Assembly: GCA_903824785.1 (NCBI GenBank)
Contig: CAIJYD010000101.1
Span: forward strand, 62,001 to 126,000
DNA length: 64,000 nt
Reading direction: 5' to 3'
Source: an uncultured Bacteroidota bacterium
Lineage (GTDB): Bacteria > Bacteroidota > Bacteroidia > Bacteroidales > VadinHA17
Below, piece after piece: positions 1 to 64,000 of this stretch (position 1 is its first letter; the number at the start of each line of letters is the position of its first letter). A program made the translations under genes and the position numbers. The notes under the pieces are model-generated. The model did not search any database. It saw nothing but the letters and a program-made list of their open reading frames with translations, and was not told the origin of the DNA.

Positions 1-998
1 TCTTTATTTCAGGCACAGAGGTGCAATACTTGATTGAATTATCTATAATATTTCCAATTGCAATATGAAACAGATCGATATTTCCCGATACATTGAAATT
101 ATCACCTTCCTTAATAAATGAGAATGAACCTCCTTTTTCTTTTATCTGAACGGCATAGGTTTCAGTTACATTTTCAATAACCTGAGATACGTCAATCGAT
201 TCATTAAGGAGTGGAGTACCTGCTTCTGAAAACGATGCTTTGAGAAGTTCTTCAACTCTTTGCTTAAGTTTATTATGTTCCGTCTTTATTACCTGTGAAT
301 AAAAGGTAAGTTTCTCGTCATTTTCAACTTTATCGGTTTTTAAAATCATACTGTTTGCAAGGGAGATATTTGTAAGAGGTGTCTTGAATTCATGTGTAAT
401 GTTGTTAATAAAATCCACGATGTTTTCGGTAAGTCTTTTTTCCTTCTTATAATACGCAAAGATCATTATAAATGACAAAGTTACAAGGATCAGCAAAGCA
501 ATGGAAAAGATGAAAATGTATCCGATCTGGGCTATGATGAAGTCACGTTTTTCAGGAAACTTTATTCTGAGTTCAAACCCCGATTTCTGCAAGGCCTTTT
601 CCAGGTTATCGCTGAAATAGACACTGTTGCCCTGAGACGTCTTTATTCCCGTTTTATTCTCAACTATATCGAACTCAAAGTCAAGATTGATTCCATAATA
701 CTTAAGGTCATTCTTGATCATAGCACCCATATTAGCCCACTCCTTGCGGTTTTTCATCATAATACAGCACGATCCGGCAACACCCTTTCTCAGACAGTTG
801 CTTACCTCCCTGCATATTGCCTGGTCTGTGGCAAGATTCTCGACAATGCGGTTCATAGCCATATTTACACTGTGATTGAACTGGGCTTCCTGCATCTCAG
901 CAGCCTTCATTATCCATTTTATCTGTATTCCTGCCAGAGCGATAAGTGAGGCAAGAGTAAAAATAAGAATCGTTAACTGTGATTTTGATTTTTTCATT
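1..998 (-). CDS. Sensor histidine kinase, C-terminus cut by window edge
   Basis: The gene starts at 998 (an in-frame ATG two codons upstream, at 1004, is an alternative) and runs off the left edge, so its ATPase end is missing. The visible 332 residues show a transmembrane helix at about 7-28, an extracytoplasmic domain at about 30-155, a second helix at about 156-182, then a HisKA dimerisation domain with the H-box THEFKTPLTN (His202). The N-box GNIIDNS is near the end of the visible part. The extracytoplasmic domain has a cysteine cluster (Cys62, 68, 77 and 78). Such kinases phosphorylate a response regulator, presumably encoded beyond the edge. The gene diverges from a cysteine-rich exported protein, which suggests the pair responds to a metal or thiol-reactive stress (inference). 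The kinase assignment is secure; the ligand is unknown. Confidence 0.93.
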
Positions 999-1033
999 TG
1001 CATCAAAAGTAAGCAGATTTTATAATTACAAGG

Positions 1034-1041
1034 CAAATTTA
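1034..1041 (-). promoter_or_regulatory. Candidate Bacteroidetes -7 element for the histidine kinase
   Basis: The minus strand reads TAAATTTG, an exact match to the TAnnTTTG word of Bacteroidetes sigma-ABfr promoters. A start site 7 bases downstream would give a leader of about 25 bases before the kinase. I see no strong -33 element. Confidence 0.45.
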
Positions 1042-1096
1042 ACATCGGCTTAACACGAATTAACCTCTTTATAACCTGATTGAGCTATTTTATTAA

Positions 1097-1104
1097 TATT
1101 TTTG
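1097..1104 (+). promoter_or_regulatory. Candidate Bacteroidetes -7 element for the Cys-rich gene
   Basis: TATTTTTG matches TAnnTTTG and lies about 30 bases before the ATG at 1135. With the kinase element at 1034-1041 it forms a compact divergent promoter region about 130 bases long. Confidence 0.45.
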
Positions 1105-1134
1105 CCATGAAATAAATATTAAAACTTTTAAAAT

Positions 1135-1476
1135 ATGAAAAAAGTAATTTTAGGTTTATCAGGAATAGTATTAGTAGCATTTGTTGTAATTATGGTTGCA
1201 AATGCACAGAGCAGTACACAGGAAGGCAAAAAAGCTTCAACTGAAATGTCTAAAGGTTGTGGGAAATGTCCTTCAGCTGCAACTTGCGCTGCCAAAGGTG
1301 ATGTTGTTACAGCTGATGCGGTAAAATGCGATCCTGCAAAATGCAAAGAGATGGGATGCGATCCTGCAAAATGTAAAGAAGGAAAATGCGATCCTGCAAC
1401 CTGCAAAGCCAAATGTGCTGCTGCTGAAGGAAAGAAATGTGATCCTGCCAAATGCCCGGGAATGGCTACGAAATAG
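1135..1476 (+). CDS. Small exported cysteine-rich repeat protein (CDPAKC repeats)
   Basis: This 113-residue protein has a Sec signal peptide (hydrophobic core about residues 4-22, VANAQ before the likely cleavage site). The mature part has 12 cysteines (42, 45, 51, 65, 70, 75, 80, 85, 90, 94, 102, 107). CxxxxC units of the type CDPAKC recur at 65-70, 75-80, 85-90 and 102-107, the first three with an exact 10-residue period, mirrored in the DNA as a 30-base repeat. I do not recognise a named family. Regular cysteine pairs in a lysine-rich chain would suit thiolate metal binding or redox buffering in the periplasm (inference). It diverges from a sensor kinase that has its own periplasmic cysteine cluster. 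A stem-loop with a T-rich tail follows at 1524-1572. Confidence 0.8.
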   Translation: MKKVILGLSGIVLVAFVVIMVANAQSSTQEGKKASTEMSKGCGKCPSAATCAAKGDVVTADAVKCDPAKCKEMGCDPAKCKEGKCDPATCKAKCAAAEGKKCDPAKCPGMATK

Positions 1477-1523
1477 TTTTGAAAATATTTACGGACTGAT
1501 TCTTTCAGTTCTATTGTGTACCG

Positions 1524-1572
1524 GAGTCATAATTGTCTGCTGAAAAGCCGATAGTTATGACTCTTTCTTTTT
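1524..1572 (+). terminator. Rho-independent-type terminator after the Cys-rich gene
   Basis: A perfect 9-base stem (1524-1532, GAGTCATAA, with 1555-1563) encloses a 22-base loop and is followed directly by TTTCTTTTT. It lies 48 bases after the stop codon of the Cys-rich gene. Confidence 0.6.
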
Positions 1573-1675
1573 AATGTTTTCTGGTCCTCCTTCGCTACCA
1601 ACTTCGCTAAAGATTTGAAAGCGTTGAAACTCCAAACTTTAGTTCACTTTAGGAATTTATTAAGGACAAAGTTCT

Positions 1676-1683
1676 TAATTTTG
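1676..1683 (+). promoter_or_regulatory. Candidate -7 element for the cupin gene
   Basis: TAATTTTG matches TAnnTTTG and is 46 bases before the cupin ATG. A copy of an intergenic repeat (1629-1647, see findings) lies just upstream. Confidence 0.4.
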
Positions 1684-1728
1684 CAGGGTCTGAATCCATA
1701 AATGGAACATCATTAAAATTATTAAGCT

Positions 1729-2061
1729 ATGAGTACAAATGAATTTGAAAAGTCGAAGGTGTTCAGTTTTAACGAATCGGTTGAATATTCTGATGGCGGA
1801 ATTGTCAGCAAGACAGTTTTAAAAAAACAGACCGGAAATATTTCGCTTTTTTCTTTTGACAAGGGAGAAGCATTGAGCGAGCATACAGCTCCGTTTGATG
1901 CAATGATTGAGGTAGTTGATGGGAGAGGAGAGGTTATTATTGGAGGAAAATCATTTATCCTTGAGACGGGACAAACCATTATAATGCCTGCAAATATAAC
2001 TCATGCTGTAAAAGCAGTCGAGAAATTCAAGATGGTTCTGACAATGATTAAAAGCAGCTGA
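1729..2061 (+). CDS. Single-domain cupin protein
   Basis: The 110-residue protein is a small all-beta cupin: the first conserved motif is recognisable around EHTAPFDAMIEVVDG and GEVIIGG, and the second around PANITHAV. It has no signal peptide, so it should be cytoplasmic. Only part of the usual His/Glu metal ligand set is obvious, namely the His of EHTAP and the His of ITHAV. Small cupins of this kind bind a metal and a small ligand or act as sensors or isomerases; the specific role cannot be told from sequence. It is followed after 29 bases by a convergent phosphate permease gene, so it is probably monocistronic. Confidence 0.75.
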   Translation: MSTNEFEKSKVFSFNESVEYSDGGIVSKTVLKKQTGNISLFSFDKGEALSEHTAPFDAMIEVVDGRGEVIIGGKSFILETGQTIIMPANITHAVKAVEKFKMVLTMIKSS

Positions 2062-2090
2062 TAGAGCTGAATTAATTTCTGATAAACTGT

Positions 2091-3077
2091 TTAAAATACC
2101 AGGCTGAAAACGAAATACATTACGCATCCAATAGAAGCACTTACAGGAATTGTAAGGATCCATGCCCAGAAGATGTTTTTTGTAACACCCCATTTAACCG
2201 CTGAAGTACCTTTTCTGGCACCAACTCCAATAATGGCACCCGTAATGGTATGAGTAGTACTTACCGGAATCCCGAAATGAGTTGCCCCGAATAAGGTCAA
2301 AGCTCCGGCTGTTTCAGCGCAGAAGCCTTCAAAAGGTTTGACCTTGGTTATCTTTTGTCCCATTGTCTTGACAATCCTCCAGCCACCAAAAAGAGTGCCC
2401 AGTGCAATTGCTGTCTGACATGAAAGTATTATCCATAATGCAATCGGATCCTCTTTAGTGGCCAGGCCCGATACAATCAAAGCTGCCCATATTATGCCCA
2501 TCGATTTCTGAGCATCATTTCCGCCATGACCGAGGCTAAGTGTGGAGGAGGAGATTATTTGAAGCTTACGGAATATTTTGTCAACATTTGAAGGAGTAAA
2601 ATTTCTGAATAAATAGACCACGATCGTGGATATAATGAAGGACATTACCATTCCGAGGACCGGTGCAATAAAAATAAACAGAACTATCTTTATTACTCCT
2701 GCAAAAACAATTGAGCTAATTCCGGAATGGGCCAGAGCAGCACCAATAAGTCCTCCTACAAGGGTATGCGATGAACTTGACGGAAGTCCCCACCACCATG
2801 TTAGCAGATTCCATCTTATTGCAGCAAAAAGAGCCGCTGCAATTACTGTAAGTGTCAGTACATCAGGATTAACAACACCTTTTCCTATAGTATGCGCTAC
2901 TTTTAAAGGAAAGACGGTAAATGCAATAAAATTGAAAAAGGCAGCCATCATAACAGCAACCAGGGGAGAAAGAACTTTCGTGGATACAACAGTTGCTATG
3001 GAGTTTGCTGAATCATGAAATCCGTTGAGAAAGTCAAAAATAAGTACAAGGGCAATTACAATATGGAGAAATGTCAT
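2091..3077 (-). CDS. pit: PiT-family inorganic phosphate permease (copy 1)
   Basis: A 328-residue polytopic membrane protein of the PiT family, which imports phosphate (often as a metal-phosphate complex) driven by a proton or sodium gradient. The two inverted family signatures are present: NGFHDSANSIATVVSTK near the N-terminus and LGHGGNDAQKSMG in the second half, with GIPVSTTHTITGAIIG near the C-terminus. By hand count it matches the second PiT protein (4070-5059) at about 82% over the first 120 residues, so the two are recent paralogues. It lies downstream of PiT copy 2 and the DUF47 gene on the same strand, but behind a 299-base gap, so it may be transcribed separately. I saw no exact TAnnTTTG word in that gap. 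Confidence 0.92.
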   Translation of the reverse strand: MTFLHIVIALVLIFDFLNGFHDSANSIATVVSTKVLSPLVAVMMAAFFNFIAFTVFPLKVAHTIGKGVVNPDVLTLTVIAAALFAAIRWNLLTWWWGLPSSSSHTLVGGLIGAALAHSGISSIVFAGVIKIVLFIFIAPVLGMVMSFIISTIVVYLFRNFTPSNVDKIFRKLQIISSSTLSLGHGGNDAQKSMGIIWAALIVSGLATKEDPIALWIILSCQTAIALGTLFGGWRIVKTMGQKITKVKPFEGFCAETAGALTLFGATHFGIPVSTTHTITGAIIGVGARKGTSAVKWGVTKNIFWAWILTIPVSASIGCVMYFVFSLVF

Positions 3078-3376
3078 TTTAGAGAAGACTGCAAAATAAT
3101 TTTAAATTTTTCCTGATTTTGTAATTATTCTGAAATGATAAGTTGTTTATTATTTGATGTTTACATTTCAATAATTATTCAAATCATACAATAGAAAAAT
3201 AGTCTTAATGGAACTAAGATCAAAATGATTCGATAAATTTATTTTCTTTTCAGGAAAGATAATGTAAAAGAACTATATATGAAGATGTGAATGCTTCATC
3301 TATAGATAAATAGATCAAAACAGGAATGTTTATTTTTATTTAAAAAATAAATGGATAGAGTAAAAAGGCCCCCTCT
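3078..3376. other. AT-rich intergenic stretch between DUF47 gene and PiT copy 1
   Basis: About 300 AT-rich bases with no coding potential. It probably holds the promoter of PiT copy 1 on the minus strand, but I found no exact -7 word, no strong hairpin and no RNA gene. Confidence 0.5.
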
Positions 3377-4027
3377 TTATGCCATTTTTATAAGAATCGC
3401 CTTAAGGGTGTCAGTTACATCCTCTTCCTCATCGACGCATCTTTCGAGAATCTCAAGGATCTTGTTGTTTTTCAGTAATTCCTTTGTATCTTCTTCTTTT
3501 TCAAATAGTTCAGAGATGCCTACATAGTAATATTCGTCAGCCTTGTTCTCGATCTCCTTTACTCTTTCACAAGCTTTTGTAATCTTTTCTTTATTGGCAA
3601 CCGGATCCTTCAGACAAAGCACCGCTGCTTCTATCTCCTTTGCGCCCTGGTAGATCATCTCAGCCATCTCCTTGTATATTGGGATCATCTTCTTTGGTTT
3701 ATAGAGACACATTCTGCGGCTGACACCATTTATAGAATCCACAACATCATCAATATGTGCTGTAAGTTCATGAATATCCTCCCTGTCAAAAGGAGTAATA
3801 AACGACTTGTTGAGTTGTTCGTATGTCTTATCGGTTATTGCATCTCCGATATGCTCAACCTCTTTTATCTCTTTATTGATCCTTTCATGCTCTGCGGGGT
3901 CGGTGCTCGACATCAGTTCTTTGAGAAGTTCGGCAGCTTTTACCAGATTCTGGGCATCACTTTCAAAAAGTGGGAAGAAGGAATGATCTTTAGGAACAAA
4001 AAACTTAAGAACGCTATCTATATTCAT
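3377..4027 (-). CDS. DUF47 / PhoU-like phosphate transport regulator
   Basis: The 216-residue protein is an all-helical DUF47 (TIGR00153, YkaA/Pit accessory) protein, distantly related to PhoU. Acidic helices contain the typical pairs of metal-binding residues, for example EVEHIGDAITDKTYE, HELTAHIDDVVDSING and VKEIENKADEYYY. Members are cytoplasmic partners or regulators of PiT permeases and are usually encoded beside one. Here the gene follows PiT copy 2 by 42 bases on the same strand, so the two are probably cotranscribed. The length is typical for the family. Confidence 0.9.
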   Translation of the reverse strand: MNIDSVLKFFVPKDHSFFPLFESDAQNLVKAAELLKELMSSTDPAEHERINKEIKEVEHIGDAITDKTYEQLNKSFITPFDREDIHELTAHIDDVVDSINGVSRRMCLYKPKKMIPIYKEMAEMIYQGAKEIEAAVLCLKDPVANKEKITKACERVKEIENKADEYYYVGISELFEKEEDTKELLKNNKILEILERCVDEEEDVTDTLKAILIKMA

Positions 4028-4069
4028 AGTTGAATTTATATTAATGTGTTAAAGGTAAGTATTTATCGT

Positions 4070-5059
4070 TTATCCAATTATCCAGTTCAGAAGATAATAC
4101 ATAGAGGAACCAACAATGGCTGATATCGGAATTGTCAGAATCCAGGCCCAGAATATACTGGTAGTAACACCCCATTTTACTGCTGATGCACCTTTTCTCG
4201 CTCCGGCACCTATTATGGCACCTGTTATAACATGTGTAGTACTTACAGGGATGCCGAATTGGGTAGCACCAAACAGGGTAAGTGCTCCTGCCGATTCAGC
4301 ACAAAACCCTTCGAAAGGTTTGAGTTTGGTTATCTTTTGTCCCATTGTTTTTACGATCCTCCAGCCTCCCAGTAGTGTTCCCAGTGCAATTGCTGCCTGG
4401 CATGAGAGGACAATCCATAAGCCAATCGGATCATTTTTTGTGGTCAGTCCTGCAGCTATAAGGGCAACCCAGATGATTCCCATTGACTTTTGTGCATCAT
4501 TTCCACCATGTCCGAGACTGAATGCTGCGGCTGAAAGAAGCTGAAGCCGGCGGAAGTGCTTATCAACCCCTGATGGTGAATGGTTCCTTGCAAGAAAGAT
4601 GACAATGGCTGATATCAGAAATGACATGACCATGCCAAGTAAAGGCGCTATTACTATAAAAATAATAATCTTAATTACACCTGCCATTACTACTGATCCC
4701 CATCCCGAACTTGCGACAGCAGCCCCTAATAATCCGCCGACGAGGGTATGGGAAGAACTCGATGGCAGTCCAAGCCACCATGTGAAAAGATTCCAGGTAA
4801 TAGCAGCTACAAGAGCAGATGCTATAACAGTCAGAGTAATTACATCCGGATTAATTACACCCTTTCCGATAGTTGTTGCAACTTTCAGAGGGAATATCAG
4901 AAATGCAATAAAATTAAAGAAAGCAGCCATTGTTACTGCTGCAATAGGTGAAAGAACTTTTGTTGAAACAACAGTTGCTATTGAATTTGCAGAATCATGA
5001 AAACCATTTATAAAGTCAAAAATCAAAACCAGACCAACTACAATATATAAGAATGTCAT
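4070..5059 (-). CDS. pit: PiT-family inorganic phosphate permease (copy 2)
   Basis: A 329-residue PiT phosphate symporter with the same signatures as copy 1: NGFHDSANSIATVV, LGHGGNDAQKSMG and GIPVSTTHVITGAIIG. About ten hydrophobic segments are visible. It is first in the pair PiT-DUF47 and is probably transcribed from the TAACTTTG word at 5171-5178 (minus strand). The two permeases flanking one DUF47 gene probably arose by duplication. Differences cluster in hydrophobic residues and loops, so their affinity or metal preference could differ (inference). Confidence 0.92.
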   Translation of the reverse strand: MTFLYIVVGLVLIFDFINGFHDSANSIATVVSTKVLSPIAAVTMAAFFNFIAFLIFPLKVATTIGKGVINPDVITLTVIASALVAAITWNLFTWWLGLPSSSSHTLVGGLLGAAVASSGWGSVVMAGVIKIIIFIVIAPLLGMVMSFLISAIVIFLARNHSPSGVDKHFRRLQLLSAAAFSLGHGGNDAQKSMGIIWVALIAAGLTTKNDPIGLWIVLSCQAAIALGTLLGGWRIVKTMGQKITKLKPFEGFCAESAGALTLFGATQFGIPVSTTHVITGAIIGAGARKGASAVKWGVTTSIFWAWILTIPISAIVGSSMYYLLNWIIG

Positions 5060-5356
5060 TTTGTATATATTTTAATACGAAGAAATTATTTAAAAATATT
5101 TGGATTGAAATGATAAGTAGTTCATTTCGTGATAGTTACGTTTTTAATTTAACCCCTTGTAAATTATGGTCAAAGTTACAGAATCAGAGCGATATACAGT
5201 TAATGATTTTATTAATTTATTGTTACAATTTAAGTTGGAATCTTTTTGAAAAGTATTAATTCCAATTTAATTATGTCCGTCAATTCAGTCATTGTATATA
5301 TTGTCAAATTGTATTAATTTTATTGCATTATTATGACTTTTTAAAACCAATTTATT
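5060..5356. other. Divergent intergenic region between PiT copy 2 and pepD
   Basis: About 300 AT-rich bases between divergent genes. It contains a minus-strand TAACTTTG word (5171-5178), a candidate promoter for PiT copy 2. No exact -7 word for pepD, no strong hairpin and no RNA gene were recognised. Confidence 0.45.
5171..5178 (-). promoter_or_regulatory. Candidate -7 element for the PiT2-DUF47 operon
   Basis: The minus strand reads TAACTTTG, an exact TAnnTTTG match, about 110 bases before the PiT start. Spacing is long, so this is a weak call. Confidence 0.3.
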
Positions 5357-6817
5357 ATGAATAACATAAGTAATCTGGAACCTAAGCAATTGTGGAATTA
5401 TTTTCATGAAATTACACAGATTCCTCGTCCTTCAAAAAAGGAAGAAAAAATTGTTGAATATATGATCAGTTTCGCTAAAAAGCATAACCTCGAAACTGTT
5501 GTGGATAAAGTTGGTAATGTCATTATCCGGAAACCTGCTACAAAAGGAATGGAAAACAGGAAGGGGGTCATTTTTCAGACACACCTTGATATGGTACCTC
5601 AGAAAAACAGCGATAAGAAACATGATTTTGAAAAGGATCCTATAGAAACTATTATTGATGGTGAATGGGTGCGGGCAAATGGCACAACACTCGGTGCGGA
5701 TAATGGGGTAGGTGTTGCAGCTGTTATGGCAGTTCTTGCATCAAATGATATTGTCCATGGTCCGGTAGAAGCTCTTTTTACTATTGATGAAGAGACAGGT
5801 ATGACAGGTGCTTTCGGGCTTAAAGCAGGGTTTTTGAATGGCGATATTCTGATGAATCTTGATTCTGAAGATGAAGGTGAACTGTATGTAGGATGTGCCG
5901 GCGGAATTGATGTAAGTATTGGAAAAAACTATTCAGAAGAAGCTACTCCGAAGGGATTGGCTTCCTATAAAATTACCGCAAAAGGGCTAAAAGGAGGACA
6001 TTCAGGTGTTGATATTGCCATGGGAAGAGCCAACTCCAATAAACTGATGTTTCGTTTTCTCATGCAAGCTGAAGCCGACTTCGGAATCAGGCTGGCTGAA
6101 GCTTCAGGTGGCGATCTTCGCAATGCCATTCCGCGCGAATCCAATTCAATCGTTTTAGTTCCGGAGATTAAAGCTGCAGAATTTGAAAAATTTGTAGCAG
6201 GTTATGAAAAAATGTATAAAGCTGAGTTTTCAGACACAGAACCTGATCTGATATTTTCCTGTGAGAAAACCGCAGCTCCATCAAAAGTTATGAATCAGGG
6301 AGATCATTTCAGAATTATCAGGGCTGTTTTTATATGCCCGAATGGTGTTGTCAGGATGAGCCAGGCTATGAAAGGGCTTGTGGAGACATCTAATAACCTT
6401 GCAATTGTACGTTGTAAGAATGGCAGGTTTGAAGCCCACAATCTTACAAGAAGTTCCGTCGATTCGGCCAAGGAGGCAACTGCGTGGAAAATTGCTGCTG
6501 TGTTTCAGCTGATTGATGCGGATGTTAAGCTTGAAGGAGGTTATCCCGGCTGGAAACCAGATATGCATTCACCGGTTCTGGCAACCATGAGTAATGTTTA
6601 TAATGAAATGTATGGAATTATCCCTGACATTAAAGCTATTCATGCTGGTCTTGAATGTGGTCTTTTGGGTGGCGTATATCCACATCTCGATATGATCTCG
6701 TTCGGGCCAACAATCAGATATCCTCATTCCCCTGATGAGAAAGTGAATATTGCATCAGTAGGAAAATTCTGGAATTTTCTTGTTGGAACTCTGAAACATA
6801 TTCCTGTTAAAAACTGA
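5357..6817 (+). CDS. pepD: Cytosolic aminoacyl-histidine dipeptidase (PepD, M20)
   Basis: A 486-residue M20C metallopeptidase of the PepD family, which hydrolyses Xaa-His and a range of other dipeptides in the cytoplasm. The di-zinc site is intact: THLDMVP (His76, Asp78), LGADNGVG (Asp115), DEETGMTG (Glu145 as catalytic base, Glu146 as ligand), and the C-terminal AIHAGLECG with its His ligand. The dimerisation or lid domain carries GGHSG. There is no signal peptide. Length is normal for PepD. It is monocistronic between a divergent permease gene and a convergent regulator, with a perfect stem-loop just after its stop. Confidence 0.95.
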   Translation: MNNISNLEPKQLWNYFHEITQIPRPSKKEEKIVEYMISFAKKHNLETVVDKVGNVIIRKPATKGMENRKGVIFQTHLDMVPQKNSDKKHDFEKDPIETIIDGEWVRANGTTLGADNGVGVAAVMAVLASNDIVHGPVEALFTIDEETGMTGAFGLKAGFLNGDILMNLDSEDEGELYVGCAGGIDVSIGKNYSEEATPKGLASYKITAKGLKGGHSGVDIAMGRANSNKLMFRFLMQAEADFGIRLAEASGGDLRNAIPRESNSIVLVPEIKAAEFEKFVAGYEKMYKAEFSDTEPDLIFSCEKTAAPSKVMNQGDHFRIIRAVFICPNGVVRMSQAMKGLVETSNNLAIVRCKNGRFEAHNLTRSSVDSAKEATAWKIAAVFQLIDADVKLEGGYPGWKPDMHSPVLATMSNVYNEMYGIIPDIKAIHAGLECGLLGGVYPHLDMISFGPTIRYPHSPDEKVNIASVGKFWNFLVGTLKHIPVKN

Positions 6818-6824
6818 GAGATCA

Positions 6825-6852
6825 GGAGGTTTTCCCTCGGTGGAAAACCTCC
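6825..6852. terminator. Perfect 11-bp hairpin between convergent genes
   Basis: GGAGGTTTTCC (6825-6835) and its exact reverse complement (6842-6852) are separated by 6 bases. It lies 7 bases after the pepD stop and 6 bases from the end of the convergent LytTR gene, so it probably works as a bidirectional terminator. There is no long T tract on either side, so it may act through the stem alone or protect 3' ends. Confidence 0.6.
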
Positions 6853-6858
6853 GGGTTC

Positions 6859-7623
6859 CTATCCCGTATATCTCGACATATGAGCAAGGAACAGATCTTT
6901 TCTGTTCCTTGATATTGGAACCTGCGAAGAATCGGTCATTTCAATATACCCTCCATCCTGTCTTACATATTTCCTTACAAAATCGAGATTGATAAGATGT
7001 GAATTATGTGGACGGAAAAAATTTCTGTCATTGAGAAGATCCTGAAACTCCTTTAAGTGTTTCGAAACAAGGATCTTTCTTTTATCATTAATAAAAAACC
7101 AGGAATAACTCCTGTCGGCTTCTATCCGGATAATATCTTTTGGATTCAGATATTCTCTTCCATCGGAGGTTGGTATCACAAGCCGGGTTGGATGTGCCGT
7201 CCTGATGTTTTCCAGAAGAGCTTCAAACGTTTCATTTCCTATAAATGTACCTGTAGTGCGCTTATGCACAACACGGTTTACAGCTTCTATGAATTCATTA
7301 ATATTAATCGGTTTCAGAATATAATCTACTGCACTGAATTTAATGGCTTTAATTGCATAATGGTTAAATGCCGTTATAAATACAACATCAAAGTCCTTCT
7401 CGGGGAAATGTGTAAGAAGGTCAAAACCGGTTCCATTCGGCATTTCAACATCGAGGAAAACAAGTTCAGGTTTTATCTCTTTAATAAGCTGAACACCATC
7501 TTTTACATTATGGGCTTTTCCTGTTACTTCAAGACCCGGACAATATTCACCTATTATAGAGGAGATGAACTCAACAGCATCTGGTTCATCATCAATAATA
7601 ATTGTTATCAGCTTGTGGTTCAT
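6859..7623 (-). CDS. LytTR-family response regulator
   Basis: A 254-residue two-component response regulator. The receiver domain (about 5-120) has the acidic pocket DDEPD, the phospho-acceptor Asp58 in VFLDVEMPNGTG, and the conserved Thr and Lys in VFITAFNHYA and YILKP. The LytTR DNA-binding domain (about 150-250) has the typical RIEADRSYSWF and FFRPHNSHLINL segments. It begins 10 bases after the stop of the TPR-histidine kinase gene, its evident partner (LytS/YehU-type pairing common in Bacteroidetes). Target genes are not apparent in the window. Confidence 0.94.
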   Translation of the reverse strand: MNHKLITIIIDDEPDAVEFISSIIGEYCPGLEVTGKAHNVKDGVQLIKEIKPELVFLDVEMPNGTGFDLLTHFPEKDFDVVFITAFNHYAIKAIKFSAVDYILKPININEFIEAVNRVVHKRTTGTFIGNETFEALLENIRTAHPTRLVIPTSDGREYLNPKDIIRIEADRSYSWFFINDKRKILVSKHLKEFQDLLNDRNFFRPHNSHLINLDFVRKYVRQDGGYIEMTDSSQVPISRNRKDLFLAHMSRYTG

Positions 7624-7633
7624 CTTTAACTAT

Positions 7634-9574
7634 TTACGAAAGTATAGGAATCTGAATTTCAACCCGTGTTCCTGCAGCTTCTCCGTTTTCATTTTTAAGA
7701 TCGGTGTAAATTGTCTTTAAACTGGTGCCGTACAGGGCATTTACAAGATCAAGTCGTGAGGAGACAATCTGTGTCCCAAGGGAATTGTGATTTTTTTCAC
7801 CCCTTTTGTTTTTCTCCTGTGCAGCTTCACGGCCTATCCCGTTATCTTCAATAGTACATGCAATATAATCATTTTCAAGCTTCAGATCAATGATAAGGAT
7901 TCCCTTTCCCTCACCCGGCATTAGCCCATGGCAAATTGAATTCTCCACATAGGGCTGAATAAGCATCGTAGGAACCTTATAGAGAAGGGGATCTATCTCT
8001 TCATCAACCTTTATCTCATAAACAAATTTATCTCTGAATCTTATCATCTCCAGTTCGAGATAAAGATTCAAAGCATCGAGCTCATCCTGAAGAGGAACAG
8101 AGGTATGTTGTGAATTCTCCAGAACTTTTCTCATCAGGCTCGAGAATTTTGTAAGATAATTGTTTGTAGCCAGCTTATCGTGCTGATACATATAATACTG
8201 TATGGAATTCAATGTATTGAAAATGAAATGGGGATTCATCTGCTGCCGGAGGTTTGCCTGTGTAACCTCAGATATCTTCCTGTTCATCTCACTTATACGA
8301 CGCTTGGCATTTATTTTTGCCCGGCTCAGAAGCAGCAATAGGATAGCCAGACTTAAAATGAAGAGGCCCGTATAGCCATAAATAAGAAGTCTCTGGTTTC
8401 TTAACCGTAATGACAGTAATTGCAGTTCCTTGTTGTGAGAGTCTGCATCATATCTTATCCTGGCATCACTGAGTCCCTGAGTATTAGTCTTTGTTACTGA
8501 TTGATCACTGTATTTTTTAAACAGCACGAAATTTTTATAGGCATTTGATGTGTCTCGTTTTCTGAGGTACAATTCACTCATATCCTGATATATCCATGAA
8601 AGGGAATATAAATCATTGGCAAGCCTGGCATGTTCAATTGCTTTATTGTAGTTAATTACCGACTTATCAGTAATCCCCATATCGCGGTAAATAGTACCTA
8701 TATTTCCAAAACAGTTGGCTGAGTTTTCATATATTTTTCCGGGCACACTGTATGAAAGAGATTTGTTATAGAAGTTGAGTGCCGATGTATAATTCTTTTC
8801 AATATAGTAGTTCCATCCTAAATTAGCCAGCGATAATGTTATATAAAATGTATCGCCTTTTACAGATGCGATCTCAAGACATCTTCTGAGCAGAGAATCG
8901 GCCATTTTGAAATTACGCACTTCTGAGGTCAGCGAAGTACCCAGTCTGAAATAACCGGTTTCCATTGATAGTGTGTCATTTTCTGAATCAGCAGCATTAA
9001 TGAACTGCTGAAGATAATTCCTGTATTCTTTCTGGTTGCCAAGTGCATTGTAGATATCAGCAATCCCATGATAGTTAATTGGTATTATGCCCTTAATATG
9101 TTTTTTTTTCGCAAAAATGATCCCTTCTGTGAAATTTTCAATCCCCTCCTGAAAAAAGCCGGTACGCAGGGAATATCTACCCTGAAAATTCATTGTTTTA
9201 GCCAGAACATCATCTTCCCCAAGTTTTTTTGATTTTTTCATGGCAAGTGTTGCCTCCTGCGATGCACTTCTGAAATCACTTGTACGAAAAAAATATTCCG
9301 CCCTTGCGAGGTGAAGAAGTGACGGGAATTCAATCTTTTCTTCATTACAGATTAATTCTGCACTATCGATATTCGCTTTAACATATTCGATCTTCTGCTT
9401 TATTGAAGAGTACGAAATCGCATTTCTGATATAGCGGAAAACCATTGCGGTATCCTGTACAACAGTGGATTTTTTCGGACCATAGTCTGTTGCAGATTGA
9501 AGATTTGCTGAGCCTGTAAACGAAGGGCCGGCAATTGCTGCCAGGATTAAAAGAATTATTCTCAGGTTTCTCAT
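7634..9574 (-). CDS. TPR-containing LytS-type sensor histidine kinase
   Basis: A 646-residue sensor kinase. It has a signal peptide (MRNLRIILLILAAIAG...), a periplasmic array of tetratricopeptide repeats at about 60-370, one transmembrane helix at about 393-415, a short coiled coil, then a His_kinase (PF06580) domain with phospho-acceptor His449 in NPHFIFNTLNSIQYY. An HATPase domain follows with the PYVENSICHG N-box and the EDNGIGR G1 box. It senses an unknown extracytoplasmic signal, probably a protein or peptide bound by the TPR array, and phosphorylates the LytTR regulator encoded 10 bases downstream. The 349 bases upstream have inverted repeats but no exact -7 promoter word. Confidence 0.94.
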   Translation of the reverse strand: MRNLRIILLILAAIAGPSFTGSANLQSATDYGPKKSTVVQDTAMVFRYIRNAISYSSIKQKIEYVKANIDSAELICNEEKIEFPSLLHLARAEYFFRTSDFRSASQEATLAMKKSKKLGEDDVLAKTMNFQGRYSLRTGFFQEGIENFTEGIIFAKKKHIKGIIPINYHGIADIYNALGNQKEYRNYLQQFINAADSENDTLSMETGYFRLGTSLTSEVRNFKMADSLLRRCLEIASVKGDTFYITLSLANLGWNYYIEKNYTSALNFYNKSLSYSVPGKIYENSANCFGNIGTIYRDMGITDKSVINYNKAIEHARLANDLYSLSWIYQDMSELYLRKRDTSNAYKNFVLFKKYSDQSVTKTNTQGLSDARIRYDADSHNKELQLLSLRLRNQRLLIYGYTGLFILSLAILLLLLSRAKINAKRRISEMNRKISEVTQANLRQQMNPHFIFNTLNSIQYYMYQHDKLATNNYLTKFSSLMRKVLENSQHTSVPLQDELDALNLYLELEMIRFRDKFVYEIKVDEEIDPLLYKVPTMLIQPYVENSICHGLMPGEGKGILIIDLKLENDYIACTIEDNGIGREAAQEKNKRGEKNHNSLGTQIVSSRLDLVNALYGTSLKTIYTDLKNENGEAAGTRVEIQIPILS

Positions 9575-9923
9575 ACTATTATAACTTCGTTTGTTATGAA
9601 TTTCTCCAGTTTTTCATGGGAACGGTTATAAATAATGTTTCGACACGGTTAATCATATGCAAAATAGATATTATTGTTAACTTTTGTTGATTCCAATCAA
9701 CGGATTGCATGTTTGAGTTGACAGTTGACATATTTTAATTTTTTCCGTTACGAATTTATACAATACAAAGGTTGTAATAATTGTCAATTCAACACCAACT
9801 GACTTTACAACCGGAAGGAATGAGTTAACGGATACCTCATTTGAGGTAAAACAATGTTCTGCGAAGAGTATCCGTCAAGAAGAGATTTGTTAAACAGAAG
9901 ATGACCGGATAATCAAAAGAGGT
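9575..9923. other. Intergenic stretch with several inverted repeats
   Basis: This 349-base gap lies after the carboxylase operon and before the TPR-kinase gene (both minus strand). It contains three inverted repeats: GTTGATT-CC-AATCAAC (9686-9701), TACCTCA-TT-TGAGGTA (9833-9848), and an outer pair ACGGATA (9828-9834) with TATCCGT (9869-9875) that overlaps the second. The distal ones could terminate the carboxylase operon, and the proximal one could be an operator for the kinase gene. No coding sequence is seen. Confidence 0.5.
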
Positions 9924-10451
9924 TTAAAGTTTAATTTCGACGAGAAGATCATCCTTCATTACATTGGTATTGGCTCTGGCTGAGACTTTTACAATTATGC
10001 CATTTACCGGAGATAATATTTCATTCTGCATCTTCATGGCTTCGAGTATAACAACGGGTTCTCCGCGCAGTACTGTTGTGCCTTCCCTTACAAGAACATC
10101 GATTATTTTTCCGGGCATGGGAGCTTTAATGAACTCTTTTTCTACTTTGCCTCTTTTGGAATTAAGAACTTTCATCCTTTGCAGGGAGAAAGGGGTTTCA
10201 ACTGTAAATGTATAACTAATATCGTTAAACAGAATCTCATATTTGTTTTGCCGGGAGCTGACAATTTCGACAGGATATTTCCGGTTCTTCCACAAGATAT
10301 AAGTTCCGAATTTTTCATCAGCTTTAAGCTTTACCTCGTAATTTCTTTTCCCAATCCTGATTGTTTGTTTGAGGGGCAATGAAAAACTGAATTTCCTGTT
10401 TTCCGATGAAAGTGCGTACAGCTTTTTATTCTGAAGTTTATCGTTCACCAT
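9924..10451 (-). CDS. Biotin carboxyl carrier protein of acyl-CoA carboxylase
   Basis: A 175-residue carrier subunit. The C-terminal 70 residues form a biotinyl domain with the biotin-acceptor motif EAMKMQN (Lys140) preceded by APMPGKI. The N-terminal part is a beta-rich region of the kind that contacts the other subunits in acyl-CoA carboxylases. It is the last gene of a three-gene minus-strand operon (carboxyltransferase, biotin carboxylase, carrier), 13 bases after the biotin carboxylase stop. The lysine is carboxylated by the carboxylase and delivers CO2 to an acyl-CoA such as propionyl-CoA. Confidence 0.92.
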   Translation of the reverse strand: MVNDKLQNKKLYALSSENRKFSFSLPLKQTIRIGKRNYEVKLKADEKFGTYILWKNRKYPVEIVSSRQNKYEILFNDISYTFTVETPFSLQRMKVLNSKRGKVEKEFIKAPMPGKIIDVLVREGTTVLRGEPVVILEAMKMQNEILSPVNGIIVKVSARANTNVMKDDLLVEIKL

Positions 10452-10464
10452 AGTAATAGCCTGA

Positions 10465-11967
10465 TTAAAATTGATTTATTCTTTTATTAAGCAACCAAGG
10501 ACTCATCTCTTTTCCATGTTTAAAATCGACACTGATACTATCATCATTTAAATTTTCCTCAACAAACAGTTTAGTAGCCAGCCAGGCTGCAAGCATCTCT
10601 TCATATTCACTGTTCAGGTAATATTTATCGAGATTTTCTATGAATGCAGTTGTAAAGTTCCCATCCAGAAATTTCGGATTCCGTACAAGCATCCTGAAGA
10701 AGGGGAGTGTTGTTTTTGTCCCTTTGATCCAGACTTTATCAAGGGCCATCTTGCAGTTTTTAATTGCTTCCTTTCTATCTTTACCTTTAACAATCAGTTT
10801 TGCAATCATTGAATCATAGCTGGCAACTATTGAAGAGCCTGCCTGAACACCGGTATCTACCCTGACACAGGGATCGGAAGGCATAAAAATGCTTTCAATC
10901 TTTCCGGGGTCAGGAGCAAATCCTGCCTGTACATCCTCCGCATTTATTCTGCATTCTATTGCCCAGCCATTAAGTTTTATATCTTCCTGTTTGAAGCTAA
11001 GCGCCTCTCCGTTTGCAACCCTGATCTGCTGTTCAATAAGGTCAATACCTGTTATGATTTCAGTAACCGGATGTTCAACCTGAATTCTTGTATTCATCTC
11101 CATGAAATAGAAATTCTTTTCCGAATCAAGAAGAAACTCGACTGTTCCTGCTGAATGGTAATTTACTGCTTTTGCAATCTGAACTGCCATTGTGCCCATC
11201 TTTTTTCTGAGCTTATCGTCCAGTGCTCCGGAGGGAGCCTCTTCAAGAAGTTTCTGATGTTTTCTCTGAATAGAGCACTCTCTTTCACCTAGATGTATAA
11301 CGTTCCCTTTTGTATCTCCAAGTATCTGAAATTCAATATGTTTAGGATTTTCAATATATTTTTCGACAAATACTGAAGGATCATTAAATGCTTTTTCAGC
11401 CTCTTTGCTTGCAATGTTAAACATCTTTTCCATCTCATCAGATTTCCTGACAATCCTCATGCCTCTTCCACCGCCTCCCGATGCCGCTTTGATAATTACA
11501 GGATAACCAATTTTTTCAGCCATTACGATTGCTTCCTCCTCGTTTGCTAAATTGCCTTCACTGCCCATTGCCATTGGAATACCTCCGGCAAGCGCAATTT
11601 TCCGGGCGATAGTCTTATTCCCCATTTTATAGATAGCATCCGGGGAAGGGCCTATGAAGATTATTTTATTATCAATGCACTTTTGTGCGAAGTAGGCATT
11701 TTCAGCAAGGAAGCCGTAGCCCGGATGGATGGCATTGGCTTTTGTCTTCAAAGCTATTGCCACCAGTTTTTCAATATCAAGAAAAACAGGAATATCGGTA
11801 GCATCATCAGTATTGTCATAAATCACATCAGCTGACGAAAGGTACATGGCGCCCGGTTCAACCGCAGTCTTAATTGCTACCGTTTCAATATTCATGATGG
11901 CGGCAGTTTTCATGATCCTGACTGCAATCTCACCTCTGTTCGCTATTAAGATTCTTGAAATTTTCAT
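10465..11967 (-). CDS. Biotin carboxylase subunit of acyl-CoA carboxylase
   Basis: A 500-residue ATP-grasp enzyme that carboxylates biotin on the carrier protein using ATP and bicarbonate. Conserved elements seen are NRGEIA (residues 10-15), HPGYGFLAEN (81-90), the glycine-rich ATP loop SGGGGRG (163-169), GERECSIQRKHQK (227-239) and MEMNTRIQVEHPVTE (289-303). It is about 50 residues longer than AccC, as in propionyl-CoA carboxylase-type subunits, with a C-terminal tail. Separate carrier and carboxyltransferase genes flank it, giving a heteromeric complex. No membrane beta subunit of a sodium-pumping decarboxylase is encoded nearby, so a carboxylase is more likely than a decarboxylase. Confidence 0.95.
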   Translation of the reverse strand: MKISRILIANRGEIAVRIMKTAAIMNIETVAIKTAVEPGAMYLSSADVIYDNTDDATDIPVFLDIEKLVAIALKTKANAIHPGYGFLAENAYFAQKCIDNKIIFIGPSPDAIYKMGNKTIARKIALAGGIPMAMGSEGNLANEEEAIVMAEKIGYPVIIKAASGGGGRGMRIVRKSDEMEKMFNIASKEAEKAFNDPSVFVEKYIENPKHIEFQILGDTKGNVIHLGERECSIQRKHQKLLEEAPSGALDDKLRKKMGTMAVQIAKAVNYHSAGTVEFLLDSEKNFYFMEMNTRIQVEHPVTEIITGIDLIEQQIRVANGEALSFKQEDIKLNGWAIECRINAEDVQAGFAPDPGKIESIFMPSDPCVRVDTGVQAGSSIVASYDSMIAKLIVKGKDRKEAIKNCKMALDKVWIKGTKTTLPFFRMLVRNPKFLDGNFTTAFIENLDKYYLNSEYEEMLAAWLATKLFVEENLNDDSISVDFKHGKEMSPWLLNKRINQF

Positions 11968-12025
11968 CTGTTATATTTATTAATCTTTCAGAAAAAAGTA
12001 TGGTTGCCGGTTGTCTCCCGACACC

Positions 12026-13582
12026 TTACAGCGGCATGTTGCCATGTTTCCTGGCAGGTACTTTAACCCATTTATTATTTAGTGCCATGAATGCTGAGAT
12101 TATTTTTTTCCTTGTCATTGCAGGGTCAATTACCTCATCTATATAACCGCTTTCGTCTGCAATGAAAGGGTTTGCAATTTTATCGCGGTATTTTTTAACA
12201 AGCTCTTTTTTCAGTTCAACAGGATTTGCCGATTCAGCAAGCTCTTTTCTGTAGAGAATGGCAACTGCTCCATCGGGGCCCATAACAGCGATTTCCGCTG
12301 ATGGCCAGGCAAAGCTGAAATCGCCGCCAAGGTTTTTGCTGTTCATAACGATAAACGCACCTCCATAAGCTTTCCGGAGGATAACGGTGATTTTTGGAAC
12401 AGTAGCTTCACTATAGGCAAAAAGCAGTTTTGCTCCATGTCTTATTATTCCTGCATGCTCCTGGTCAACGCCCGGAAGGAAACCCGGAACATCTTCGAGC
12501 GTAAGAACCGGTATGTTGAATGCATCGCAAAATCTGATGAATCTGGCACCTTTAGTTGATGAGTCGATATCAAGAACACCGGCAAGCACTTTAGGCTGGT
12601 TAGCCACGATTCCTAGCGTTTTTCCTTTTAGTCTGGAAAACCCGGTAACCAGACTGGCTCCGAACAGTTCGGATGTTTCAAAAAAACTGTTCTTGTCAAC
12701 TATCTGGTTAATAACATCTTTTACATCGTATGCTTTGTTGGCATCATCGGGAACTATATCTCTCAGCTTTTCATTGAAATCACTTATTGAGCCATCATCA
12801 GCAACTACCGGAGGGTTTTCAACATTATTTGAGGGAAGGTATGAAAGAAATTTTTTCAGGGCAAGAATTGTATTCTCCTCATCATCATAAATCATGTGAG
12901 CTACTCCGCTTTTCCGGGCATGTACTTCAGCACCTCCAAGACCGTCGGAAGTAACATCTTCATTCAGAACCTCTTTGACGACATTTGGACCGGTAACAAA
13001 CATATAGCTGGTATGGTTAACCATAAAAACAAAGTCGGTAAGGGCAGGAGCGTACACAGCGCCGCCAGCCGCCGGACCCATAATAACCGATATCTGCGGA
13101 ATAATTCCGGATGAATGAATAATATTATGAAATATACCGGCATAACCGCTGAGACTTGCAACACCTTCCTGAATTCTGGCACCACCTGAATCAATGAGGG
13201 CTATAATCGGAGAGCCCATTTTCAGAGCCATTTCTTGAATTTTTGCAATTTTTTTTGCATGGACGATTCCGAGCGATCCTCCCATTATTGTAAAATCCTG
13301 TGCGTAGGCAAAAATAAGGCGTCCGTTAACTTTTCCATGTCCAACAATAACGCCATCTCCGAACGATCGCTCAACCTTTCCGAATTCCACCGGCTGATCA
13401 GCTGGCGTAACATAAGTATCTATCTCCTCAAAAGTGCCGTTATCAAAAAGGAGGCTGATACGTTCATGGGCGGTAAGCTTACCTTTTGAATGTTGTTTTT
13501 CAGCTTGTTTAGGGCTATACTGCTTTTTAATTGCCTCCTGACGATCAGTAAAGGCCTTGTAATGCTTACCTGATAAATCCAT
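12026..13582 (-). CDS. Carboxyltransferase subunit of propionyl-CoA-type carboxylase
   Basis: A 518-residue carboxyltransferase of the PccB/MmdA family with two crotonase-like halves. It moves the carboxyl group from biotin to acyl-CoA, probably propionyl-CoA giving methylmalonyl-CoA. The CoA and biotin oxyanion holes are visible: GGARIQEGV (133-141), GPAAGGAVYAPA (169-180), and in the second half KAYGGAFIVM and GPDGAVAI. It is the first gene of the three-gene operon; the biotin carboxylase follows after 58 bases. Substrate specificity between acetyl-, propionyl- and methylcrotonyl-CoA cannot be settled by eye, though the length and motifs suit propionyl-CoA. Confidence 0.93.
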   Translation of the reverse strand: MDLSGKHYKAFTDRQEAIKKQYSPKQAEKQHSKGKLTAHERISLLFDNGTFEEIDTYVTPADQPVEFGKVERSFGDGVIVGHGKVNGRLIFAYAQDFTIMGGSLGIVHAKKIAKIQEMALKMGSPIIALIDSGGARIQEGVASLSGYAGIFHNIIHSSGIIPQISVIMGPAAGGAVYAPALTDFVFMVNHTSYMFVTGPNVVKEVLNEDVTSDGLGGAEVHARKSGVAHMIYDDEENTILALKKFLSYLPSNNVENPPVVADDGSISDFNEKLRDIVPDDANKAYDVKDVINQIVDKNSFFETSELFGASLVTGFSRLKGKTLGIVANQPKVLAGVLDIDSSTKGARFIRFCDAFNIPVLTLEDVPGFLPGVDQEHAGIIRHGAKLLFAYSEATVPKITVILRKAYGGAFIVMNSKNLGGDFSFAWPSAEIAVMGPDGAVAILYRKELAESANPVELKKELVKKYRDKIANPFIADESGYIDEVIDPAMTRKKIISAFMALNNKWVKVPARKHGNMPL

Positions 13583-13665
13583 ACCTAAAATCTATTAAAT
13601 TGAATATCAGTAATATAATAACTTTACATTATTATTTACCCTGTTTCCTGATATTTTGATGGGGT

Positions 13666-13740
13666 CAAAAATAGTCAATATCATGGAATTTACAAAAAAG
13701 CTTCGACTGTAGCAAAAGCAATATTTGTAATACAAAGATA
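13666..13740 (-). promoter_or_regulatory. Two candidate -7 elements for the carboxylase operon
   Basis: On the minus strand TATCTTTG (13733-13740) and TATTTTTG (13666-13673) both match TAnnTTTG. The first would give a leader of about 140 bases, the second about 80. Either or both may drive the operon. Confidence 0.4.
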
Positions 13741-13802
13741 TACAGGTATATAGCTAATGCTGGTTTTCGACCGGACTCATAAGCTATAATTTCCCGGATT
13801 TT

Positions 13803-13815
13803 CCGGTTTAACCGG
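13803..13815. repeat. Short palindrome after the transglutaminase-like gene
   Basis: CCGGTT-T-AACCGG is a perfect 6-base inverted repeat 7 bases past the stop of the upstream minus-strand gene. It is too short, and lacks the T tract, for a firm terminator call. Confidence 0.3.
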
Positions 13816-13822
13816 TTGTTTA

Positions 13823-14437
13823 TTAAGCGGGTTTAAACAGACCAGCTTCATTGGATCCCAGCAACCCGGCTTTAACCATTGTTTCGCTGGCCCTGTTCAG
13901 ATTACTGATCATCTTTTTATCAACAACCGGATAATGTCTGGAATTTTCCAGTTTATCACCGATATATTCCAGATCGTCATCAGTTGTTGTCCAGTCTCTT
14001 GAGTCAAAAATACTCAGATTGAGAGGGAGAGAGTAAGAGCGCAACGATTTCTCGCCGAGCAGATTGAAATAGAAATCAAAATAGGACATTACCAGTTCCC
14101 TGAGCGAACGGTAAACCGGTTCCCTGTATCTTAAAGTGGTGAAGTTCGATTTTGCGACAGCTCCCCAGTGACCACCTTCCTGAAAGACTGCAATTACATG
14201 GTCGTCATCATTAAAGGCTTTCATGTCAACTATTAGCGGAGAGTAACCTGCAAATCTGAGTGCAGCTGCAGCAAACAAGGCCCCTTCAAAACAGTGAGCT
14301 GACCTGTTTCTGATCACCCATCTGGGTGACCTGCATTCATAATTCGGATTATAATCTATTGAATCGAGAAAGCCCTGAATTTTATCGGGATTACTGACTG
14401 TTTTCAGAAAGCTTATCTCATCTGGTGTCCATTCCAT
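13823..14437 (-). CDS. Transglutaminase-like small cytoplasmic protein
   Basis: A 204-residue protein without signal peptide. The block SAHCFEGALFAAAALRFAGY (Cys49) followed by DDDHVIAVF (His80) resembles the Cys-His arrangement of the transglutaminase/papain-like fold, with the cysteine at the start of a helix and the histidine on a following strand. The third catalytic residue is not obvious. The rest matches nothing I recognise. It ends a minus-strand operon of SIS isomerase, FHS permease and sugar kinase genes, 61 bases after the kinase. Function is unknown; a peptidase or amidase role is an inference from the Cys-His pattern only. Confidence 0.65.
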   Translation of the reverse strand: MEWTPDEISFLKTVSNPDKIQGFLDSIDYNPNYECRSPRWVIRNRSAHCFEGALFAAAALRFAGYSPLIVDMKAFNDDDHVIAVFQEGGHWGAVAKSNFTTLRYREPVYRSLRELVMSYFDFYFNLLGEKSLRSYSLPLNLSIFDSRDWTTTDDDLEYIGDKLENSRHYPVVDKKMISNLNRASETMVKAGLLGSNEAGLFKPA

Positions 14438-14498
14438 GGTAAGAACTTATTATTAAAACAGTTGGATGATTCCTGCAAAAAGGGTAACAGAAAGGCAG

Positions 14499-15593
14499 CT
14501 AAGTAAGTTCCCTGATAATCTTCTGCATATCCGTATATTGTTCCTCCATGCTCATTACAAGCTTTAATTGTGCCCTTGCTCTCTGGATGTTATGATATTC
14601 ATGGTGGATTTTAAAATAGTTATCCCCATCAATAAAATCGGTTATAAAGCGGACTCCAATTGTGTAAGTAATTAATTTTGGAGCGAATGCAAGATATTCT
14701 TTTTCAACATCATTCAGAGTTTTTCCGGCTTCCGAAAGGTATCCTTCAGAGTAAGCCCGGAAAAGATTGATATTCATGTTAACTTTTGACAGATCTTTCT
14801 CGTCTTCAGTCGATGTATTAGTAACTGTTCGGATGGCATCGCCGAAATCATAATGAACATAACCTGACATTACCGTATCCAGATCGATAACACATAATGC
14901 TTTATCATTCTCGTCCAGCAGTATGTTATTGAATTTAGTATCGTTATGTGTGATACGCAAAGGAATTTTCCCCTCTTTCCCAAGCCTGAGTATTGTTTTC
15001 ATCTCCTCTGCTCTTGAGAAAACCATATCCAGCTCTTTCCGCACTGACTCAACGCGCCCAACAGGGTTTTCGTTTATTTTCAGATTGAGAGCCTCGAGTC
15101 GTTTTTCGATATTGTGAAACCAGGGGATTGTTTCGAAGAGAGGAGCACCTGGCATGTCAGAAAGCATTGCCTGAAAACGGCCTATTGCTTTTCCTCCTTC
15201 AAATGCTTTATCGGGACTATCGACAACATTGTAGGAACGGTGGTTAGAGATGAAAATATACATTCTCCAGAAATTGCCCGATTTATCTGTTATCCAGCTT
15301 TTGCCTTCAAGCGAAGGGATAAGGATAAGGCATTCTCTTTTAATATCGGACCCTGGTACATTATTTAGTTTATTCTTCAGGTGAACTGTTACTCTTTCAA
15401 TATTATTCTGCAGCTCAGGGATATTTTTGAATATCTTATTATTCAGACGCTGAAGTATATAATTGTCTTTATCCTTCTCCGCAGTTTCTACACGGAAGGT
15501 GTCATGAATATGTCCGCTGCCATAAGGTTCACCCGTTAAAAAAGTTCCTTCAGCTGTAAAATAATCAAATATTTCTTTCAGATTAAAGTCCAT
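14499..15593 (-). CDS. Aminoglycoside-phosphotransferase-fold sugar kinase (NahK-like)
   Basis: A 364-residue APH-fold kinase. The catalytic loop RITHNDTKFNNILLD (His-x-Asp Brenner motif) and the metal-binding VIDLDTV are clear, and GEPYGSGHIHDTFRV near the N-terminus is the nucleotide loop. Relatives include N-acetylhexosamine 1-kinase (NahK), which phosphorylates GlcNAc or GalNAc at the anomeric oxygen. The gene begins 1 base after the stop of a sugar permease gene, so transport and phosphorylation are probably coupled. Substrate is inferred, not shown; other small-molecule kinases share the fold. Confidence 0.8.
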   Translation of the reverse strand: MDFNLKEIFDYFTAEGTFLTGEPYGSGHIHDTFRVETAEKDKDNYILQRLNNKIFKNIPELQNNIERVTVHLKNKLNNVPGSDIKRECLILIPSLEGKSWITDKSGNFWRMYIFISNHRSYNVVDSPDKAFEGGKAIGRFQAMLSDMPGAPLFETIPWFHNIEKRLEALNLKINENPVGRVESVRKELDMVFSRAEEMKTILRLGKEGKIPLRITHNDTKFNNILLDENDKALCVIDLDTVMSGYVHYDFGDAIRTVTNTSTEDEKDLSKVNMNINLFRAYSEGYLSEAGKTLNDVEKEYLAFAPKLITYTIGVRFITDFIDGDNYFKIHHEYHNIQRARAQLKLVMSMEEQYTDMQKIIRELT

Positions 15594-15594
15594 A

Positions 15595-16935
15595 TTATTT
15601 ACCTGCTTTATGGCCTATAAAAGCATAATACATTACAATCAGGTAAGAAGGAACGCAAATCCAGTAAGCAGACTGTGTTGAAAAACTGACCGCCAGCTTG
15701 CCATAGAGCAATGGTAAAAGAGCTCCTCCGGCAATTGCCATAACTAGTAATGCTGAACCTGTTTTAGTGAACCTGCCCAATCCGGTAATGGTGAGTGGCC
15801 ACATGGCTGGCCATACAAGAGCGTTGGCAAGTCCAAGCAGAGCAACAAACAGAACAGTAACAGGCAATGCCAGTTGTATTGACTGGAATGTCATAATATC
15901 AATAAACGGCATAGTGAAAACAATATGAGCAGGAGTAAAAATGGCACCCAGAGAGAAAAGTACTCCAAGGATTGTGCTTACTTTCAGGGCGGTAACCTGG
16001 GAGATATATTTTGGAATAAATGCTATTCCGGCAATATACCCAATGATCATACCAAATAAAGTCAGTGAAGTATAAAATTTAGCTGAGTCCATGGCTATCC
16101 CGATTGACTGGCCATATCTGATTATACTGTCACCTGCAATGACCTCCACTCCAACATAAAAGAAGAGAGCAATGACACCAAGCATAAGATGAGGGAACTG
16201 CCATACACTTGTTTTTTTGGCATTGGTTTCACCGCTTGCTTCATCTTCCGAATCTGTATCAACTTCAGGCAGATGTGCAAACTTAAGCAACATCCCCAGA
16301 AGAATCAGGATTATAGTCATTACAACGTAAGGCATAATAACCCTGCCAGCCAGTTCATCAAGTAAAACAACACGTGTTGCAGCATCAGCAGCCTGAGCGA
16401 GCTTTTCTTCAAGAATTTTTGAATCTTTAAGAATAATACTGGCAAGGATAATCGGAGCAATGGCGCCGGCAAATTTATTTGCAATACCCATAATGCTGAT
16501 TCGCTTGGCAGCACTTTCAGGAGGCCCGATAATTGTTATATATGGATTTACAGCTGTTTGCAGAAGAGCCATTCCGGTTCCTTCAACAAATAAGCCAAGG
16601 AGGAATAAGCTGAATGTTCTGGTCATCGCAGCAGGGATAAAAATAAGGGCACCGGCTGCCATTATCCATAATCCGACTGACATACCATTTTTGAATCCGG
16701 TTTTTTTCAATACCCAGGATGAGGGAAGTGCCATAACGAGATAGGAGACATAGAAAGCAAAAGTGACAAAGTAGGCTTCGAAATCATTTAACTCACAGGC
16801 TGTACGAAGGAATGGAATAAGTATTCCGTTAAGCCATGTTACAAACCCGAAGATGAAAAAAAACAGCCCGATTATTGTTATTGAAAAAATATAATCTTTT
16901 TTGCTGATTGCACTTGACGAAGTTGGAGTAGTCAT
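15595..16935 (-). CDS. FHS-family sugar:proton symporter (MFS), copy 1
   Basis: A 446-residue MFS permease of the fucose/glucose/galactose:H+ symporter (FHS) family. I chose the ATG at 16935 because translation from it (MTTPTSSSAISKKDY) puts a short cytoplasmic tail before the first helix; an upstream in-frame start at 17007 would add 24 unlikely residues. Signature segments include FFFIFGFVTWLNGILIPFL, GMALLQTAVNPY and ESAAKRISIMGI. A charged central loop (DTDSEDEASGETNAKK) separates the two six-helix halves. It is cotranscribed with a sugar kinase (1-base gap) and follows a SIS isomerase by 91 bases. A clear paralogue lies at 46224-47489. Confidence 0.92.
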   Translation of the reverse strand: MTTPTSSSAISKKDYIFSITIIGLFFFIFGFVTWLNGILIPFLRTACELNDFEAYFVTFAFYVSYLVMALPSSWVLKKTGFKNGMSVGLWIMAAGALIFIPAAMTRTFSLFLLGLFVEGTGMALLQTAVNPYITIIGPPESAAKRISIMGIANKFAGAIAPIILASIILKDSKILEEKLAQAADAATRVVLLDELAGRVIMPYVVMTIILILLGMLLKFAHLPEVDTDSEDEASGETNAKKTSVWQFPHLMLGVIALFFYVGVEVIAGDSIIRYGQSIGIAMDSAKFYTSLTLFGMIIGYIAGIAFIPKYISQVTALKVSTILGVLFSLGAIFTPAHIVFTMPFIDIMTFQSIQLALPVTVLFVALLGLANALVWPAMWPLTITGLGRFTKTGSALLVMAIAGGALLPLLYGKLAVSFSTQSAYWICVPSYLIVMYYAFIGHKAGK

Positions 16936-17026
16936 AATCTGATTGTTAATTATGGTTAGGTTTATGTTGAAGGTTTCAAAACTAATCTTTTTATCTGATG
17001 GAAGCAAGAAAATATTTGTAGTTTAA

Positions 17027-17635
17027 TTATTCTTTTCCTGATATCTCCCTCGATTTCATTCCCAGATATCCTCCGTGGTGTCTTTTTGCATAGTCGTTGG
17101 CATTGAACCCAATTTTTTCCATAAGTAATACAACCAGCGTATCTCCGATCACTGTCATTACAGTAGTAGATGTGGTTGGGGTAAGGCCAAGAGAACAGAC
17201 TTCAGCAGGAGCTCCGGTCAAAATGAAACAGTCGGCTTTCTTTGCCAGCGGACTATTCTCATTTCCGGTAATTACAATTAAAGGTATATCGGGATAGAGA
17301 TTGTTTTTAAGATCGATAAGTTCGATGATCTCCCTTGTTTTGCCTGAGTTGGAGATAACGAGAAGAACATCATTCTCCTGAAGAATTCCAAGATCGCCAT
17401 GCTGTGCCTCGCTCGGATGAAGATATGCAGCAGGTGTCCCGGTTGAACAAAAGGTTGTTGCAATGTTATGTGCAATCTGACCCGCTTTGCCCATTCCGCT
17501 TGTGACAAGCTTTCCGTTTTTGCTGTGAACATGCCTGTAAATTATATCTATTGCTTCTCCGAAACTTGTTGTTACAGGAATATTTCTTATTGCAGAAGCT
17601 TCATTATTAAATATTTCCCTGACTTTTTCTATCAT
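17027..17635 (-). CDS. SIS-domain sugar-phosphate isomerase, KdsD/KpsF-like without CBS domains
   Basis: A 202-residue SIS-domain protein with the KpsF/GutQ-type signatures SGMGKAGQIAHNIA, STGTPAAYLHPSEAQHGD and VISNSGKTREI. Full KdsD proteins (arabinose-5-phosphate isomerase) are about 320 residues and carry two C-terminal CBS domains; this one stops after the SIS domain, as some GutQ-like and stand-alone isomerases do. It heads the minus-strand operon with an FHS permease and a sugar kinase, so it may isomerise the imported phosphosugar rather than make Kdo (inference). A TAACTTTG word at 17661-17668 lies 26 bases upstream. Confidence 0.85.
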   Translation of the reverse strand: MIEKVREIFNNEASAIRNIPVTTSFGEAIDIIYRHVHSKNGKLVTSGMGKAGQIAHNIATTFCSTGTPAAYLHPSEAQHGDLGILQENDVLLVISNSGKTREIIELIDLKNNLYPDIPLIVITGNENSPLAKKADCFILTGAPAEVCSLGLTPTTSTTVMTVIGDTLVVLLMEKIGFNANDYAKRHHGGYLGMKSREISGKE

Positions 17636-17660
17636 AAATGGCTCATAAATAAACTTATGG

Positions 17661-17668
17661 CAAAGTTA
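17661..17668 (-). promoter_or_regulatory. Candidate -7 element for the SIS-permease-kinase operon
   Basis: The minus strand reads TAACTTTG (TAnnTTTG). A start site 7 bases downstream would leave a leader of about 20 bases, a plausible distance. Confidence 0.45.
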
Positions 17669-17863
17669 TTAAAAAAATTAACCGGCAATAAAGAACTTTT
17701 GTTTTTCTGTTCATATCAATAGTTATCTTTAAAGCTGTTTTTAATAAACACCTTCAAAGGGGGCAGAATGTTTAATCATGCTGTTTCCAAATTACGAATT
17801 AACACACTTTGCAGGAAAGTGTATCTGAAATTTAAGTATATACGTTTTTATTAGGGAATATTT

Positions 17864-19081
17864 ATGGGAAATATAGTTGGGTCTGTTAGTATTGGCCTGC
17901 CAAAGCGAAGCTCTCAGACATACATTGTAGCGACAGCATTCTTATCTCTTTTTGCTATTGTTGGATTTGCCTACTACGGCCTTCCGTTTTTTTATGATTT
18001 TATGATAAAGGAATATGGCTGGTCAAGAACTTTCGTCACTTCCGGAAATGCAATGGCAAAATTGATTGTTGCACCCTCATTTGGTTTTTTTGCCGGATGG
18101 ATGATTGACAAGTATGGGCCAAGACGCTTGATGATGTCAGGGGCATTAATGATGGGTATAGCACTTATAGGATTAAGTTTTGCTGATTCAGCCGGTTTGT
18201 TTTATCTCTTTTATGCTTTTAATGCAATAGGTTATGTTTGTGGCGGACCATTGCCATGTCAGGTTTTAATTTCACGATGGTTTGATAAGAACAGGGGGAA
18301 GGCAATGGGAATCGCTTACCTGGGAATAGGAGCAGGAGGTGCACTTGTTCCTCAGATTGCAAAAGGACTTGAGGGAAGTTTTGGCTGGCATATCGCACTC
18401 TCATCTCTAGGTTTTCTGATAATCATAATTGCAGTACCTCTTGCCTATTTTATTAAGGGTTCGGCAGTAAAAACTAAAGAAACAGCCACAAGTGAAAAGG
18501 CAATCCCCATAAAAGCAATACTATCGAATCCTAATTTCTATCTTCTAGCTTTTGGCAGTATGTGTTCAATAGGTGCTGTGGGTGGTGTAGGTCAGCACCT
18601 TAAACTATATCTGCGCGACCTTAGCTATACACAGGCTGACGCCGCAAATGTAATGTCATTTGTCCTGTTTGCCAGTCTTGGTGGCAGGGTCCTGATGGGT
18701 TGGCTCGCTGATCTTATCCGAAGGAAATATGTAATGATACTTATTTATCTTATTGTAGCACTGGCAATTCCTCTTCTGCTTATGCCTGATTTTCCCGGAC
18801 GGATCTATATTTTTGCTCTTATATTCGGGATTGGGCTTGGCGGTGATTATATGATTATTCCACTGATGGCCGGAGACCTGTTTGGTATTAGGGCACTCGG
18901 CCGGACAATGGGTATTATTCTGGTAGCTGATGGCATTGCTGAATCTCTGTTTCCTATGCTGGTAGGAGCTATGTATGATTCAGCAAAGAGCTATGCACCC
19001 GGTTTTATTGTGCTTATCTGTTTAGCTCTGACGGGTGCAATAATTGTCTCTTTTTTACCGAAATCCATTGTTAGCAAATAA
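17864..19081 (+). CDS. MFS transporter, monocarboxylate/oxalate-type
   Basis: A 405-residue, 12-helix major facilitator. The inter-helix motif GWLADLIRRK and the N-terminal-half counterpart DKYGPRRLMMSG are present. The helix-1 region AFLSLFAIVGFAYYGLPFFYD and the SRTFVTSGNA segment resemble the oxalate/formate and monocarboxylate (OFA/MCT) branch. The substrate is probably an organic acid, but this is a weak inference. The gene stands alone: it diverges from the SIS operon and converges on the UroD-like gene, ending 30 bases from it. Confidence 0.85.
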   Translation: MGNIVGSVSIGLPKRSSQTYIVATAFLSLFAIVGFAYYGLPFFYDFMIKEYGWSRTFVTSGNAMAKLIVAPSFGFFAGWMIDKYGPRRLMMSGALMMGIALIGLSFADSAGLFYLFYAFNAIGYVCGGPLPCQVLISRWFDKNRGKAMGIAYLGIGAGGALVPQIAKGLEGSFGWHIALSSLGFLIIIIAVPLAYFIKGSAVKTKETATSEKAIPIKAILSNPNFYLLAFGSMCSIGAVGGVGQHLKLYLRDLSYTQADAANVMSFVLFASLGGRVLMGWLADLIRRKYVMILIYLIVALAIPLLLMPDFPGRIYIFALIFGIGLGGDYMIIPLMAGDLFGIRALGRTMGIILVADGIAESLFPMLVGAMYDSAKSYAPGFIVLICLALTGAIIVSFLPKSIVSK

Positions 19082-19111
19082 CTCAGCCCAACAGATCGGA
19101 AGGCTGCAATT

Positions 19112-20128
19112 TTAATAGTATTTGGCAAGGGAACGGGCAGCTTCACTATATGCCCTGAAGTTTTCAGTTGATGTATCAGGCGGAATTTCACATCCGGCAG
19201 AGACTATTCCACGTCCGTCAGTTACATTGAAGCAATGCAGCACACTCTTCTCTATTGATTGAGGGTTTCCATCGCGAATGACAGAAACAGGGTCACTGTT
19301 TCCGGAAGGAACCTGTTTAGCAGAGAACAGTTGCATAAAATCGCCCATTGAGGTAACAAGGTGGTCTATGTCAACTATATCTGCACCTGTTTTTATCATG
19401 TCGGGCAGTATTGCTGTTGTATTTCCGCAGATATGGAGTTTAACCATGGCATTGAGCGAATGAGTATGGTCAATTAATGCCTTTTCAAGGGGAAAAATAA
19501 ACTCCTGATAAAGATCCGGAGAAATAAGTGAACAGACTGCATCTCCTATTCCAATGCAATGTGCACCGGCTTTTACCTGTTCCGTTATGAAACCAATTGC
19601 ACTTTCAGTCATAACGTTAAGTGCAATTTTCAGCTTTTCAGGATTTTCATACATATCCATGCATGCTGCTGATAAATCTCTGATATCACAATATGCAGCA
19701 AGCGGGCCCTCAACCCATCCGCAGATGAACTGAGTATCTCCAACCAGCCGGTTGAATTCCCTGACCTCATCAACCCTTGCTATTAATCTTGAATGATCTC
19801 TGACCTTTAGTACTGAAAGATTATCAACGTCATTTATCTCCTTAATTAAATATTCAGTAACCTGAGGCAGGTTGTTTTCCGGATAAGTAAGTTTTGTCCC
19901 GTACGCTGATGCTTCTGCATATGCGTCGGACATAACATTTACCCAGTCGTAAGAAAAATCAGTGGCACACAATATATTGGTTTCACATTTATGTTTGTAG
20001 CTCAGGCAAAAGTCCTTGTATTTAACACCTGCATATTGTGCGGCAAACCGCATCAGAATCGGATGAAAAGGGGGGCGGTCAACAGTAAGTCCGCTAATAA
20101 AATCCTGTGATCTTTGTAATGAATTCAT
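19112..20128 (-). CDS. UroD/MtaA-like methyltransferase
   Basis: A 338-residue UroD-superfamily TIM barrel. Unlike true uroporphyrinogen decarboxylase it carries the zinc motif of corrinoid methyltransferases (MtaA/MtbA/CmuA type): LHICGN gives His232 and Cys234, and SAGCEIPPDT gives Cys313, matching H-x-C-x(n)-C. Such enzymes activate a thiol on zinc and take a methyl group from a methyl-corrinoid. It is last of about ten same-strand genes for carbohydrate breakdown and sits 14 bases after an exported oxidoreductase gene. That setting speaks against haem synthesis and fits one-carbon removal from a methylated substrate (inference). No corrinoid-binding protein is encoded in the window. Confidence 0.8.
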   Translation of the reverse strand: MNSLQRSQDFISGLTVDRPPFHPILMRFAAQYAGVKYKDFCLSYKHKCETNILCATDFSYDWVNVMSDAYAEASAYGTKLTYPENNLPQVTEYLIKEINDVDNLSVLKVRDHSRLIARVDEVREFNRLVGDTQFICGWVEGPLAAYCDIRDLSAACMDMYENPEKLKIALNVMTESAIGFITEQVKAGAHCIGIGDAVCSLISPDLYQEFIFPLEKALIDHTHSLNAMVKLHICGNTTAILPDMIKTGADIVDIDHLVTSMGDFMQLFSAKQVPSGNSDPVSVIRDGNPQSIEKSVLHCFNVTDGRGIVSAGCEIPPDTSTENFRAYSEAARSLAKYY

Positions 20129-20142
20129 AAATAATGTTTTAA

Positions 20143-21411
20143 CTATTTGTCGAATTGTGATAAGTTTAACATTGGATCAAGCCTGGCATTGGAATTCCGA
20201 AGCTCATCCCAGCCAACTCTTTCGCCTGAGATTGCTGCTTCCCTTCCCAATATGGCTGTCAGTGTAGATTCTGCTCCGGATTTTGTCTGATTCAGGAATT
20301 TACCAGTTTCTATACTATTGATAAATGCAATCTCTTTGTTTGCGTCGGCATCCTGAAGGGCAGAGAGAAATACTCCGGCTTTTCTCTGTTCATCGGTAAG
20401 AACTGTGTTTGCACATCTTGGCACTCCTGAATCCCATGGATTACTTCCACTGATATAAACACCACCTGAATAATGAGCTTCAGCTGTTCCTTTTGTACCG
20501 ATAAATTTGGCACATACATCCCCGAAATGTGACCCGAATTGAGTGGCCAGAACGCTTACGTTTGTCCCGGGATATTGATATAAGACCTGAAAATGTTTCC
20601 AGGTATCTCCGAATTTGTGAGTTTCATCTTTTCCTCCGGTTGCAATTGCATCTGTAGGAAGTTTCTGGAGAGCCCAGTTGCAGACATCAATCATATGTAT
20701 GGCCTGATCAAGCATCACCCCACCTGACAATGCATGGAAGTTATACTGGTTCCGAACCCGGGCTTCATCGTAGGAGAGGCCTGTGATATTGCCGACAGCA
20801 GATTCTGTGGCAAGATAGCTGAGGTGAACGTTAAGTATGTCGCCTATATCACCCCTCTGTATCCTGCTTACCATCTCCACATACGGAGTAGCATGGCGGA
20901 TCTGAAAACCGATAACAATGCTTAATTTCCCGTCAACAAGGTTTCCAATATGTTCAACCTTACGGCAGCCGGCAACATCGGGAGCAGCAGGCTTTTCGCA
21001 ATAAATATGTTTTCCGGCCATGGCTGCAGCCTCAAGATAATCGGCATGGGTATAAGCAGGAGAAGATATCAGTACCGCATCAATATCTTTATTCTCAAGG
21101 AGGCGGAGATATGCTTTTGAACCGGTATATGTATAGGTTTTTGATACTTCAGAAAATCCCTTTTTTATATTCTGGGCATCGAGAATCTTTTTTGTGTATT
21201 CCAGCTTGTCCTTAAACAGATCAGCCATTGCAATTATGCTGATATTGGTATTGTTTGACATTGAGGTTATTACGCCTGTACCTCTTCCGCCGCAACCGAT
21301 AATTCCCATCCTGATTGCTGAGTTTGCTTTCGAACCAAAAGCAGTTGATGGACTGATTAATGTTATTGCAGAAATGGCCGCCGTGTTTTGTAAGAAATCT
21401 CTTCGTTTCAT
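20143..21411 (-). CDS. Exported Gfo/Idh/MocA-family oxidoreductase
   Basis: A 422-residue oxidoreductase with a Tat-type leader (MKRRDFLQNTAAISAITLI, twin arginine at 3-4). The N-terminal Rossmann fold has IGCGGRGTGV; CEKPAAPD is the family EKP motif; and GGVMLDQAIHMIDVCNW carries the catalytic-region Asp and His. Members oxidise or reduce sugar hydroxyls with NAD(P), which Tat-exported members bind before export. Its place in an operon with a second Gfo/Idh protein and a TIM-barrel isomerase-like protein suggests formation of keto-glycosides as a step in cleavage (inference). It is followed after 14 bases by the UroD-like gene. Confidence 0.9.
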   Translation of the reverse strand: MKRRDFLQNTAAISAITLISPSTAFGSKANSAIRMGIIGCGGRGTGVITSMSNNTNISIIAMADLFKDKLEYTKKILDAQNIKKGFSEVSKTYTYTGSKAYLRLLENKDIDAVLISSPAYTHADYLEAAAMAGKHIYCEKPAAPDVAGCRKVEHIGNLVDGKLSIVIGFQIRHATPYVEMVSRIQRGDIGDILNVHLSYLATESAVGNITGLSYDEARVRNQYNFHALSGGVMLDQAIHMIDVCNWALQKLPTDAIATGGKDETHKFGDTWKHFQVLYQYPGTNVSVLATQFGSHFGDVCAKFIGTKGTAEAHYSGGVYISGSNPWDSGVPRCANTVLTDEQRKAGVFLSALQDADANKEIAFINSIETGKFLNQTKSGAESTLTAILGREAAISGERVGWDELRNSNARLDPMLNLSQFDK

Positions 21412-21476
21412 ATATAATAGTATTTATTAAATTCAGCTTTTAAGTTCGGTAATAAATTACCTGGAGGGTCCAGCCA

Positions 21477-22673
21477 CTATTCAACCCATGTGTAAACTGC
21501 TATATCCCCGGGATCAACTTCAGTGTCATTCCGATAAACATCAGCTGAAGCCACGGAGCCATCTTTTGCTATTTTTTTCACATTTGCATTGCATTCAATG
21601 GTTAGCTTCATCGTATTCCTGAAATCGCGGTTAACGACGACAAGGTAAGAATTTTTACCGTTTTTAAGAATTGAGACAACCGCTCCGGTGCCTTCGGTTT
21701 TCAGCGATTTAATCTGAACGGGCAGACTTTCAAGCGGTTTGGTACCAGATGGAATAGAGTTGCCGGTATGTGTTACAGAAATAACAGTGGCCCCAAGGAA
21801 AACTGAAGACAGATTTCTGATTTCACTGTTTACCTGCTTTACCCTGTCATAAACAACTGTTCTTTTGCCTTTAAGATCAATAGGACCATTATTGAATTTC
21901 CAGACGGTATCAAGTGGTGTCCAGTAGGTAAAATACTGAATTCCCTGAGCTCCGTAAGCCAGGTTGCTGAAAACCTGGAGTCTCAGCTGTGCAACTGTTG
22001 GAATAGGATAGGGGCCGTGCGCAACAGATAGTGCAAAAGCCCAGAAAGGTTTCCCTGAATTTTTTGCTGCTTCGGAAATTATCTCAAGGTTCTCATACCA
22101 GTTGGCCCTTAAGGAATCGCCGAGAACAGGATAGTGGTCGAATGACAAAAGCTGAAGAGGAACCTCTTTGATAAACAGATCAACATGTTCTTTATATGTT
22201 TTAGTTCCAAGTTGTTTTTCGCTGGCATAATTAGGGAAAAGGTTGAGATAACAAAAATGGGTATCATCTGTGGCGCGTATTTTTTTTGCCCATTCGCCAA
22301 GGTCAGGAAAATCGGTACGGCAGGGTTCATCGCGGAGCATATAACCGGCAATAGCCGGGTGGTTCATAAACCGTTTTACAGTCTCTTCGGTTTTTGATTT
22401 AAGTTCAGGGCAGGAAACAATCATTTTTATACCTGCTTTCTGTGCAGTATCCAGTGCTTTCGACATTGTTTCCGCATCGGGGAAGAAGCTAAGATTATAT
22501 GTAATCCCTGTTTCTCTGAGTTCAAGATACCGCGTTAATGTGGTTTCCTGAGGTGGAATACTATACCAGGCCAGTATGGGGATCTGATTTTCCGATTTTG
22601 TCTGTTTTTCAGCTTCACGGCAGCCAGTTAGACAAAAGCCTAACCCAAATAATAGAAACACAAAATTTCTCAT
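21477..22673 (-). CDS. Glycoside-hydrolase-like lipoprotein (TIM barrel)
   Basis: A 398-residue lipoprotein. I prefer the ATG at 22673, three codons inside a GTG-initiated frame from 22682; the leader then ends in the lipobox CLTGC (Cys18). The body looks like a (beta/alpha)8 glycosidase of the beta-galactosidase-like clan: a predicted acid residue in GYMLRDEP, LSFDHYP on a later strand, PFWAFALSVAHGP and GIQYFTYWTP, then a C-terminal beta domain. I cannot assign a CAZy family. It should work in the periplasm or on the surface. It follows the cytoplasmic Gfo/Idh gene by about 45 bases in the long minus-strand operon. Confidence 0.7.
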   Translation of the reverse strand: MRNFVFLLFGLGFCLTGCREAEKQTKSENQIPILAWYSIPPQETTLTRYLELRETGITYNLSFFPDAETMSKALDTAQKAGIKMIVSCPELKSKTEETVKRFMNHPAIAGYMLRDEPCRTDFPDLGEWAKKIRATDDTHFCYLNLFPNYASEKQLGTKTYKEHVDLFIKEVPLQLLSFDHYPVLGDSLRANWYENLEIISEAAKNSGKPFWAFALSVAHGPYPIPTVAQLRLQVFSNLAYGAQGIQYFTYWTPLDTVWKFNNGPIDLKGKRTVVYDRVKQVNSEIRNLSSVFLGATVISVTHTGNSIPSGTKPLESLPVQIKSLKTEGTGAVVSILKNGKNSYLVVVNRDFRNTMKLTIECNANVKKIAKDGSVASADVYRNDTEVDPGDIAVYTWVE

Positions 22674-22718
22674 TTGATACACCTCTTTATATATTTAAAA
22701 AGCAATTAGATAAAAGTA

Positions 22719-23732
22719 TTATGTCGATAAGCCTGAAGATTTGTCGGCTGCAAATATTATTTTGTGGGTATGCATTGCATCAGCCAGACTGGTAAGCGGC
22801 ATTTCAGTTCCCTGATCAATTGCATTAAAAAATGCCTCAAACTGTGTCTGATACGGATGGTCAGAGACATCACCCGAATCGAGCATTTTCATTGATAACT
22901 CACTCCATTTTCCTTTGTTCAGGCCACCCAGCCGTGTGGAATAGAACTTATTATCAAGCAGGCTGCCTTCACTTCCGACGAGATGAATGTGAAAATAATA
23001 GGGCTGCAGACAATCAATTACTGACGAGACTTTACCAACGCTTCCGTCCTTGAACTTAAGAATTGTGACAGATGTGGTGGGATATTCATATCTGGCGAAA
23101 TCTTTATTGGCTGAAGATGCGGAATAGCTGGCAACATCTTTTACATCGGTTCCCATACACAACAACAGGGCATCGAGTGCATGGCATCCGGCTGAAAGCA
23201 GACTGCTTCCGGCTTCATCCTTTATTGTGTTCCATCGATATTGACCATACCAGGGGCCAATACCATGAAAATAATCAACTTCCCCATAGTGGATCTGTCC
23301 GAGAAAACCACCATCTATAAGCGACTTGATAGTTGTCAGCTGGCTTGAAAACCGGCATTCGAAACATACACAGCTCCTTACCCCGGCTGCATCAACTGCT
23401 TTCTGAACAGCCATACAATCTTCCCAGTTTAGTGCCAGCGGTTTTTCTATGATCAGATGCTTTCCTGCCTCTGCTGCCATAATTGCCTGCTTTGCATGTT
23501 CGGAGGGATAGCTGCAGATAGAAACAATATGAATTTCCGGATCAGCAAGCATCTGTTTCAGATCGGTGTAACATGTAATTTTGCTGCCATGCCTTGCACT
23601 TAGCTCAGCTGAATCGAGCTTCCTTGAAGAGCATATTGCCGTGACCTGCGCAACTGAAGTTTTATTAATAGCTTCAATGTGTGCTCCTGCAGCCCAGCTG
23701 TAACCTATAATACCAACTTTGTATTTCTTCAT
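22719..23732 (-). CDS. Cytoplasmic Gfo/Idh/MocA-family oxidoreductase
   Basis: A 337-residue NAD(P)-dependent oxidoreductase without signal peptide. The Rossmann loop reads GIIGYSWAAGAHIEA, the EKP motif IIEKPLALNW is present, and the active-site region reads SLLSAGCHALDALL, with His and Asp conserved. It is distinct from the exported homologue next door, suggesting that the pathway has a periplasmic and a cytoplasmic redox step. A plausible job is reducing or oxidising the imported keto-sugar (inference). It lies between the TIM-barrel isomerase-like gene (58 bases upstream) and the glycosidase-like lipoprotein gene. Confidence 0.9.
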   Translation of the reverse strand: MKKYKVGIIGYSWAAGAHIEAINKTSVAQVTAICSSRKLDSAELSARHGSKITCYTDLKQMLADPEIHIVSICSYPSEHAKQAIMAAEAGKHLIIEKPLALNWEDCMAVQKAVDAAGVRSCVCFECRFSSQLTTIKSLIDGGFLGQIHYGEVDYFHGIGPWYGQYRWNTIKDEAGSSLLSAGCHALDALLLCMGTDVKDVASYSASSANKDFARYEYPTTSVTILKFKDGSVGKVSSVIDCLQPYYFHIHLVGSEGSLLDNKFYSTRLGGLNKGKWSELSMKMLDSGDVSDHPYQTQFEAFFNAIDQGTEMPLTSLADAMHTHKIIFAADKSSGLST

Positions 23733-23790
23733 TGTTTTTTATTTTTTTGCTTAACAGAGTCAAATATCCTTTTCTATTGCTGAAGCAGAA

Positions 23791-24714
23791 TTAAGAAGAT
23801 GAAATAATTTTCTCAAGATAATCTTTTGTTTTTAAAATATATTCAGAATTGCGTCCGGCAAGTTCATATTCTATAGTGATACTACCGTTGAAGCCCAGTT
23901 TTTTCAGGTAGGAAATTATTTTTGGAAAATCAACTTCTCCATTAGGTATCGGTACCTCTTTTCCCAGTTCAACAGGATTTACAGGATACATTCCGTCTTT
24001 GGCATGAAGGGCTTTTACATACTTTCCGATCACTTTCAGACCATCCAGCGGATTAGACTTACCGTACATAACCAGGTTGGCAGTGTCATAATTAACAAAA
24101 AGGTTTCCGGTTCCGATATCCAGTATTGCTCTCAGGAGGGTGACCGGTGTCTCCTGTCCTGTTTCAAAATAGATATCAATGCCTTGTTTCAGAGCATGTT
24201 CCCCGATAGGTTTCATAGTATTTATGAACTCTGAATAGAGAATATCTTTCGGATCTTCAGGGATGAAGCCAAAATGGGCATGAACGGCGGGGATCCCTGC
24301 CGCTTTGCAGAAATCAATACCCTGCATGAGCCTTTCCACCCTTGCCGGCCGTTTTTCACGGGGTATCAGGCCAATAGTTGCAGGACCCTCTGTAAAATTC
24401 CAGACATAAGCCCCGGGGCCCATACATATCAGGGATGTTGCTTTTAGCTTGTATTTTTGCAGAGAGGCAGTAAGTCGTTTTGCCAGCTCCGGGGAATACT
24501 TTTCAATACTCAGCTGGCAGGTAGGAAAGCCAAGGTCTCTGACAAGTTTTAGATCCTCTTCCGGATTATTTGCACCTGAGATAACCCCAAGCTGCATGTT
24601 ACCTGCAGATTCTCCTGCGCTGATTTTATTCTTGTTTCCAAAAGAGAGACCCGGAGTTAAAATTGTAAGTGCTGAAACAGCAGTTGCATTCTTAAGAAAA
24701 AGACGACGTTCCAT
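23791..24714 (-). CDS. Exported sugar phosphate isomerase/epimerase-like TIM barrel
   Basis: A 307-residue protein of the xylose-isomerase-like TIM-barrel (AP endonuclease 2) superfamily, with a Tat-type leader starting MERRLFLKNATAVSALTIL. Metal-ligand segments are seen at AVHAHFGF, IYFETGQET, VNYDTANLVMYG, KALHAKDG and SITIEYELAG. Exported members found beside Gfo/Idh enzymes have been linked to cleavage or epimerisation of 3-keto-glycosides in Bacteroides, so the phosphate in the family name need not apply. It lies 58 bases upstream of the cytoplasmic Gfo/Idh gene in the same operon. The twin arginine sits at positions 3-4, which supports Tat export with cofactor or metal already bound. 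Confidence 0.87.
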   Translation of the reverse strand: MERRLFLKNATAVSALTILTPGLSFGNKNKISAGESAGNMQLGVISGANNPEEDLKLVRDLGFPTCQLSIEKYSPELAKRLTASLQKYKLKATSLICMGPGAYVWNFTEGPATIGLIPREKRPARVERLMQGIDFCKAAGIPAVHAHFGFIPEDPKDILYSEFINTMKPIGEHALKQGIDIYFETGQETPVTLLRAILDIGTGNLFVNYDTANLVMYGKSNPLDGLKVIGKYVKALHAKDGMYPVNPVELGKEVPIPNGEVDFPKIISYLKKLGFNGSITIEYELAGRNSEYILKTKDYLEKIISSS

Positions 24715-24753
24715 TTTTAACTTTTTAAAATTATCGAAGACATTATGTTTCTT

Positions 24754-27708
24754 TTAATTATTATCCAAAGGTTTTCCTTCACTGATAACTGTTATCTGCA
24801 CTCTTGAATTGACTCCTTCAGGACCTTTGCAATCAAATATTACTTCATTATCTCCTTCATTCAGGAGAGGGATTTTTCCTGACACAGGAACCTCCTTCAG
24901 GAATTCTCCTTTTGATCCATATAATTTGCAGTCTGTTTCCGACCTGAATTCAAGGTACATTCCCGACTCCATTTTTACCGGGAAAATTAATTTTTCGCCA
25001 CCGATGGTAACTGATGGGTCATTAATGGTTATTGGGACCAGAGGCAGTGCTTTAATGGTTCCTATAATACAGCTGACCTCTTTCCCTGCCGGCAGATTAT
25101 TATACCATAGCTGTAGCTTATCCACATTGTTAAACAAGACTGTATGGCGGAATGAATCATAAACATAAAATCCTGAATCGGGCCAGATATAATTGCTGAA
25201 TTCCGATGATTCAATTTCCACCAGCTCAAAATACTTCCATCCGGTGAAATCAATTTTGATAAAATGATCTCCCCTGGCTCCGTGAGAGAGATGCTTAGGG
25301 CTCTCTACTCTTAAGTTCAGCAGTTGTCCGTTTCCATCGCCTTTTACCCAGACTCCCAGTGCCTGATTTTTATTGATATCGAGTCCTGGTTCAAATTTTT
25401 TCTCCATTTTGAGCCACAATCCCTCAGTTGGTGTTATCACTGAATTATTTGCATAGAACAGACCACTTGCTCCGCCATCTTTTGATTTTTCGCCTGAAGG
25501 TTTTATTTCGCCTGAAACTTTTACTGAACTTCCCTCATTAATGAATTCTCCTGATTTTGAGAATCCGGCTAATACAACATTGGAAGGATCATGGAATGGT
25601 TTTACCGACATTAGAGGTTCTATTCTCAGCTTAACAGGTTGTTTACCAAATTCATTGGTGACTATCCATTTTGAGGAAGGATGAGTTAATCCTGCAACTT
25701 TATGTTTCTGCCAGGCAATAGGTTTGAAATTCCATTTGCCGTCATCCTGCTGAAAAAGTGTAAACTCTTTTCCGGGCTGCCGAAGCTGAGCACGAACAGA
25801 ATCATTGAAATAGTTTTTGTGTCTTAATTCTTCGTATTGTCTGATAATATCTACCAGCCGTCTGAAGAGAGGATTTGCATCGAGGGTTTTTTCATCAACA
25901 CCTCCAAGCATCGATAACCCCGCGTTGTTTCCTATCATCTTGCAGCAGAGGTATTCTATATCGTCAGGGAATGTTGGTTCTATCTGAGGAGGATTCCACG
26001 TCTGGTTTCCCCACCAGCCAAGATGAAGAGGCAGAAGTAATCCCCCATTTTCGGCCGGAGCATATTTATTGATTACCGGAGTATGTCCCCGCCAGAGGCC
26101 GTGTTCATTTTCATTTGATTTTATTTTCTCCGTCTGAAACAGGCGTGTTGATTTAATTGCAGCCGAGTGTATATCTTCAAAACGTTTGTATCCTCTTACA
26201 GGTCGGTCCCAAGCCTGCCAGCGTGAGCGATAATGCCACCAGTGGTGCGACATGGAGCTCATCTCCATGCCAACCGGATGTTTCAGCTGTTTCGCAACTT
26301 CAAAAATGAACTTGGTTCCGTAATACCAGAAATATTCTTCGCCTCCAAGAATATCGCTGCCATCAATAGCATCGAAATAAATCCCGTCAAATCCGCAATT
26401 GCTTACAATTTCTGCGGTATGGCGGGCTATCTCATCAAAGAGTGGAGTCTCGGGGCCGGGGACAAAACGGCCAAACATCTCGCGCAGGTGAAAAACTTTT
26501 TCATTTACACCGAATGAGGAAGCTGTCGTTCCGGCCACACCACGTTTACATCCGGTAAACTTATATGGAGCTGTTTTTGATACACCGCTGAATTCGATAA
26601 TCTCACATCCAACTCTGAGAGACAGGCTGTTCCTTACAAAAAAGCCGGTTGTGGTTGAGATATTTTCAGTTGTTTCATTAACAACTATCTCACTGTCTCC
26701 GGCCAATAATGGTTTCGCAAGGGTGAAGGAGCTGAAATAGCCAAGATCGCTGCTCGGCACCGGAGTGACATATTTCGAATTTTTGTCAATGAAAAAGGCA
26801 TAGGTGTGAAATATGGAAGAGATCCCTGCTTCGTGAAGGCGGGTGTTTATTCTTTTATAAGAGTCCCAGCCGTCGGGCCATTTTGTTTTGTTAAGCTCAA
26901 AATCACCGAACCTGAAGAACTCACCACCGCCATGGTTGTCTATCTGGTTGAAACCAAGGTTGCGGCACATCTTAATCCATTCATCAACGGTAGCTTCAGT
27001 TAGTGTGCCGAAGTTCATTAAATATGATCCGTAGCCCTCTTTTTGCATTTGAGCCCAGGCTCCTCCTTTATCGGAAAACGGAACATCTTTCGCATGTTCC
27101 ATAACATCCCTTATTAACGGCAGTATTTTTGGAAGGGGTACGCCAAGCAGGGTGACTTCAGCTCCCTTCATCCCAAAGTGATTATAGCATGTTGCCCAGA
27201 GATCTGTCTGAAGAGCAGGTATCTGACGCACACGGGTAAATAAATTCATTGACAGGAGACAGGCGGCAAACTGCTCATATGGCATTCCTTCAAGGCTGAG
27301 CGGAATATTTATGAAAGTAAGCGATTCTGCTGGTCCGGTTACAGAAGTTACTTTAAAAACTACCCGGTCTTTCTTTTTGTTAATACTGATATCAGCTGTC
27401 ACTCCTGCTTTGGTAAATCCCAGCTTAAGATTATTTCCCCTGAGGGAGGCACTGTTGACGGAATATTCTTTTCCTTCTGACATGATTGATGCACACATCG
27501 ATAGAGAATCGCTGCTGAGATAATCCGTACCGGAAATCTTATCGGTAAAATGAAGGTTTTTTCCCTGGCTGTCAATTTCATATCTGAAATAGCTGCTCTC
27601 AATAATAATATTTGATGCAGGTTCTTTGGAACAACTTATAATCATTATACTGCAAACGCCAATGATAAGAGCCGTCAGGCTTAACGGATACTGATATTTT
27701 ATTTTCAT
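24754..27708 (-). CDS. Large lipoprotein with glycosidase-like barrel, family not recognised
   Basis: A 984-residue lipoprotein (leader ends IIISC, Cys26). The N-terminal 200 residues look like a beta-sandwich. A central region (about 200-600) reads like a TIM-barrel glycosidase: FGTLTEATVDEWIKMCRNLG, GFDGIYFDAIDGSD (candidate catalytic Asp), and PVGMEMSSMSHHWWHYRSRW. The C-terminal third is all-beta and includes a carbohydrate-binding-like stretch around LGVWVKGDGNGQLLNLRVE. The pattern recalls alpha-galactosidase-clan enzymes, but I cannot assign it to a CAZy family. It lies 20 bases downstream of the rhamnosidase gene, so it probably attacks the same substrate. Confidence 0.72.
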   Translation of the reverse strand: MKIKYQYPLSLTALIIGVCSIMIISCSKEPASNIIIESSYFRYEIDSQGKNLHFTDKISGTDYLSSDSLSMCASIMSEGKEYSVNSASLRGNNLKLGFTKAGVTADISINKKKDRVVFKVTSVTGPAESLTFINIPLSLEGMPYEQFAACLLSMNLFTRVRQIPALQTDLWATCYNHFGMKGAEVTLLGVPLPKILPLIRDVMEHAKDVPFSDKGGAWAQMQKEGYGSYLMNFGTLTEATVDEWIKMCRNLGFNQIDNHGGGEFFRFGDFELNKTKWPDGWDSYKRINTRLHEAGISSIFHTYAFFIDKNSKYVTPVPSSDLGYFSSFTLAKPLLAGDSEIVVNETTENISTTTGFFVRNSLSLRVGCEIIEFSGVSKTAPYKFTGCKRGVAGTTASSFGVNEKVFHLREMFGRFVPGPETPLFDEIARHTAEIVSNCGFDGIYFDAIDGSDILGGEEYFWYYGTKFIFEVAKQLKHPVGMEMSSMSHHWWHYRSRWQAWDRPVRGYKRFEDIHSAAIKSTRLFQTEKIKSNENEHGLWRGHTPVINKYAPAENGGLLLPLHLGWWGNQTWNPPQIEPTFPDDIEYLCCKMIGNNAGLSMLGGVDEKTLDANPLFRRLVDIIRQYEELRHKNYFNDSVRAQLRQPGKEFTLFQQDDGKWNFKPIAWQKHKVAGLTHPSSKWIVTNEFGKQPVKLRIEPLMSVKPFHDPSNVVLAGFSKSGEFINEGSSVKVSGEIKPSGEKSKDGGASGLFYANNSVITPTEGLWLKMEKKFEPGLDINKNQALGVWVKGDGNGQLLNLRVESPKHLSHGARGDHFIKIDFTGWKYFELVEIESSEFSNYIWPDSGFYVYDSFRHTVLFNNVDKLQLWYNNLPAGKEVSCIIGTIKALPLVPITINDPSVTIGGEKLIFPVKMESGMYLEFRSETDCKLYGSKGEFLKEVPVSGKIPLLNEGDNEVIFDCKGPEGVNSRVQITVISEGKPLDNN

Positions 27709-27728
27709 TTTAAAATGTATGACTGAGA

Positions 27729-30191
27729 TCAGTTTAATTTCTGTTTAGCAGGGGTAACAGAAATAATATATTCCCCCGGTTTCAATTCAAATATATCTTT
27801 ATATTCCCCATTTACAGTTAAGTATGAGCCATCGCCCATCTTTTTGGTAACGTTCAGCTTCTGCTGACCGGTTACAGGTAAATTTACATTTGCAAGGCTT
27901 CCTTCAGGTATTTTAATCTCAAACACCTGATGGTTATTTCCTTTTCGGCTCCAGTTTGATACTATCTCTCCGTATGGTGAGTTATAAGAACATTTTACAA
28001 AATCAAGCCCTTCAGGCAGAGTAGGGGCAATAGTAAATTTTTCAAAGCCGGGATGGTCAGGATTGGGGCGTATTCCACCAAGCCAGCGGTAGAACCATTC
28101 TGATACTGACCCGAACATAGGGTGGCAGTTGGAGTAAACATTATCGCTCTCCTTCCATGTTTCCCAGATTGTGGTTGCTCCTCTGTCGATCATAAAACCC
28201 CAGCCTGGATATCCGGTGCTGTTTACAATGTTGAAAACGGAACTTGTGTTACCGGTAGAGGAGAGGGCTTCAAGAATATATTTTGTTCCGAAAATTCCGG
28301 TTGTAAAATGCCCCGATGGACCCAGTTTAACAGCTTTCAGCAAGGAATCAGTTGCGGCTTTCTTCTCTCCTTCAGGGATAATGTTATAATATAGCAGGGT
28401 GGAAAAGAGCGTCTGGCGGTTAAGTGTATCCGGTACACTTTTTCTCCAGTACATATTTAGGACCGATTCTTTGAGCTTTTCAGCAAGCATTCGGAATTTT
28501 TCGCTGTTCTCCTTATCATTCATAAGTCCGGCGAATATTTTCATTATTCTGGCACATTCAAAATAATGGGTAGTGCCAATAAGCATCACAGGGACTTTTA
28601 CGAGTGACTCATGGTCGCTTAACCCTTTGTCAACGATACCTGACGGATGCAAACGAGCTGCCTTCTCCATCCACTTAAGGTCAAGATCGTATAATTCTTT
28701 TATAATTGCAGTATCGTTGTAGTAAAGATAAAGCTGGTATTGTGTTGTTATAAATGCTGATTCCCAGCTTATTCCGCAATAATTAAGCTTTACATAAGGT
28801 GCTGTGTCCACAAAAACAGTATCATTTAATAAATCGACCCAGTCGTAAATTGTTTTGCGATAAAAGGCCTGCATATCGAAATTATCAATGAAGGATTCAC
28901 TTGTTGCGTTGAGATCACCTCCATACCCGAATTTTTCCCTTCCCGGACAATCGGACTGAACAGAAATAAGATTATTTAAGAAGGTTCTTTTAGTTGCAGT
29001 CTGAATCGAGTTAATGAGTTCCGATGAACTGGAGAAGCTATTTCGGTCTGATACATTCGTGTTAAATATAATGCCTTCAATATCAGCTAAATCAGGTTTG
29101 TATTTCAGCCCGGTAATCTCCATATACCTGTAAACATGAAACGTGAATATCGGACTGTAACTGACATCTGAAGTATTTCCGAAAATGTAGCTGTCGGTCT
29201 GCCAGGCAATATCAGGAGAACCGGGGCCACCTATCCCTTTTCGTTTGATCTGGCCGCAGACAGCTGTCATCGGATTAAGAGAACCGTTTTCATAGAGCCT
29301 CTCTCCAAATCTGAAAGTAATGGTATCTCCCGACTGGCCTTTTAGCCTGATGCGGTAGAGTCCGGTAAAATTGACACCCATATCAACAATAAAAGTATCT
29401 GTTTCGGGAGATGAAACGGCTATTGGTTTTTGTAATCCTGTAACCTGCACTGCCGGGAAAAATGCTTTTTCAAGGCGACCTCCGGGGCCGTTACTGATAA
29501 CAGATTTCTTCCAGTCACTGTCATTGTATCCTGCTATATTCCACCCGGTAAGCTCTTTGCCTGCATTATAAACTTCACCGAGATAAACATTGTTTTTTAT
29601 GATAGGTCCATATGAATGTTTCCAGGATTTGTCCGTAATTACCTCTTCAGTTTCTCCGTTTTTGTATTCGATCTTTAATCTGGCAATGGCAGTAGGTTTT
29701 CCCACTGTAAGGCTATTTCTGAGATTATACCGACCCCACATTTTCATGGGAAGCGGATTGTAGAATCCATTCCCAAGGGTTATTCCCAAACAATTTACCT
29801 TCTGCTTTACATCAGAAGTAACATCATATTCTTCATAGTAGATCCGTTTACTGAAGTCAGTCCATGCCGGATCTATATAATTTTTATCGATACTTCTCCC
29901 GTTTATTGAGGCACTATAATACCCGGCAGCTGTAATATAAAGTGTCGCTGCTTTTATCTCCTTCTTTATACTGAACTCCTTGCGGAATAGCGGTGCAGGA
30001 AAATCTCCGTATAACAGTGAGTCGGCGGCCGGAAGATCAGTTGCATCAGTTATCCAACCGGCTTGCTGAAGATCAGCTTTTTCATTGACAGCCGGTTGGT
30101 TTTGTCGTTTGCCACACCCTGTTGTCAGCAACAAAAAAATGTATAAGGCTATTAAATCTTTATTTACGATTGCTGAGAGGATGTTTTTCAT
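27729..30191 (-). CDS. Alpha-L-rhamnosidase lipoprotein (GH78-like)
   Basis: An 820-residue GH78-type rhamnosidase. I chose the ATG at 30191 because it opens a lipoprotein leader ending TTGC (Cys26) and removes an overlap of about 95 bases with the gene upstream; the longer frame begins at 30293. Domains in order are a beta-sandwich with the substrate-binding region (WITDATDLPAADSLLYGD, KNYIDPAWTDFSKRIYYEEY), the rhamnosidase core with SDCPGREKFGYGGD (the family's catalytic carboxylate region), an (alpha/alpha)6 barrel with ATTIWETWKESD, and the C-terminal domain with SVSEWFYRWLGGI. It releases terminal L-rhamnose from glycosides or pectic and algal glycans in the periplasm. It begins 7 bases after the 610-residue unknown. 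Confidence 0.93.
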   Translation of the reverse strand: MKNILSAIVNKDLIALYIFLLLTTGCGKRQNQPAVNEKADLQQAGWITDATDLPAADSLLYGDFPAPLFRKEFSIKKEIKAATLYITAAGYYSASINGRSIDKNYIDPAWTDFSKRIYYEEYDVTSDVKQKVNCLGITLGNGFYNPLPMKMWGRYNLRNSLTVGKPTAIARLKIEYKNGETEEVITDKSWKHSYGPIIKNNVYLGEVYNAGKELTGWNIAGYNDSDWKKSVISNGPGGRLEKAFFPAVQVTGLQKPIAVSSPETDTFIVDMGVNFTGLYRIRLKGQSGDTITFRFGERLYENGSLNPMTAVCGQIKRKGIGGPGSPDIAWQTDSYIFGNTSDVSYSPIFTFHVYRYMEITGLKYKPDLADIEGIIFNTNVSDRNSFSSSSELINSIQTATKRTFLNNLISVQSDCPGREKFGYGGDLNATSESFIDNFDMQAFYRKTIYDWVDLLNDTVFVDTAPYVKLNYCGISWESAFITTQYQLYLYYNDTAIIKELYDLDLKWMEKAARLHPSGIVDKGLSDHESLVKVPVMLIGTTHYFECARIMKIFAGLMNDKENSEKFRMLAEKLKESVLNMYWRKSVPDTLNRQTLFSTLLYYNIIPEGEKKAATDSLLKAVKLGPSGHFTTGIFGTKYILEALSSTGNTSSVFNIVNSTGYPGWGFMIDRGATTIWETWKESDNVYSNCHPMFGSVSEWFYRWLGGIRPNPDHPGFEKFTIAPTLPEGLDFVKCSYNSPYGEIVSNWSRKGNNHQVFEIKIPEGSLANVNLPVTGQQKLNVTKKMGDGSYLTVNGEYKDIFELKPGEYIISVTPAKQKLN

Positions 30192-30198
30192 AGTTATC

Positions 30199-32031
30199 TT
30201 ATTTATGAGTATCACGGCCTTCCCAGCCACTCTTACCTTTATCCATAAAAACTTCCTGAAGAGTTTTTGATACTCTGCTGTCAACTTCTTCAACCAGCTG
30301 TATTCTTAAAGGCTGTGTAAGACGTTTTTGCCAGTCGAGAACAGGGGCAAAGAGGTCACCGTTTTTACCGGTTTCAAAGACGAGGTACGCCCATTTTTCT
30401 GAAAATACGTTCCCTTTCAGAGCAGGTACAACCTGCTGCATGTTAGAGGAGAGGAATGGATGAGAGAGGCCTCGGGCCCAGTATATCCAAGGTCCGGCAG
30501 TTATATAGAAGAAAGGATTCAGTAGTCTGACAGGCGATTCGATGCTGGCATTTGCATAGCTGATCTGGATACCTGCAAAACCGATTCCTTTTTCTTTGTT
30601 GAAAAAGATGATCCAGGGAACATCTGCTTCCATCTTCAGGTCGGTGAGGTCGGGCATATTCGTAACATCGTAAACAATTACGGAATCTCTTACCACATCG
30701 TACCAGGCAGCATGTGTTATAAGCTCACGTTTGAATACCATTTCAGAATTTCTGAGGGCAAGAGTATTAACTGTTTCGTTAATACGCATGCATGTTGAAC
30801 TGAAGAAATAGGGCATACCGGGGAAGAATTCATATCTGACAGAAGCATCAACTTCAGGAACTTCTCTCATACTATCCCATACTTCACTTTTTGCAACCAC
30901 AGAACCGGAAACAGTTTTAATATTTCTTGGCGGTTTCCAGTCGGCAGTGTGAGTCCATGCCCGCGGAGGAACATAAATATCGGGATTCCAGTGCATCGCA
31001 CCATTGGTTTCAAGCCTGTGAAAGAAAGGGAGGTCTGGTTTGCTTTTCAGTGTTATCTGGTCGAGATGTCCTGAATTGGAATGAAGTATTACTGAGAAGA
31101 CATCATTATCAATCTGTAGTCCGGGAGCTTCTCCCTGAACCCTTAAGTCGGTCTTGTACAGTTTATCCTTTGCATCAGGATTATTGTAGTAAACAAGGAA
31201 AACGCGGCTCGATTTTGCAGCTACATCAGCAAGAAAAGCAACTCGTACAGTTACAGTAGGTACCCAGAGAGGGACCTGGCGTGTAAGTTTTCCATCTTTA
31301 TCGGGGCCAAGGTCATCTTCTTTGAGGTATTCCTGCAGATCATAAACCTGCGAAACAACTTCTGTAAGTTTATGTGTCTTCGGATCAACTTCAACTACGC
31401 GGATATCCCTGAACAACTGTTGTGCCTCATCAGGATAGAAAGCCAGCAATACTTCAACAGGTTCTTTTGCTCTGCTTATTCCTGCAGTTTCACTGATAAT
31501 CACCGATTTATAGCTTTTCCATTCTTTACCAAAAACTGTAGCACCCTGAGGGGCTTTTACTGTTTTTTCGGAACTGATCCATACATCGTCACTTGCCGCC
31601 TTTACTGATTTTTTCAATCTTACTGAGATCCGGATCTTATAATCCTGACCCGGCTGCCATCTGACCCAGCCAACAACACTAAAGTTTTTATAGAGAGTAC
31701 CATCCTGAGACAGACCGTATCCGGCCGGCGGACGCTCTGATAGGGGAGGCCGGTTCATATTCTCAATGTCCCCATCCCTTCGCAGGTCGGTGGCTCTCAG
31801 AACGGTGCCATCAACTGCTGCTTCAACTTCAATTATAGAAGTCTGAGGCAATTCAATTTCGGCTTTGAAGTGGTAAAAAGGTATACCGGGACAAGGATAA
31901 CCTAATTCTATCTGAGTTATCTTTAATTCGACTGCAGCTTTTGATTTCTGTGCAATAAGTGTTAATGCAGGTAACATAGTCAGCAGGAAAATGAATATGA
32001 CTCCTGATTTGAATAATTTGGATTTTTTCAT
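30199..32031 (-). CDS. Exported protein of unknown function (610 aa)
   Basis: A 610-residue secreted protein with a Sec signal peptide (MKKSKLFKSGVIFIFLLTML, cleavage probably after LIAQ). It looks all-beta throughout. Recognisable stretches are DNDVFSVILHSNSGHLDQI, GAMHWNPDIYVPPRAWTHT and VPWIIFFNKEKGIGFAGIQI. The middle part resembles the beta-supersandwich of galactose-mutarotase-like or lyase domains, but I recognise no family and no catalytic motif. It lies 7 bases upstream of the GH78 gene and 85 bases downstream of a duplicated 890-residue unknown, so it belongs to the same substrate locus. It could be a lyase, a binding protein or a debranching helper. Confidence 0.72.
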   Translation of the reverse strand: MKKSKLFKSGVIFIFLLTMLPALTLIAQKSKAAVELKITQIELGYPCPGIPFYHFKAEIELPQTSIIEVEAAVDGTVLRATDLRRDGDIENMNRPPLSERPPAGYGLSQDGTLYKNFSVVGWVRWQPGQDYKIRISVRLKKSVKAASDDVWISSEKTVKAPQGATVFGKEWKSYKSVIISETAGISRAKEPVEVLLAFYPDEAQQLFRDIRVVEVDPKTHKLTEVVSQVYDLQEYLKEDDLGPDKDGKLTRQVPLWVPTVTVRVAFLADVAAKSSRVFLVYYNNPDAKDKLYKTDLRVQGEAPGLQIDNDVFSVILHSNSGHLDQITLKSKPDLPFFHRLETNGAMHWNPDIYVPPRAWTHTADWKPPRNIKTVSGSVVAKSEVWDSMREVPEVDASVRYEFFPGMPYFFSSTCMRINETVNTLALRNSEMVFKRELITHAAWYDVVRDSVIVYDVTNMPDLTDLKMEADVPWIIFFNKEKGIGFAGIQISYANASIESPVRLLNPFFYITAGPWIYWARGLSHPFLSSNMQQVVPALKGNVFSEKWAYLVFETGKNGDLFAPVLDWQKRLTQPLRIQLVEEVDSRVSKTLQEVFMDKGKSGWEGRDTHK

Positions 32032-32116
32032 GATAATAGACTCATTTAAAGTGATATTAATATATTTTTAACTTCCCGATTGAAGGTATAAATTCAGCGT
32101 TTAGTAAAAACTGAAA

Positions 32117-34789
32117 CTATTGTTCCGAAATCAGGTTCCTTTTTCTTAACTCATCAACACCATTTTTCCATGTACCGCCTGCGGCCCACATATAATATGA
32201 AAAATACATTGTACTCTTCTGGTATATCGGAATCCATGGCTGGAATTCAGTGTAATAGAAATGTGCTTCTCCGTTTGATGGATGGTTCATCCACATGTGC
32301 AGGAACAGTGGTTCGGTAACAGGAAACGCTCCAACAAATGATATGTCCTCCTTTGTGTCATAGCCTGCATTCCATCCTTCTTTAAGGAAGAACAGCCGGC
32401 CGTAATATTTTTCAGGCTTCATCCTGTACTCATGCAAACCATCTTTTTCAGGTACTGTGAAAACATCTTCAAGCCAGTGTTTTGCTCCAAGTTCAAGGAT
32501 AGGCTGAGGGCCGATCACGTTGGCTTCCGGATTGCGGAAAGTAAGGGCAAACTGAACTTCAAGCAAGGGTGAATTTCCATAAAGTGTAAATATCTTTTCA
32601 AGTCTGTTTCCAAAGTAATCTGCAGACATTTTTACCCTTACATAATCTCCTTCTTTTTTAAGGACCTCAACATTATAGATTTTATGGGTCTCCATGCTTC
32701 CCTGGCCAAGGAAATCTTCAAAACCGCCATAAGGGTAGTATCCTCTTTTTCTGAAGAGACGTTTGTCGTCGGCAGCTTTTTCCGGCCACAGTTTGAAGAA
32801 GACGTTATCATTTCTTGATTTTACAATGTATTCAATTACGCGGGCGCCGGTGGCAAGAAGTGTTACCTGAACGCTGTCGTTTTCCATTCTGTATTCCATA
32901 ACTCCATCGCTGTTAAGATCCACTTCGTACAGGTAGGGAGCTCCTGAAATTGCACCAACGCCAAGCTGACTGAGGTTTTCAAGACCAAGTGCTGTAACCT
33001 TGACTGTATAACTTCCGGGTGGTACTTCGAGGTCAAATGAAGTTTCCTTAAATGTTGAAGTTGCCGCAGCGATTGTTTTTGTGGCAGAGTATATCACCTT
33101 CTTAGGGTTGGCTTTATCAAGTACTTCTACTTTCACAGGGAACGTAGGTTTGTCGGTGAAATTATGGACGGTTACCGGATAGGTAACTTTTGGTGTATGT
33201 CCGTAAAGAAGCTGCTGAGCAGATATTGCACGTGGAAGGTCGAGTATTGTGAGGGTGCTTTTCTTGCTTGTTTCCCATTTAAAATGAACTGCAACCGGAT
33301 TTGTTTTATCCATTGCTGCTGCCTGAGGCTTCAGACCGAATTGCATTGTTTTTGAGGTATTTGCGGGGAGATTTACCTGAGCGGTGAGAGTGCCTGACAT
33401 TTTCAGTTCAGGAGGTAGCACTATTTCAAGTGTTCCCGAAACAGGATGGGAATATGTATTGGTAAGAGTTACATTCAGCTGATAATTTTCTGTTGATGCC
33501 TCAATATTTACACGGTCGCCAAAATACTCTTCCAGGAAAACACGATCAAGAAGCAGTAATTCCAGGGTGTTTCGGTATAAAGCAGGCCCCATCATCCTGC
33601 CATTGCCGAGGACAGCCACTTCGCGGCGGTCCATTATAGCCTCATACATAAGCGGTTTTGTTATACGTTCACCCTTTTTTATAAAAAGAACCATTGAGTT
33701 TTCAGTGCCATTGTAGAGAGGACCCGTTGTGGTAATAAATGGTACATTTTCATTGTCAATCTGCTCTTTGTTTCCTTCTGTGGCAATATAGCCATCGTAA
33801 TGAAAGGCATCGGCTGTTGTGTCATAAACCTGACGGAACACATAACCTTCCTTCTCATGGGCATATGTTATCCATGAATCGTTGGTAAACATGCTTTGCA
33901 CCTGCAATCCGTCATAATTCTTAAGGCCGTACATCGGACTGAAACCAACATCAGCAACAACAGGAAGATTAACTTTTGCCAGCCAGTCAATAAGTTCTTT
34001 CTGAGCCAGAAAATCCATATAGCCGCTGAATGTAAACCAGGTGTTTCCTTCATTCATTCCTTTTCCAATCACCTCCAATGGATGACCGGGAGTACAGGTG
34101 ACGCTTTTCAAAAGAGTCTCTGTTCCAAACCAGCCACGACTGAGGTCATATTTTCCCAAAAGGTTTTTTGCATCATCAATAAGCTGCAATGCTTTAGTAC
34201 GTTGATCTTTACTTTTAGAGGAAATGATGAATATTTTTCTTCCTGCCTTTTCAATATAAAAAAGATTTACTTCAATATAATCCTTTGCCCCATACTGATG
34301 GCTTTTCAGTTTTTCTTTCCAGCCGTCATCAGCCGGAAGTTTTTCAGCAAGTTTTTTACCTGCTTCGGTATCGGGGTCGATCAGGACCAATGCGTTATTT
34401 GTTGCGGTAGTTTCGCCTATTTTCTGAAGTGAAGGCTGATCAAGAAGAACATACTGAACATTCAGGAGGGAGTTCATAAATCCCTCTTCAACGGATAGTC
34501 CTGGAATTTTCAGGTCGTCAGCAATATCCAGCTTGTTCTGGGCAATAGTGTAATCAACATTGGGCATTACCATCTTGAAGAGATTTCCGTAGCGGATATT
34601 CTCACGATAGATGTCGTGCCAGTAGTTTGTATAGCCGTTAAACTGAAAATTGGTAGTTACTTTGTTCTTATCCGGACTAAAAGAGCCATTATACTTATAG
34701 TCATCCAGATTTTGCGCATAGCCGGATAGGCTTAACAGTGTAAGCATCAGGGCAGTCAGAAAGCAGTGATTTTTAAATAATGTTTTCAT
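32117..34789 (-). CDS. Exported 890-aa protein of unknown function, paralogue B
   Basis: An 890-residue secreted protein (signal peptide to about residue 25, cleaved near SGYAQ). The N-terminal half includes an alpha/beta region (GKKIFIISSKSKD-like helix-strand pattern and GHPLEVIGKGMNEGNTWFTF). Next come Ig-like beta domains (LEIVLPPELKMSG, PVTVHNFTDKPTFPVKVEVL). The C-terminal 300 residues are a beta-supersandwich-like region (YYPYGGFEDFLGQGSMETHK, YGNSPLLEVQFALTF). It is a paralogue of the gene immediately upstream, with identical length. A hand count over an 84-residue C-terminal block gives about 82% identity. No known catalytic motif was recognised. Position in the operon suggests a polysaccharide-active or -binding role (inference). 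Confidence 0.75.
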   Translation of the reverse strand: MKTLFKNHCFLTALMLTLLSLSGYAQNLDDYKYNGSFSPDKNKVTTNFQFNGYTNYWHDIYRENIRYGNLFKMVMPNVDYTIAQNKLDIADDLKIPGLSVEEGFMNSLLNVQYVLLDQPSLQKIGETTATNNALVLIDPDTEAGKKLAEKLPADDGWKEKLKSHQYGAKDYIEVNLFYIEKAGRKIFIISSKSKDQRTKALQLIDDAKNLLGKYDLSRGWFGTETLLKSVTCTPGHPLEVIGKGMNEGNTWFTFSGYMDFLAQKELIDWLAKVNLPVVADVGFSPMYGLKNYDGLQVQSMFTNDSWITYAHEKEGYVFRQVYDTTADAFHYDGYIATEGNKEQIDNENVPFITTTGPLYNGTENSMVLFIKKGERITKPLMYEAIMDRREVAVLGNGRMMGPALYRNTLELLLLDRVFLEEYFGDRVNIEASTENYQLNVTLTNTYSHPVSGTLEIVLPPELKMSGTLTAQVNLPANTSKTMQFGLKPQAAAMDKTNPVAVHFKWETSKKSTLTILDLPRAISAQQLLYGHTPKVTYPVTVHNFTDKPTFPVKVEVLDKANPKKVIYSATKTIAAATSTFKETSFDLEVPPGSYTVKVTALGLENLSQLGVGAISGAPYLYEVDLNSDGVMEYRMENDSVQVTLLATGARVIEYIVKSRNDNVFFKLWPEKAADDKRLFRKRGYYPYGGFEDFLGQGSMETHKIYNVEVLKKEGDYVRVKMSADYFGNRLEKIFTLYGNSPLLEVQFALTFRNPEANVIGPQPILELGAKHWLEDVFTVPEKDGLHEYRMKPEKYYGRLFFLKEGWNAGYDTKEDISFVGAFPVTEPLFLHMWMNHPSNGEAHFYYTEFQPWIPIYQKSTMYFSYYMWAAGGTWKNGVDELRKRNLISEQ

Positions 34790-34800
34790 GGCAATTTTTA

Positions 34801-34835
34801 TAATGGTTAATGGTTAATGGTTAATGGTTAATGGT
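34801..34835. repeat. Tandem heptamer repeat (TAATGGT x5)
   Basis: Five exact head-to-tail copies of the 7-base unit TAATGGT lie in the 71-base spacer between the two 890-residue paralogues, starting 12 bases upstream of the paralogue B start codon. A slippage-prone repeat here, in the leader or translation-initiation region of paralogue B, could vary spacing between isolates. Confidence 0.9.
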
Positions 34836-34860
34836 TCGTCAAAATAAAGTGGGGATTGAA

Positions 34861-37533
34861 TTACTGTTCGGTTATTAGATTACGGTCTCTTAATGATTTT
34901 ACTCCATTTTGCCATGGGCCGCCTGTACCCCAGAAATAGTATGTAAAATACATTGTGCTTTTCTGAAAAATTGGTACCCAGGGCTGGAATTCGTGACAAT
35001 AGAAATGGGCATCAGGATTTCTTGGGTGGTTCATAAACATATGGAGGAAGAGTGGAGGCTTAACAGGAAAGGCAGCCACAAAACTGATATTTTCCTTTGT
35101 ATCATAACCGGCATCCCATCCCTCTTTCAGATATATTACCCTTCCAAAATATCTTTCAGGCTGCATTCTGTATTCATGTAATCCATCTTTCTCTGGTGTA
35201 ATGAAAACATCCTCGGTCCAGTGTTTCTTTCCAAGTTCAAGCACAGGTACTGGTGCAATCATATTGGCTTCAGGGTTTTTGAAAGTAAGAGCAAACTGCA
35301 CTTCGAGAAGTGGTGAGTTTCCGTATAATGTGTAAATTTTTTCCAGTTTGTTTCCAAAATAATCAGCAGTCATTTTCACTCTGATATAGTCGCCTTCCTT
35401 TTTAAGAATTTCAGCGTCATAAACCTTATGTGTTTCCATGCTTGCCTGACCAAGGAAATCTTCAAAACCTCCGTATGGATAATAACCTCTTTTTCTGAAT
35501 TTTCGTTTTTCATCGACAGGTTTTATGGGCCATATTCTATACATCACATTATCTTTTCTGGATTTAACGATATATTCAATAACGCGTCCACCTGTTCTCA
35601 GAAGAGTAAGCTTCACGCTGTCATTTTCCAAAATGTATTCGTTTACACCATCGCCGTCAAGATCTGCCTCAGATAATTTTGGGGCACCGGATGCTGTTCC
35701 CACTCCAAGCTGCTGATGACTTTCAAGGCCGAGTGCTGTAATCTTCACATCATAACTGCCTGCCGGGACTTTAAGATCAAATATAACCTCGCTGAATGTA
35801 CCTTTGGGGGTAGTGCAGGAGAGGGTGTTGCTGAATACTGATTTGTCCGGTTTATTCTTATCAAGAACCTCTATTTTTACGGGGAATGTTGACTGATCAG
35901 TGAAATTGTGTATTGTAACCGGAAATCTTACCTCAGGAGCATGGCCATAAAGAAGCTGGTGAGCAGAGATTGCAGGCGGGAGATCGAGCATTGTAAGAGT
36001 TGTTTTTTTTCCGGTTTCCCATTTGTAATGAACTGCAACGGGATTTGTCTTGCTCATTGCACTTGCATCAGGCTGTAAGGCAAATTGCAATCTCTTAGAG
36101 CTGTTGGCAGGGAGAGTGAGCTCAACAGAAAGCGACCCGGCCATTTTCAATTCAGGAGGAAGAACTATTTCCAGCATGCCCGATACAGGGTGTGCATAAG
36201 TATTGCTGACAGTAACATTAAGCTGATAATTCTCTGTAACAGCTTCAAGACTTACCCTGTCGCCAAAATACTCTTCTAGAAAAACCCTGTCAAGAAGCAG
36301 AAATTCAAGAGTGTTCCGGTAAAGTGCAGGCCCCATCATCTTACCGTTGGCAATCACTGATACCTCCCGGCGCTGCATAATGGCATCCCATAAGTTCTGA
36401 TCAGAGATCTGTTCACCTTTGTTTATGAAGAGCATCATGCAGGGGACAGCATCATTGTCGAGAGCACCTGTTGTTGTAACAAACGGAACATTATAATTGT
36501 CAATCTGTTCTTTATTACCTTCAGTAGCGAAATAACCATCATAGCTATAGAGGTCTGCGGCGGCATCATCTACTTTTCTGAAGACATAGCCATTTTTTTC
36601 ATGAGCAAAATTGATCCATGATTCATTTGTAAACATATTCTGAACCTGCAATCCATCATAGTCTTTACATCCGAAAACCTGACCGTATCCAACCTGGGCT
36701 ATAACGGGAAGTTTCACTTTGGCAAGCCAGTCGACAATTTCTTTTTGTGCAAGAAAATCCATATAACCGCTGAAAGTAAACCATGTATTACCTTCATTCA
36801 TTCCTTTTCCAATAACTTCCAGGGGATGACCGGCAGTACAGGTGACGCTTTTCAGAAGCGTTTCGGCTCCGAACCAGCCGCGGTGAAGATCATATTTTCC
36901 AAGTATGCTTTTTGTATTATCGATCTGAGTAAGTACTTTTTCGCGCAGCTCCTTACTTTTAGATGATATGACATATATTTTCTTTGGGCCGTTTTCGAGA
37001 TAAAAAACATTTACCTCAGTAAAATTCACAGCATTGTACTGATGGCTTTTGAGCTTTTCTCTCCACTCGTCTTTTGCAGGCAGAAGGGAGGTAAGTTTTT
37101 TACCCGCCTCTGTATCAGGGTCGGTTAAGACCAGAACATTATTGTCATGAATTGCTTCACCAAGTTTTTGAAGTGATGGCTGATCAAGAAGAATATATTG
37201 TCCGTTAAGAAGGCTGTTTAAAAATCCTTCCTGCATCGATAATCCTGTAATATTCATATCGTCAGCAATATCCAGTTTGCTTTGGGCAATTGTGTATTCA
37301 ACATCAGGGACCTCCTCCTTAAACAGGTTTCCATAGCGAATCTGTTTATTGAAGATGTCGTGCCAGAAGTTAGTATAGCCGTTAAACTGAAAACCTGACT
37401 TTACTGCATTTTCATCGGGATGAAAAGATCCATTGGATTTAAACTCTTTAAGATCCTGAGCGAATGCAATACTTCCGGACATAACTATGGCCAGAGCAGG
37501 CAGAAGGTAATGCTTTAAGAAATCAGTTTTCAT
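34861..37533 (-). CDS. Exported 890-aa protein of unknown function, paralogue A
   Basis: An 890-residue secreted protein, paralogous to the next gene along its whole length (same domain order, same length, shared blocks such as GHPLEVIGKGMNEGNTWFTF and GPALYRNTLEFLLLDRVFLE). The signal peptide ends near SIAFAQ. The C-terminal domain has YYPYGGFEDFLGQASMETHK and is beta-rich. It is the promoter-proximal gene of the long minus-strand operon, preceded by a 370-base gap. Divergence between the copies is concentrated in the N-terminal and Ig-like regions, which suggests different partner or substrate specificities (inference). Family unknown to me. Confidence 0.75.
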   Translation of the reverse strand: MKTDFLKHYLLPALAIVMSGSIAFAQDLKEFKSNGSFHPDENAVKSGFQFNGYTNFWHDIFNKQIRYGNLFKEEVPDVEYTIAQSKLDIADDMNITGLSMQEGFLNSLLNGQYILLDQPSLQKLGEAIHDNNVLVLTDPDTEAGKKLTSLLPAKDEWREKLKSHQYNAVNFTEVNVFYLENGPKKIYVISSKSKELREKVLTQIDNTKSILGKYDLHRGWFGAETLLKSVTCTAGHPLEVIGKGMNEGNTWFTFSGYMDFLAQKEIVDWLAKVKLPVIAQVGYGQVFGCKDYDGLQVQNMFTNESWINFAHEKNGYVFRKVDDAAADLYSYDGYFATEGNKEQIDNYNVPFVTTTGALDNDAVPCMMLFINKGEQISDQNLWDAIMQRREVSVIANGKMMGPALYRNTLEFLLLDRVFLEEYFGDRVSLEAVTENYQLNVTVSNTYAHPVSGMLEIVLPPELKMAGSLSVELTLPANSSKRLQFALQPDASAMSKTNPVAVHYKWETGKKTTLTMLDLPPAISAHQLLYGHAPEVRFPVTIHNFTDQSTFPVKIEVLDKNKPDKSVFSNTLSCTTPKGTFSEVIFDLKVPAGSYDVKITALGLESHQQLGVGTASGAPKLSEADLDGDGVNEYILENDSVKLTLLRTGGRVIEYIVKSRKDNVMYRIWPIKPVDEKRKFRKRGYYPYGGFEDFLGQASMETHKVYDAEILKKEGDYIRVKMTADYFGNKLEKIYTLYGNSPLLEVQFALTFKNPEANMIAPVPVLELGKKHWTEDVFITPEKDGLHEYRMQPERYFGRVIYLKEGWDAGYDTKENISFVAAFPVKPPLFLHMFMNHPRNPDAHFYCHEFQPWVPIFQKSTMYFTYYFWGTGGPWQNGVKSLRDRNLITEQ

Positions 37534-37903
37534 TGTTTACAGGTATTTGAAAGAAGCTGAAATAAAAAAAAATCACAAAGGTGACCCATTAGTCAGGTAA
37601 ATTTAAGAATAGAAATTAAATAGGAGATGAAAAGGTCGGTTTTTTTTAGGTGTCTGTAATTTAGTTTAGCGCAATTATATTTTTCCGACAGGATCTATTC
37701 CCTCAGAGTCATTTTCTGCTAGGTGGGGAACTGGCATAATATTCGCTTTTCCGGTATCGGACTTTTGCTCAATTATGTTGAATGTAAATATTCCTATTCC
37801 TATTTAAAGTGTAAAATTTAAATAGTATTACCAATGGGTCCGGTCGGAGTCTTCGTTAAATCAAATGGGTTTTTCCTGAAATATTATTGAGTGGATGAAT
37901 TTG
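37534..37903. other. Intergenic stretch upstream of the long minus-strand operon
   Basis: This 370-base AT-rich gap follows the BNR gene and precedes paralogue A (both minus strand). It should contain the operon promoter. The nearest -7-like word is CACCTTTG on the minus strand at about 37575, which deviates from the consensus at its first position. No coding sequence, RNA gene or strong terminator was seen. Confidence 0.45.
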
Positions 37904-38998
37904 TTATTTATACATCCAGTCAGTATCAAGTTTTACAATAACCGATCCAAGTGTGGTCCAGTTATAATAACTCAGAAGTAATTCATTATTAACGTAATGT
38001 ACTGCAGGATAGCAGAACGATCCGAAAGGATTATCTTCAAGGATTTTTTTATTGATCCAGGTTTTTCCTTCATTTTTTGAAATGGCAATATTAAATGGTG
38101 TACGTTTCTGATCGACCCCATTATCATTCCATACAAGCAGCAGATCTCCTGTTGACGGGATACGGGTTATGGATGCGGGAGAGCATGGGGATTTTATGTT
38201 TCCGGGTTCAACGGCGCTCCATGTTTTGCCTTTATCTTTTGAATAAGAGAAATACTGAACTCCTGATCTTGTGCGAAGAAACATTAATATTTCTCCGTTA
38301 TTCAACTCAACCATTCCTGGCTCCTGTGTAACAATAGAACCGGGATTTGAAACCTCCTCACCTGCTGTCCAGCTTTTTCCGTTATCATCGGAATAGTAGC
38401 TCCAGATCCGTCCTGCATCAGTTGCATCCTTTTCCCCGGGACTTTGATGTAATGCCACGGCAAAGAGAAGCCGCCCGTTCTTCAACTGAATAACACGATT
38501 ATTGTTAAGGACAAAATAGCCCACCTTATTAATAATGCATGGCTGCGGATTACTCCATGTTTTTGCTTCATCCTTTGATATTCTGAGATATGGGATGCAG
38601 TCGGTTACGGAGTTCTTCCTGAGATAAAAAAATGCAATTTCTCCATTCTGCAAACGCAGCAGGGAGACTGACATTACATTCATTTTTCCCTCCTGCTCAA
38701 CAATCTTAACCTCTTTTTCCGACCATGTTTCTCCATTGTCTGATGAATATCTGCCTGCCAGGTAAGCATTTGCATGGTCGTTAGCTGATGAGCCGGTATA
38801 ATGACTGTATATAAAAAGAATACGTCCATCTTTTAATGTTATAAAATCACCTTCGCTGTTTCGTGGATTGTCTGCCCCTGGCATCAGGTTGAGAACCAAC
38901 TCTTTTCCATGGTTCATTCTGCTGCTGTTTCTTTCCGGTTTGTTCCTGCAGCCGGCCACAATCAGAATAATAAAAACGAGGAGTGATATCTTAATCAT
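37904..38998 (-). CDS. BNR/Asp-box lipoprotein, sialidase-superfamily
   Basis: A 364-residue lipoprotein. I chose the ATG at 38998 because it opens a compact lipoprotein leader (lipobox IVAGC, Cys17); the frame itself extends upstream to 39154. At least five Asp-box motifs are visible (SSDNGETW, SKDEAKTW, SDDNGKSW, SKDKGKTW, SKNEGKTW), which mark a six-bladed sialidase-type propeller. The opening GDFITLKDGRILFIYSHYTG is typical of the family's first blade. I did not confirm the arginine triad of true sialidases, so it may hydrolyse another acidic or neutral glycoside or only bind. It lies 370 bases upstream of the long operon on the same strand. Confidence 0.82.
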   Translation of the reverse strand: MIKISLLVFIILIVAGCRNKPERNSSRMNHGKELVLNLMPGADNPRNSEGDFITLKDGRILFIYSHYTGSSANDHANAYLAGRYSSDNGETWSEKEVKIVEQEGKMNVMSVSLLRLQNGEIAFFYLRKNSVTDCIPYLRISKDEAKTWSNPQPCIINKVGYFVLNNNRVIQLKNGRLLFAVALHQSPGEKDATDAGRIWSYYSDDNGKSWTAGEEVSNPGSIVTQEPGMVELNNGEILMFLRTRSGVQYFSYSKDKGKTWSAVEPGNIKSPCSPASITRIPSTGDLLLVWNDNGVDQKRTPFNIAISKNEGKTWINKKILEDNPFGSFCYPAVHYVNNELLLSYYNWTTLGSVIVKLDTDWMYK

Positions 38999-39220
38999 TT
39001 CCGGGAACTGCCAGAATTGATCATTTCCTGATATTTTTGAATTGGAGGTGGAAAGCATGGTTTCAAAATTTATAATTAATATTACAATAATTGTAACTGC
39101 CCGGTACTTGAAGTGCGGAGTGGTTAAAGTTAAATAATCCGGTGGTATAAACAATCTCTTTGTGAGATTAACATTTATAGATTTGGAAGGCTACTTGCGT
39201 CAGGAGTGAGCAGTGCGAAG

Positions 39221-39275
39221 CAGGGGGTGAGTTTATGGGATCGGAGGTGGAAACGCAGGGGATGAGTTTATGGGG
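39221..39275. repeat. Direct repeat, 20 bases, period 35
   Basis: CAGGGGGTGAGTTTATGGGA at 39221-39240 recurs at 39256-39275 with two differences. It lies beside the imperfect inverted repeat at 39282-39359. Function unknown. Confidence 0.7.
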
Positions 39276-39281
39276 ATTGAA

Positions 39282-39359
39282 GAGTTTAGAGTGAACTAAA
39301 GTTTAGAGTGAATCTGATCTTTAATTTTTAACTTTAGGCACTTTAGTCAATCCAAACTC
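39282..39359. repeat. Imperfect inverted repeat, member of a dispersed intergenic repeat
   Basis: The left arm GAGTTTAGAGTGAACTAAAGT (39282-39302) pairs imperfectly (one gap, about three mismatches) with the reverse complement of 39340-39359. The left-arm sequence recurs in two other intergenic regions (1629-1647 reverse strand, and 50981-50997). This suggests a short mobile or hairpin-forming repeat. Confidence 0.55.
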
Positions 39360-39379
39360 AAGGAACTTACTATTAATGC

Positions 39380-39387
39380 TAAATTTG
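39380..39387 (+). promoter_or_regulatory. -7 element for esterase copy 1
   Basis: TAAATTTG, an exact TAnnTTTG match, at the same position relative to the gene as in copy 2 (41719-41726). It lies 49 bases before the ATG at 39429. The start site would fall near 39394, right at the upstream ATG (39393), which favours the downstream start. Confidence 0.55.
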
Positions 39388-39428
39388 CTATTATGCTACG
39401 AACCCTTTTAAGCCCGGTAAAAAAGAAA

Positions 39429-41612
39429 ATGAATTTTTTAAAGGTCATTTTAAAAATTGTATTTATTCTTTTCATTGTGAATAACAGTCTTGTGGCACAG
39501 AATGAACTTGACGTTATTAGAAATAGCTGGATCCGGTACAGCGATTCACCCAACTCATTGTATCGCTTCCTTTCTGCGGAGGCAAACAAGATGCTTGAAT
39601 CAAGAACAGGGGAGATAGCCCGAATTGAAACAAAGGATGAGTTTTTCCGACGTCAGTCTGATGTGAAACAGCGAATATGGAGTCTTATCGGACCATTCCC
39701 CGGGAAAACTCCTTTGAATGCAAGGATCACCGGAACAGTTAAGAAAAACGGTTATAAAGTTGAGAACCTGATCTACGAATCTTTACCAGGGTTTTATGTA
39801 ACGGCTTCACTGTTTATTCCGGATAAGATTTCTAAACCGGCTCCGGCAATTCTATTTCTGTGCGGACATAGCGCCGGCGTTTACAGATTGCCCTTATATC
39901 AGCTGCCTCTGCTCAACCTTGTTAAAAAAGGTTTTGTGGTTCTGGCTATTGATCCTTTAGGTCAGGGAGAGCGCTTACAATATTTTGATCCTGTAAAAGG
40001 AGAGTCAATTATTGGCAGTTCCACTAAAGAACATTCCTATGCTGCAGTACAGGTTTTCCTTACCGGAAATTCCATTGCCAGATATTTTGTCTGGGATGGC
40101 ATCAGAGGTGTAGATTATCTGGTGAGTCGCAAGGAGGTCGATCCAAAAAGAATCGGGGTTCATGGTCTTTCAGGCGGAGGTACTCAAACAGCTTTTGTAT
40201 CTGCCCTTGATGACCGGGTTGCAGCATCTGCTCCTGCCAACTATATCACCAGCTACAGTCGCCTATTGGAGTCTATTGGCGTTCAGGATGGCGAACAGAA
40301 TTTTTACCATGGAATTTCAAATGGAATTGACCACGCCGATCTGATAGAGGTCAGAGCACCAAAGCCCACACTTATTCAGGCTACAACCCGCGATTTTTTC
40401 AGCATCCAGGGATCCCGTGAGACTTTTGCTGAATTAAAACGTCAGTACACATTATTGGGCAAGCCTGATAATATCGAAATGACGGAAGATGATGATATAC
40501 ATACTTACACAAAAAAGAATCGTGAAGCGTTGTATGCTTTTTTTCAAAAACACCTGCAACAGCCTGGTCTCTCCACAGAAGAGGTTGTCGATTTTGCCTC
40601 TGCACAGGAGTTACAGAAAACAACTACTGGTCAGCTTGCTACTTCCCTGGGAGGAGAGACAGTATTCAGCCTGAATCGCCTGGAAGCAGAAAAATCGTTG
40701 AATAAATTGAAGGCATCAAGAGATAATTCTCCCGGGCATCTCTCTTCAGTTTTGAAATCGGCCGGGGAGCTTTCCGGGTACAAAGAACCTGCTTCTGTTC
40801 AGGAGCCTGTTTTCACCGGCCGCATCCAACGCGAAGGTTATGTTGTGGAAAAATATTTTATAAAAGGTGAGGGTGATTATGTTATTCCTTACCTGCTGAT
40901 GGTACCGTCGTTATCAAATAATAAAGCCATTATCTATGTTCATCCTTCGGGTAAGTCAGTTGAAGCAGCGCCAGGAGGGGAGATGGAATTTTTCGTTAAA
41001 AACGGATTTACGGTGATGGCTCCGGATATGATTGGAGTGGGAGAAACCGGTCCGGGTATCTTTACCGGAGATGCCAATCTTGACGGCATTTCTTACAATA
41101 TCTGGTTTACCTCAACTCTTATCGGACGAAGTCTGGTTGGAATAAGAGCCGGTGATATTGTAAGACTCTCCATGCTGCTGAAGAAAAACAAAAATATCAG
41201 TGAGGTATATGGGTTTGCCAGAAGGGAAATGGCTCCGGTGATGTTGCATGCTGCTGCTTTCGACCCGTCAATTACCAGGATAGCGCTTATAGAGCCTTAT
41301 TCTTCCTATCAGTCGATTGTAATGAACCGTTTTTACGACTCGAGATTTGTTTACAGCATAGTGTCGGGATCTCTAACAGCATATGACCTGCCCGACCTTG
41401 CGGCAACTCTGGCACCAAGAAAGCTTTTAATGGCAGGAGTTACGGATGGAAATGGCAAGAGCCTGAATCAGGAGACAATAAGCAAGGAGATGGACGTCAT
41501 CCAGACTACATATCGGACCAGAAATGCAGATGGGCAATTAACCATTGTATCGCTTAACCCAACTGAAAAACTGAACGAATATCTCCTTGAATGGATAAAA
41601 AACGCCGAATAA
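39429..41612 (+). CDS. Exported double alpha/beta-hydrolase esterase, copy 1
   Basis: A 727-residue secreted protein with a Sec leader (MNFLKVILKIVFILFIVNNS). The ATG at 39429 is chosen over 39393 because of the promoter position and the shorter leader. The N-terminal hydrolase domain (about 100-375) has an oxyanion-type CGHSAG, the nucleophile elbow GLSGGG (Ser248), acid Asp322 in TTRDFFSIQG and His358, as in acetyl-xylan or prolyl-oligopeptidase-like esterases. A second hydrolase-like domain (about 455-725) keeps YVHPSGKS and MAPDMIGVGETGPG, but its elbow reads GFARRE (Ala597), so it has lost the serine. Likely a carbohydrate esterase in the periplasm. Tandem paralogue follows. Confidence 0.85.
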   Translation: MNFLKVILKIVFILFIVNNSLVAQNELDVIRNSWIRYSDSPNSLYRFLSAEANKMLESRTGEIARIETKDEFFRRQSDVKQRIWSLIGPFPGKTPLNARITGTVKKNGYKVENLIYESLPGFYVTASLFIPDKISKPAPAILFLCGHSAGVYRLPLYQLPLLNLVKKGFVVLAIDPLGQGERLQYFDPVKGESIIGSSTKEHSYAAVQVFLTGNSIARYFVWDGIRGVDYLVSRKEVDPKRIGVHGLSGGGTQTAFVSALDDRVAASAPANYITSYSRLLESIGVQDGEQNFYHGISNGIDHADLIEVRAPKPTLIQATTRDFFSIQGSRETFAELKRQYTLLGKPDNIEMTEDDDIHTYTKKNREALYAFFQKHLQQPGLSTEEVVDFASAQELQKTTTGQLATSLGGETVFSLNRLEAEKSLNKLKASRDNSPGHLSSVLKSAGELSGYKEPASVQEPVFTGRIQREGYVVEKYFIKGEGDYVIPYLLMVPSLSNNKAIIYVHPSGKSVEAAPGGEMEFFVKNGFTVMAPDMIGVGETGPGIFTGDANLDGISYNIWFTSTLIGRSLVGIRAGDIVRLSMLLKKNKNISEVYGFARREMAPVMLHAAAFDPSITRIALIEPYSSYQSIVMNRFYDSRFVYSIVSGSLTAYDLPDLAATLAPRKLLMAGVTDGNGKSLNQETISKEMDVIQTTYRTRNADGQLTIVSLNPTEKLNEYLLEWIKNAE

Positions 41613-41718
41613 ATTTTTCTAAAGTTTAGCGTGAGATAAGAATCTGAATTATCTTCTTTATTTTTAACTTTTGACTTTTGATTTTTGATTTTTAATTCCA
41701 GCCACTTATTATTAATGA

Positions 41719-41726
41719 TAAATTTG
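41719..41726 (+). promoter_or_regulatory. -7 element for esterase copy 2
   Basis: TAAATTTG again, in a context (ATTAATGATAAATTTGTTATT) nearly identical to that of copy 1. The ATG at 41768 is 49 bases from the first base of the word, the same spacing as in copy 1. The promoter was therefore duplicated with the gene. Confidence 0.55.
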
Positions 41727-41767
41727 TTATTATGCTAAGAATCCTTTTCAGTCCGGTAAAAAAGAAA

Positions 41768-43948
41768 ATGACTTTTTTAAAGATCATTTCCAGCGTGATT
41801 TTTCTGTTATTCATTGTTAATATCAGCGTTGTTGCGCAGAATGAACTTGACGTTATAAAGGGTTCCTGGCTCAGGTACAGCGATGCTTCCAACTCTTTGT
41901 ATAACTATATTTCCGGAGAGGCTTATGATCTTCTTGCCCAAAGGAAATCAAAAATTTCCGCGATAAATACATTGCCGGGATGGCAGCAAAATCAAAAGGC
42001 TGTTGGTGCAACATTACTTGATATTGTCGGCCCTTTTCCTGAAAAAACGCCGTTGAATGCAAAAGTCATAAGGACAATTGAGAAAGATAGTTTCAGGGTT
42101 GAACATATAGTTTATGAATCTCAACCCGGATTTTACGTCACTTCATCTATGTTTATTCCTAAATGGCTCAAAAAAAACAGTAAATATCCGGTTGTAATCT
42201 ATTGCAGCGGCCATTCGGCTAATGGTTACAGAAGCGATGTTTATCAGCATGTAATCATAAATCTTGTAAAAAAAGGTTTTATTGTTTTTGCTTTTGATCC
42301 GGTCGGACAAGGTGAACGTCTTGAGTATTTTGATCCTGCAACCGGCAAATCTTCTGTAGGGGGACCTACCACAGAACATTCTTATCCCGGGACACAGGCT
42401 TTTATCAATGGAAGTTCCCAGGCCCGTTATATGATCTGGGATGGTATAAGAGCCGTCGATTATCTTCTCACCCGGAAAGAAGTTGATCCTGCAAGAATAG
42501 GAATTACAGGTCGTTCAGGCGGAGGAACTCAGTCTGCATATATTGCTGCAATGGATGATCGGATCTATGCTGCTGCGCCTGAATGTTATATTACAAACTT
42601 TACCCGACTGCTTGAGACTATCGGGAATCAGGATGCCGAACAGAATCTGTTTAATGGGATCATCCGTGGGATTGACCATGCAGATCTGCTGTCGGCAAGG
42701 GCTCCAAAACCCGCCCTTATAATTACAACAACCCGCGATATGTTCAGTATTCAGGGAGCCAGGGAAACAGAAAAAGAGGTGTCGCGGATCTATCAGGTCT
42801 ATGGGAAGGAAGATAACTTCAGCAGGGTAGAAGACGATTCTTCTCACGCTTCAACCAGAAAAAACAGGGAGGCCATGTATGCTTTTTTCAGAAAGCATCT
42901 TAATAATCCGGGAAGTGCAGCAGATGAGAAGGTTACGATTCTGACACCGGAGGAGATCACGGTAACACCTTCCGGTCAGATTTCAACCACATATAAAGGT
43001 GAAACAGTTTTTAGCCTTAACCTCAAAGAAGCTTCAAAACTTTCTGCTAATCTCGAGTCTTTACGATCCGATCCGGCAAAGCATATTCTGGCTGTATTAA
43101 TTTCTGCTAAAAAACTTTCAGGCTACCGCGAGCCGTCAGAAACGGGTGAACCGGTTTTTACCGGACGTTTTCAGAAGGATGGCTTTGTTATTGAAAAATA
43201 TTTTGTGAAAGGTGAAGGTGATTACGTTATTCCTTACCTGTTGATGGTACCGGCAAAGTCAAATAATAAAGCACTTATTTACCTTCATCCTTCAGGTAAG
43301 CTGGCAGTAGCTTCTAAAGGTGGTGAACTGGAATGGTTTGTCAGAAAGGGATTTACCGTGCTTGCACCTGATATGATCGGAGTGGGCGAGATGGGTCCGG
43401 GTACTTTTCATGGCGATGCATATATTGAAGGTGATTCTCATAATATCTGGTATGCTTCAATGCTTATTGGCAGAAGTATTACCGGTATCAGGACTGGAGA
43501 TGTTGTCAGGCTTACAAGCCTTCTGAAGAAAAACAATCAGGGAATGGAAATCTATGGTGTGGCTGTGAAGGAGATGGCTCCGCTTCTTTTGCATGCCGCA
43601 GCTTTTGACCAGGATATCAGGCGTGTTGCTTTAATTGAACCATATTCATCTTTTATGTCGATTGTGATGAATCATTATTACAATTCCACTTTCATTTCAG
43701 GAGTTGTCCCCGGAGCAATAAAAGAGTATGACCTGCCCGATCTTGCAGCAACCCTTGCCCCAAGGAAACTTCTGATGACAGGTGTTACTGACGGAAACGG
43801 AAAGACCACCGATACCATAAATATTAATAAAGATCTTTCAGTAATCAGAACTGCCTATCAGGACAATAATGCAGGTGAGAAACTGAATATCATATCGGTC
43901 AATCCGGGAGGTAAGAATGAGAATGCTCTTGAGGAATGGATAAAATAA
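41768..43948 (+). CDS. Exported double alpha/beta-hydrolase esterase, copy 2
   Basis: A 726-residue paralogue of the preceding gene with the same architecture: Sec leader (MTFLKIISSVIFLLFIVNIS), active N-terminal hydrolase with YCSGHSANG, nucleophile GRSGGG (Ser250), Asp in TTRDMFSIQG and His in DDSSHAST, and a C-terminal pseudo-hydrolase domain (YLHPSGK, PDMIGVGEMGPG) whose elbow reads GVAVKE, with no serine. An in-frame ATG at 41732 is possible but lies where transcription would start. The duplicated unit includes about 100 bases of upstream sequence. Divergence from copy 1 suggests different acyl or sugar preferences (inference). A Gfo/Idh gene follows after 42 bases. Confidence 0.85.
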   Translation: MTFLKIISSVIFLLFIVNISVVAQNELDVIKGSWLRYSDASNSLYNYISGEAYDLLAQRKSKISAINTLPGWQQNQKAVGATLLDIVGPFPEKTPLNAKVIRTIEKDSFRVEHIVYESQPGFYVTSSMFIPKWLKKNSKYPVVIYCSGHSANGYRSDVYQHVIINLVKKGFIVFAFDPVGQGERLEYFDPATGKSSVGGPTTEHSYPGTQAFINGSSQARYMIWDGIRAVDYLLTRKEVDPARIGITGRSGGGTQSAYIAAMDDRIYAAAPECYITNFTRLLETIGNQDAEQNLFNGIIRGIDHADLLSARAPKPALIITTTRDMFSIQGARETEKEVSRIYQVYGKEDNFSRVEDDSSHASTRKNREAMYAFFRKHLNNPGSAADEKVTILTPEEITVTPSGQISTTYKGETVFSLNLKEASKLSANLESLRSDPAKHILAVLISAKKLSGYREPSETGEPVFTGRFQKDGFVIEKYFVKGEGDYVIPYLLMVPAKSNNKALIYLHPSGKLAVASKGGELEWFVRKGFTVLAPDMIGVGEMGPGTFHGDAYIEGDSHNIWYASMLIGRSITGIRTGDVVRLTSLLKKNNQGMEIYGVAVKEMAPLLLHAAAFDQDIRRVALIEPYSSFMSIVMNHYYNSTFISGVVPGAIKEYDLPDLAATLAPRKLLMTGVTDGNGKTTDTININKDLSVIRTAYQDNNAGEKLNIISVNPGGKNENALEEWIK

Positions 43949-43990
43949 ATTACATTAGGTTACTTTTTTTCACTTTTTATTTTTCACGAA

Positions 43991-44983
43991 ATGATTAGAA
44001 CAGCAGTTGTCGGTTTTGGTTTTATGGGAATGACTCACTCCCTGAATATTCTTAAGATTAAGGATTTTAAGTTAGTTGCAATCGTCGACATTAATCCTGA
44101 CCTTATTGAGAAAAATCTGAAGGAAAAAACGGGTAACATCAGCACGGGAGATATTGATCAGATTGATCTCTCGGATGTTCATAAGTATTCAAGTCTTGTT
44201 GAATGCCTGCAAAACGAAGAGATAGATGCAGTTAATATCTCCGTTCATTCCAACCTTCATTACGAAATGACAAAAAAAGCTTTATTACATGACAAGCATG
44301 TTTTTCTTGAGAAGCCTTTTTGTCTCGATATAAGGGAGGCGGAAGAGCTTATTTCTATGGCAAAGCAGAAAAACAAGATATTGATGGTCGGGCATGTTGT
44401 AAGATTTATGCCGCCCTATCAGAAGCTTAAGCAATGGGTTGATTCAAAGGAGTTTGGAAGGCTGAAGTTTCTTTCATTTTCAAGATTTTGCGGTCTTCCT
44501 GGGTGGGGGCAGTGGAAGGAGAAAAATGTTACAGATTTATCAGGAGGGGCACTCTTCGACCTTGTTATTCATGATATTGACTTTGTACAGTATATTCTTG
44601 GTACACCTTCGGAAATAACATGCAGCTATCTGCCCGGATCAATAAGCAAGTATGATTATGTGAGTGCTATGTGGCGTTATAAAGAAAATGATCTTCATGT
44701 TAAGATAGAAGGGGGGAATACTTTCCATTCCGCTTTCCCGTTCCAGGCTGGGTACATGGCCAATTTTGAAAAGGCAAGTATTCTCTTCACTTCGTTAAAA
44801 GGTGATGTTATTACCATTTCTGATGACAATAGTGTTAAGGAGGTTCCGGCAGGTGATGCAGGCGAGGGTTACTTTAATGAGATTGTCTATTTTGCAGATT
44901 GTCTGAAAAATAATTCACAGCCTGAGGAATGTATGGCTGAATCATCTCTTCTGTCGGTTCAGTTGTGTTATAAGCATCTTTAA
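43991..44983 (+). CDS. Gfo/Idh/MocA-family sugar or inositol dehydrogenase
   Basis: A 330-residue NAD(P)-dependent oxidoreductase without signal peptide. The Rossmann loop VGFGFMGMTHS, the EKP motif FLEKPFCLD and the catalytic-region GGALFDLVIHDIDF (Asp and His) are intact. The gene is 11 bases upstream of a DegT-type aminotransferase, forming an obvious two-gene unit. That combination recalls pathways in which a ring hydroxyl is oxidised to a ketone and then transaminated, as in kanosamine or aminocyclitol synthesis, or the reverse route used to degrade amino sugars. Direction and substrate are not decidable from sequence. Confidence 0.9.
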   Translation: MIRTAVVGFGFMGMTHSLNILKIKDFKLVAIVDINPDLIEKNLKEKTGNISTGDIDQIDLSDVHKYSSLVECLQNEEIDAVNISVHSNLHYEMTKKALLHDKHVFLEKPFCLDIREAEELISMAKQKNKILMVGHVVRFMPPYQKLKQWVDSKEFGRLKFLSFSRFCGLPGWGQWKEKNVTDLSGGALFDLVIHDIDFVQYILGTPSEITCSYLPGSISKYDYVSAMWRYKENDLHVKIEGGNTFHSAFPFQAGYMANFEKASILFTSLKGDVITISDDNSVKEVPAGDAGEGYFNEIVYFADCLKNNSQPEECMAESSLLSVQLCYKHL

Positions 44984-44994
44984 ATTAGAATATT

Positions 44995-46212
44995 ATGAAA
45001 CAAAAATTAGCTATTAACGGTGGGCCTGCAACGATCAGTAAAACTTTTCCATGGCCGGTTTTTGACCAAGCAGAAATTGACTCTGTAGCTGATGTCGTGC
45101 GCAGCGGAAAATGGGGTAATCCTGACTGTGGTGATATGGTTAAAGATTTTGAAGACGAATTTGCTGCCTATTGCGGGGTTAAATATGCGATGACATGCGT
45201 TAATGGTTCAGTAGCCTTGCGTCTGGCACTTATTGCAATTGGCGTAAGACCCGGAGATGAGGTCATAATTCCTCCATATACTTTTATTGCAACCTCTTCA
45301 ATAGTTCTGGAAGCAAACTGTGTTCCCGTCTTTGTTGATATTGATCCTGACACATATAACCTGGATGCCGAAAAAATTGAAGCGGCCATTACCAATCGGA
45401 CCAAAGCAATAATCCCGGTTCATTTTGCAGGTCAGGCTTGTGATATGGACAAGATTATGGCTGTTGCAAAAAAACACAATCTGCGCGTCATTGAGGATGC
45501 ATGTCATGGCCATGGTGCGGAATATAAAGGGATGAAGCTGGGCAGCATTGGCGATGCAGGATGTTTCAGCTTCCAGTCGTCGAAAAACCTCACCTGCGGC
45601 GAAGGAGGTATGGTTATTACCAACGACGAAAAACTATATGACATGATGAACTCACTGCGTAATGTAGGCCGCGTAAAAGGGGGTCAGTGGTACGAGCATC
45701 ATAAACTCGGATGCAACTACCGCATTACACAGCTGCAGGTGGTCCTTCTGGCAAATCAGTTAAAAAGACTGACAGCGCAGACAAAGCAACGTCATGATAA
45801 CGGAACATATCTTAATTCACTTCTTGAGAAAATAGATGGAATTAAACCTCTTGCAAGAGGTGTTGGAGAGACAATTCATAGCTATCATATTTATATTTTC
45901 AAATATGATAAGTCAAAATTCAACAACCTGCCAAAGGCTGAATTTGCAAAGATGCTGGCCGCTGAAGGTGTTCCCTGTTTTATGGGATATCCTCAGCCTT
46001 TATATAAACAACCGCTTTTCCGGGAAAAGAATTTTATGTGTTATGCAATTCCCGAAGAGGTTGATTATACCAAAGTAAGTTGTCCTGTTACTGAAAAGGC
46101 ATGTTATGAAGAAGCAGTCTGGATTATGCAAAATGCAATGCTTGGTTCAGGAGAGGATATGGAGAAGTTCTCCCAGGCAATAATAAAAATACAAAAAGCG
46201 GTTATTGGCTGA
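44995..46212 (+). CDS. DegT/DnrJ/EryC1-family PLP aminotransferase
   Basis: A 405-residue sugar aminotransferase of fold type I. The internal-aldimine lysine is Lys197 in FSFQSSKNLTCGEGG, EDACHGHGAEYKG carries the residues that hold PLP, and the N-terminal GNPDCGDMVKDFEDEFAAYCG region is typical. The C-terminal part has CNYRITQLQ. Members move an amino group between glutamate and a keto-sugar or keto-cyclitol. It is encoded 11 bases after the Gfo/Idh dehydrogenase gene, which probably makes or consumes its keto substrate. It converges on the FHS permease gene 11 bases away, without a recognisable terminator. Confidence 0.93.
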   Translation: MKQKLAINGGPATISKTFPWPVFDQAEIDSVADVVRSGKWGNPDCGDMVKDFEDEFAAYCGVKYAMTCVNGSVALRLALIAIGVRPGDEVIIPPYTFIATSSIVLEANCVPVFVDIDPDTYNLDAEKIEAAITNRTKAIIPVHFAGQACDMDKIMAVAKKHNLRVIEDACHGHGAEYKGMKLGSIGDAGCFSFQSSKNLTCGEGGMVITNDEKLYDMMNSLRNVGRVKGGQWYEHHKLGCNYRITQLQVVLLANQLKRLTAQTKQRHDNGTYLNSLLEKIDGIKPLARGVGETIHSYHIYIFKYDKSKFNNLPKAEFAKMLAAEGVPCFMGYPQPLYKQPLFREKNFMCYAIPEEVDYTKVSCPVTEKACYEEAVWIMQNAMLGSGEDMEKFSQAIIKIQKAVIG

Positions 46213-46223
46213 AAAAGCTTAAA

Positions 46224-47489
46224 TTATTTTGATCTTATTTTATGCCCTTTTATGGCATAATACATTACAAAAAGATAGATCGGAATTACGATCATATATG
46301 CCGATTTTGGAGTGCTGATATCGGCAATGCGTCCATAAAGCAGCGGAAGAACTGCGGCCCCTGATATAGCCATAACCATCATTGAAGAACCGATTTTTGT
46401 GAATCGTCCCAACTCAGCGATCGCCAGTGGCCATATTGAAGGCCACATCAATGAGTTTGCCAACCCAAGCAATGCTATAAACAAAACTGAAGTGAACCCT
46501 CCGGTAAGTAATGCCATAAATGCAAATATCAATCCCAGTACCGATGAGATAACCAGAGCGTTTTTCTGATCGAGATATTTTGGAATTGCTATAATTCCTA
46601 TTACATACCCGACAAGCATGGCAAATATTGTAAATGAGGAGAAAAATTTAGCCGTAGCTATCGGAATATTAAGAAAGACCCCATAGCTGATAATTGTATT
46701 TCCTGCAATAACCTCAACACCTGTGTAGAGAAAGATTGTAAAGACTCCGAGAAGCAGGTGCGGAAACTGAAAGATATTTGTTTTACTGAGAGCCTCTTCG
46801 TCAGCCATGGCATTTTCCTCGTCGGCATCAATGTCGGGAAGATTGGAAAAATAGAGGAAAACTGCCAGCAAAAGTAATGATGCCATTATCAGAATATAGG
46901 GCAGAATAACTCTTGATGCAAGGGCATTTAGTTCGGCATTTTTCTGGTCGATTGTCATTGTGGTTATCTTCTGAACGATCTCATCAGCTCCTTTCAGTGT
47001 TATAAATCCAAGTGCTGCAGGAGCTATAACACCTGCCACTCCGTTGCAAATACCCATAATGCTGATGCGTTTTGCTGCGCTTTCAATTGGTCCGATAATA
47101 GTGACGTAAGGATTGGATGCTGTCTGCAGCAAAGCCATTCCTGCACCCTGAATAAATAATCCTGCAAGAAATAATCCATAAGTTCTTGTAAGTGCTGCAG
47201 GTATAAAAACCAGAGAGCCGATGGCCATTATGGCTAAGCCGGCTGTCATTCCTTTCTTGTATCCGGTGTATTCCAGCAGCCATCCTGATGGAACTGACAT
47301 AAAAAAGTAGGCTATATAAAAGGAAAATGCTACCAGATAAGATTGAAAATTGTTTAATTCACAGGCTATCTTAAGGTAAGGTACAAGAATGGCACTCAGC
47401 CATGTAATAAAACCAAAAACAAAAAACAGAGCCCCTATTATTATGATCGGACTGGAGAGCTCCTTATATATTTTATTAAATCTGCCCAT
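46224..47489 (-). CDS. FHS-family sugar:proton symporter (MFS), copy 2
   Basis: A 421-residue MFS permease of the fucose/galactose:H+ symporter family, paralogous to the product of 15595-16935 (shared blocks FGFITWLSAILVPYLK, GMALLQTASNPYVTIIGP, ESAAKRISIMGI). The acidic central loop (DIDADEENAMADEE) is conserved. Being last in a minus-strand operon with an alpha-fucosidase-like gene, it may carry L-fucose or a related 6-deoxyhexose (inference). It begins 58 bases after the ceramidase-like gene. Confidence 0.91.
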   Translation of the reverse strand: MGRFNKIYKELSSPIIIIGALFFVFGFITWLSAILVPYLKIACELNNFQSYLVAFSFYIAYFFMSVPSGWLLEYTGYKKGMTAGLAIMAIGSLVFIPAALTRTYGLFLAGLFIQGAGMALLQTASNPYVTIIGPIESAAKRISIMGICNGVAGVIAPAALGFITLKGADEIVQKITTMTIDQKNAELNALASRVILPYILIMASLLLLAVFLYFSNLPDIDADEENAMADEEALSKTNIFQFPHLLLGVFTIFLYTGVEVIAGNTIISYGVFLNIPIATAKFFSSFTIFAMLVGYVIGIIAIPKYLDQKNALVISSVLGLIFAFMALLTGGFTSVLFIALLGLANSLMWPSIWPLAIAELGRFTKIGSSMMVMAISGAAVLPLLYGRIADISTPKSAYMIVIPIYLFVMYYAIKGHKIRSK

Positions 47490-47547
47490 TTTGTTTTGTT
47501 TATTTCTGCCGGCTAATGTTCATCTCTTGTCCGAATGCAGATATTGA

Positions 47548-49479
47548 TTACCGTTCAAGCGATTTAATTTTATTGAGGATTAACTCATCGACATTTTGCG
47601 GAAAGACATTCGGCATTCCGTACCAGAAAAATGAATCCAATCCCTCATATCCACGAGCTTCAATATGCATATGCGTAGGCAGATAACTTGAAACATCGTT
47701 TGTATATCCGGCCACCGAGATCAGTTTTTCCGGCCACATATTCTTTACTCCAAAGCTATATCCTGTTGTCGTTTCACGCGAAAATCCAATCAGTTTCCAG
47801 TTACCTATATTTATGGTATTGACATAAACTGGAAGTGATGACGGCATCCTGTTTTCATTATAGTATTTCAACATAAGATCGCACCATTTTACATTCTTTT
47901 CAGCATATATGTCACCCGGTTTGTCGCTGTTCTGTGCCCTTAATGCAACGATTTCATCATTTGTCCATGGGGTAATCGGAATATTTATAGTATCGAGGTA
48001 AAATGAGATTGGTCCCTCAATCTTTTTCATCGGCCGGTTTAAAACGGCAATTACTTCATTAGCAAGCTTTTCTCCTGTAATATATTCTCCGTTATCTCTG
48101 GGATTTATATCCCCTGCAGTACCTTGCAGAAAAAGTGAGCCGGTTGTTCTTGTTCGTTCTTCCACCAGTTTTCTTGCAACACCCGGATAATTGGCACTTA
48201 TTGTATAATGAAGAGTGCCGGCGGTACTGAAGACCGGGTGACAGGCTGCCATAAACAGATAGCTCTCTGCCTTCTTTTCAGTGTAAATAACCTTAATCAC
48301 ATCAACGGCACTGTCGTATAGTTCCGGATGATCTTTCAGACTTCTATTATAACCGATGTCGGTAGTTCCTCTTCCAAAAGAGATCTCAGCAGGGGAGATG
48401 TTTTTCAGTGCATTATCAACAGCTGTGAGAATACCATTCTTTATCGTTGAATATAGAAAGCTGCTGTCGGGATGCTGATTGGCCTCCTGCCAGGTGAACC
48501 AGTCCTGGACAACAGGGGCAAAATGAGTATGGGAGAAATTGATAAAAACTGCTGATACGGGAATCTGATTCTTCTTAAAGATCTCCTGTTTCAGAATCCC
48601 GGTAAATGTGTCAGTAAGTCCGCATATATCTGTATTGACAATTACAATGGTCTGTTCACCGTTTTTTACAACCATCGCTCTGGCAGTAAGATTTCCTTCA
48701 CTTCGCTGCTCTCCCTCATAGAGAATATTATCTGAACTTATCCCGTAGATCCTGTCACCCGAGATTGTAATGTGTCTGATATCTTCTTTTATTGTCTGAC
48801 CATTTTTGTATGCAATCTTCAGCCATTTGCCATCGTGTTTGCCGGGCTGATTCTGATAGATAACACCATCACCTGTAAGGGCATATATTTTTCCGTTATT
48901 GGCTGCAAGACTGATAATATTATTAACTGTTTCACACTTAATCCATTCCATGCTGCTTCCGGAAATATCAGCTGACCATAGCACACCGCTGGCATTGGCT
49001 GCAAATAATCTGTTGTCAGAAGCTGTAAGAACAGTTACTGAGTTATCCACCGTTCCTGCCTTTACCCATTTGATTCCTTTCTGTAATCTGGTTTGAAGTA
49101 TTTCACCCTTGTTGCTGACAGAATAGAGTTTATCGTTCACACCTGCAATTGACACTATATTTTCAGCTTTACCTGCACTTGTCCATACACTATTATTATC
49201 TGTGGTGCCTGTAACCAATAATTCATTGTTGCTTACTACATATAATTTGTCTTTTAAACTTCCCAGTGAAGTAACTGGTGAAACTTCTCCCTTTTTTATC
49301 CATTGCAGTGTAAACCGGCCATCTCTTGGAGCACCATAACCTCCCAGATGAAGGGATATTATTGACTTATCAGGTTCTATGCTTGTCTGGGCTATACCTA
49401 CCTGATAAGAAGCCTGTGATTTGATCTGATTTGTGTTAAGAATAAAAATCAGCAGCAGAATGGTTCTGATTAGTTTCAT
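47548..49479 (-). CDS. Neutral-ceramidase-like enzyme with inserted propeller-like domain
   Basis: A 643-residue secreted protein (signal peptide to about residue 20). The ends match neutral/alkaline ceramidases: VGIAQTSIEPDKS and LHLGGYGAPRDG at 27-54, then LTARAMVV (264-271), VNTDICGLTD and the zinc motif NFSHTHFAPVV (314-324), ACHPVF and FLQGTAGDINPR. Between residues about 56 and 262 lies an insertion of five or so repeats of about 40 residues (KLYVVSNNELL, KLYSVSNKGEIL, RLFAANASGVLW, KIYALTGDGVIY, RIYGISSDNILY), a tectonin-like propeller. Ceramidases cleave the amide of ceramide; some bacterial relatives hydrolyse other amides. It is cotranscribed with a GH29 fucosidase and an FHS permease. 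Confidence 0.82.
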   Translation of the reverse strand: MKLIRTILLLIFILNTNQIKSQASYQVGIAQTSIEPDKSIISLHLGGYGAPRDGRFTLQWIKKGEVSPVTSLGSLKDKLYVVSNNELLVTGTTDNNSVWTSAGKAENIVSIAGVNDKLYSVSNKGEILQTRLQKGIKWVKAGTVDNSVTVLTASDNRLFAANASGVLWSADISGSSMEWIKCETVNNIISLAANNGKIYALTGDGVIYQNQPGKHDGKWLKIAYKNGQTIKEDIRHITISGDRIYGISSDNILYEGEQRSEGNLTARAMVVKNGEQTIVIVNTDICGLTDTFTGILKQEIFKKNQIPVSAVFINFSHTHFAPVVQDWFTWQEANQHPDSSFLYSTIKNGILTAVDNALKNISPAEISFGRGTTDIGYNRSLKDHPELYDSAVDVIKVIYTEKKAESYLFMAACHPVFSTAGTLHYTISANYPGVARKLVEERTRTTGSLFLQGTAGDINPRDNGEYITGEKLANEVIAVLNRPMKKIEGPISFYLDTINIPITPWTNDEIVALRAQNSDKPGDIYAEKNVKWCDLMLKYYNENRMPSSLPVYVNTINIGNWKLIGFSRETTTGYSFGVKNMWPEKLISVAGYTNDVSSYLPTHMHIEARGYEGLDSFFWYGMPNVFPQNVDELILNKIKSLER

Positions 49480-49531
49480 AATTTTTATTTATTATTTGAA
49501 TTTTACACCTTGATTATTAAGGGTATATCAG

Positions 49532-50920
49532 TTAATTAATTTTTATTTTGAAAGCCCAGGCATAACTGCATTCAGTTGGTCGGGCTTTCTGTCGCGGATA
49601 ATAAATTGTAAGGCCATTTGATTCATCCCATTTCCATTTCAGTTCTCCGGGAGCGCCCAGCATAGTAATTTTAGATCCTTCAGCAGGCTTTACCGATTTC
49701 AGTTTAAATTCTTCTCCCTGCCATTTCAGGAATATTGCATAGAGATTGTCACCTTTCGAAGTGAAACAGGCATCACCCTCTTCCTGAATCTTCCAGAAAC
49801 GTGTTCCATAAATTGCTTCTCCGTTTGTTTTGAGCCATTCACCCAGTTTCAATAGTGGAAATTGCTCATAATCAGGAATAATGCCACTGGCTTTTGGTCC
49901 TACATTTATATCGAAGTTTCCATTACGGCTAACCCCTTTTATTACTTTGTCAATGAACTGTTTTGGCGACAGACAGTCTTCCTGATCTGTATCGTTATTG
50001 TATCCGAATGTCTTGGCAATGCCCTGCCAGAAAGACCACTTATGAGTTAACAATCCTTCGCTTCCTTTATCGTATCCATATTCAACATTATACAAATCGC
50101 CATGTTTTCCTCTTTCATCCTTACCGAAGCGGTCATTTACAAAAACCTCCTGATTACGTTTTGCTGCTTCATTGTAAAAGTATGCTACAACCTCTCTCAT
50201 TTTCCAGAAAGTCTCGGGGTGATCCCATTCACCGTCAAAGTAGAAGAAGTCGGGGTGATAAAGGTCAATCAGCTCTTTAATCTGCAGGATCATAAAATCA
50301 TCCACATAGTTATCTACTCTCTTCAGACCTGCATAAGGAATCTCCTTGCCTGTGTAGATTGGATTATACCATTCATAGAGAGAATAATAGAGGCCAACTT
50401 TCAGTTTTTCCTTTCGGCCGGCATCGAAAAACATTCCCAGAAGATCTTTCCCGGGACCCATCTTCATGGCATTGCGATCAGTGTATTTTGTTGGCCATAA
50501 ACAGAATCCGTCGTGATGTTTGGAGGTAATGAAAATATAATTTGCCCCCATTTTCTTAGCAAATTTTGCCCATTCCGTGGGGTTGTAATTTTCCGCCTTC
50601 CATTTAGGGATAAAATCATCATACGAAAAGTTATCACCATAGTTTTCTCGGTGATAATCAACTGTTGGATTCCCTGCCTCGTGCATCCTGTATCCATACC
50701 ATTCGGCATAAGAGATGCCATCTTCTCTTGGTGCCCATGCTGGAACCGAATATACACCCCAGTGCATGCTGAGTCCGATTTTGGCATCGTCGTACCATTC
50801 CGGCATCTTATGACTGTCGAGCGATTCCCAGGTAGGTTTATAAGGCCCCTGGGCTGATAAATTCACAATAGCGATTGCTAAGTTCAGTAAAAAGAAGTTG
50901 AAAAGCTTTTTATAATTCAT
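49532..50920 (-). CDS. Alpha-L-fucosidase (GH29-like)
   Basis: A 462-residue secreted enzyme (leader MNYKKLFNFFLLNLAIAIVNLSAQ). The GH29 barrel is recognisable: WYDDAKIGLSMHWGVYSVPAWAP, YIFITSKHHDGFCLWPTKYT with the conserved HHDGF, LKVGLYYSLYEWYNP, FFYFDGEWDHP containing the expected nucleophile Asp, and GNFDINVGPKASGIIP. A C-terminal beta domain is present. It removes alpha-linked L-fucose in the periplasm. It is first in the minus-strand operon; the ceramidase-like gene starts 52 bases later. The 278 bases upstream, shared with the divergent DoxX operon, contain a copy of the dispersed intergenic repeat at 50981-50997. Confidence 0.94.
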   Translation of the reverse strand: MNYKKLFNFFLLNLAIAIVNLSAQGPYKPTWESLDSHKMPEWYDDAKIGLSMHWGVYSVPAWAPREDGISYAEWYGYRMHEAGNPTVDYHRENYGDNFSYDDFIPKWKAENYNPTEWAKFAKKMGANYIFITSKHHDGFCLWPTKYTDRNAMKMGPGKDLLGMFFDAGRKEKLKVGLYYSLYEWYNPIYTGKEIPYAGLKRVDNYVDDFMILQIKELIDLYHPDFFYFDGEWDHPETFWKMREVVAYFYNEAAKRNQEVFVNDRFGKDERGKHGDLYNVEYGYDKGSEGLLTHKWSFWQGIAKTFGYNNDTDQEDCLSPKQFIDKVIKGVSRNGNFDINVGPKASGIIPDYEQFPLLKLGEWLKTNGEAIYGTRFWKIQEEGDACFTSKGDNLYAIFLKWQGEEFKLKSVKPAEGSKITMLGAPGELKWKWDESNGLTIYYPRQKARPTECSYAWAFKIKIN

Positions 50921-50980
50921 GGTTGCAGATTTTATATTTTGGTTGTTTGAATTTAAGGATATTCAGTTTGCGGGCTCAAA

Positions 50981-50997
50981 AGTTTAGAATGAACTAA
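50981..50997. repeat. Copy of the dispersed intergenic repeat
   Basis: AGTTTAGAATGAACTAA differs at one position from 39283-39299. It is followed by a degenerate second copy (TTAGAGTGGCTAAAG, 51001-51015), as in the 39.3 kb copy where a second unit also follows. Confidence 0.55.
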
Positions 50998-51198
50998 GGA
51001 TTAGAGTGGCTAAAGTTAGAAAATCAACTGTTATTAGCAATCTTCTTTGCGGGATAAACATTATTAGATCTTAAAATATGTTAATACAATCTCTTCATTT
51101 GAAAAGATATTTGTATTTCATTATTTCTTACTATTTTTAGCTGCTTTTTTAAAAGGTATCCATTATCAGATATATACTAAACAAATATTTTCAAACAA

Positions 51199-51702
51199 AT
51201 GAAAGAGAATAAAATTTTTACACCATTGCAGGTCTCTGTACTGGTGGTATTGCGAATATTGATCGGATGGCATTTATTGTATGAAGGTTTTTCAAAACTA
51301 CTGATACCCAATTGGTCTTCAGTTAGTTTCTTAAAGGAATCACAATGGATACTGACAGGTTTTTCAAAGTGGATCATCTCTCATCCGGGGATTCTTAATG
51401 CGGTTGATCTTCTGAACACCTGGGGGCTGATAGCTATTGGAGCAGGCTTAATACTTGGGCTGTTTACACGCGTAGCTGCAATATCCGGTGCAATTCTGCT
51501 TTTTGTCTATTATTTAAATAATCCGCCACTGATCGGACTGGAATACTCGGTTCCGACAGAGGGGAACTACCTTGTTGTCAGCAAAACACTTATTGAATCG
51601 GTGGCATTGGCAGCCCTGGCTGTTTTCCCTGCAGGTTCTTTTGCAGGATTGGACATGCTGGTAAGCAGGTTCAGGAATTCTAATAATAAAATGGAGGAAT
51701 AA
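51199..51702 (+). CDS. DoxX-family integral membrane protein
   Basis: A 167-residue protein with four predicted transmembrane helices (about 15-32, 70-93, 98-118 and 130-150) and the DoxX-type VVLRILIGWHLLYEGFSKL start. The family includes the small subunit of thiosulfate:quinone oxidoreductase and many membrane proteins of uncertain redox role. It lies 4 bases upstream of a Tat-anchored Gfo/Idh oxidoreductase, and the GGAGG before that gene lies inside its own last codons, so the two are translationally close. A role in passing electrons from the periplasmic oxidoreductase to quinones is an inference from this arrangement. Confidence 0.85.
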   Translation: MKENKIFTPLQVSVLVVLRILIGWHLLYEGFSKLLIPNWSSVSFLKESQWILTGFSKWIISHPGILNAVDLLNTWGLIAIGAGLILGLFTRVAAISGAILLFVYYLNNPPLIGLEYSVPTEGNYLVVSKTLIESVALAALAVFPAGSFAGLDMLVSRFRNSNNKMEE

Positions 51703-51706
51703 TATA

Positions 51707-53305
51707 ATGGAAAAAGAAAAAGGACAGAAGGTTAGTCCGGAAAAAAAGAGTGAGTTGGAACAAAAGCCAATGATTAAGCGCAGGACATTATTAAAGGCGT
51801 TAGTCGGAGTTCCTGTTTTAGGTGTGTTTGCTTTTGAATTATTCAAAAAATGGACCTATGACCAGGAAAAGAAAAACAGGATCCTTCAGGAACTGGGTTT
51901 GGGAGAAATTCAGGCTCCCGTTATTCTTAAAAGTTCTCCCGGAAGTAAAATTGAATTACTCCGGATAGGTATAATAGGTTTTGGAAACAGGGCGGTATCC
52001 CATGCAAATGGTCTTGGATATATGCACCCTAATGATGTTGAAGGTAGAAAAAAGAATGAAACTCTTAATGACTGGCTCGCTCAGGAAAATCTGAATGTTG
52101 CCATAACAGGGATCTGTGATGTCTTTGATCTTCATGCGGAAAACGGGCTGGCCACAGCGAATAATGATATAAGAACTGGTGGTGGTTCTCCTTCAGGTCT
52201 TCCTGTAAAAAGGTATCGTACCTATCAGGAAATGCTTGATGACAAGGATATTGATGCTGTAATGATTGCAACACCTGACCATCATCATGCCAAAATCACA
52301 ATTGCTGCGGCAAAAGCCGGAAAACATGTTTATTGTGAAAAGTCGCCGGCCCACAATGAGGCTGAATTATACGAAATGTATGATACTGTTAAAAGCAGCA
52401 AAATTGTTTATCAGCTGGGCCATCAGGTACCTCAGAGTGTTATTTTCCAGCAGGCAAAGGATATTATTAAAAAGGATATACTCGGCAAAATTACTCTGGT
52501 GGAAACTACTACCAACCGTAACACTTCAGATGGTGCATGGATAAGGAATCTGGATAAAAACGGAAAACCTAAGCCCGGCGATGAGAAATCTATCGACTGG
52601 GAGCAGTGGCTGGGTAGTGCGCCAAAAGTCCCGTTCAGTCTCGACCGTTACTATAACTGGACAAAATTTTTTGATTACGATTTTGGTTTGATCGGACAGC
52701 TGTTTACTCACGAATTTGATGCGGTTAACCAGCTTCTGAGAATTGGCATCCCTAAATCAGTTGTCTCTTCAGGTGGCATTTATTACTGGAAAGATAACCG
52801 CGATATGCCAGACCTGCTTCATTGCGTCTTTGAATATCCTGACCGCGACTTAACACTTCTTTACAGTGCTACGCTTGCCAACAGCAGGAGCAGAGGACGT
52901 GTCTTTATGGGACACGACGCATCCATGGAGCTTGGAAGTGCTATCAGCATAACGGCTGATGGTGATTCGACCCGTTACAAAAAACAAATTGAATCAGGTC
53001 TGATTGATCCTTCAGGCCCTATGGTCTCTTTTAATCCGAACTCAGGTAAGATTGATGCTGTAACAACAGCCACCGAAAAGTATTATGCAGCTCGTGGACT
53101 GACAACAACAACCATAAACGGTCGTCCTGTTGATGTTACTCATTTGCATATTAAAGAGTGGATCGACTGTATTCGCAGCGGAGCAGCACCAAGTGCAAAT
53201 ATTGAAAGAGCTTTTGAGGAAGGTGTAGCATGCCTTATGGCTCATAAATCATATGTTGAGAAGCGGCGTACAGAATGGGATCCGGTTAACAGGAAAATTG
53301 TTTAA
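51707..53305 (+). CDS. Tat-anchored Gfo/Idh/MocA-family oxidoreductase
   Basis: A 532-residue oxidoreductase, about 150 longer than the family average. It has a 23-residue charged N-terminal tail, then a twin-arginine leader KRRTLLKALVGVPVLGVFAF that may stay as a membrane anchor. The Rossmann loop IGIIGFGNRAVSHANG, ATPDHHHAKIT, the EKP-motif variant YCEKSPAHNEAE (Ser in place of Pro) and the active-site FTHEFDAVNQ follow. The enzyme should act on the periplasmic side with a bound nicotinamide. It is translated 4 bases after DoxX, with a good GGAGG at about 51694, and is followed by a DUF6807 lipoprotein gene. Confidence 0.9.
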   Translation: MEKEKGQKVSPEKKSELEQKPMIKRRTLLKALVGVPVLGVFAFELFKKWTYDQEKKNRILQELGLGEIQAPVILKSSPGSKIELLRIGIIGFGNRAVSHANGLGYMHPNDVEGRKKNETLNDWLAQENLNVAITGICDVFDLHAENGLATANNDIRTGGGSPSGLPVKRYRTYQEMLDDKDIDAVMIATPDHHHAKITIAAAKAGKHVYCEKSPAHNEAELYEMYDTVKSSKIVYQLGHQVPQSVIFQQAKDIIKKDILGKITLVETTTNRNTSDGAWIRNLDKNGKPKPGDEKSIDWEQWLGSAPKVPFSLDRYYNWTKFFDYDFGLIGQLFTHEFDAVNQLLRIGIPKSVVSSGGIYYWKDNRDMPDLLHCVFEYPDRDLTLLYSATLANSRSRGRVFMGHDASMELGSAISITADGDSTRYKKQIESGLIDPSGPMVSFNPNSGKIDAVTTATEKYYAARGLTTTTINGRPVDVTHLHIKEWIDCIRSGAAPSANIERAFEEGVACLMAHKSYVEKRRTEWDPVNRKIV

Positions 53306-53326
53306 GGTTAATTCGAAAACTACAAG

Positions 53327-54289
53327 GTGAATTCTATCAGACAATTGGCTTTGATATTTGTTGCGGTCATAACTTCATTATTGACTTGCTGCACTTTTTC
53401 AGAAATGCGGAAATCACCATTCTCATTCAGGGAAACAGATCAGGGTATTGAACTGCTGGAAAACAGTAAGCCGGTTTTCTTCTATCAGAGAGAAGCTAAA
53501 ACTTTAACAGGGCAATATGTCTGTGCCAGTTATTTACATCCCCTCTATAGTTTAAAAGGTGATACCCTAACTGAAGAATTTCCCCCTGATCATCCATATC
53601 ACAGGGGTATTTTCTGGACATGGCATCAGCTTTATGTTGATAATAAAAGTATTGGAGACGGCTGGATCAATGACGGAATATCACAGCAGGTAAAGGAGGC
53701 AAAGATTGAAAAGGATAAAGGCAAAGCCCAGCTGAGTCTTGATGTTCTGTGGAAATCCTCCTCATTTCAGGATGGGAAACCATTCATGAATGAACAAACT
53801 TCAATTATTGTACATCAGTTGAAAGATGGAATCAGGAAAATTGATTTTGAAATCACATTGAAACCTCTTGTTGAGGGATTTCAGATTGGCGGTTCAGCTG
53901 ATGAAAAAGGATATGGAGGGTTGTGTGCACGGATAAAACTTCCCGGTGATTTGATTTTTACTTCGGAAGGTGGAAGGGTTACACCACAGGAACTTCAGAT
54001 AAAAGCGGGAGCCTGGATGGATTTTTCGGCCAGCTTTGGTAATAATCCTGATGTAAGCGGTCTTGCAATTCTATGTCACCCAGGCACATGGGGATATCCT
54101 GAACCATGGATCCTCAGGCAGAAAAGCAGCATGCAGAATGTAGTTTTTCCGGGAAAGAACCTGATATCTATTCCGATGGATAAACCGGTTGTTTTGCGTT
54201 ACAGGCTTATAATTCACGATGGAGATGCAGGAGCTATTGATCTCTCATCGTTGCAGCTTGAATATTCAAAAATGCAGGGTGGAAAATAG
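53327..54289 (+). CDS. DUF6807 (PmoA-like) lipoprotein
   Basis: A 320-residue lipoprotein. The GTG at 53327 is the likely start because translation from it gives a lipoprotein leader MNSIRQLALIFVAVITSLLT followed by two cysteines (21, 22); the next ATG lies beyond the leader. The DUF6807 core is visible at FPPDHPYHRGIFWTWHQLYV and GLAILCHPGTWGYPEPWILR. The family, sometimes annotated methane oxygenase PmoA, is unrelated to methane monooxygenase and commonly accompanies Gfo/Idh enzymes in Bacteroidetes and Planctomycetes. Its activity is not known to me. It is the last gene of the DoxX operon, 21 bases after the oxidoreductase. Confidence 0.82.
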   Translation: MNSIRQLALIFVAVITSLLTCCTFSEMRKSPFSFRETDQGIELLENSKPVFFYQREAKTLTGQYVCASYLHPLYSLKGDTLTEEFPPDHPYHRGIFWTWHQLYVDNKSIGDGWINDGISQQVKEAKIEKDKGKAQLSLDVLWKSSSFQDGKPFMNEQTSIIVHQLKDGIRKIDFEITLKPLVEGFQIGGSADEKGYGGLCARIKLPGDLIFTSEGGRVTPQELQIKAGAWMDFSASFGNNPDVSGLAILCHPGTWGYPEPWILRQKSSMQNVVFPGKNLISIPMDKPVVLRYRLIIHDGDAGAIDLSSLQLEYSKMQGGK

Positions 54290-54301
54290 GTTCAGAAGGG
54301 A

Positions 54302-55168
54302 TTAGCCAAACTCAGGTCCGCAGATAAGATATTGATTTCTCAAAGAGCCGGGATATGCGTTGCTTTTCAGATACATCCTCATAAACTGACGTTGTTTCAC
54401 GAATCCGATTGATTCCAGCCACGTTATTAATTCTTCTTTATCTCCCGGAACATCCAGCGCAATACTTTTTTCGTTCAACGATTCCAGTGCTTTTGAGATG
54501 AGAGATATTGCTGTCTCTGATGAGAAACAGTAAACAGGTCCAATATAGTTGAAGCGGGAACCATCCCTTCCAAAAATATAACCCTCCGGTCTGTTGTTCT
54601 TCTCTGCAATAAATGCTTTCTCAGGGTAATTTCTGAGTAACGTATTTAAAAGGTAACTCCTCTCAGCACCAAAGATACTGAGATCCAGATCCAGAATACC
54701 AGGCATATTTTCCTGACTGACTTGTGAAGGGATTGGCCCTGTTCCCTTATAAGAGAAACCATTAAGTGAACTGTTTGTCATCCTGTATATTACATGCTCT
54801 TCTGAAAACCCGAGATTCTGATACAGCGGTTGTCCTGCAGGAGTAGCATCAAGCTTAATCGATTCAATATGCTTCAGCTTGTCAATGATTTGTGTCATCA
54901 GCATCCTGCCTGCACCAAGCCCTCTGAAGTTTTTTCCGACCAGGACCATTCCTATCCAGGCAATTCTCTCAGAATAACATGCTGCGGTAGCTGTTCCAAC
55001 TATTATGTTATTGTTTTCAGCAACAAGGCAGATATTAGCCGGATTTTCCAGCAGCATCTTCCAGTCATTTTCTGTCTGATTCCATCCCTCAGTATACGAT
55101 AAGCTGAGAGCCTGTTCAAGGTCTTTCAGTATCATCTGACGGATCTTAAAAGATGGTTTTTCTTCCAT
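54302..55168 (-). CDS. Double-GNAT-domain acetyltransferase
   Basis: A 288-residue cytoplasmic protein with two GNAT folds in tandem. The first (about 6-130) has the acetyl-CoA loop VGKNFRGLGAGRMLM and the ending YQNLGFSEEHVIYRM. The second (about 150-285) is more divergent, with EKNNRPEGYIFGRDGSRFNYIGPVY and LESIGFVKQRQFMRM. It resembles YitI/DUF1248-type GNAT proteins. It ends a minus-strand operon with M20 hydrolase, epimerase and aldolase genes, 18 bases after the aldolase stop, so it may acylate or deacylate a pathway intermediate (inference). Confidence 0.85.
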   Translation of the reverse strand: MEEKPSFKIRQMILKDLEQALSLSYTEGWNQTENDWKMLLENPANICLVAENNNIIVGTATAACYSERIAWIGMVLVGKNFRGLGAGRMLMTQIIDKLKHIESIKLDATPAGQPLYQNLGFSEEHVIYRMTNSSLNGFSYKGTGPIPSQVSQENMPGILDLDLSIFGAERSYLLNTLLRNYPEKAFIAEKNNRPEGYIFGRDGSRFNYIGPVYCFSSETAISLISKALESLNEKSIALDVPGDKEELITWLESIGFVKQRQFMRMYLKSNAYPGSLRNQYLICGPEFG

Positions 55169-55186
55169 AACTGTTTTTACAGGTAT

Positions 55187-56281
55187 TTATGAGAGCCAGC
55201 GGCCGATGTTGTCAGCAACAAATGAATCATCATTCAGTTCTGGATATGCTGCATATACCCTGTCTATTTCTTCTTTTTGCCCGGGCGAAAGAATCTCGTT
55301 CCTGTCAAGTGTCCACAACCCCTCCAGTAATCCCTGGCGACGCAGCACCTCATGCAGACCAACGATGCATCCGGCAAAATTATTGGCTGCATCAAAGAAA
55401 GCAGCGTTGCTGTCGGTGATCTTGTTTGCAGTGGCCAGCGACTGCTGAATATTGGTGTCAAAATCACCATTATGGACAGAATTGAGCAATTTTACTGCCG
55501 ATTGTGTCCATACTGCCCAATGGCCAAGCAACCCTCCGGCAATACGTTTCGTAAAGAGCTGTTTGTTGTGATTTATCTGATATTCAGTGAGAAGATCAAC
55601 AAGGATATTATCGTCATTTCCAGTATATAAGGCTATGTCGTTTGCTCTTCCTGATTCAATAACACCTCTTACGGTATCAAGAGTCTGATAGCGGTTAAAG
55701 GGAGCTATTTTTATTGCAATTACATTTTCTATTTGGGCGAATTCTCTCCAGAAGTTAACATCCAGTTTTCTTCCTCCTACAGCAGGCTGCAGGTAAAAAC
55801 CAATAACCGGCATTATGCCTGCAACAGCTTTGCAATGTTCTATTATTTCGCTGTTTGACGAATCCTTAAATGCCGCGACACTTAACAGAACCGCATGAAA
55901 CCCATTATCTGATGCCAGTTGTGCTTCGTTAAGAGCCTGAGCGGTTTTTCCAATAACACCCGCAATACGGATAACAGGTTTTTCCTTTTCAAGGCTGAAA
56001 CGGGTGAACTCTTCACCGGCAATCTTAAGGAGCGGGGCATAGAGATTAACTTCAGGCTGGCGTATGGCAAACTGGGTTGTATGAACAGCAACAGCAATAC
56101 CACCTGCACCGGCATCGAGATAATATCGAATAAGGGCCCGCTGACGCCTCTCATCCAGCTTCCGGTTACTGTTCAGTGCAAGAGGAAGGGCCGGTATTAC
56201 AACTCCCTTTTGCAGAATGGCTGTCACATCCGAAGGAATAGTTTCAGGCTTCATCTCTTTCGAATAATTAATACTTTCCAT
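55187..56281 (-). CDS. DapA-family (class I aldolase) lyase, catabolic
   Basis: A 364-residue TIM-barrel lyase of the dihydrodipicolinate synthase/N-acetylneuraminate lyase family. The Schiff-base lysine is Lys191 (AIKIAPFNRYQT) and the catalytic tyrosine Tyr163 (IGFYLQPAVGG). Instead of the DapA GTTGE loop it has GAGGIAVAVHTTQFA, so true lysine-pathway DapA is unlikely. It is about 60 residues longer than DapA. Its start overlaps the upstream epimerase gene by 14 bases, implying translational coupling. A keto-acid sugar aldolase or dehydratase role is probable (inference). Confidence 0.85.
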   Translation of the reverse strand: MESINYSKEMKPETIPSDVTAILQKGVVIPALPLALNSNRKLDERRQRALIRYYLDAGAGGIAVAVHTTQFAIRQPEVNLYAPLLKIAGEEFTRFSLEKEKPVIRIAGVIGKTAQALNEAQLASDNGFHAVLLSVAAFKDSSNSEIIEHCKAVAGIMPVIGFYLQPAVGGRKLDVNFWREFAQIENVIAIKIAPFNRYQTLDTVRGVIESGRANDIALYTGNDDNILVDLLTEYQINHNKQLFTKRIAGGLLGHWAVWTQSAVKLLNSVHNGDFDTNIQQSLATANKITDSNAAFFDAANNFAGCIVGLHEVLRRQGLLEGLWTLDRNEILSPGQKEEIDRVYAAYPELNDDSFVADNIGRWLS

Positions 56282-57320
56282 CTCTTACTTCAAAATGGGT
56301 TGGTTTGCCCAATAATCCTTTATTATCTGAAAGCCAGGCTGCAATCCATTTTATTACCTGATCTACAGCAACTTCCGGTTTGCCAAACAGACCGAATGCC
56401 TGTTCCGAATTACTTAGAAGAGCAGTGGGAGCCTCACTATTGACAAAAACAGGTTTGACTCCGAACAGTTTTCCGAATTTTTTTGCCACCTCCCTAACTG
56501 AAAGGATTTCCGGTCCGGTTAAGTTTAAAACTTTTGCAGGTTTTTTTACATGTTCCATCGAACGGAGGACAAAATTATTCATATCGCCCTGCCAGATAAC
56601 ATTAAAATAACCCATTGTCAGGTCGACAGGCAGGTTGTTTTTAACCTTTATTGCAATATCCACCAGTACACCATACCGCATTTCTACAGAATAATTGAGT
56701 CGTATCAGGGCAATTTCTGTTTTGTTTTTCAAACCGGAATATTCAAACATTCTCTCTCTTCCCAGACAAGACTGAGCATATTCACCTACTGCAACCGGGG
56801 GATCGCTCTCCAGAGATCCGCCTGATTCAACAGAAACAAGCGGATAGACGCAGCCGGTTGAAAATGCAACAATCCTGGAATGTTTGAAATGGTCTGCGAC
56901 GATTGCGGGCAGATAAGAATTTATTGCCCATGTCATTGCAAGATTATCAATCGATCCGAACTTCATTCCTGCCAGAAAAAAAACATTTTTCATTGTTGGC
57001 AGAGAGGTGGTAAAGTTTGTATCCAACAGGTCCCCGTGGATAGTTTCGATACCGGATTTCTCAATTTTTTCCTGCTGTTTCTTATTTTCAAATAGCGAAA
57101 CGCCGATGATTCTTTTTTTGATACCGGCTTCGTCGCATGCCCTTTTTGCCATACGTGCCAGCGATTGTCCTATTTTCCCTGAAACCCCTAAAAATATAAT
57201 GCCCCCTTCCAACCGCGAAAACATTTCGATCAACCCTTTACCTGGTCTTGAAAGGAGCTCTTCAAGCTGTTCCTCATTTTCTATTTTTTCGGGATAACCT
57301 TTAATTTTCAATTTCTCCAT
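56268..57320 (-). CDS. Atypical NAD-dependent epimerase/dehydratase (extended SDR)
   Basis: A 350-residue extended SDR with an N-terminal extension of about 38 residues. The nucleotide-binding loop is FLGVSGKIGQSLA (43-55), followed by IHGDLLD, FLAGMKFG and FSTGCVYP. The place of the YxxxK catalytic motif reads YAQSC: Tyr181 is present but the lysine is replaced by Cys185. Such a substitution usually weakens or changes hydride-transfer chemistry. The start overlaps the upstream M20 gene by 13 bases and its end overlaps the aldolase gene by 14, so all three are translationally coupled. Substrate unknown; a sugar or sugar acid is likely. Confidence 0.83.
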   Translation of the reverse strand: MEKLKIKGYPEKIENEEQLEELLSRPGKGLIEMFSRLEGGIIFLGVSGKIGQSLARMAKRACDEAGIKKRIIGVSLFENKKQQEKIEKSGIETIHGDLLDTNFTTSLPTMKNVFFLAGMKFGSIDNLAMTWAINSYLPAIVADHFKHSRIVAFSTGCVYPLVSVESGGSLESDPPVAVGEYAQSCLGRERMFEYSGLKNKTEIALIRLNYSVEMRYGVLVDIAIKVKNNLPVDLTMGYFNVIWQGDMNNFVLRSMEHVKKPAKVLNLTGPEILSVREVAKKFGKLFGVKPVFVNSEAPTALLSNSEQAFGLFGKPEVAVDQVIKWIAAWLSDNKGLLGKPTHFEVRDGKY

Positions 57321-58423
57321 TTTATAATAATATCTCTGTAAATATTTACTGATTTTTCAAGCTTATCAATATAGCAAAATTCATCTGTCTGATGTGCCAT
57401 TTCAGGCTGGCCGGGGCCCAGAATAACAACAGGAACGCCGTTATACATTCTCTGAAGAACGGATCCGTCGGTTAAATAGGGAAGTGCTTTGGGATACGTT
57501 CCATCACTTCTGTCTGTACCGCAGACATCGTACACAAGCTGAATGAACCGGCTATTTTCGTCTGAGGAAACCGCTTTCAGATCAACAAGGGTCTCCAGAG
57601 CGATTTCATTTCCAAACTCCGTGCCAAGTCTCCTGAGGATCAGATCGTGATCAACCTTGGTAGTTGACCGAATGTCAATTGTAAACTCTGCATGATCGGG
57701 CACTGAATTAATATTCATACCGCCATTTATTTTACCAACGTTGATCGTAGGAAATCCAAGTAACGGGTCTTTCTCTGCTTCAAATTTGAAATCCATTATT
57801 TTCATAATTGATCCTGCAGCTTTGTAGATAGCATTAACTCCTAATTCAGGCATTGATGAGTGAGCTGTTAATCCGGAGGCAACTGCATTGAGATAAAGTG
57901 CTCCTTTGTGCCCTATGGCCGGAATGTTGGCTGTAGGTTCTCCGACGATTATTGCACTGGCTCTTCCAGGGTCTTTAATTGTTTTTGCAAGCTGCTGTAT
58001 TCCAAGACATCCGAGTTCTTCTCCTGCAGTAAAAATGAGTCTTAATCCGCCTTCCGGAGGAGCTTCATTGAATGATTGAATTGAAGCTAAGATCATTGCA
58101 GCCAATCCGCCTTTCATATCGCTTGATCCGCGCCCCCATATTTTTCCATCTTTAATATCACCTGCAAAAGGATCAGCATTCCATTTATTATTACTCAGAG
58201 GAACTGTATCAAAGTGACCGGAGAGAACTAAAGGCGGCTTATTCCCCGATAATCCTCTTTCGGCAATAAGATGCAGGCGTCCTTCTTCAAATACCGGATA
58301 ATTTGTTTGAAAACCATTGATGGCAAGGAGTTTGCCAGTAAACTCAGCTATCTCAGCCTCATTTCCCGGAGGATTTATATTATTGAAAGAAAGCAGTTTT
58401 CTTGTTAAAGAAATAACATCCAT
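57308..58423 (-). CDS. M20-family amidohydrolase/peptidase (ArgE/DapE type)
   Basis: A 371-residue di-zinc hydrolase. Ligands and catalytic residues are visible: LSGHFDTVP (His70, Asp72), GSSDMKGG (Asp102), TAGEELG (catalytic Glu135, Glu136) and the C-terminal PEMAHQTDEF His; a lid domain carries GLTAHSSMPE. There is no signal peptide, so it acts in the cytoplasm, removing an acyl group or amino acid from an N-acylated substrate. It is the first gene of a four-gene operon with an epimerase, a DapA-like lyase and a GNAT protein, which fits catabolism of an acylated amino or keto-acid sugar (inference). The 246-base gap to the divergent esterase gene should hold both promoters. Confidence 0.9.
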   Translation of the reverse strand: MDVISLTRKLLSFNNINPPGNEAEIAEFTGKLLAINGFQTNYPVFEEGRLHLIAERGLSGNKPPLVLSGHFDTVPLSNNKWNADPFAGDIKDGKIWGRGSSDMKGGLAAMILASIQSFNEAPPEGGLRLIFTAGEELGCLGIQQLAKTIKDPGRASAIIVGEPTANIPAIGHKGALYLNAVASGLTAHSSMPELGVNAIYKAAGSIMKIMDFKFEAEKDPLLGFPTINVGKINGGMNINSVPDHAEFTIDIRSTTKVDHDLILRRLGTEFGNEIALETLVDLKAVSSDENSRFIQLVYDVCGTDRSDGTYPKALPYLTDGSVLQRMYNGVPVVILGPGQPEMAHQTDEFCYIDKLEKSVNIYRDIIIKWRN

Positions 58424-58635
58424 AACTATTCAGATAAAATCATTTCGATCGCCTTTAGATTGATTATTATTTCAGCGATTCCATTAATCTTAAAACCCCA
58501 CTCATTTTTCTGCTGTTTATTGAGTCAAAGATAATAATACATTAGCTAATCAGTGATAATTGGTCGATTTTATATAGTTTGAATCAGATACATGAAATTG
58601 ATCATAATAATATTGTGAGAGCAAAGAAATTATGC

Positions 58636-58642
58636 TAATTTG
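58636..58642 (+). promoter_or_regulatory. Candidate -7-like element for the secreted esterase
   Basis: TAATTTG, a one-base-short variant of TAnnTTTG, in a context (TATGCTAATTTGCAT) like that of the duplicated esterase promoters (AATGCTAAATTTGCTAT). It is 34 bases before the ATG at 58670. Confidence 0.35.
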
Positions 58643-58669
58643 CATCAGGATTGTTCAAGAAAATAGCCG

Positions 58670-60910
58670 ATGATTAAGAGATTATTTTACGTTGTTATTA
58701 ATGTTTTATTGATCAGGATCATCTTTTTAAGTGGTTCTCTTTTTGCCGGGGAGGTGAAAATTATCGATTCGAGGCATTATAGCCAGGTGTTTGGAGAAAT
58801 CAGAAATTTCAGGGTTTTTCTGCCTCCCGGTTATTACGACAATCCGCAGAAGAGATACCCGGTTATTTACTACTATCACGGCTGGTCGCAGAGATATTTT
58901 GGCAGTGGCCCCGATGCTTATGCCGCATGTGATAGGGGAGATGATAATAAGGGCGACAATATTGCAGCTTTTGTGGCTGCTCATGATGTAATTATCGTAA
59001 AACCAGACGGTTTTAACAGAGGACCTTCAGAGGAATATTATCTCCGCCCTTACAATGTTTCACCTGTTGAGACTTACCGTCAGTTTCCGGTATATTTTCC
59101 AGAACTTGTTAATTTTATTGATGGTAATTATAATACAATTGCAGAAAGGAGCCACCGTGCCATTTCCGGTCTGTCAATGGGTGGTTTTATGTCGTTCGTG
59201 ATAGGTGGAAAATATCCTCATCTTGTTTCGGCAATAGGCAGCTTCTGCGGATCGCCGGAATTTGCTATCGGGCCTGAAAGTTTTCCTGTTGAATACAGGC
59301 ATATTGATATGTTTAGAAACTATGCCGGGACAAATGTAAGGCTCAATTTCGGTGACGAAGATTTTATTCGTTTTTATCACAGGGATCTGAATAAAGTATG
59401 GGGCCAGGTAATGGATAACTACGAATTCAAAATATATAAAGGAGCACATTCAACCTGCGGAATGGGGGAGATGTTTGATTTTATAATGAAAACATTTGAT
59501 AATCCTCCGCAAAAACCTGCTAAATGGGATCATATAGATGTTTATCCTCTGTTTTCGGTATGGGATTATTGTGTCAGTTCTGACCGCGACCTTCCCGGAT
59601 ATACCATATTTGAAAATGTTGATGAGCGCGGCTTCAGATGTTCAGTGAGGGAACACCTTCCCGATGGTGAGGTTATGTCGCAGGTAAGAATAACTGTTAC
59701 AACGCCGCCTGTTTATGAAAAAAATGCTCTTTATACAGTAAATGATATAGTTGCCTCCAGGTTGAAATCAACGAGCTATTCCCTGAAGAGTGATAACTCA
59801 GGCAGACTGAAAATTTCTCTTGATGGTGATATTCATGAGATAGGAATAAATAAAACAGCCGATAAGCCAAATCTCTCCATTGCATCTGTTTCATTGGAAA
59901 ATCAGGGTTATGCACTGATTAATAAGAATGTTGCATTGAAGATAAAATTGCTGAACAAAGGGCTTGCTGATGGAGATGACATAAAAGCTACGTTGTCGGC
60001 AATGAGGAGGAGCACTTCAGTTGTTAAATCTGAAGCCGTCTTTGGCAGTATAAAAATAAATGAAACAGGAGAGTCGGGAAATTCATTTATATTTCGTGTT
60101 ATTCCGGACAGTGTGGAAGTAGTAAAATTTCTTCTCACAATAAGGGATAATAAGAACAATGTATGGCGGGAATATTTTACCCTCCCGGTCTTTAAAGAGC
60201 TTCCTGTAATCAACGAGTTTGAAATAGCAGATGGCAGAAAAGTTACTGTTGCAAAAGAGGGTATGAGCAGCGAAACTTTAGTGCTGGGTTCCGGCAACGG
60301 TGACGGTATCGCCAATCCGGGCGAATCAATAGTTGTACTTGTAAAGGATCTTGAAAAGTTGTGGCGTACAGAGCTGGTATATTCCGGGAATTACATAAAT
60401 CCGTATGGAGTAAATATCAGAAAATCTGACAACTGGGGCTCCTACGATCATGTTGGCGGATCGGCAAAATATTCAATTCCTATGATCTCTTCAGGTTGTC
60501 CTGCTAATGAGGTTATTAATTTCATTGCTTCATACTGGCTTCCTGAGAATCCAAATCACATTATTAAACAGGGAAGGATATCTGTGAAAGTTGCAGGAGA
60601 GGACAAGACTCCTCCTGATCTTGAGTGGGTAAGAGTACCAGGGGATAATATTATTCAGGCAAAGATTTATGATGGATCGGCGATTCACGATGTTCAAGCA
60701 AAACTTATTCTGAAAGATAAACCTGATAACTTTTTTGAGATCGGATTAAAGGATGATGGCAGTAATGGGGATAAAACGAAGGAAGATAATATTTTCAGTT
60801 TTGAAGTTCCTGAAAGGCGGTTCGGACTTTACCGTATTCAGATTTCAGCATCAGACTCTTATGGAAATCTGATGACAAAACAAAGTCCGGATATTTTTGT
60901 AATCCATTAA
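58670..60910 (+). CDS. Exported esterase D-type hydrolase with C-terminal beta domains
   Basis: A 746-residue secreted protein (leader MIKRLFYVVINVLLIRIIFL, cleavage near LFAG). Residues about 30-280 form an esterase-D/feruloyl-esterase-like alpha/beta hydrolase: YPVIYYYHGWSQ, nucleophile GLSMGG (Ser169) and His260 in KGAHSTCG. The rest (about 280-746) is beta-rich. A CARDB-like segment around LSIASVSLENQGYALINKNV, a segment with GNGDGIANPGESI (calcium-binding-like), and a final Ig-like domain (DLEWVRVPGDNIIQAKI) are visible. It probably removes acyl or feruloyl groups from polysaccharide. It is followed after 62 bases by a CBM9-like gene on the same strand. Confidence 0.84.
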   Translation: MIKRLFYVVINVLLIRIIFLSGSLFAGEVKIIDSRHYSQVFGEIRNFRVFLPPGYYDNPQKRYPVIYYYHGWSQRYFGSGPDAYAACDRGDDNKGDNIAAFVAAHDVIIVKPDGFNRGPSEEYYLRPYNVSPVETYRQFPVYFPELVNFIDGNYNTIAERSHRAISGLSMGGFMSFVIGGKYPHLVSAIGSFCGSPEFAIGPESFPVEYRHIDMFRNYAGTNVRLNFGDEDFIRFYHRDLNKVWGQVMDNYEFKIYKGAHSTCGMGEMFDFIMKTFDNPPQKPAKWDHIDVYPLFSVWDYCVSSDRDLPGYTIFENVDERGFRCSVREHLPDGEVMSQVRITVTTPPVYEKNALYTVNDIVASRLKSTSYSLKSDNSGRLKISLDGDIHEIGINKTADKPNLSIASVSLENQGYALINKNVALKIKLLNKGLADGDDIKATLSAMRRSTSVVKSEAVFGSIKINETGESGNSFIFRVIPDSVEVVKFLLTIRDNKNNVWREYFTLPVFKELPVINEFEIADGRKVTVAKEGMSSETLVLGSGNGDGIANPGESIVVLVKDLEKLWRTELVYSGNYINPYGVNIRKSDNWGSYDHVGGSAKYSIPMISSGCPANEVINFIASYWLPENPNHIIKQGRISVKVAGEDKTPPDLEWVRVPGDNIIQAKIYDGSAIHDVQAKLILKDKPDNFFEIGLKDDGSNGDKTKEDNIFSFEVPERRFGLYRIQISASDSYGNLMTKQSPDIFVIH

Positions 60911-60972
60911 TAAAAATAAGAGCGACACTCAGATATTTTGAAACACTAATCATTGACTAATACAACCAAAAA

Positions 60973-61710
60973 ATGAAAAGAAAACTTTTTTTTACGCTTT
61001 TCCTTATTTGTTTTCTGCCGGCATTCAGAAATGTGACAATCTCCGTGCAGGCTGCAAATCCTGAACCGGGTTCAATAACTGTTAAGAAAAGCACTGATTT
61101 TAAGGTTACAGGTGACGGTACCGCTGAAAACTGGAAGAGTACCGAATGGTTAAATATAGTTAAGCAGGGTGCAGGTTCATCTCCTTACCAAACAAAGGTA
61201 AAAGTTCTTTATTCCGAAAAAGGGATTTACTTTCTTTTTGATTGTGAAGATAAAAAGCTTACATCAACCTTAAAAGCTGATTTTCTCAATTTATTTGTTG
61301 AAGATGTCGTTGAAGTCTTTCTATGGCCTGATGAGAGTTTTCCTGTCTATTTTGAGTATGAACTTTCTCCACTTAACTACGAACTGCCTATTATTATTCC
61401 CAATTATAAGGGAACTTTTTACGGATGGCAGCCCTGGCATTATGAAGGGGAGAGAAGGACTAGTCACGAAACAAGCGCAAGAGGCGGTAAAAAAGAAAGC
61501 GGAAGCGCTGTAACCGGGTGGATGGCTGAATTTTTTATTCCCTATAAACTACTCGTTCCTTTAAACCAGGTACCTCCTGTGGCAGGTACCAAATGGAGAG
61601 CAAATATGTATCGGATCGACTATGATAATGGCACTGCACTTTTTGCCTGGCAAAAGATAACGAAGTCCTTCCACGAATACAATAATTTCGGGACCTTCAT
61701 TTTTGAGTAA
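60973..61710 (+). CDS. Exported CBM9-like carbohydrate-binding protein
   Basis: A 245-residue secreted protein (signal peptide to about residue 28, cleaved near VQAA). The body matches the carbohydrate-binding family 9-like fold: GDGTAENWKSTEWLNI, KVLYSEKGIYFLFDCEDKKL, EDVVEVFLWPDE, GWMAEFFIPYKLLVPL and KWRANMYRIDYDNG. Such proteins bind sugar ends and often accompany a hydrolase. It follows the esterase gene by 62 bases and is probably cotranscribed. It converges on the amidohydrolase gene, ending 28 bases from it. Confidence 0.87.
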   Translation: MKRKLFFTLFLICFLPAFRNVTISVQAANPEPGSITVKKSTDFKVTGDGTAENWKSTEWLNIVKQGAGSSPYQTKVKVLYSEKGIYFLFDCEDKKLTSTLKADFLNLFVEDVVEVFLWPDESFPVYFEYELSPLNYELPIIIPNYKGTFYGWQPWHYEGERRTSHETSARGGKKESGSAVTGWMAEFFIPYKLLVPLNQVPPVAGTKWRANMYRIDYDNGTALFAWQKITKSFHEYNNFGTFIFE

Positions 61711-61738
61711 AAGAGCTGATTATCTGTTTTTTGGAATT

Positions 61739-63478
61739 TTAATGTCTTGTTGCTGAGGTATATATAATTTCTCCGCCCAGTATTGTCATAACAGATTCTA
61801 TCTCTTTTATTTCATCTGCAGTGCAGGTTAAGATGTCGTTTGAAATTATTACCATGTCTGCCAGTTTCCCGGGTTCAATTGATCCTTTAATCGATTCTTC
61901 GAAAGAGGCATATGCATTATTAATTGTATAAGTTTTCAATGCCTCTTCTCTTGATAAAGCTTCCTGGGGATTAATAATGGAACCGCGTTCGGTTTTTCTT
62001 GTTACCATTGCCCACATAGCCAGAAACGGATTGTAAGGATTAATGGAGGCATCAGCATCCCATTTTACCATATGGTCCGATCCTCCGTTGATAATGACGC
62101 CGGCATCAGTAAGCGATCTGTAAGGATGAAACGATTCAGCCCTCTTTTTCCCGAGAATATAATCCATTGCATCGGCATCCTTATAAAACCAGGCAGCCTG
62201 CATATTGGCCAGAATACCCAGTTCATTCATCTGTGTTATTGCATCCTTGCTGAAAAAATTGCCGTGTATAATAGAAAACCTCTTTCCCTTAATGGATTTT
62301 GTAAGATTCACCTCATTGAAAACATCAAGGAGCAGGGCAACAGAACCGTCACCTGTGGCATGGGCAGTGAAGCTCCAGTTAAACTCATTGGCTACTGAAA
62401 CGATTGCCAGTAATTCTTCCCTCGAAAAGTTGATCACACCACGGTACTCTTTATCCTCAATACCAAAGATCTGATTTGCTTTCTCGCCCCACGGCTCAGC
62501 CATCTGTGCAGTTCCTGTCAGTATTCCTCCGTCAAGAAATACTTTCAACGATCCGATTCTTACCCATTCATCGCCCGGTCCGGTAATATTCCCGTAGTGC
62601 GCTACCTCTTTCCTGACCGATTCTTTTGTTATTTTGTCTATATCAGGAAGAAGAATATTCTGATAGATTCTGGCAGTGAGAAGTTTTTTTTCTGCCAGAT
62701 CCCTGTACATCTTTACCGATTCAAAATTGCCTGTACCTGAAAAAAGTCCTGTTATCCCATAGCGGTTATAGCGCTTTAGCATCGCCAGCAGAGCATCCTC
62801 TTTTTCCTGGAATGTCAGTGGGGACTCCTTCGGTATTTGAAGCAGGTTAAAGGCTGAGGCTCTGATAAATCCAGTAGGCAATCCGGTTTTGCCATCTTTT
62901 ATTATACCCGGATTATCTGATTTGTTTGTAATTTCTGAAAGCTTCATAGCTGCTGAATTTACCATTCCTCCAAAAGAACCATTCAGAAAAACAGGATTAT
63001 CAGGGGCAGCCTTATCAAGCTCCGCAAGAGTAGGTTGTCGCATCTCTTCCAGACGGGTTGAAAAGAACTTGGGGAATAATATCCATTTCCCTTTCTCTTT
63101 TATTTTAGCCTGTTCTTCGATCCAGTTCAGAAGCTGGCTTATTGTATGAACATCAGGAATAACCTCATGTAGTTCGCTTAGCGATGCTGTTTCAGGGTGG
63201 AGATGTGAATCAATTAATCCGGGAATGACTGTTTTTCCCTTAAGATTGATGGTTTTTGTCTTCCGGCCTGTCAGTTTTCTCATCTGACTGTTGGTGCCTA
63301 CAGAAATGATCTTGCCTTTTGAAATGGCCACAGCACTGGCAATGGTAAAGTTTTTGTCAACGGTGATAATCTTACCATTATACAGAATCATGTCGGCAAA
63401 AAATTCCGGCTTACAGGCAAAATGAATTGTTAAAAGAATCATCAGGACGATTGCTGTTAAGAGAGATATTTTTTTCAT
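61739..63478 (-). CDS. YtcJ-like metal-dependent amidohydrolase lipoprotein
   Basis: A 579-residue amidohydrolase 3 (YtcJ/NfdA) family protein. I chose the ATG at 63478 because it gives a signal sequence MKKISLLTAIVLMILLTIHF ending in a cysteine (Cys22); the frame could start at 63535, but that would bury the leader. The lipobox (HFAC) is weak. Metal-binding motifs: GLIDSHLHPE (HxH), FLDGGILTGTA, FTAHATGDGS, FSIIHGNF and INGGSDHMVKWDAD. The family hydrolyses N-acyl or amide bonds in small molecules. The gene is isolated, diverging from the truncated gene at the right edge. Confidence 0.88.
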   Translation of the reverse strand: MKKISLLTAIVLMILLTIHFACKPEFFADMILYNGKIITVDKNFTIASAVAISKGKIISVGTNSQMRKLTGRKTKTINLKGKTVIPGLIDSHLHPETASLSELHEVIPDVHTISQLLNWIEEQAKIKEKGKWILFPKFFSTRLEEMRQPTLAELDKAAPDNPVFLNGSFGGMVNSAAMKLSEITNKSDNPGIIKDGKTGLPTGFIRASAFNLLQIPKESPLTFQEKEDALLAMLKRYNRYGITGLFSGTGNFESVKMYRDLAEKKLLTARIYQNILLPDIDKITKESVRKEVAHYGNITGPGDEWVRIGSLKVFLDGGILTGTAQMAEPWGEKANQIFGIEDKEYRGVINFSREELLAIVSVANEFNWSFTAHATGDGSVALLLDVFNEVNLTKSIKGKRFSIIHGNFFSKDAITQMNELGILANMQAAWFYKDADAMDYILGKKRAESFHPYRSLTDAGVIINGGSDHMVKWDADASINPYNPFLAMWAMVTRKTERGSIINPQEALSREEALKTYTINNAYASFEESIKGSIEPGKLADMVIISNDILTCTADEIKEIESVMTILGGEIIYTSATRH

Positions 63479-63581
63479 TTCACGTCTATTAAACTGTCCG
63501 GTAAATTCCGGAATATTTCCGGTTGAAAGAGTCATTGTGGCTTTCCTGATTTTCTTCAGGATTCATAACAAAGAAAAACAT

Positions 63582-63588
63582 TAATTTG
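63582..63588 (+). promoter_or_regulatory. Possible -7-like element before the last gene
   Basis: TAATTTG lies 112 bases before the ATG at 63700; the long leader makes this a weak call. Confidence 0.2.
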
Positions 63589-63699
63589 TAGAATAATCCA
63601 TAAAATACTTAGATTTGATAAATGAAAATTTGAGTTTGCTCTGCGATGTGTTTTACAATTAGTACAATGAAGGGGCTGATTAAACTAAGACCAGTTAGT

Positions 63700-64000
63700 A
63701 TGAAACAAGTAATTTATGATTCGGTATTTAAAAAGTTGATGCAGATATGTTTGTTTTCAGGTATCGCTTTAATCTCCTTTGCAAAATGTGATGCACAGTA
63801 CAGACCCGGAATGTTTTTCAGGGAAGACTGGAAAGAAACTCCTGCTGCAACACCTGTTAATCAGGCACATGTTGTAAACAATAACCTTATTCTTGGTTTG
63901 TATGGAAAGGGATGTGATAGTTTAAAGAAGAGCCATCATGAAACTCCGGTTGATGACCCTTATTATATCTGGTCGGGGTTATGCCTGGGAAACTGGGTAG
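63700..64000 (+). CDS. Exported protein of unknown function, truncated by window edge
   Basis: The frame starts at ATG 63700 (an in-frame ATG at 63667 is possible) and is open to the end of the window. It begins with a signal peptide (MKQVIYDSVFKKLMQICLF..., cleavage probably after CDAQ). The mature N-terminus reads FFREDWKETPAATPVNQAHV and later DDPYYIWSGLCLGNW. I recall similar beginnings among secreted Bacteroidetes proteins of unknown function beside carbohydrate enzymes, but cannot name a family. About 100 residues are visible. Confidence 0.7.
   Translation, partial: MKQVIYDSVFKKLMQICLFSGIALISFAKCDAQYRPGMFFREDWKETPAATPVNQAHVVNNNLILGLYGKGCDSLKKSHHETPVDDPYYIWSGLCLGNWV

Follow-up and report, generated by a model that had tools for sequence, protein, structure and literature searches.

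O-methyl sugars, above all 4-O-methyl-glucuronic acid, are frequent constituents of plant and algal glycans. MtaA/CmuA-type proteins carry a His-x-Cys ... Cys triad of metal ligands, a kind of triad that belongs to enzymes passing a methyl group to a thiol, and, to our knowledge, pathways using coenzyme M are not expected in Bacteroidota. In Bacteroides, Gfo/Idh oxidoreductases and isomerase-like proteins are encoded in one operon (BT2157–BT2159). The AtOGE operon of Agrobacterium performs 3-keto-glycoside chemistry with Gfo and isomerase-like proteins, as described (PMC10628242). Within the URO-D superfamily, the MTI systems MtvB, OdmB, VdmB, and MtoB, together with CdmB for chloromethane, are described as corrinoid-dependent (PMC13222342). 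Among the literature matches listed, compared by titles and the first lines of abstracts, no enzyme for the oxygen-free removal of an ether methyl group from sugars was found.

Here, a ten-gene operon is analyzed within a window of 64,000 nucleotides (the whole stretch of DNA analyzed) from an uncultured Bacteroidota bacterium. This operon is tentatively interpreted, at somewhat short of an even chance, as a system for breaking down a glycan that bears rhamnose and O-methyl groups (perhaps as methyl-uronate), the O-demethylation taking place in the cytoplasm and depending on a corrinoid; both substrate and activity are predicted from sequence. Like GH78 polysaccharide-utilization loci, it is associated with exported glycosidase-like proteins, a sugar transporter, a kinase, and an isomerase; unlike them, it has no SusC/SusD in its ten genes and contains three proteins outside curated families. 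In this interpretation, a vitamin-B12-type enzyme may strip a methyl group from a glycan sugar without oxygen. The gene, the cofactor system, and the class of substrate to which the locus points are open to tests with purified proteins.

Layout of the locus and its recurrence in the genus

The interval 19112–37533 is spanned exactly by ten minus-strand open reading frames in the ORF listing, with gaps from g1 to g10 of 71, 85, 7, 20, 39, 58, 36, 65, and 14 bases once the start of the GH78 gene is moved, in agreement with the preliminary description of ten same-strand genes separated by 7–85 bases. The listed GH78 frame starts at TTG 30293 and shares 95 bases with the 610-aa gene; the first ATG of the frame, at 30191, opens what was read by eye as a lipoprotein start, and the 7-base gap before this gene is the result of the shift to that codon. 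The ten genes are as follows:

34861–37533, minus strand: g1, exported protein of 890 aa from an uncurated family, 70% identical to its paralogue g2
32117–34789, minus strand: g2, 890-aa exported protein with a modeled fold
30199–32031, minus strand: g3, exported protein of 610 aa, mostly beta, found as a partner of the 890 family
27729–30191, minus strand: g4, lipoprotein resembling GH78 alpha-L-rhamnosidases (ATG 30191 taken as the start)
24754–27708, minus strand: g5, lipoprotein of 984 aa that may form a glycosidase-like barrel and has a weakly CBM_11-like part
23791–24714, minus strand: g6, AP_endonuc_2/xylose-isomerase-like barrel, twin-arginine exported
22719–23732, minus strand: g7, Gfo/Idh/MocA oxidoreductase, no signal, EKP motif
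21477–22682, minus strand: g8, GH42-like lipoprotein (Pfam)
20143–21411, minus strand: g9, Gfo/Idh/MocA oxidoreductase, twin-arginine exported, EKP motif
19112–20128, minus strand: g10, MtaA/CmuA-type member of the URO-D superfamily, predicted to be a corrinoid-dependent demethylase

Lipoboxes were read directly in g5 and g8, as were twin-arginine starts in g9 (MKRRDFLQ) and g6 (MERRLFLK). A lipobox-like script match at residue 40 of g9 lies inside the nucleotide-binding motif and was discounted. With Pfam, no SusC/SusD pair was detected among the ten genes, nor any SusC/SusD in the flanking genes scanned, at 13823–19081 and 37904–56281.

The locus is a recurring yet variable feature of one Bacteroidota genus. 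Its grouping exceeds chance, since the gene set is found again in other genomes of the genus: the full set is present in four of the nine genus genomes with long relatives of the 890 or 984 type, and such relatives are scattered apart in G007, G011, G013, and G018. The four members compared have in common the 890-aa, GH78, 984-aa, and URO-D genes; transporter, isomerase, and kinase genes that are likewise shared come next, and the remaining genes vary (g8 in two of four; g7, g9, and the 610-aa gene in three each). The barrel gene g6 is missing in G002 and G075, the two other members with a readable position; each keeps the GH78, 984-aa, and g10 genes, and G075 is also devoid of g7–g9. The ten genes do not constitute a fixed ten-gene pathway, given the variation of g6–g9 and the 610-aa gene among the four members. 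Moreover, the locus extends past these genes, since the same-strand BNR gene and the downstream genes at 14499–17635 recur with the operon. The genes flanking the ten are as follows:

39393–43948, plus strand, divergent: pair of paralogous exported proteins (738/739 aa), each a tandem alpha/beta-hydrolase (esterase-like)
37904–39154, minus strand: BNR-propeller lipoprotein, directly upstream, recurring with the operon in three of four members
17864–19081, plus strand, divergent: MFS transporter, recurring in four of four
17027–17635, minus strand: SIS-domain sugar-phosphate isomerase, KpsF-like (below cut-off), recurring in four of four
15595–17007, minus strand: GluP/FucP/NagP-type sugar MFS transporter (gluP above cut-off), recurring in four of four
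14499–15593, minus strand: APH-fold sugar kinase-like protein, recurring in four of four

The BNR-propeller gene was not found in the stretch of G075 that was read, and single homologues of the alpha/beta-hydrolase pair lie near the locus in G014 and in G002.

Exported proteins and Gfo/Idh oxidoreductases

All four Bac_rhamnosid domains (N, concanavalin-like, six-hairpin, and C) score above the Pfam cut-off in g4, which is by family a GH78 alpha-L-rhamnosidase of predicted activity, so that the proposal of an exported degradation operon with GH78 is borne out at the family level. The 984-aa lipoprotein g5 reaches 23.8 bits against CBM_11 (cut-off 27), reads by eye as a barrel that is perhaps glycosidase-like, and is matched in 18 of the 62 genomes of the genus, its own counted and several of the matches distant. 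In g8, the GH42-like match scores 25.6 bits (cut-off 21; Pfam), and the best solved relative has an E-value of 0.013.

The three large exported proteins described earlier as unknowns keep that status: neither the 610-aa protein nor the two 890-aa proteins match any family in Pfam (E 0.01 for g1) or NCBIfam, and they look like the new parts of the system. They represent two widespread exported families without a curated name, one of them with a confident fold model, and in 50 of 72 loci the 610-aa gene comes directly after that of the 890 family. Both families are widespread without GH78 (a g4-like GH78 occurs in four of 77 loci, many of which are short), and SusC-like and SusD-like genes accompany the 890 family in 28 and 22 of the 77, respectively. 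The predicted structure of g2 (pLDDT 90.7, pTM 0.87) comprises an alpha/beta N-terminal part (44–425), a beta/Ig-like middle (427–612), and a C-terminal aldose-epimerase-like sandwich (about 615–870), these limits being a reading of the model's secondary structure. In a fold search, the C-terminal domain matches 3k25, 1jov, and 3nre (TM 0.50–0.59 on target) and is, as modeled, mutarotase-like. The 610-aa model is mostly beta and of low confidence (pLDDT 60.2); its best fold match, to the GH38 mannosidase 5kbp, is weak (E 2.9e-6, TMq 0.30), and the GH38 catalytic (beta/alpha)7 domain with its metal site was not found in this protein by Pfam or in the model. Of 49 proteins in the 890 family, 17 show a weak match to AmyA-gluTrfs_C (best E 0.014). 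Solved structures yielded no significant sequence relative for the 890, 610, or 984 families, and the viral fold library gave low-TM background only. The 890 profile matched neither the 984-aa family nor the DUF5107 protein that neighbors some 890 loci, and the notion of 890 and 610 as halves of a split GH38-like enzyme was rejected after a null profile–profile comparison (hhalign probability 0.5). Likeness of fold to GH38, GH57-type, or aldose-epimerase structures is no demonstration of activity.

Two Gfo/Idh oxidoreductases, one of them exported, and an exported isomerase-like barrel had also been proposed, and these are confirmed by the Pfam matches of g7 and g9, the AP_endonuc_2 match of g6, and the twin-arginine starts of g9 and g6. 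This combination could point to oxidation–elimination, in which g9 would oxidize the glycoside at C3, g6 would eliminate the aglycone to form a 3-keto-glycal, and g7 would reduce the keto-sugar, g10 being incidental. The shared export route and operon of g9 and g6, the EKP motifs of g7 and g9, and candidate acidic/His motifs chosen by eye in g6 (FETGQE, NYDTAN, LHAKDG, IEYEL) are consistent with such chemistry, which is that attributed to the Agrobacterium operon (PMC10628242). Moreover, g9 matches the glycoside 3-dehydrogenase model BT_2158_fam (NF058561), although its 59.2 bits are far under the cut-off of 750, and its solved relatives include DgpA structures, behind inositol dehydrogenases. 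The nearest solved relative of g6 is 3tva (E 9e-35), which carries no more specific name than xylose isomerase domain protein. Since g6 is missing in both readable members, G075 also being without g7–g9, and g9 scores so far below the cut-off, this route was demoted as the main explanation and appears rather unlikely in that role; a 3-keto elimination step is possible in this operon, but is not conserved.

The URO-D protein g10 and the corrinoid module

The earlier assignment of a methyltransferase is sharpened here: g10 belongs to the URO-D superfamily, is of the MtaA/CmuA type, and is predicted to remove a methyl group. The protein scores 196.9 bits against PF01208 (URO-D; cut-off 23.9) and is under the cut-off in all six NCBIfam models matched, the best being mtaA_cmuA (TIGR01463; 125.5 bits, cut-off 235.4), with hemE at 72.6. 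Its nearest solved relative is 4ay7, a methylcobalamin:CoM methyltransferase (E 1.5e-17), with which its His/Cys/Cys residues line up in a pairwise alignment; H232, C234, and C313 are invariant in ten of ten aligned relatives and form a triad resembling metal ligands. Since g10 is of this type, the modification is predicted to be an O-methyl group. The rhamnose-bearing modified glycoside proposed earlier is a plausible, partly supported target.

The sharing of such a triad with thiol-methylating enzymes means that g10 could run in the opposite direction. It is very improbable that g10 is a second methyltransferase (methyl-corrinoid to acceptor, as in MtaA/MtbA) rather than a demethylase: its best models, nearest structure, and triad are of that kind, but this role can be filled by the PRK07535 protein beside the corrinoid gene, and the substrate-specific operon location of g10 better suits a substrate-specific step. 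Furthermore, URO-D-superfamily O-demethylases (MtvB, OdmB, VdmB) exist, and zinc is found in some O-demethylases (PMC13222342).

No corrinoid protein is encoded in the operon. In the same genome, a CoP-MeTr-MetV-Met_synt_B12 cluster lies on contig C87 together with a gene for RACo, and the pterin-binding methyltransferase PRK07535 (262.8 bits, cut-off 259) adjoins the corrinoid gene; the cluster is also present in G075 and G018. The RACo activase, found in 13 of 62 genus genomes, was rejected as a pathway marker: it was not found in G075, G016, and G018 (100, 87, and 89% complete), their g10 orthologs or many URO-Ds notwithstanding.

In a FastTree analysis of 49 sequences, whose outside members were mostly picked for similarity to g10, g10 and its operon orthologs join a relative from G378 (support 0.999) and then a group containing a corrinoid-linked gene from G093 (0.997). 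The G378 relative (54%) is the closest found outside the genus, a search of 395 class genomes at E 1e-50 giving no further one, and its neighbors include glucuronate isomerase (645 bits, cut-off 387), the tagaturonate epimerase UxaE (167.2, cut-off 27.1), and the TRAP transporter DctP (234.7, cut-off 175). This uronate context occurs in one of 20 fetched loci of g10 relatives. Two of the 20 adjoin corrinoid proteins: in G093 the g10-like gene (37%) is next to one, and in G250 one is flanked by two URO-D genes. In G031, CoP-MeTr-MetV is directly followed by a URO-D gene that is less closely related (27%). No GH78 lies within 10 kb of g10-like genes in the other genera examined, among the matches listed.

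It is unlikely that the locus is an ordinary one for rhamnosides or pectin side chains, with g10 a URO-D paralogue of unrelated cytoplasmic function. The genome has 20 URO-D genes, with the H-C-C triad in only two, the GH78 is typical by domains, and at least a small corrinoid protein is also present in genus genomes with only two URO-Ds (G010, G029, and G084, for example), all of which would fit such a locus. Against it, g10 has orthologs (65–78% identical) in each of the three other members compared, the gene standing in one and the same position ahead of the divergent MFS gene in all four, and it keeps the triad and has a corrinoid-linked gene among its closest branch-mates. Clustering of URO-D with Gfo/Idh genes was not counted as evidence, since four distances were uncorrected and Gfo genes are themselves clustered: four of 20 lie within 5 kb, where 2.0 would be expected (binomial p 0.14), four at 2 kb (p 0.013) and at 3 kb (p 0.039), and eight at 10 kb (p 0.013).

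Proposed pathway and comparison with known systems

In the favored O-demethylation reading, the glycan would be bound and dismantled outside the cytoplasm by the 890/610 proteins, GH78, and the 984-aa lipoprotein, assisted in some genomes by the exported GH42-like, Gfo, and isomerase-like proteins, and its fragments would be taken up through the sugar transporters. In the cytoplasm of the host, whose genus is probably anaerobic, g10 would demethylate an O-methyl sugar, the likeliest being an O-methyl-uronate (4-O-methyl-glucuronate, for example), and hand the methyl group to a corrinoid protein encoded elsewhere, from which the pterin-binding methyltransferase and the MetV/MTHFR protein would move it into the folate pool. 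More broadly, though on balance doubtfully, Bacteroidota glycan operons may carry their own substrate-specific corrinoid sugar O-demethylases (first candidate, 4-O-methyl-glucuronate), working oxygen-free and feeding a shared corrinoid/folate module elsewhere, with 890/610 as a new, widespread two-protein glycan-processing machine.

The resemblance of 610/890 to GH38 beta domains, GH57-type AmyA-gluTrfs_C, and aldose-epimerase-like sandwiches is weak or at the fold level, whereas no significant sequence relative is solved and no GH38 catalytic domain was found. The AtOGE, DgpABC, and BT2157–BT2159 systems share with the operon the joint presence of Gfo/Idh oxidoreductases and isomerase-like proteins, but there is no close sequence match, and g6 is missing from the two other readable members. 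With MtaA/MtbA/CmuA, g10 has in common the best family score, the nearest solved structure, and the H-x-C ... C triad, but falls below every curated cut-off scored against. Finally, the MtvB, OdmB, VdmB, and MtoB systems (PMC13222342) have in common with this genome a URO-D-fold protein, a small corrinoid protein, a folate-type methyltransferase, and a reductive activator. Their substrates and that of CdmB are methoxy-aromatics or haloalkanes, whereas the one predicted for g10 is a sugar, and, unlike in those systems, g10 lies in a glycan operon with the corrinoid module on another contig.

Gene content and recurrence of the operon

The preliminary description placed a ten-gene same-strand set at 19112-37533, and ten minus-strand genes cover exactly that span. 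The gaps of 7-85 bases claimed between them also hold, once the start of the GH78 gene is moved to the ATG at 30191, the start taken here. In transcription order, with export judged by eye from the N-termini, the genes are:

g1 and g2, minus strand, two exported 890-aa paralogues, 70% identical
g3, minus strand, exported 610-aa protein
g4, minus strand, GH78
g5, minus strand, 984-aa lipoprotein
g6, minus strand, AP_endonuc_2 barrel, twin-arginine export
g7, minus strand, Gfo/Idh protein without signal
g8, minus strand, GH42-like lipoprotein
g9, minus strand, Gfo/Idh protein, twin-arginine export
g10, minus strand, URO-D-family (uroporphyrinogen decarboxylase-type) protein

Elsewhere in the window, 39393-43948 holds two adjoining 738/739-aa paralogues with esterase-like alpha/beta-hydrolase parts.

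Searches with g1 covered 60 genomes, 36 of them from the genus, and those with g5 covered 62 genus genomes, the window's own (G000) being included in both. Long relatives of g1 or g5 occur in nine genus genomes (G000, G002, G007, G011, G013, G014, G016, G018 and G075), whose neighbourhoods were read up to the limits of the fetched stretches and contigs. The gene set stands together in four of the nine, namely the window, G014, G002 and G075, spread over two contigs each in G014 and G002. A short contig of G016 carries g7-g9-g10 with a sugar transporter and a 984-aa gene truncated by the contig end, and in G007, G011, G013 and G018 the 890, 610, 984 or GH78 genes lie separately or among other neighbours. 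At L032:4524-7060 (G011), a copy of the 890 gene is broken into two pieces beside an open GH78 gene.

The 890, GH78, 984-aa and g10 genes are present in all four locus members, and three members each hold the 610-aa gene (missing at the G014 locus), g7 and g9 (missing in G075) and the BNR gene, which encodes a propeller lipoprotein upstream of the operon. The g8 gene is found in two (window and G002), while g6 is present in the window and missing in G002 and G075, the G014 locus being unreadable at a contig end in the g6 position. In G075, a BD-FAE esterase gene sits between the GH78 and 984-aa genes. This variable presence divides the ten genes into a core and variable parts. Past g10, all four members keep a divergent MFS gene, a SIS isomerase, a GluP/FucP-type transporter and an APH-fold kinase, with two additional genes interspersed among them in G075; thus, the locus extends into sugar uptake and phosphorylation.

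A 3-keto route, in which g9 would oxidise, g6 eliminate and g7 reduce, is chemically plausible, and an Agrobacterium operon shows such chemistry (PMC10628242). At this locus, however, the route is an optional part. On another contig of the window genome (G000:C106:62014-78961), eleven Gfo/Idh genes form an unusual array on one strand within about 17 kb.

The 890/610 pair

A scan for the 890 family in a one-genome-per-species collection (84,980 species) yielded 77 loci from the best 80 of 111 encoding stretches; by record title, these best loci are all from Bacteroidota except one, from Aminicenantes (L094). Neighbour clustering over the same best 80 of 111 stretches calls the 890 gene in 75 of the 77 loci and the 610 gene in 52. 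Of the loci, 72 have a called 890 gene and enough sequence 3' of it to read on; the next gene is the 610 gene in 50 of these, at a median distance of 34 bases, and 22 are without it. Judged by Pfam on one representative per cluster, SusC-like genes are present in 28/77 and SusD-like genes in 22/77 loci, and GH29, GH92, GH2, GH3, GH109-like and DUF4838 proteins are neighbours in at least one. A GH78 resembling g4 is present in 4/77 loci. In seven loci (L049, L050, L052, L055, L088, L096 and L104), a DUF5107-TPR protein some 1056 aa long, treated as one cluster with one representative checked by Pfam, lies near the 890 gene; by eye the two share an F-x-GY-x-N start, and comparison of this protein with the 890 profile gave no match.

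Searches of Pfam and NCBIfam gave no family match for the window's 890 and 610 proteins. Counting matches by E value rather than by family cut-off, the commonest weak Pfam matches among 49 members of the 890 family are AmyA-gluTrfs_C (17/49, best E 0.014) and CarboxypepD_reg (14/49, best E 0.0088); the lowest E value belongs to NPCBM_assoc (4/49, E 0.0002), and GH38C matched once (E 0.11). In the 610 family (29 members), counted likewise, the commonest is DUF4861 (2/29, best E 0.061). The 890 structure model is confident (pLDDT 90.7), with an alpha/beta N-terminal part, a beta/Ig-like middle that dominates whole-chain matches, and a C-terminal sandwich similar to aldose-epimerase-like structures. 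For the 610 protein the model is of low quality (pLDDT 60.2), and its GH38-like match is weak. The two proteins may form a glycan-binding or glycan-cleaving pair.

The URO-D-family protein and a predicted demethylation route

The top curated model for g10, the predicted METHYLTRANSFERASE, is mtaA_cmuA, with a score under the cut-off, and its nearest solved relative is 4ay7, a methylcobalamin:CoM methyltransferase. Residues H232, C234 and C313 are invariant in 10/10 aligned relatives, and the H-C-C triad recurs in 26/29 other-genome sequences of a larger alignment, most of them picked for similarity to g10. In MtaA/MtbA, such His/Cys residues bind zinc. The window genome encodes 20 URO-Ds, of which 2 carry H-C-C and 9 H-C-H; this is a large expansion (also L157, L160 and L166), in which the nine H-C-H proteins share one branch with some H-D-H and other types.

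Relatives of g10 at E 1e-25 occur in 20/393 genomes of the order, the window's own included, and in 15/206 genera; a further search of 395 class genomes at E 1e-50 found no additional one. Other genomes gave 26 matches, and the neighbourhoods of 20 of these were fetched. At L177:3358-6768 (G002:C43), a second g10-like URO-D gene (31-32%) lies directly 3' of a gene whose rhamnosidase match is weak (31.7 bits, well under the cut-off), possibly an independent case of this pairing.

In the mechanism proposed, the exported proteins would release oligosaccharides bearing rhamnose and an O-methyl sugar, which would then be imported; g10 would pass the methyl group of this sugar to the corrinoid protein, from which it would enter folate metabolism. 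In the window genome, probably that of an anaerobic member of Bacteroidota, four consecutive genes of contig C87 encode a corrinoid protein, then a pterin-binding methyltransferase (above cut-off), a MetV/MTHFR-type protein and one of Met_synt_B12 type; a gene for the corrinoid activase RACo lies about 12 kb beyond. About 3 kb before this cluster (L033:4140-13203) lie twin-arginine Gfo and isomerase-like barrel genes, separated from it by minus-strand genes; their homologues in G075 (L171) directly adjoin the corrinoid cluster. In G031, a URO-D gene (27% to g10) is directly 3' of a similar cluster. Within four genes of a g10 relative, a corrinoid protein was found in 2/20 fetched loci (G093 and G250), both also with a CobW-like GTPase under cut-offs; another such GTPase, recognised by eye, adjoins two URO-Ds in G206.

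The closest outside relative among those fetched, in G378 (54%), groups with the operon g10s (support 0.999), and its neighbours are a DctP-type TRAP protein, glucuronate isomerase and tagaturonate epimerase, with two more TRAP subunits by eye. Since this one neighbourhood holds uronate genes, the methylated sugar could be a uronate; no similar genes were seen at the other 19 fetched loci, where few neighbours were scanned against family libraries.

RACo was not found in G075, G016 and G018, which therefore would need another reactivation route if the model holds, perhaps the Met_synt_B12 protein present in G075 and G018. Genus genomes with few URO-Ds also carry small corrinoid proteins, and thus the corrinoid module has no fixed link to g10. 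These two points are real weaknesses of the demethylation model.

Comparison with known systems

URO-D-superfamily O-demethylases acting on methoxy-aromatics are known (PMC13222342). Among the literature matches listed (titles and abstract starts), none concerns such an enzyme for sugars or inside a glycan operon. The locus is best classed as a glycan-degradation operon with two uncurated protein families.
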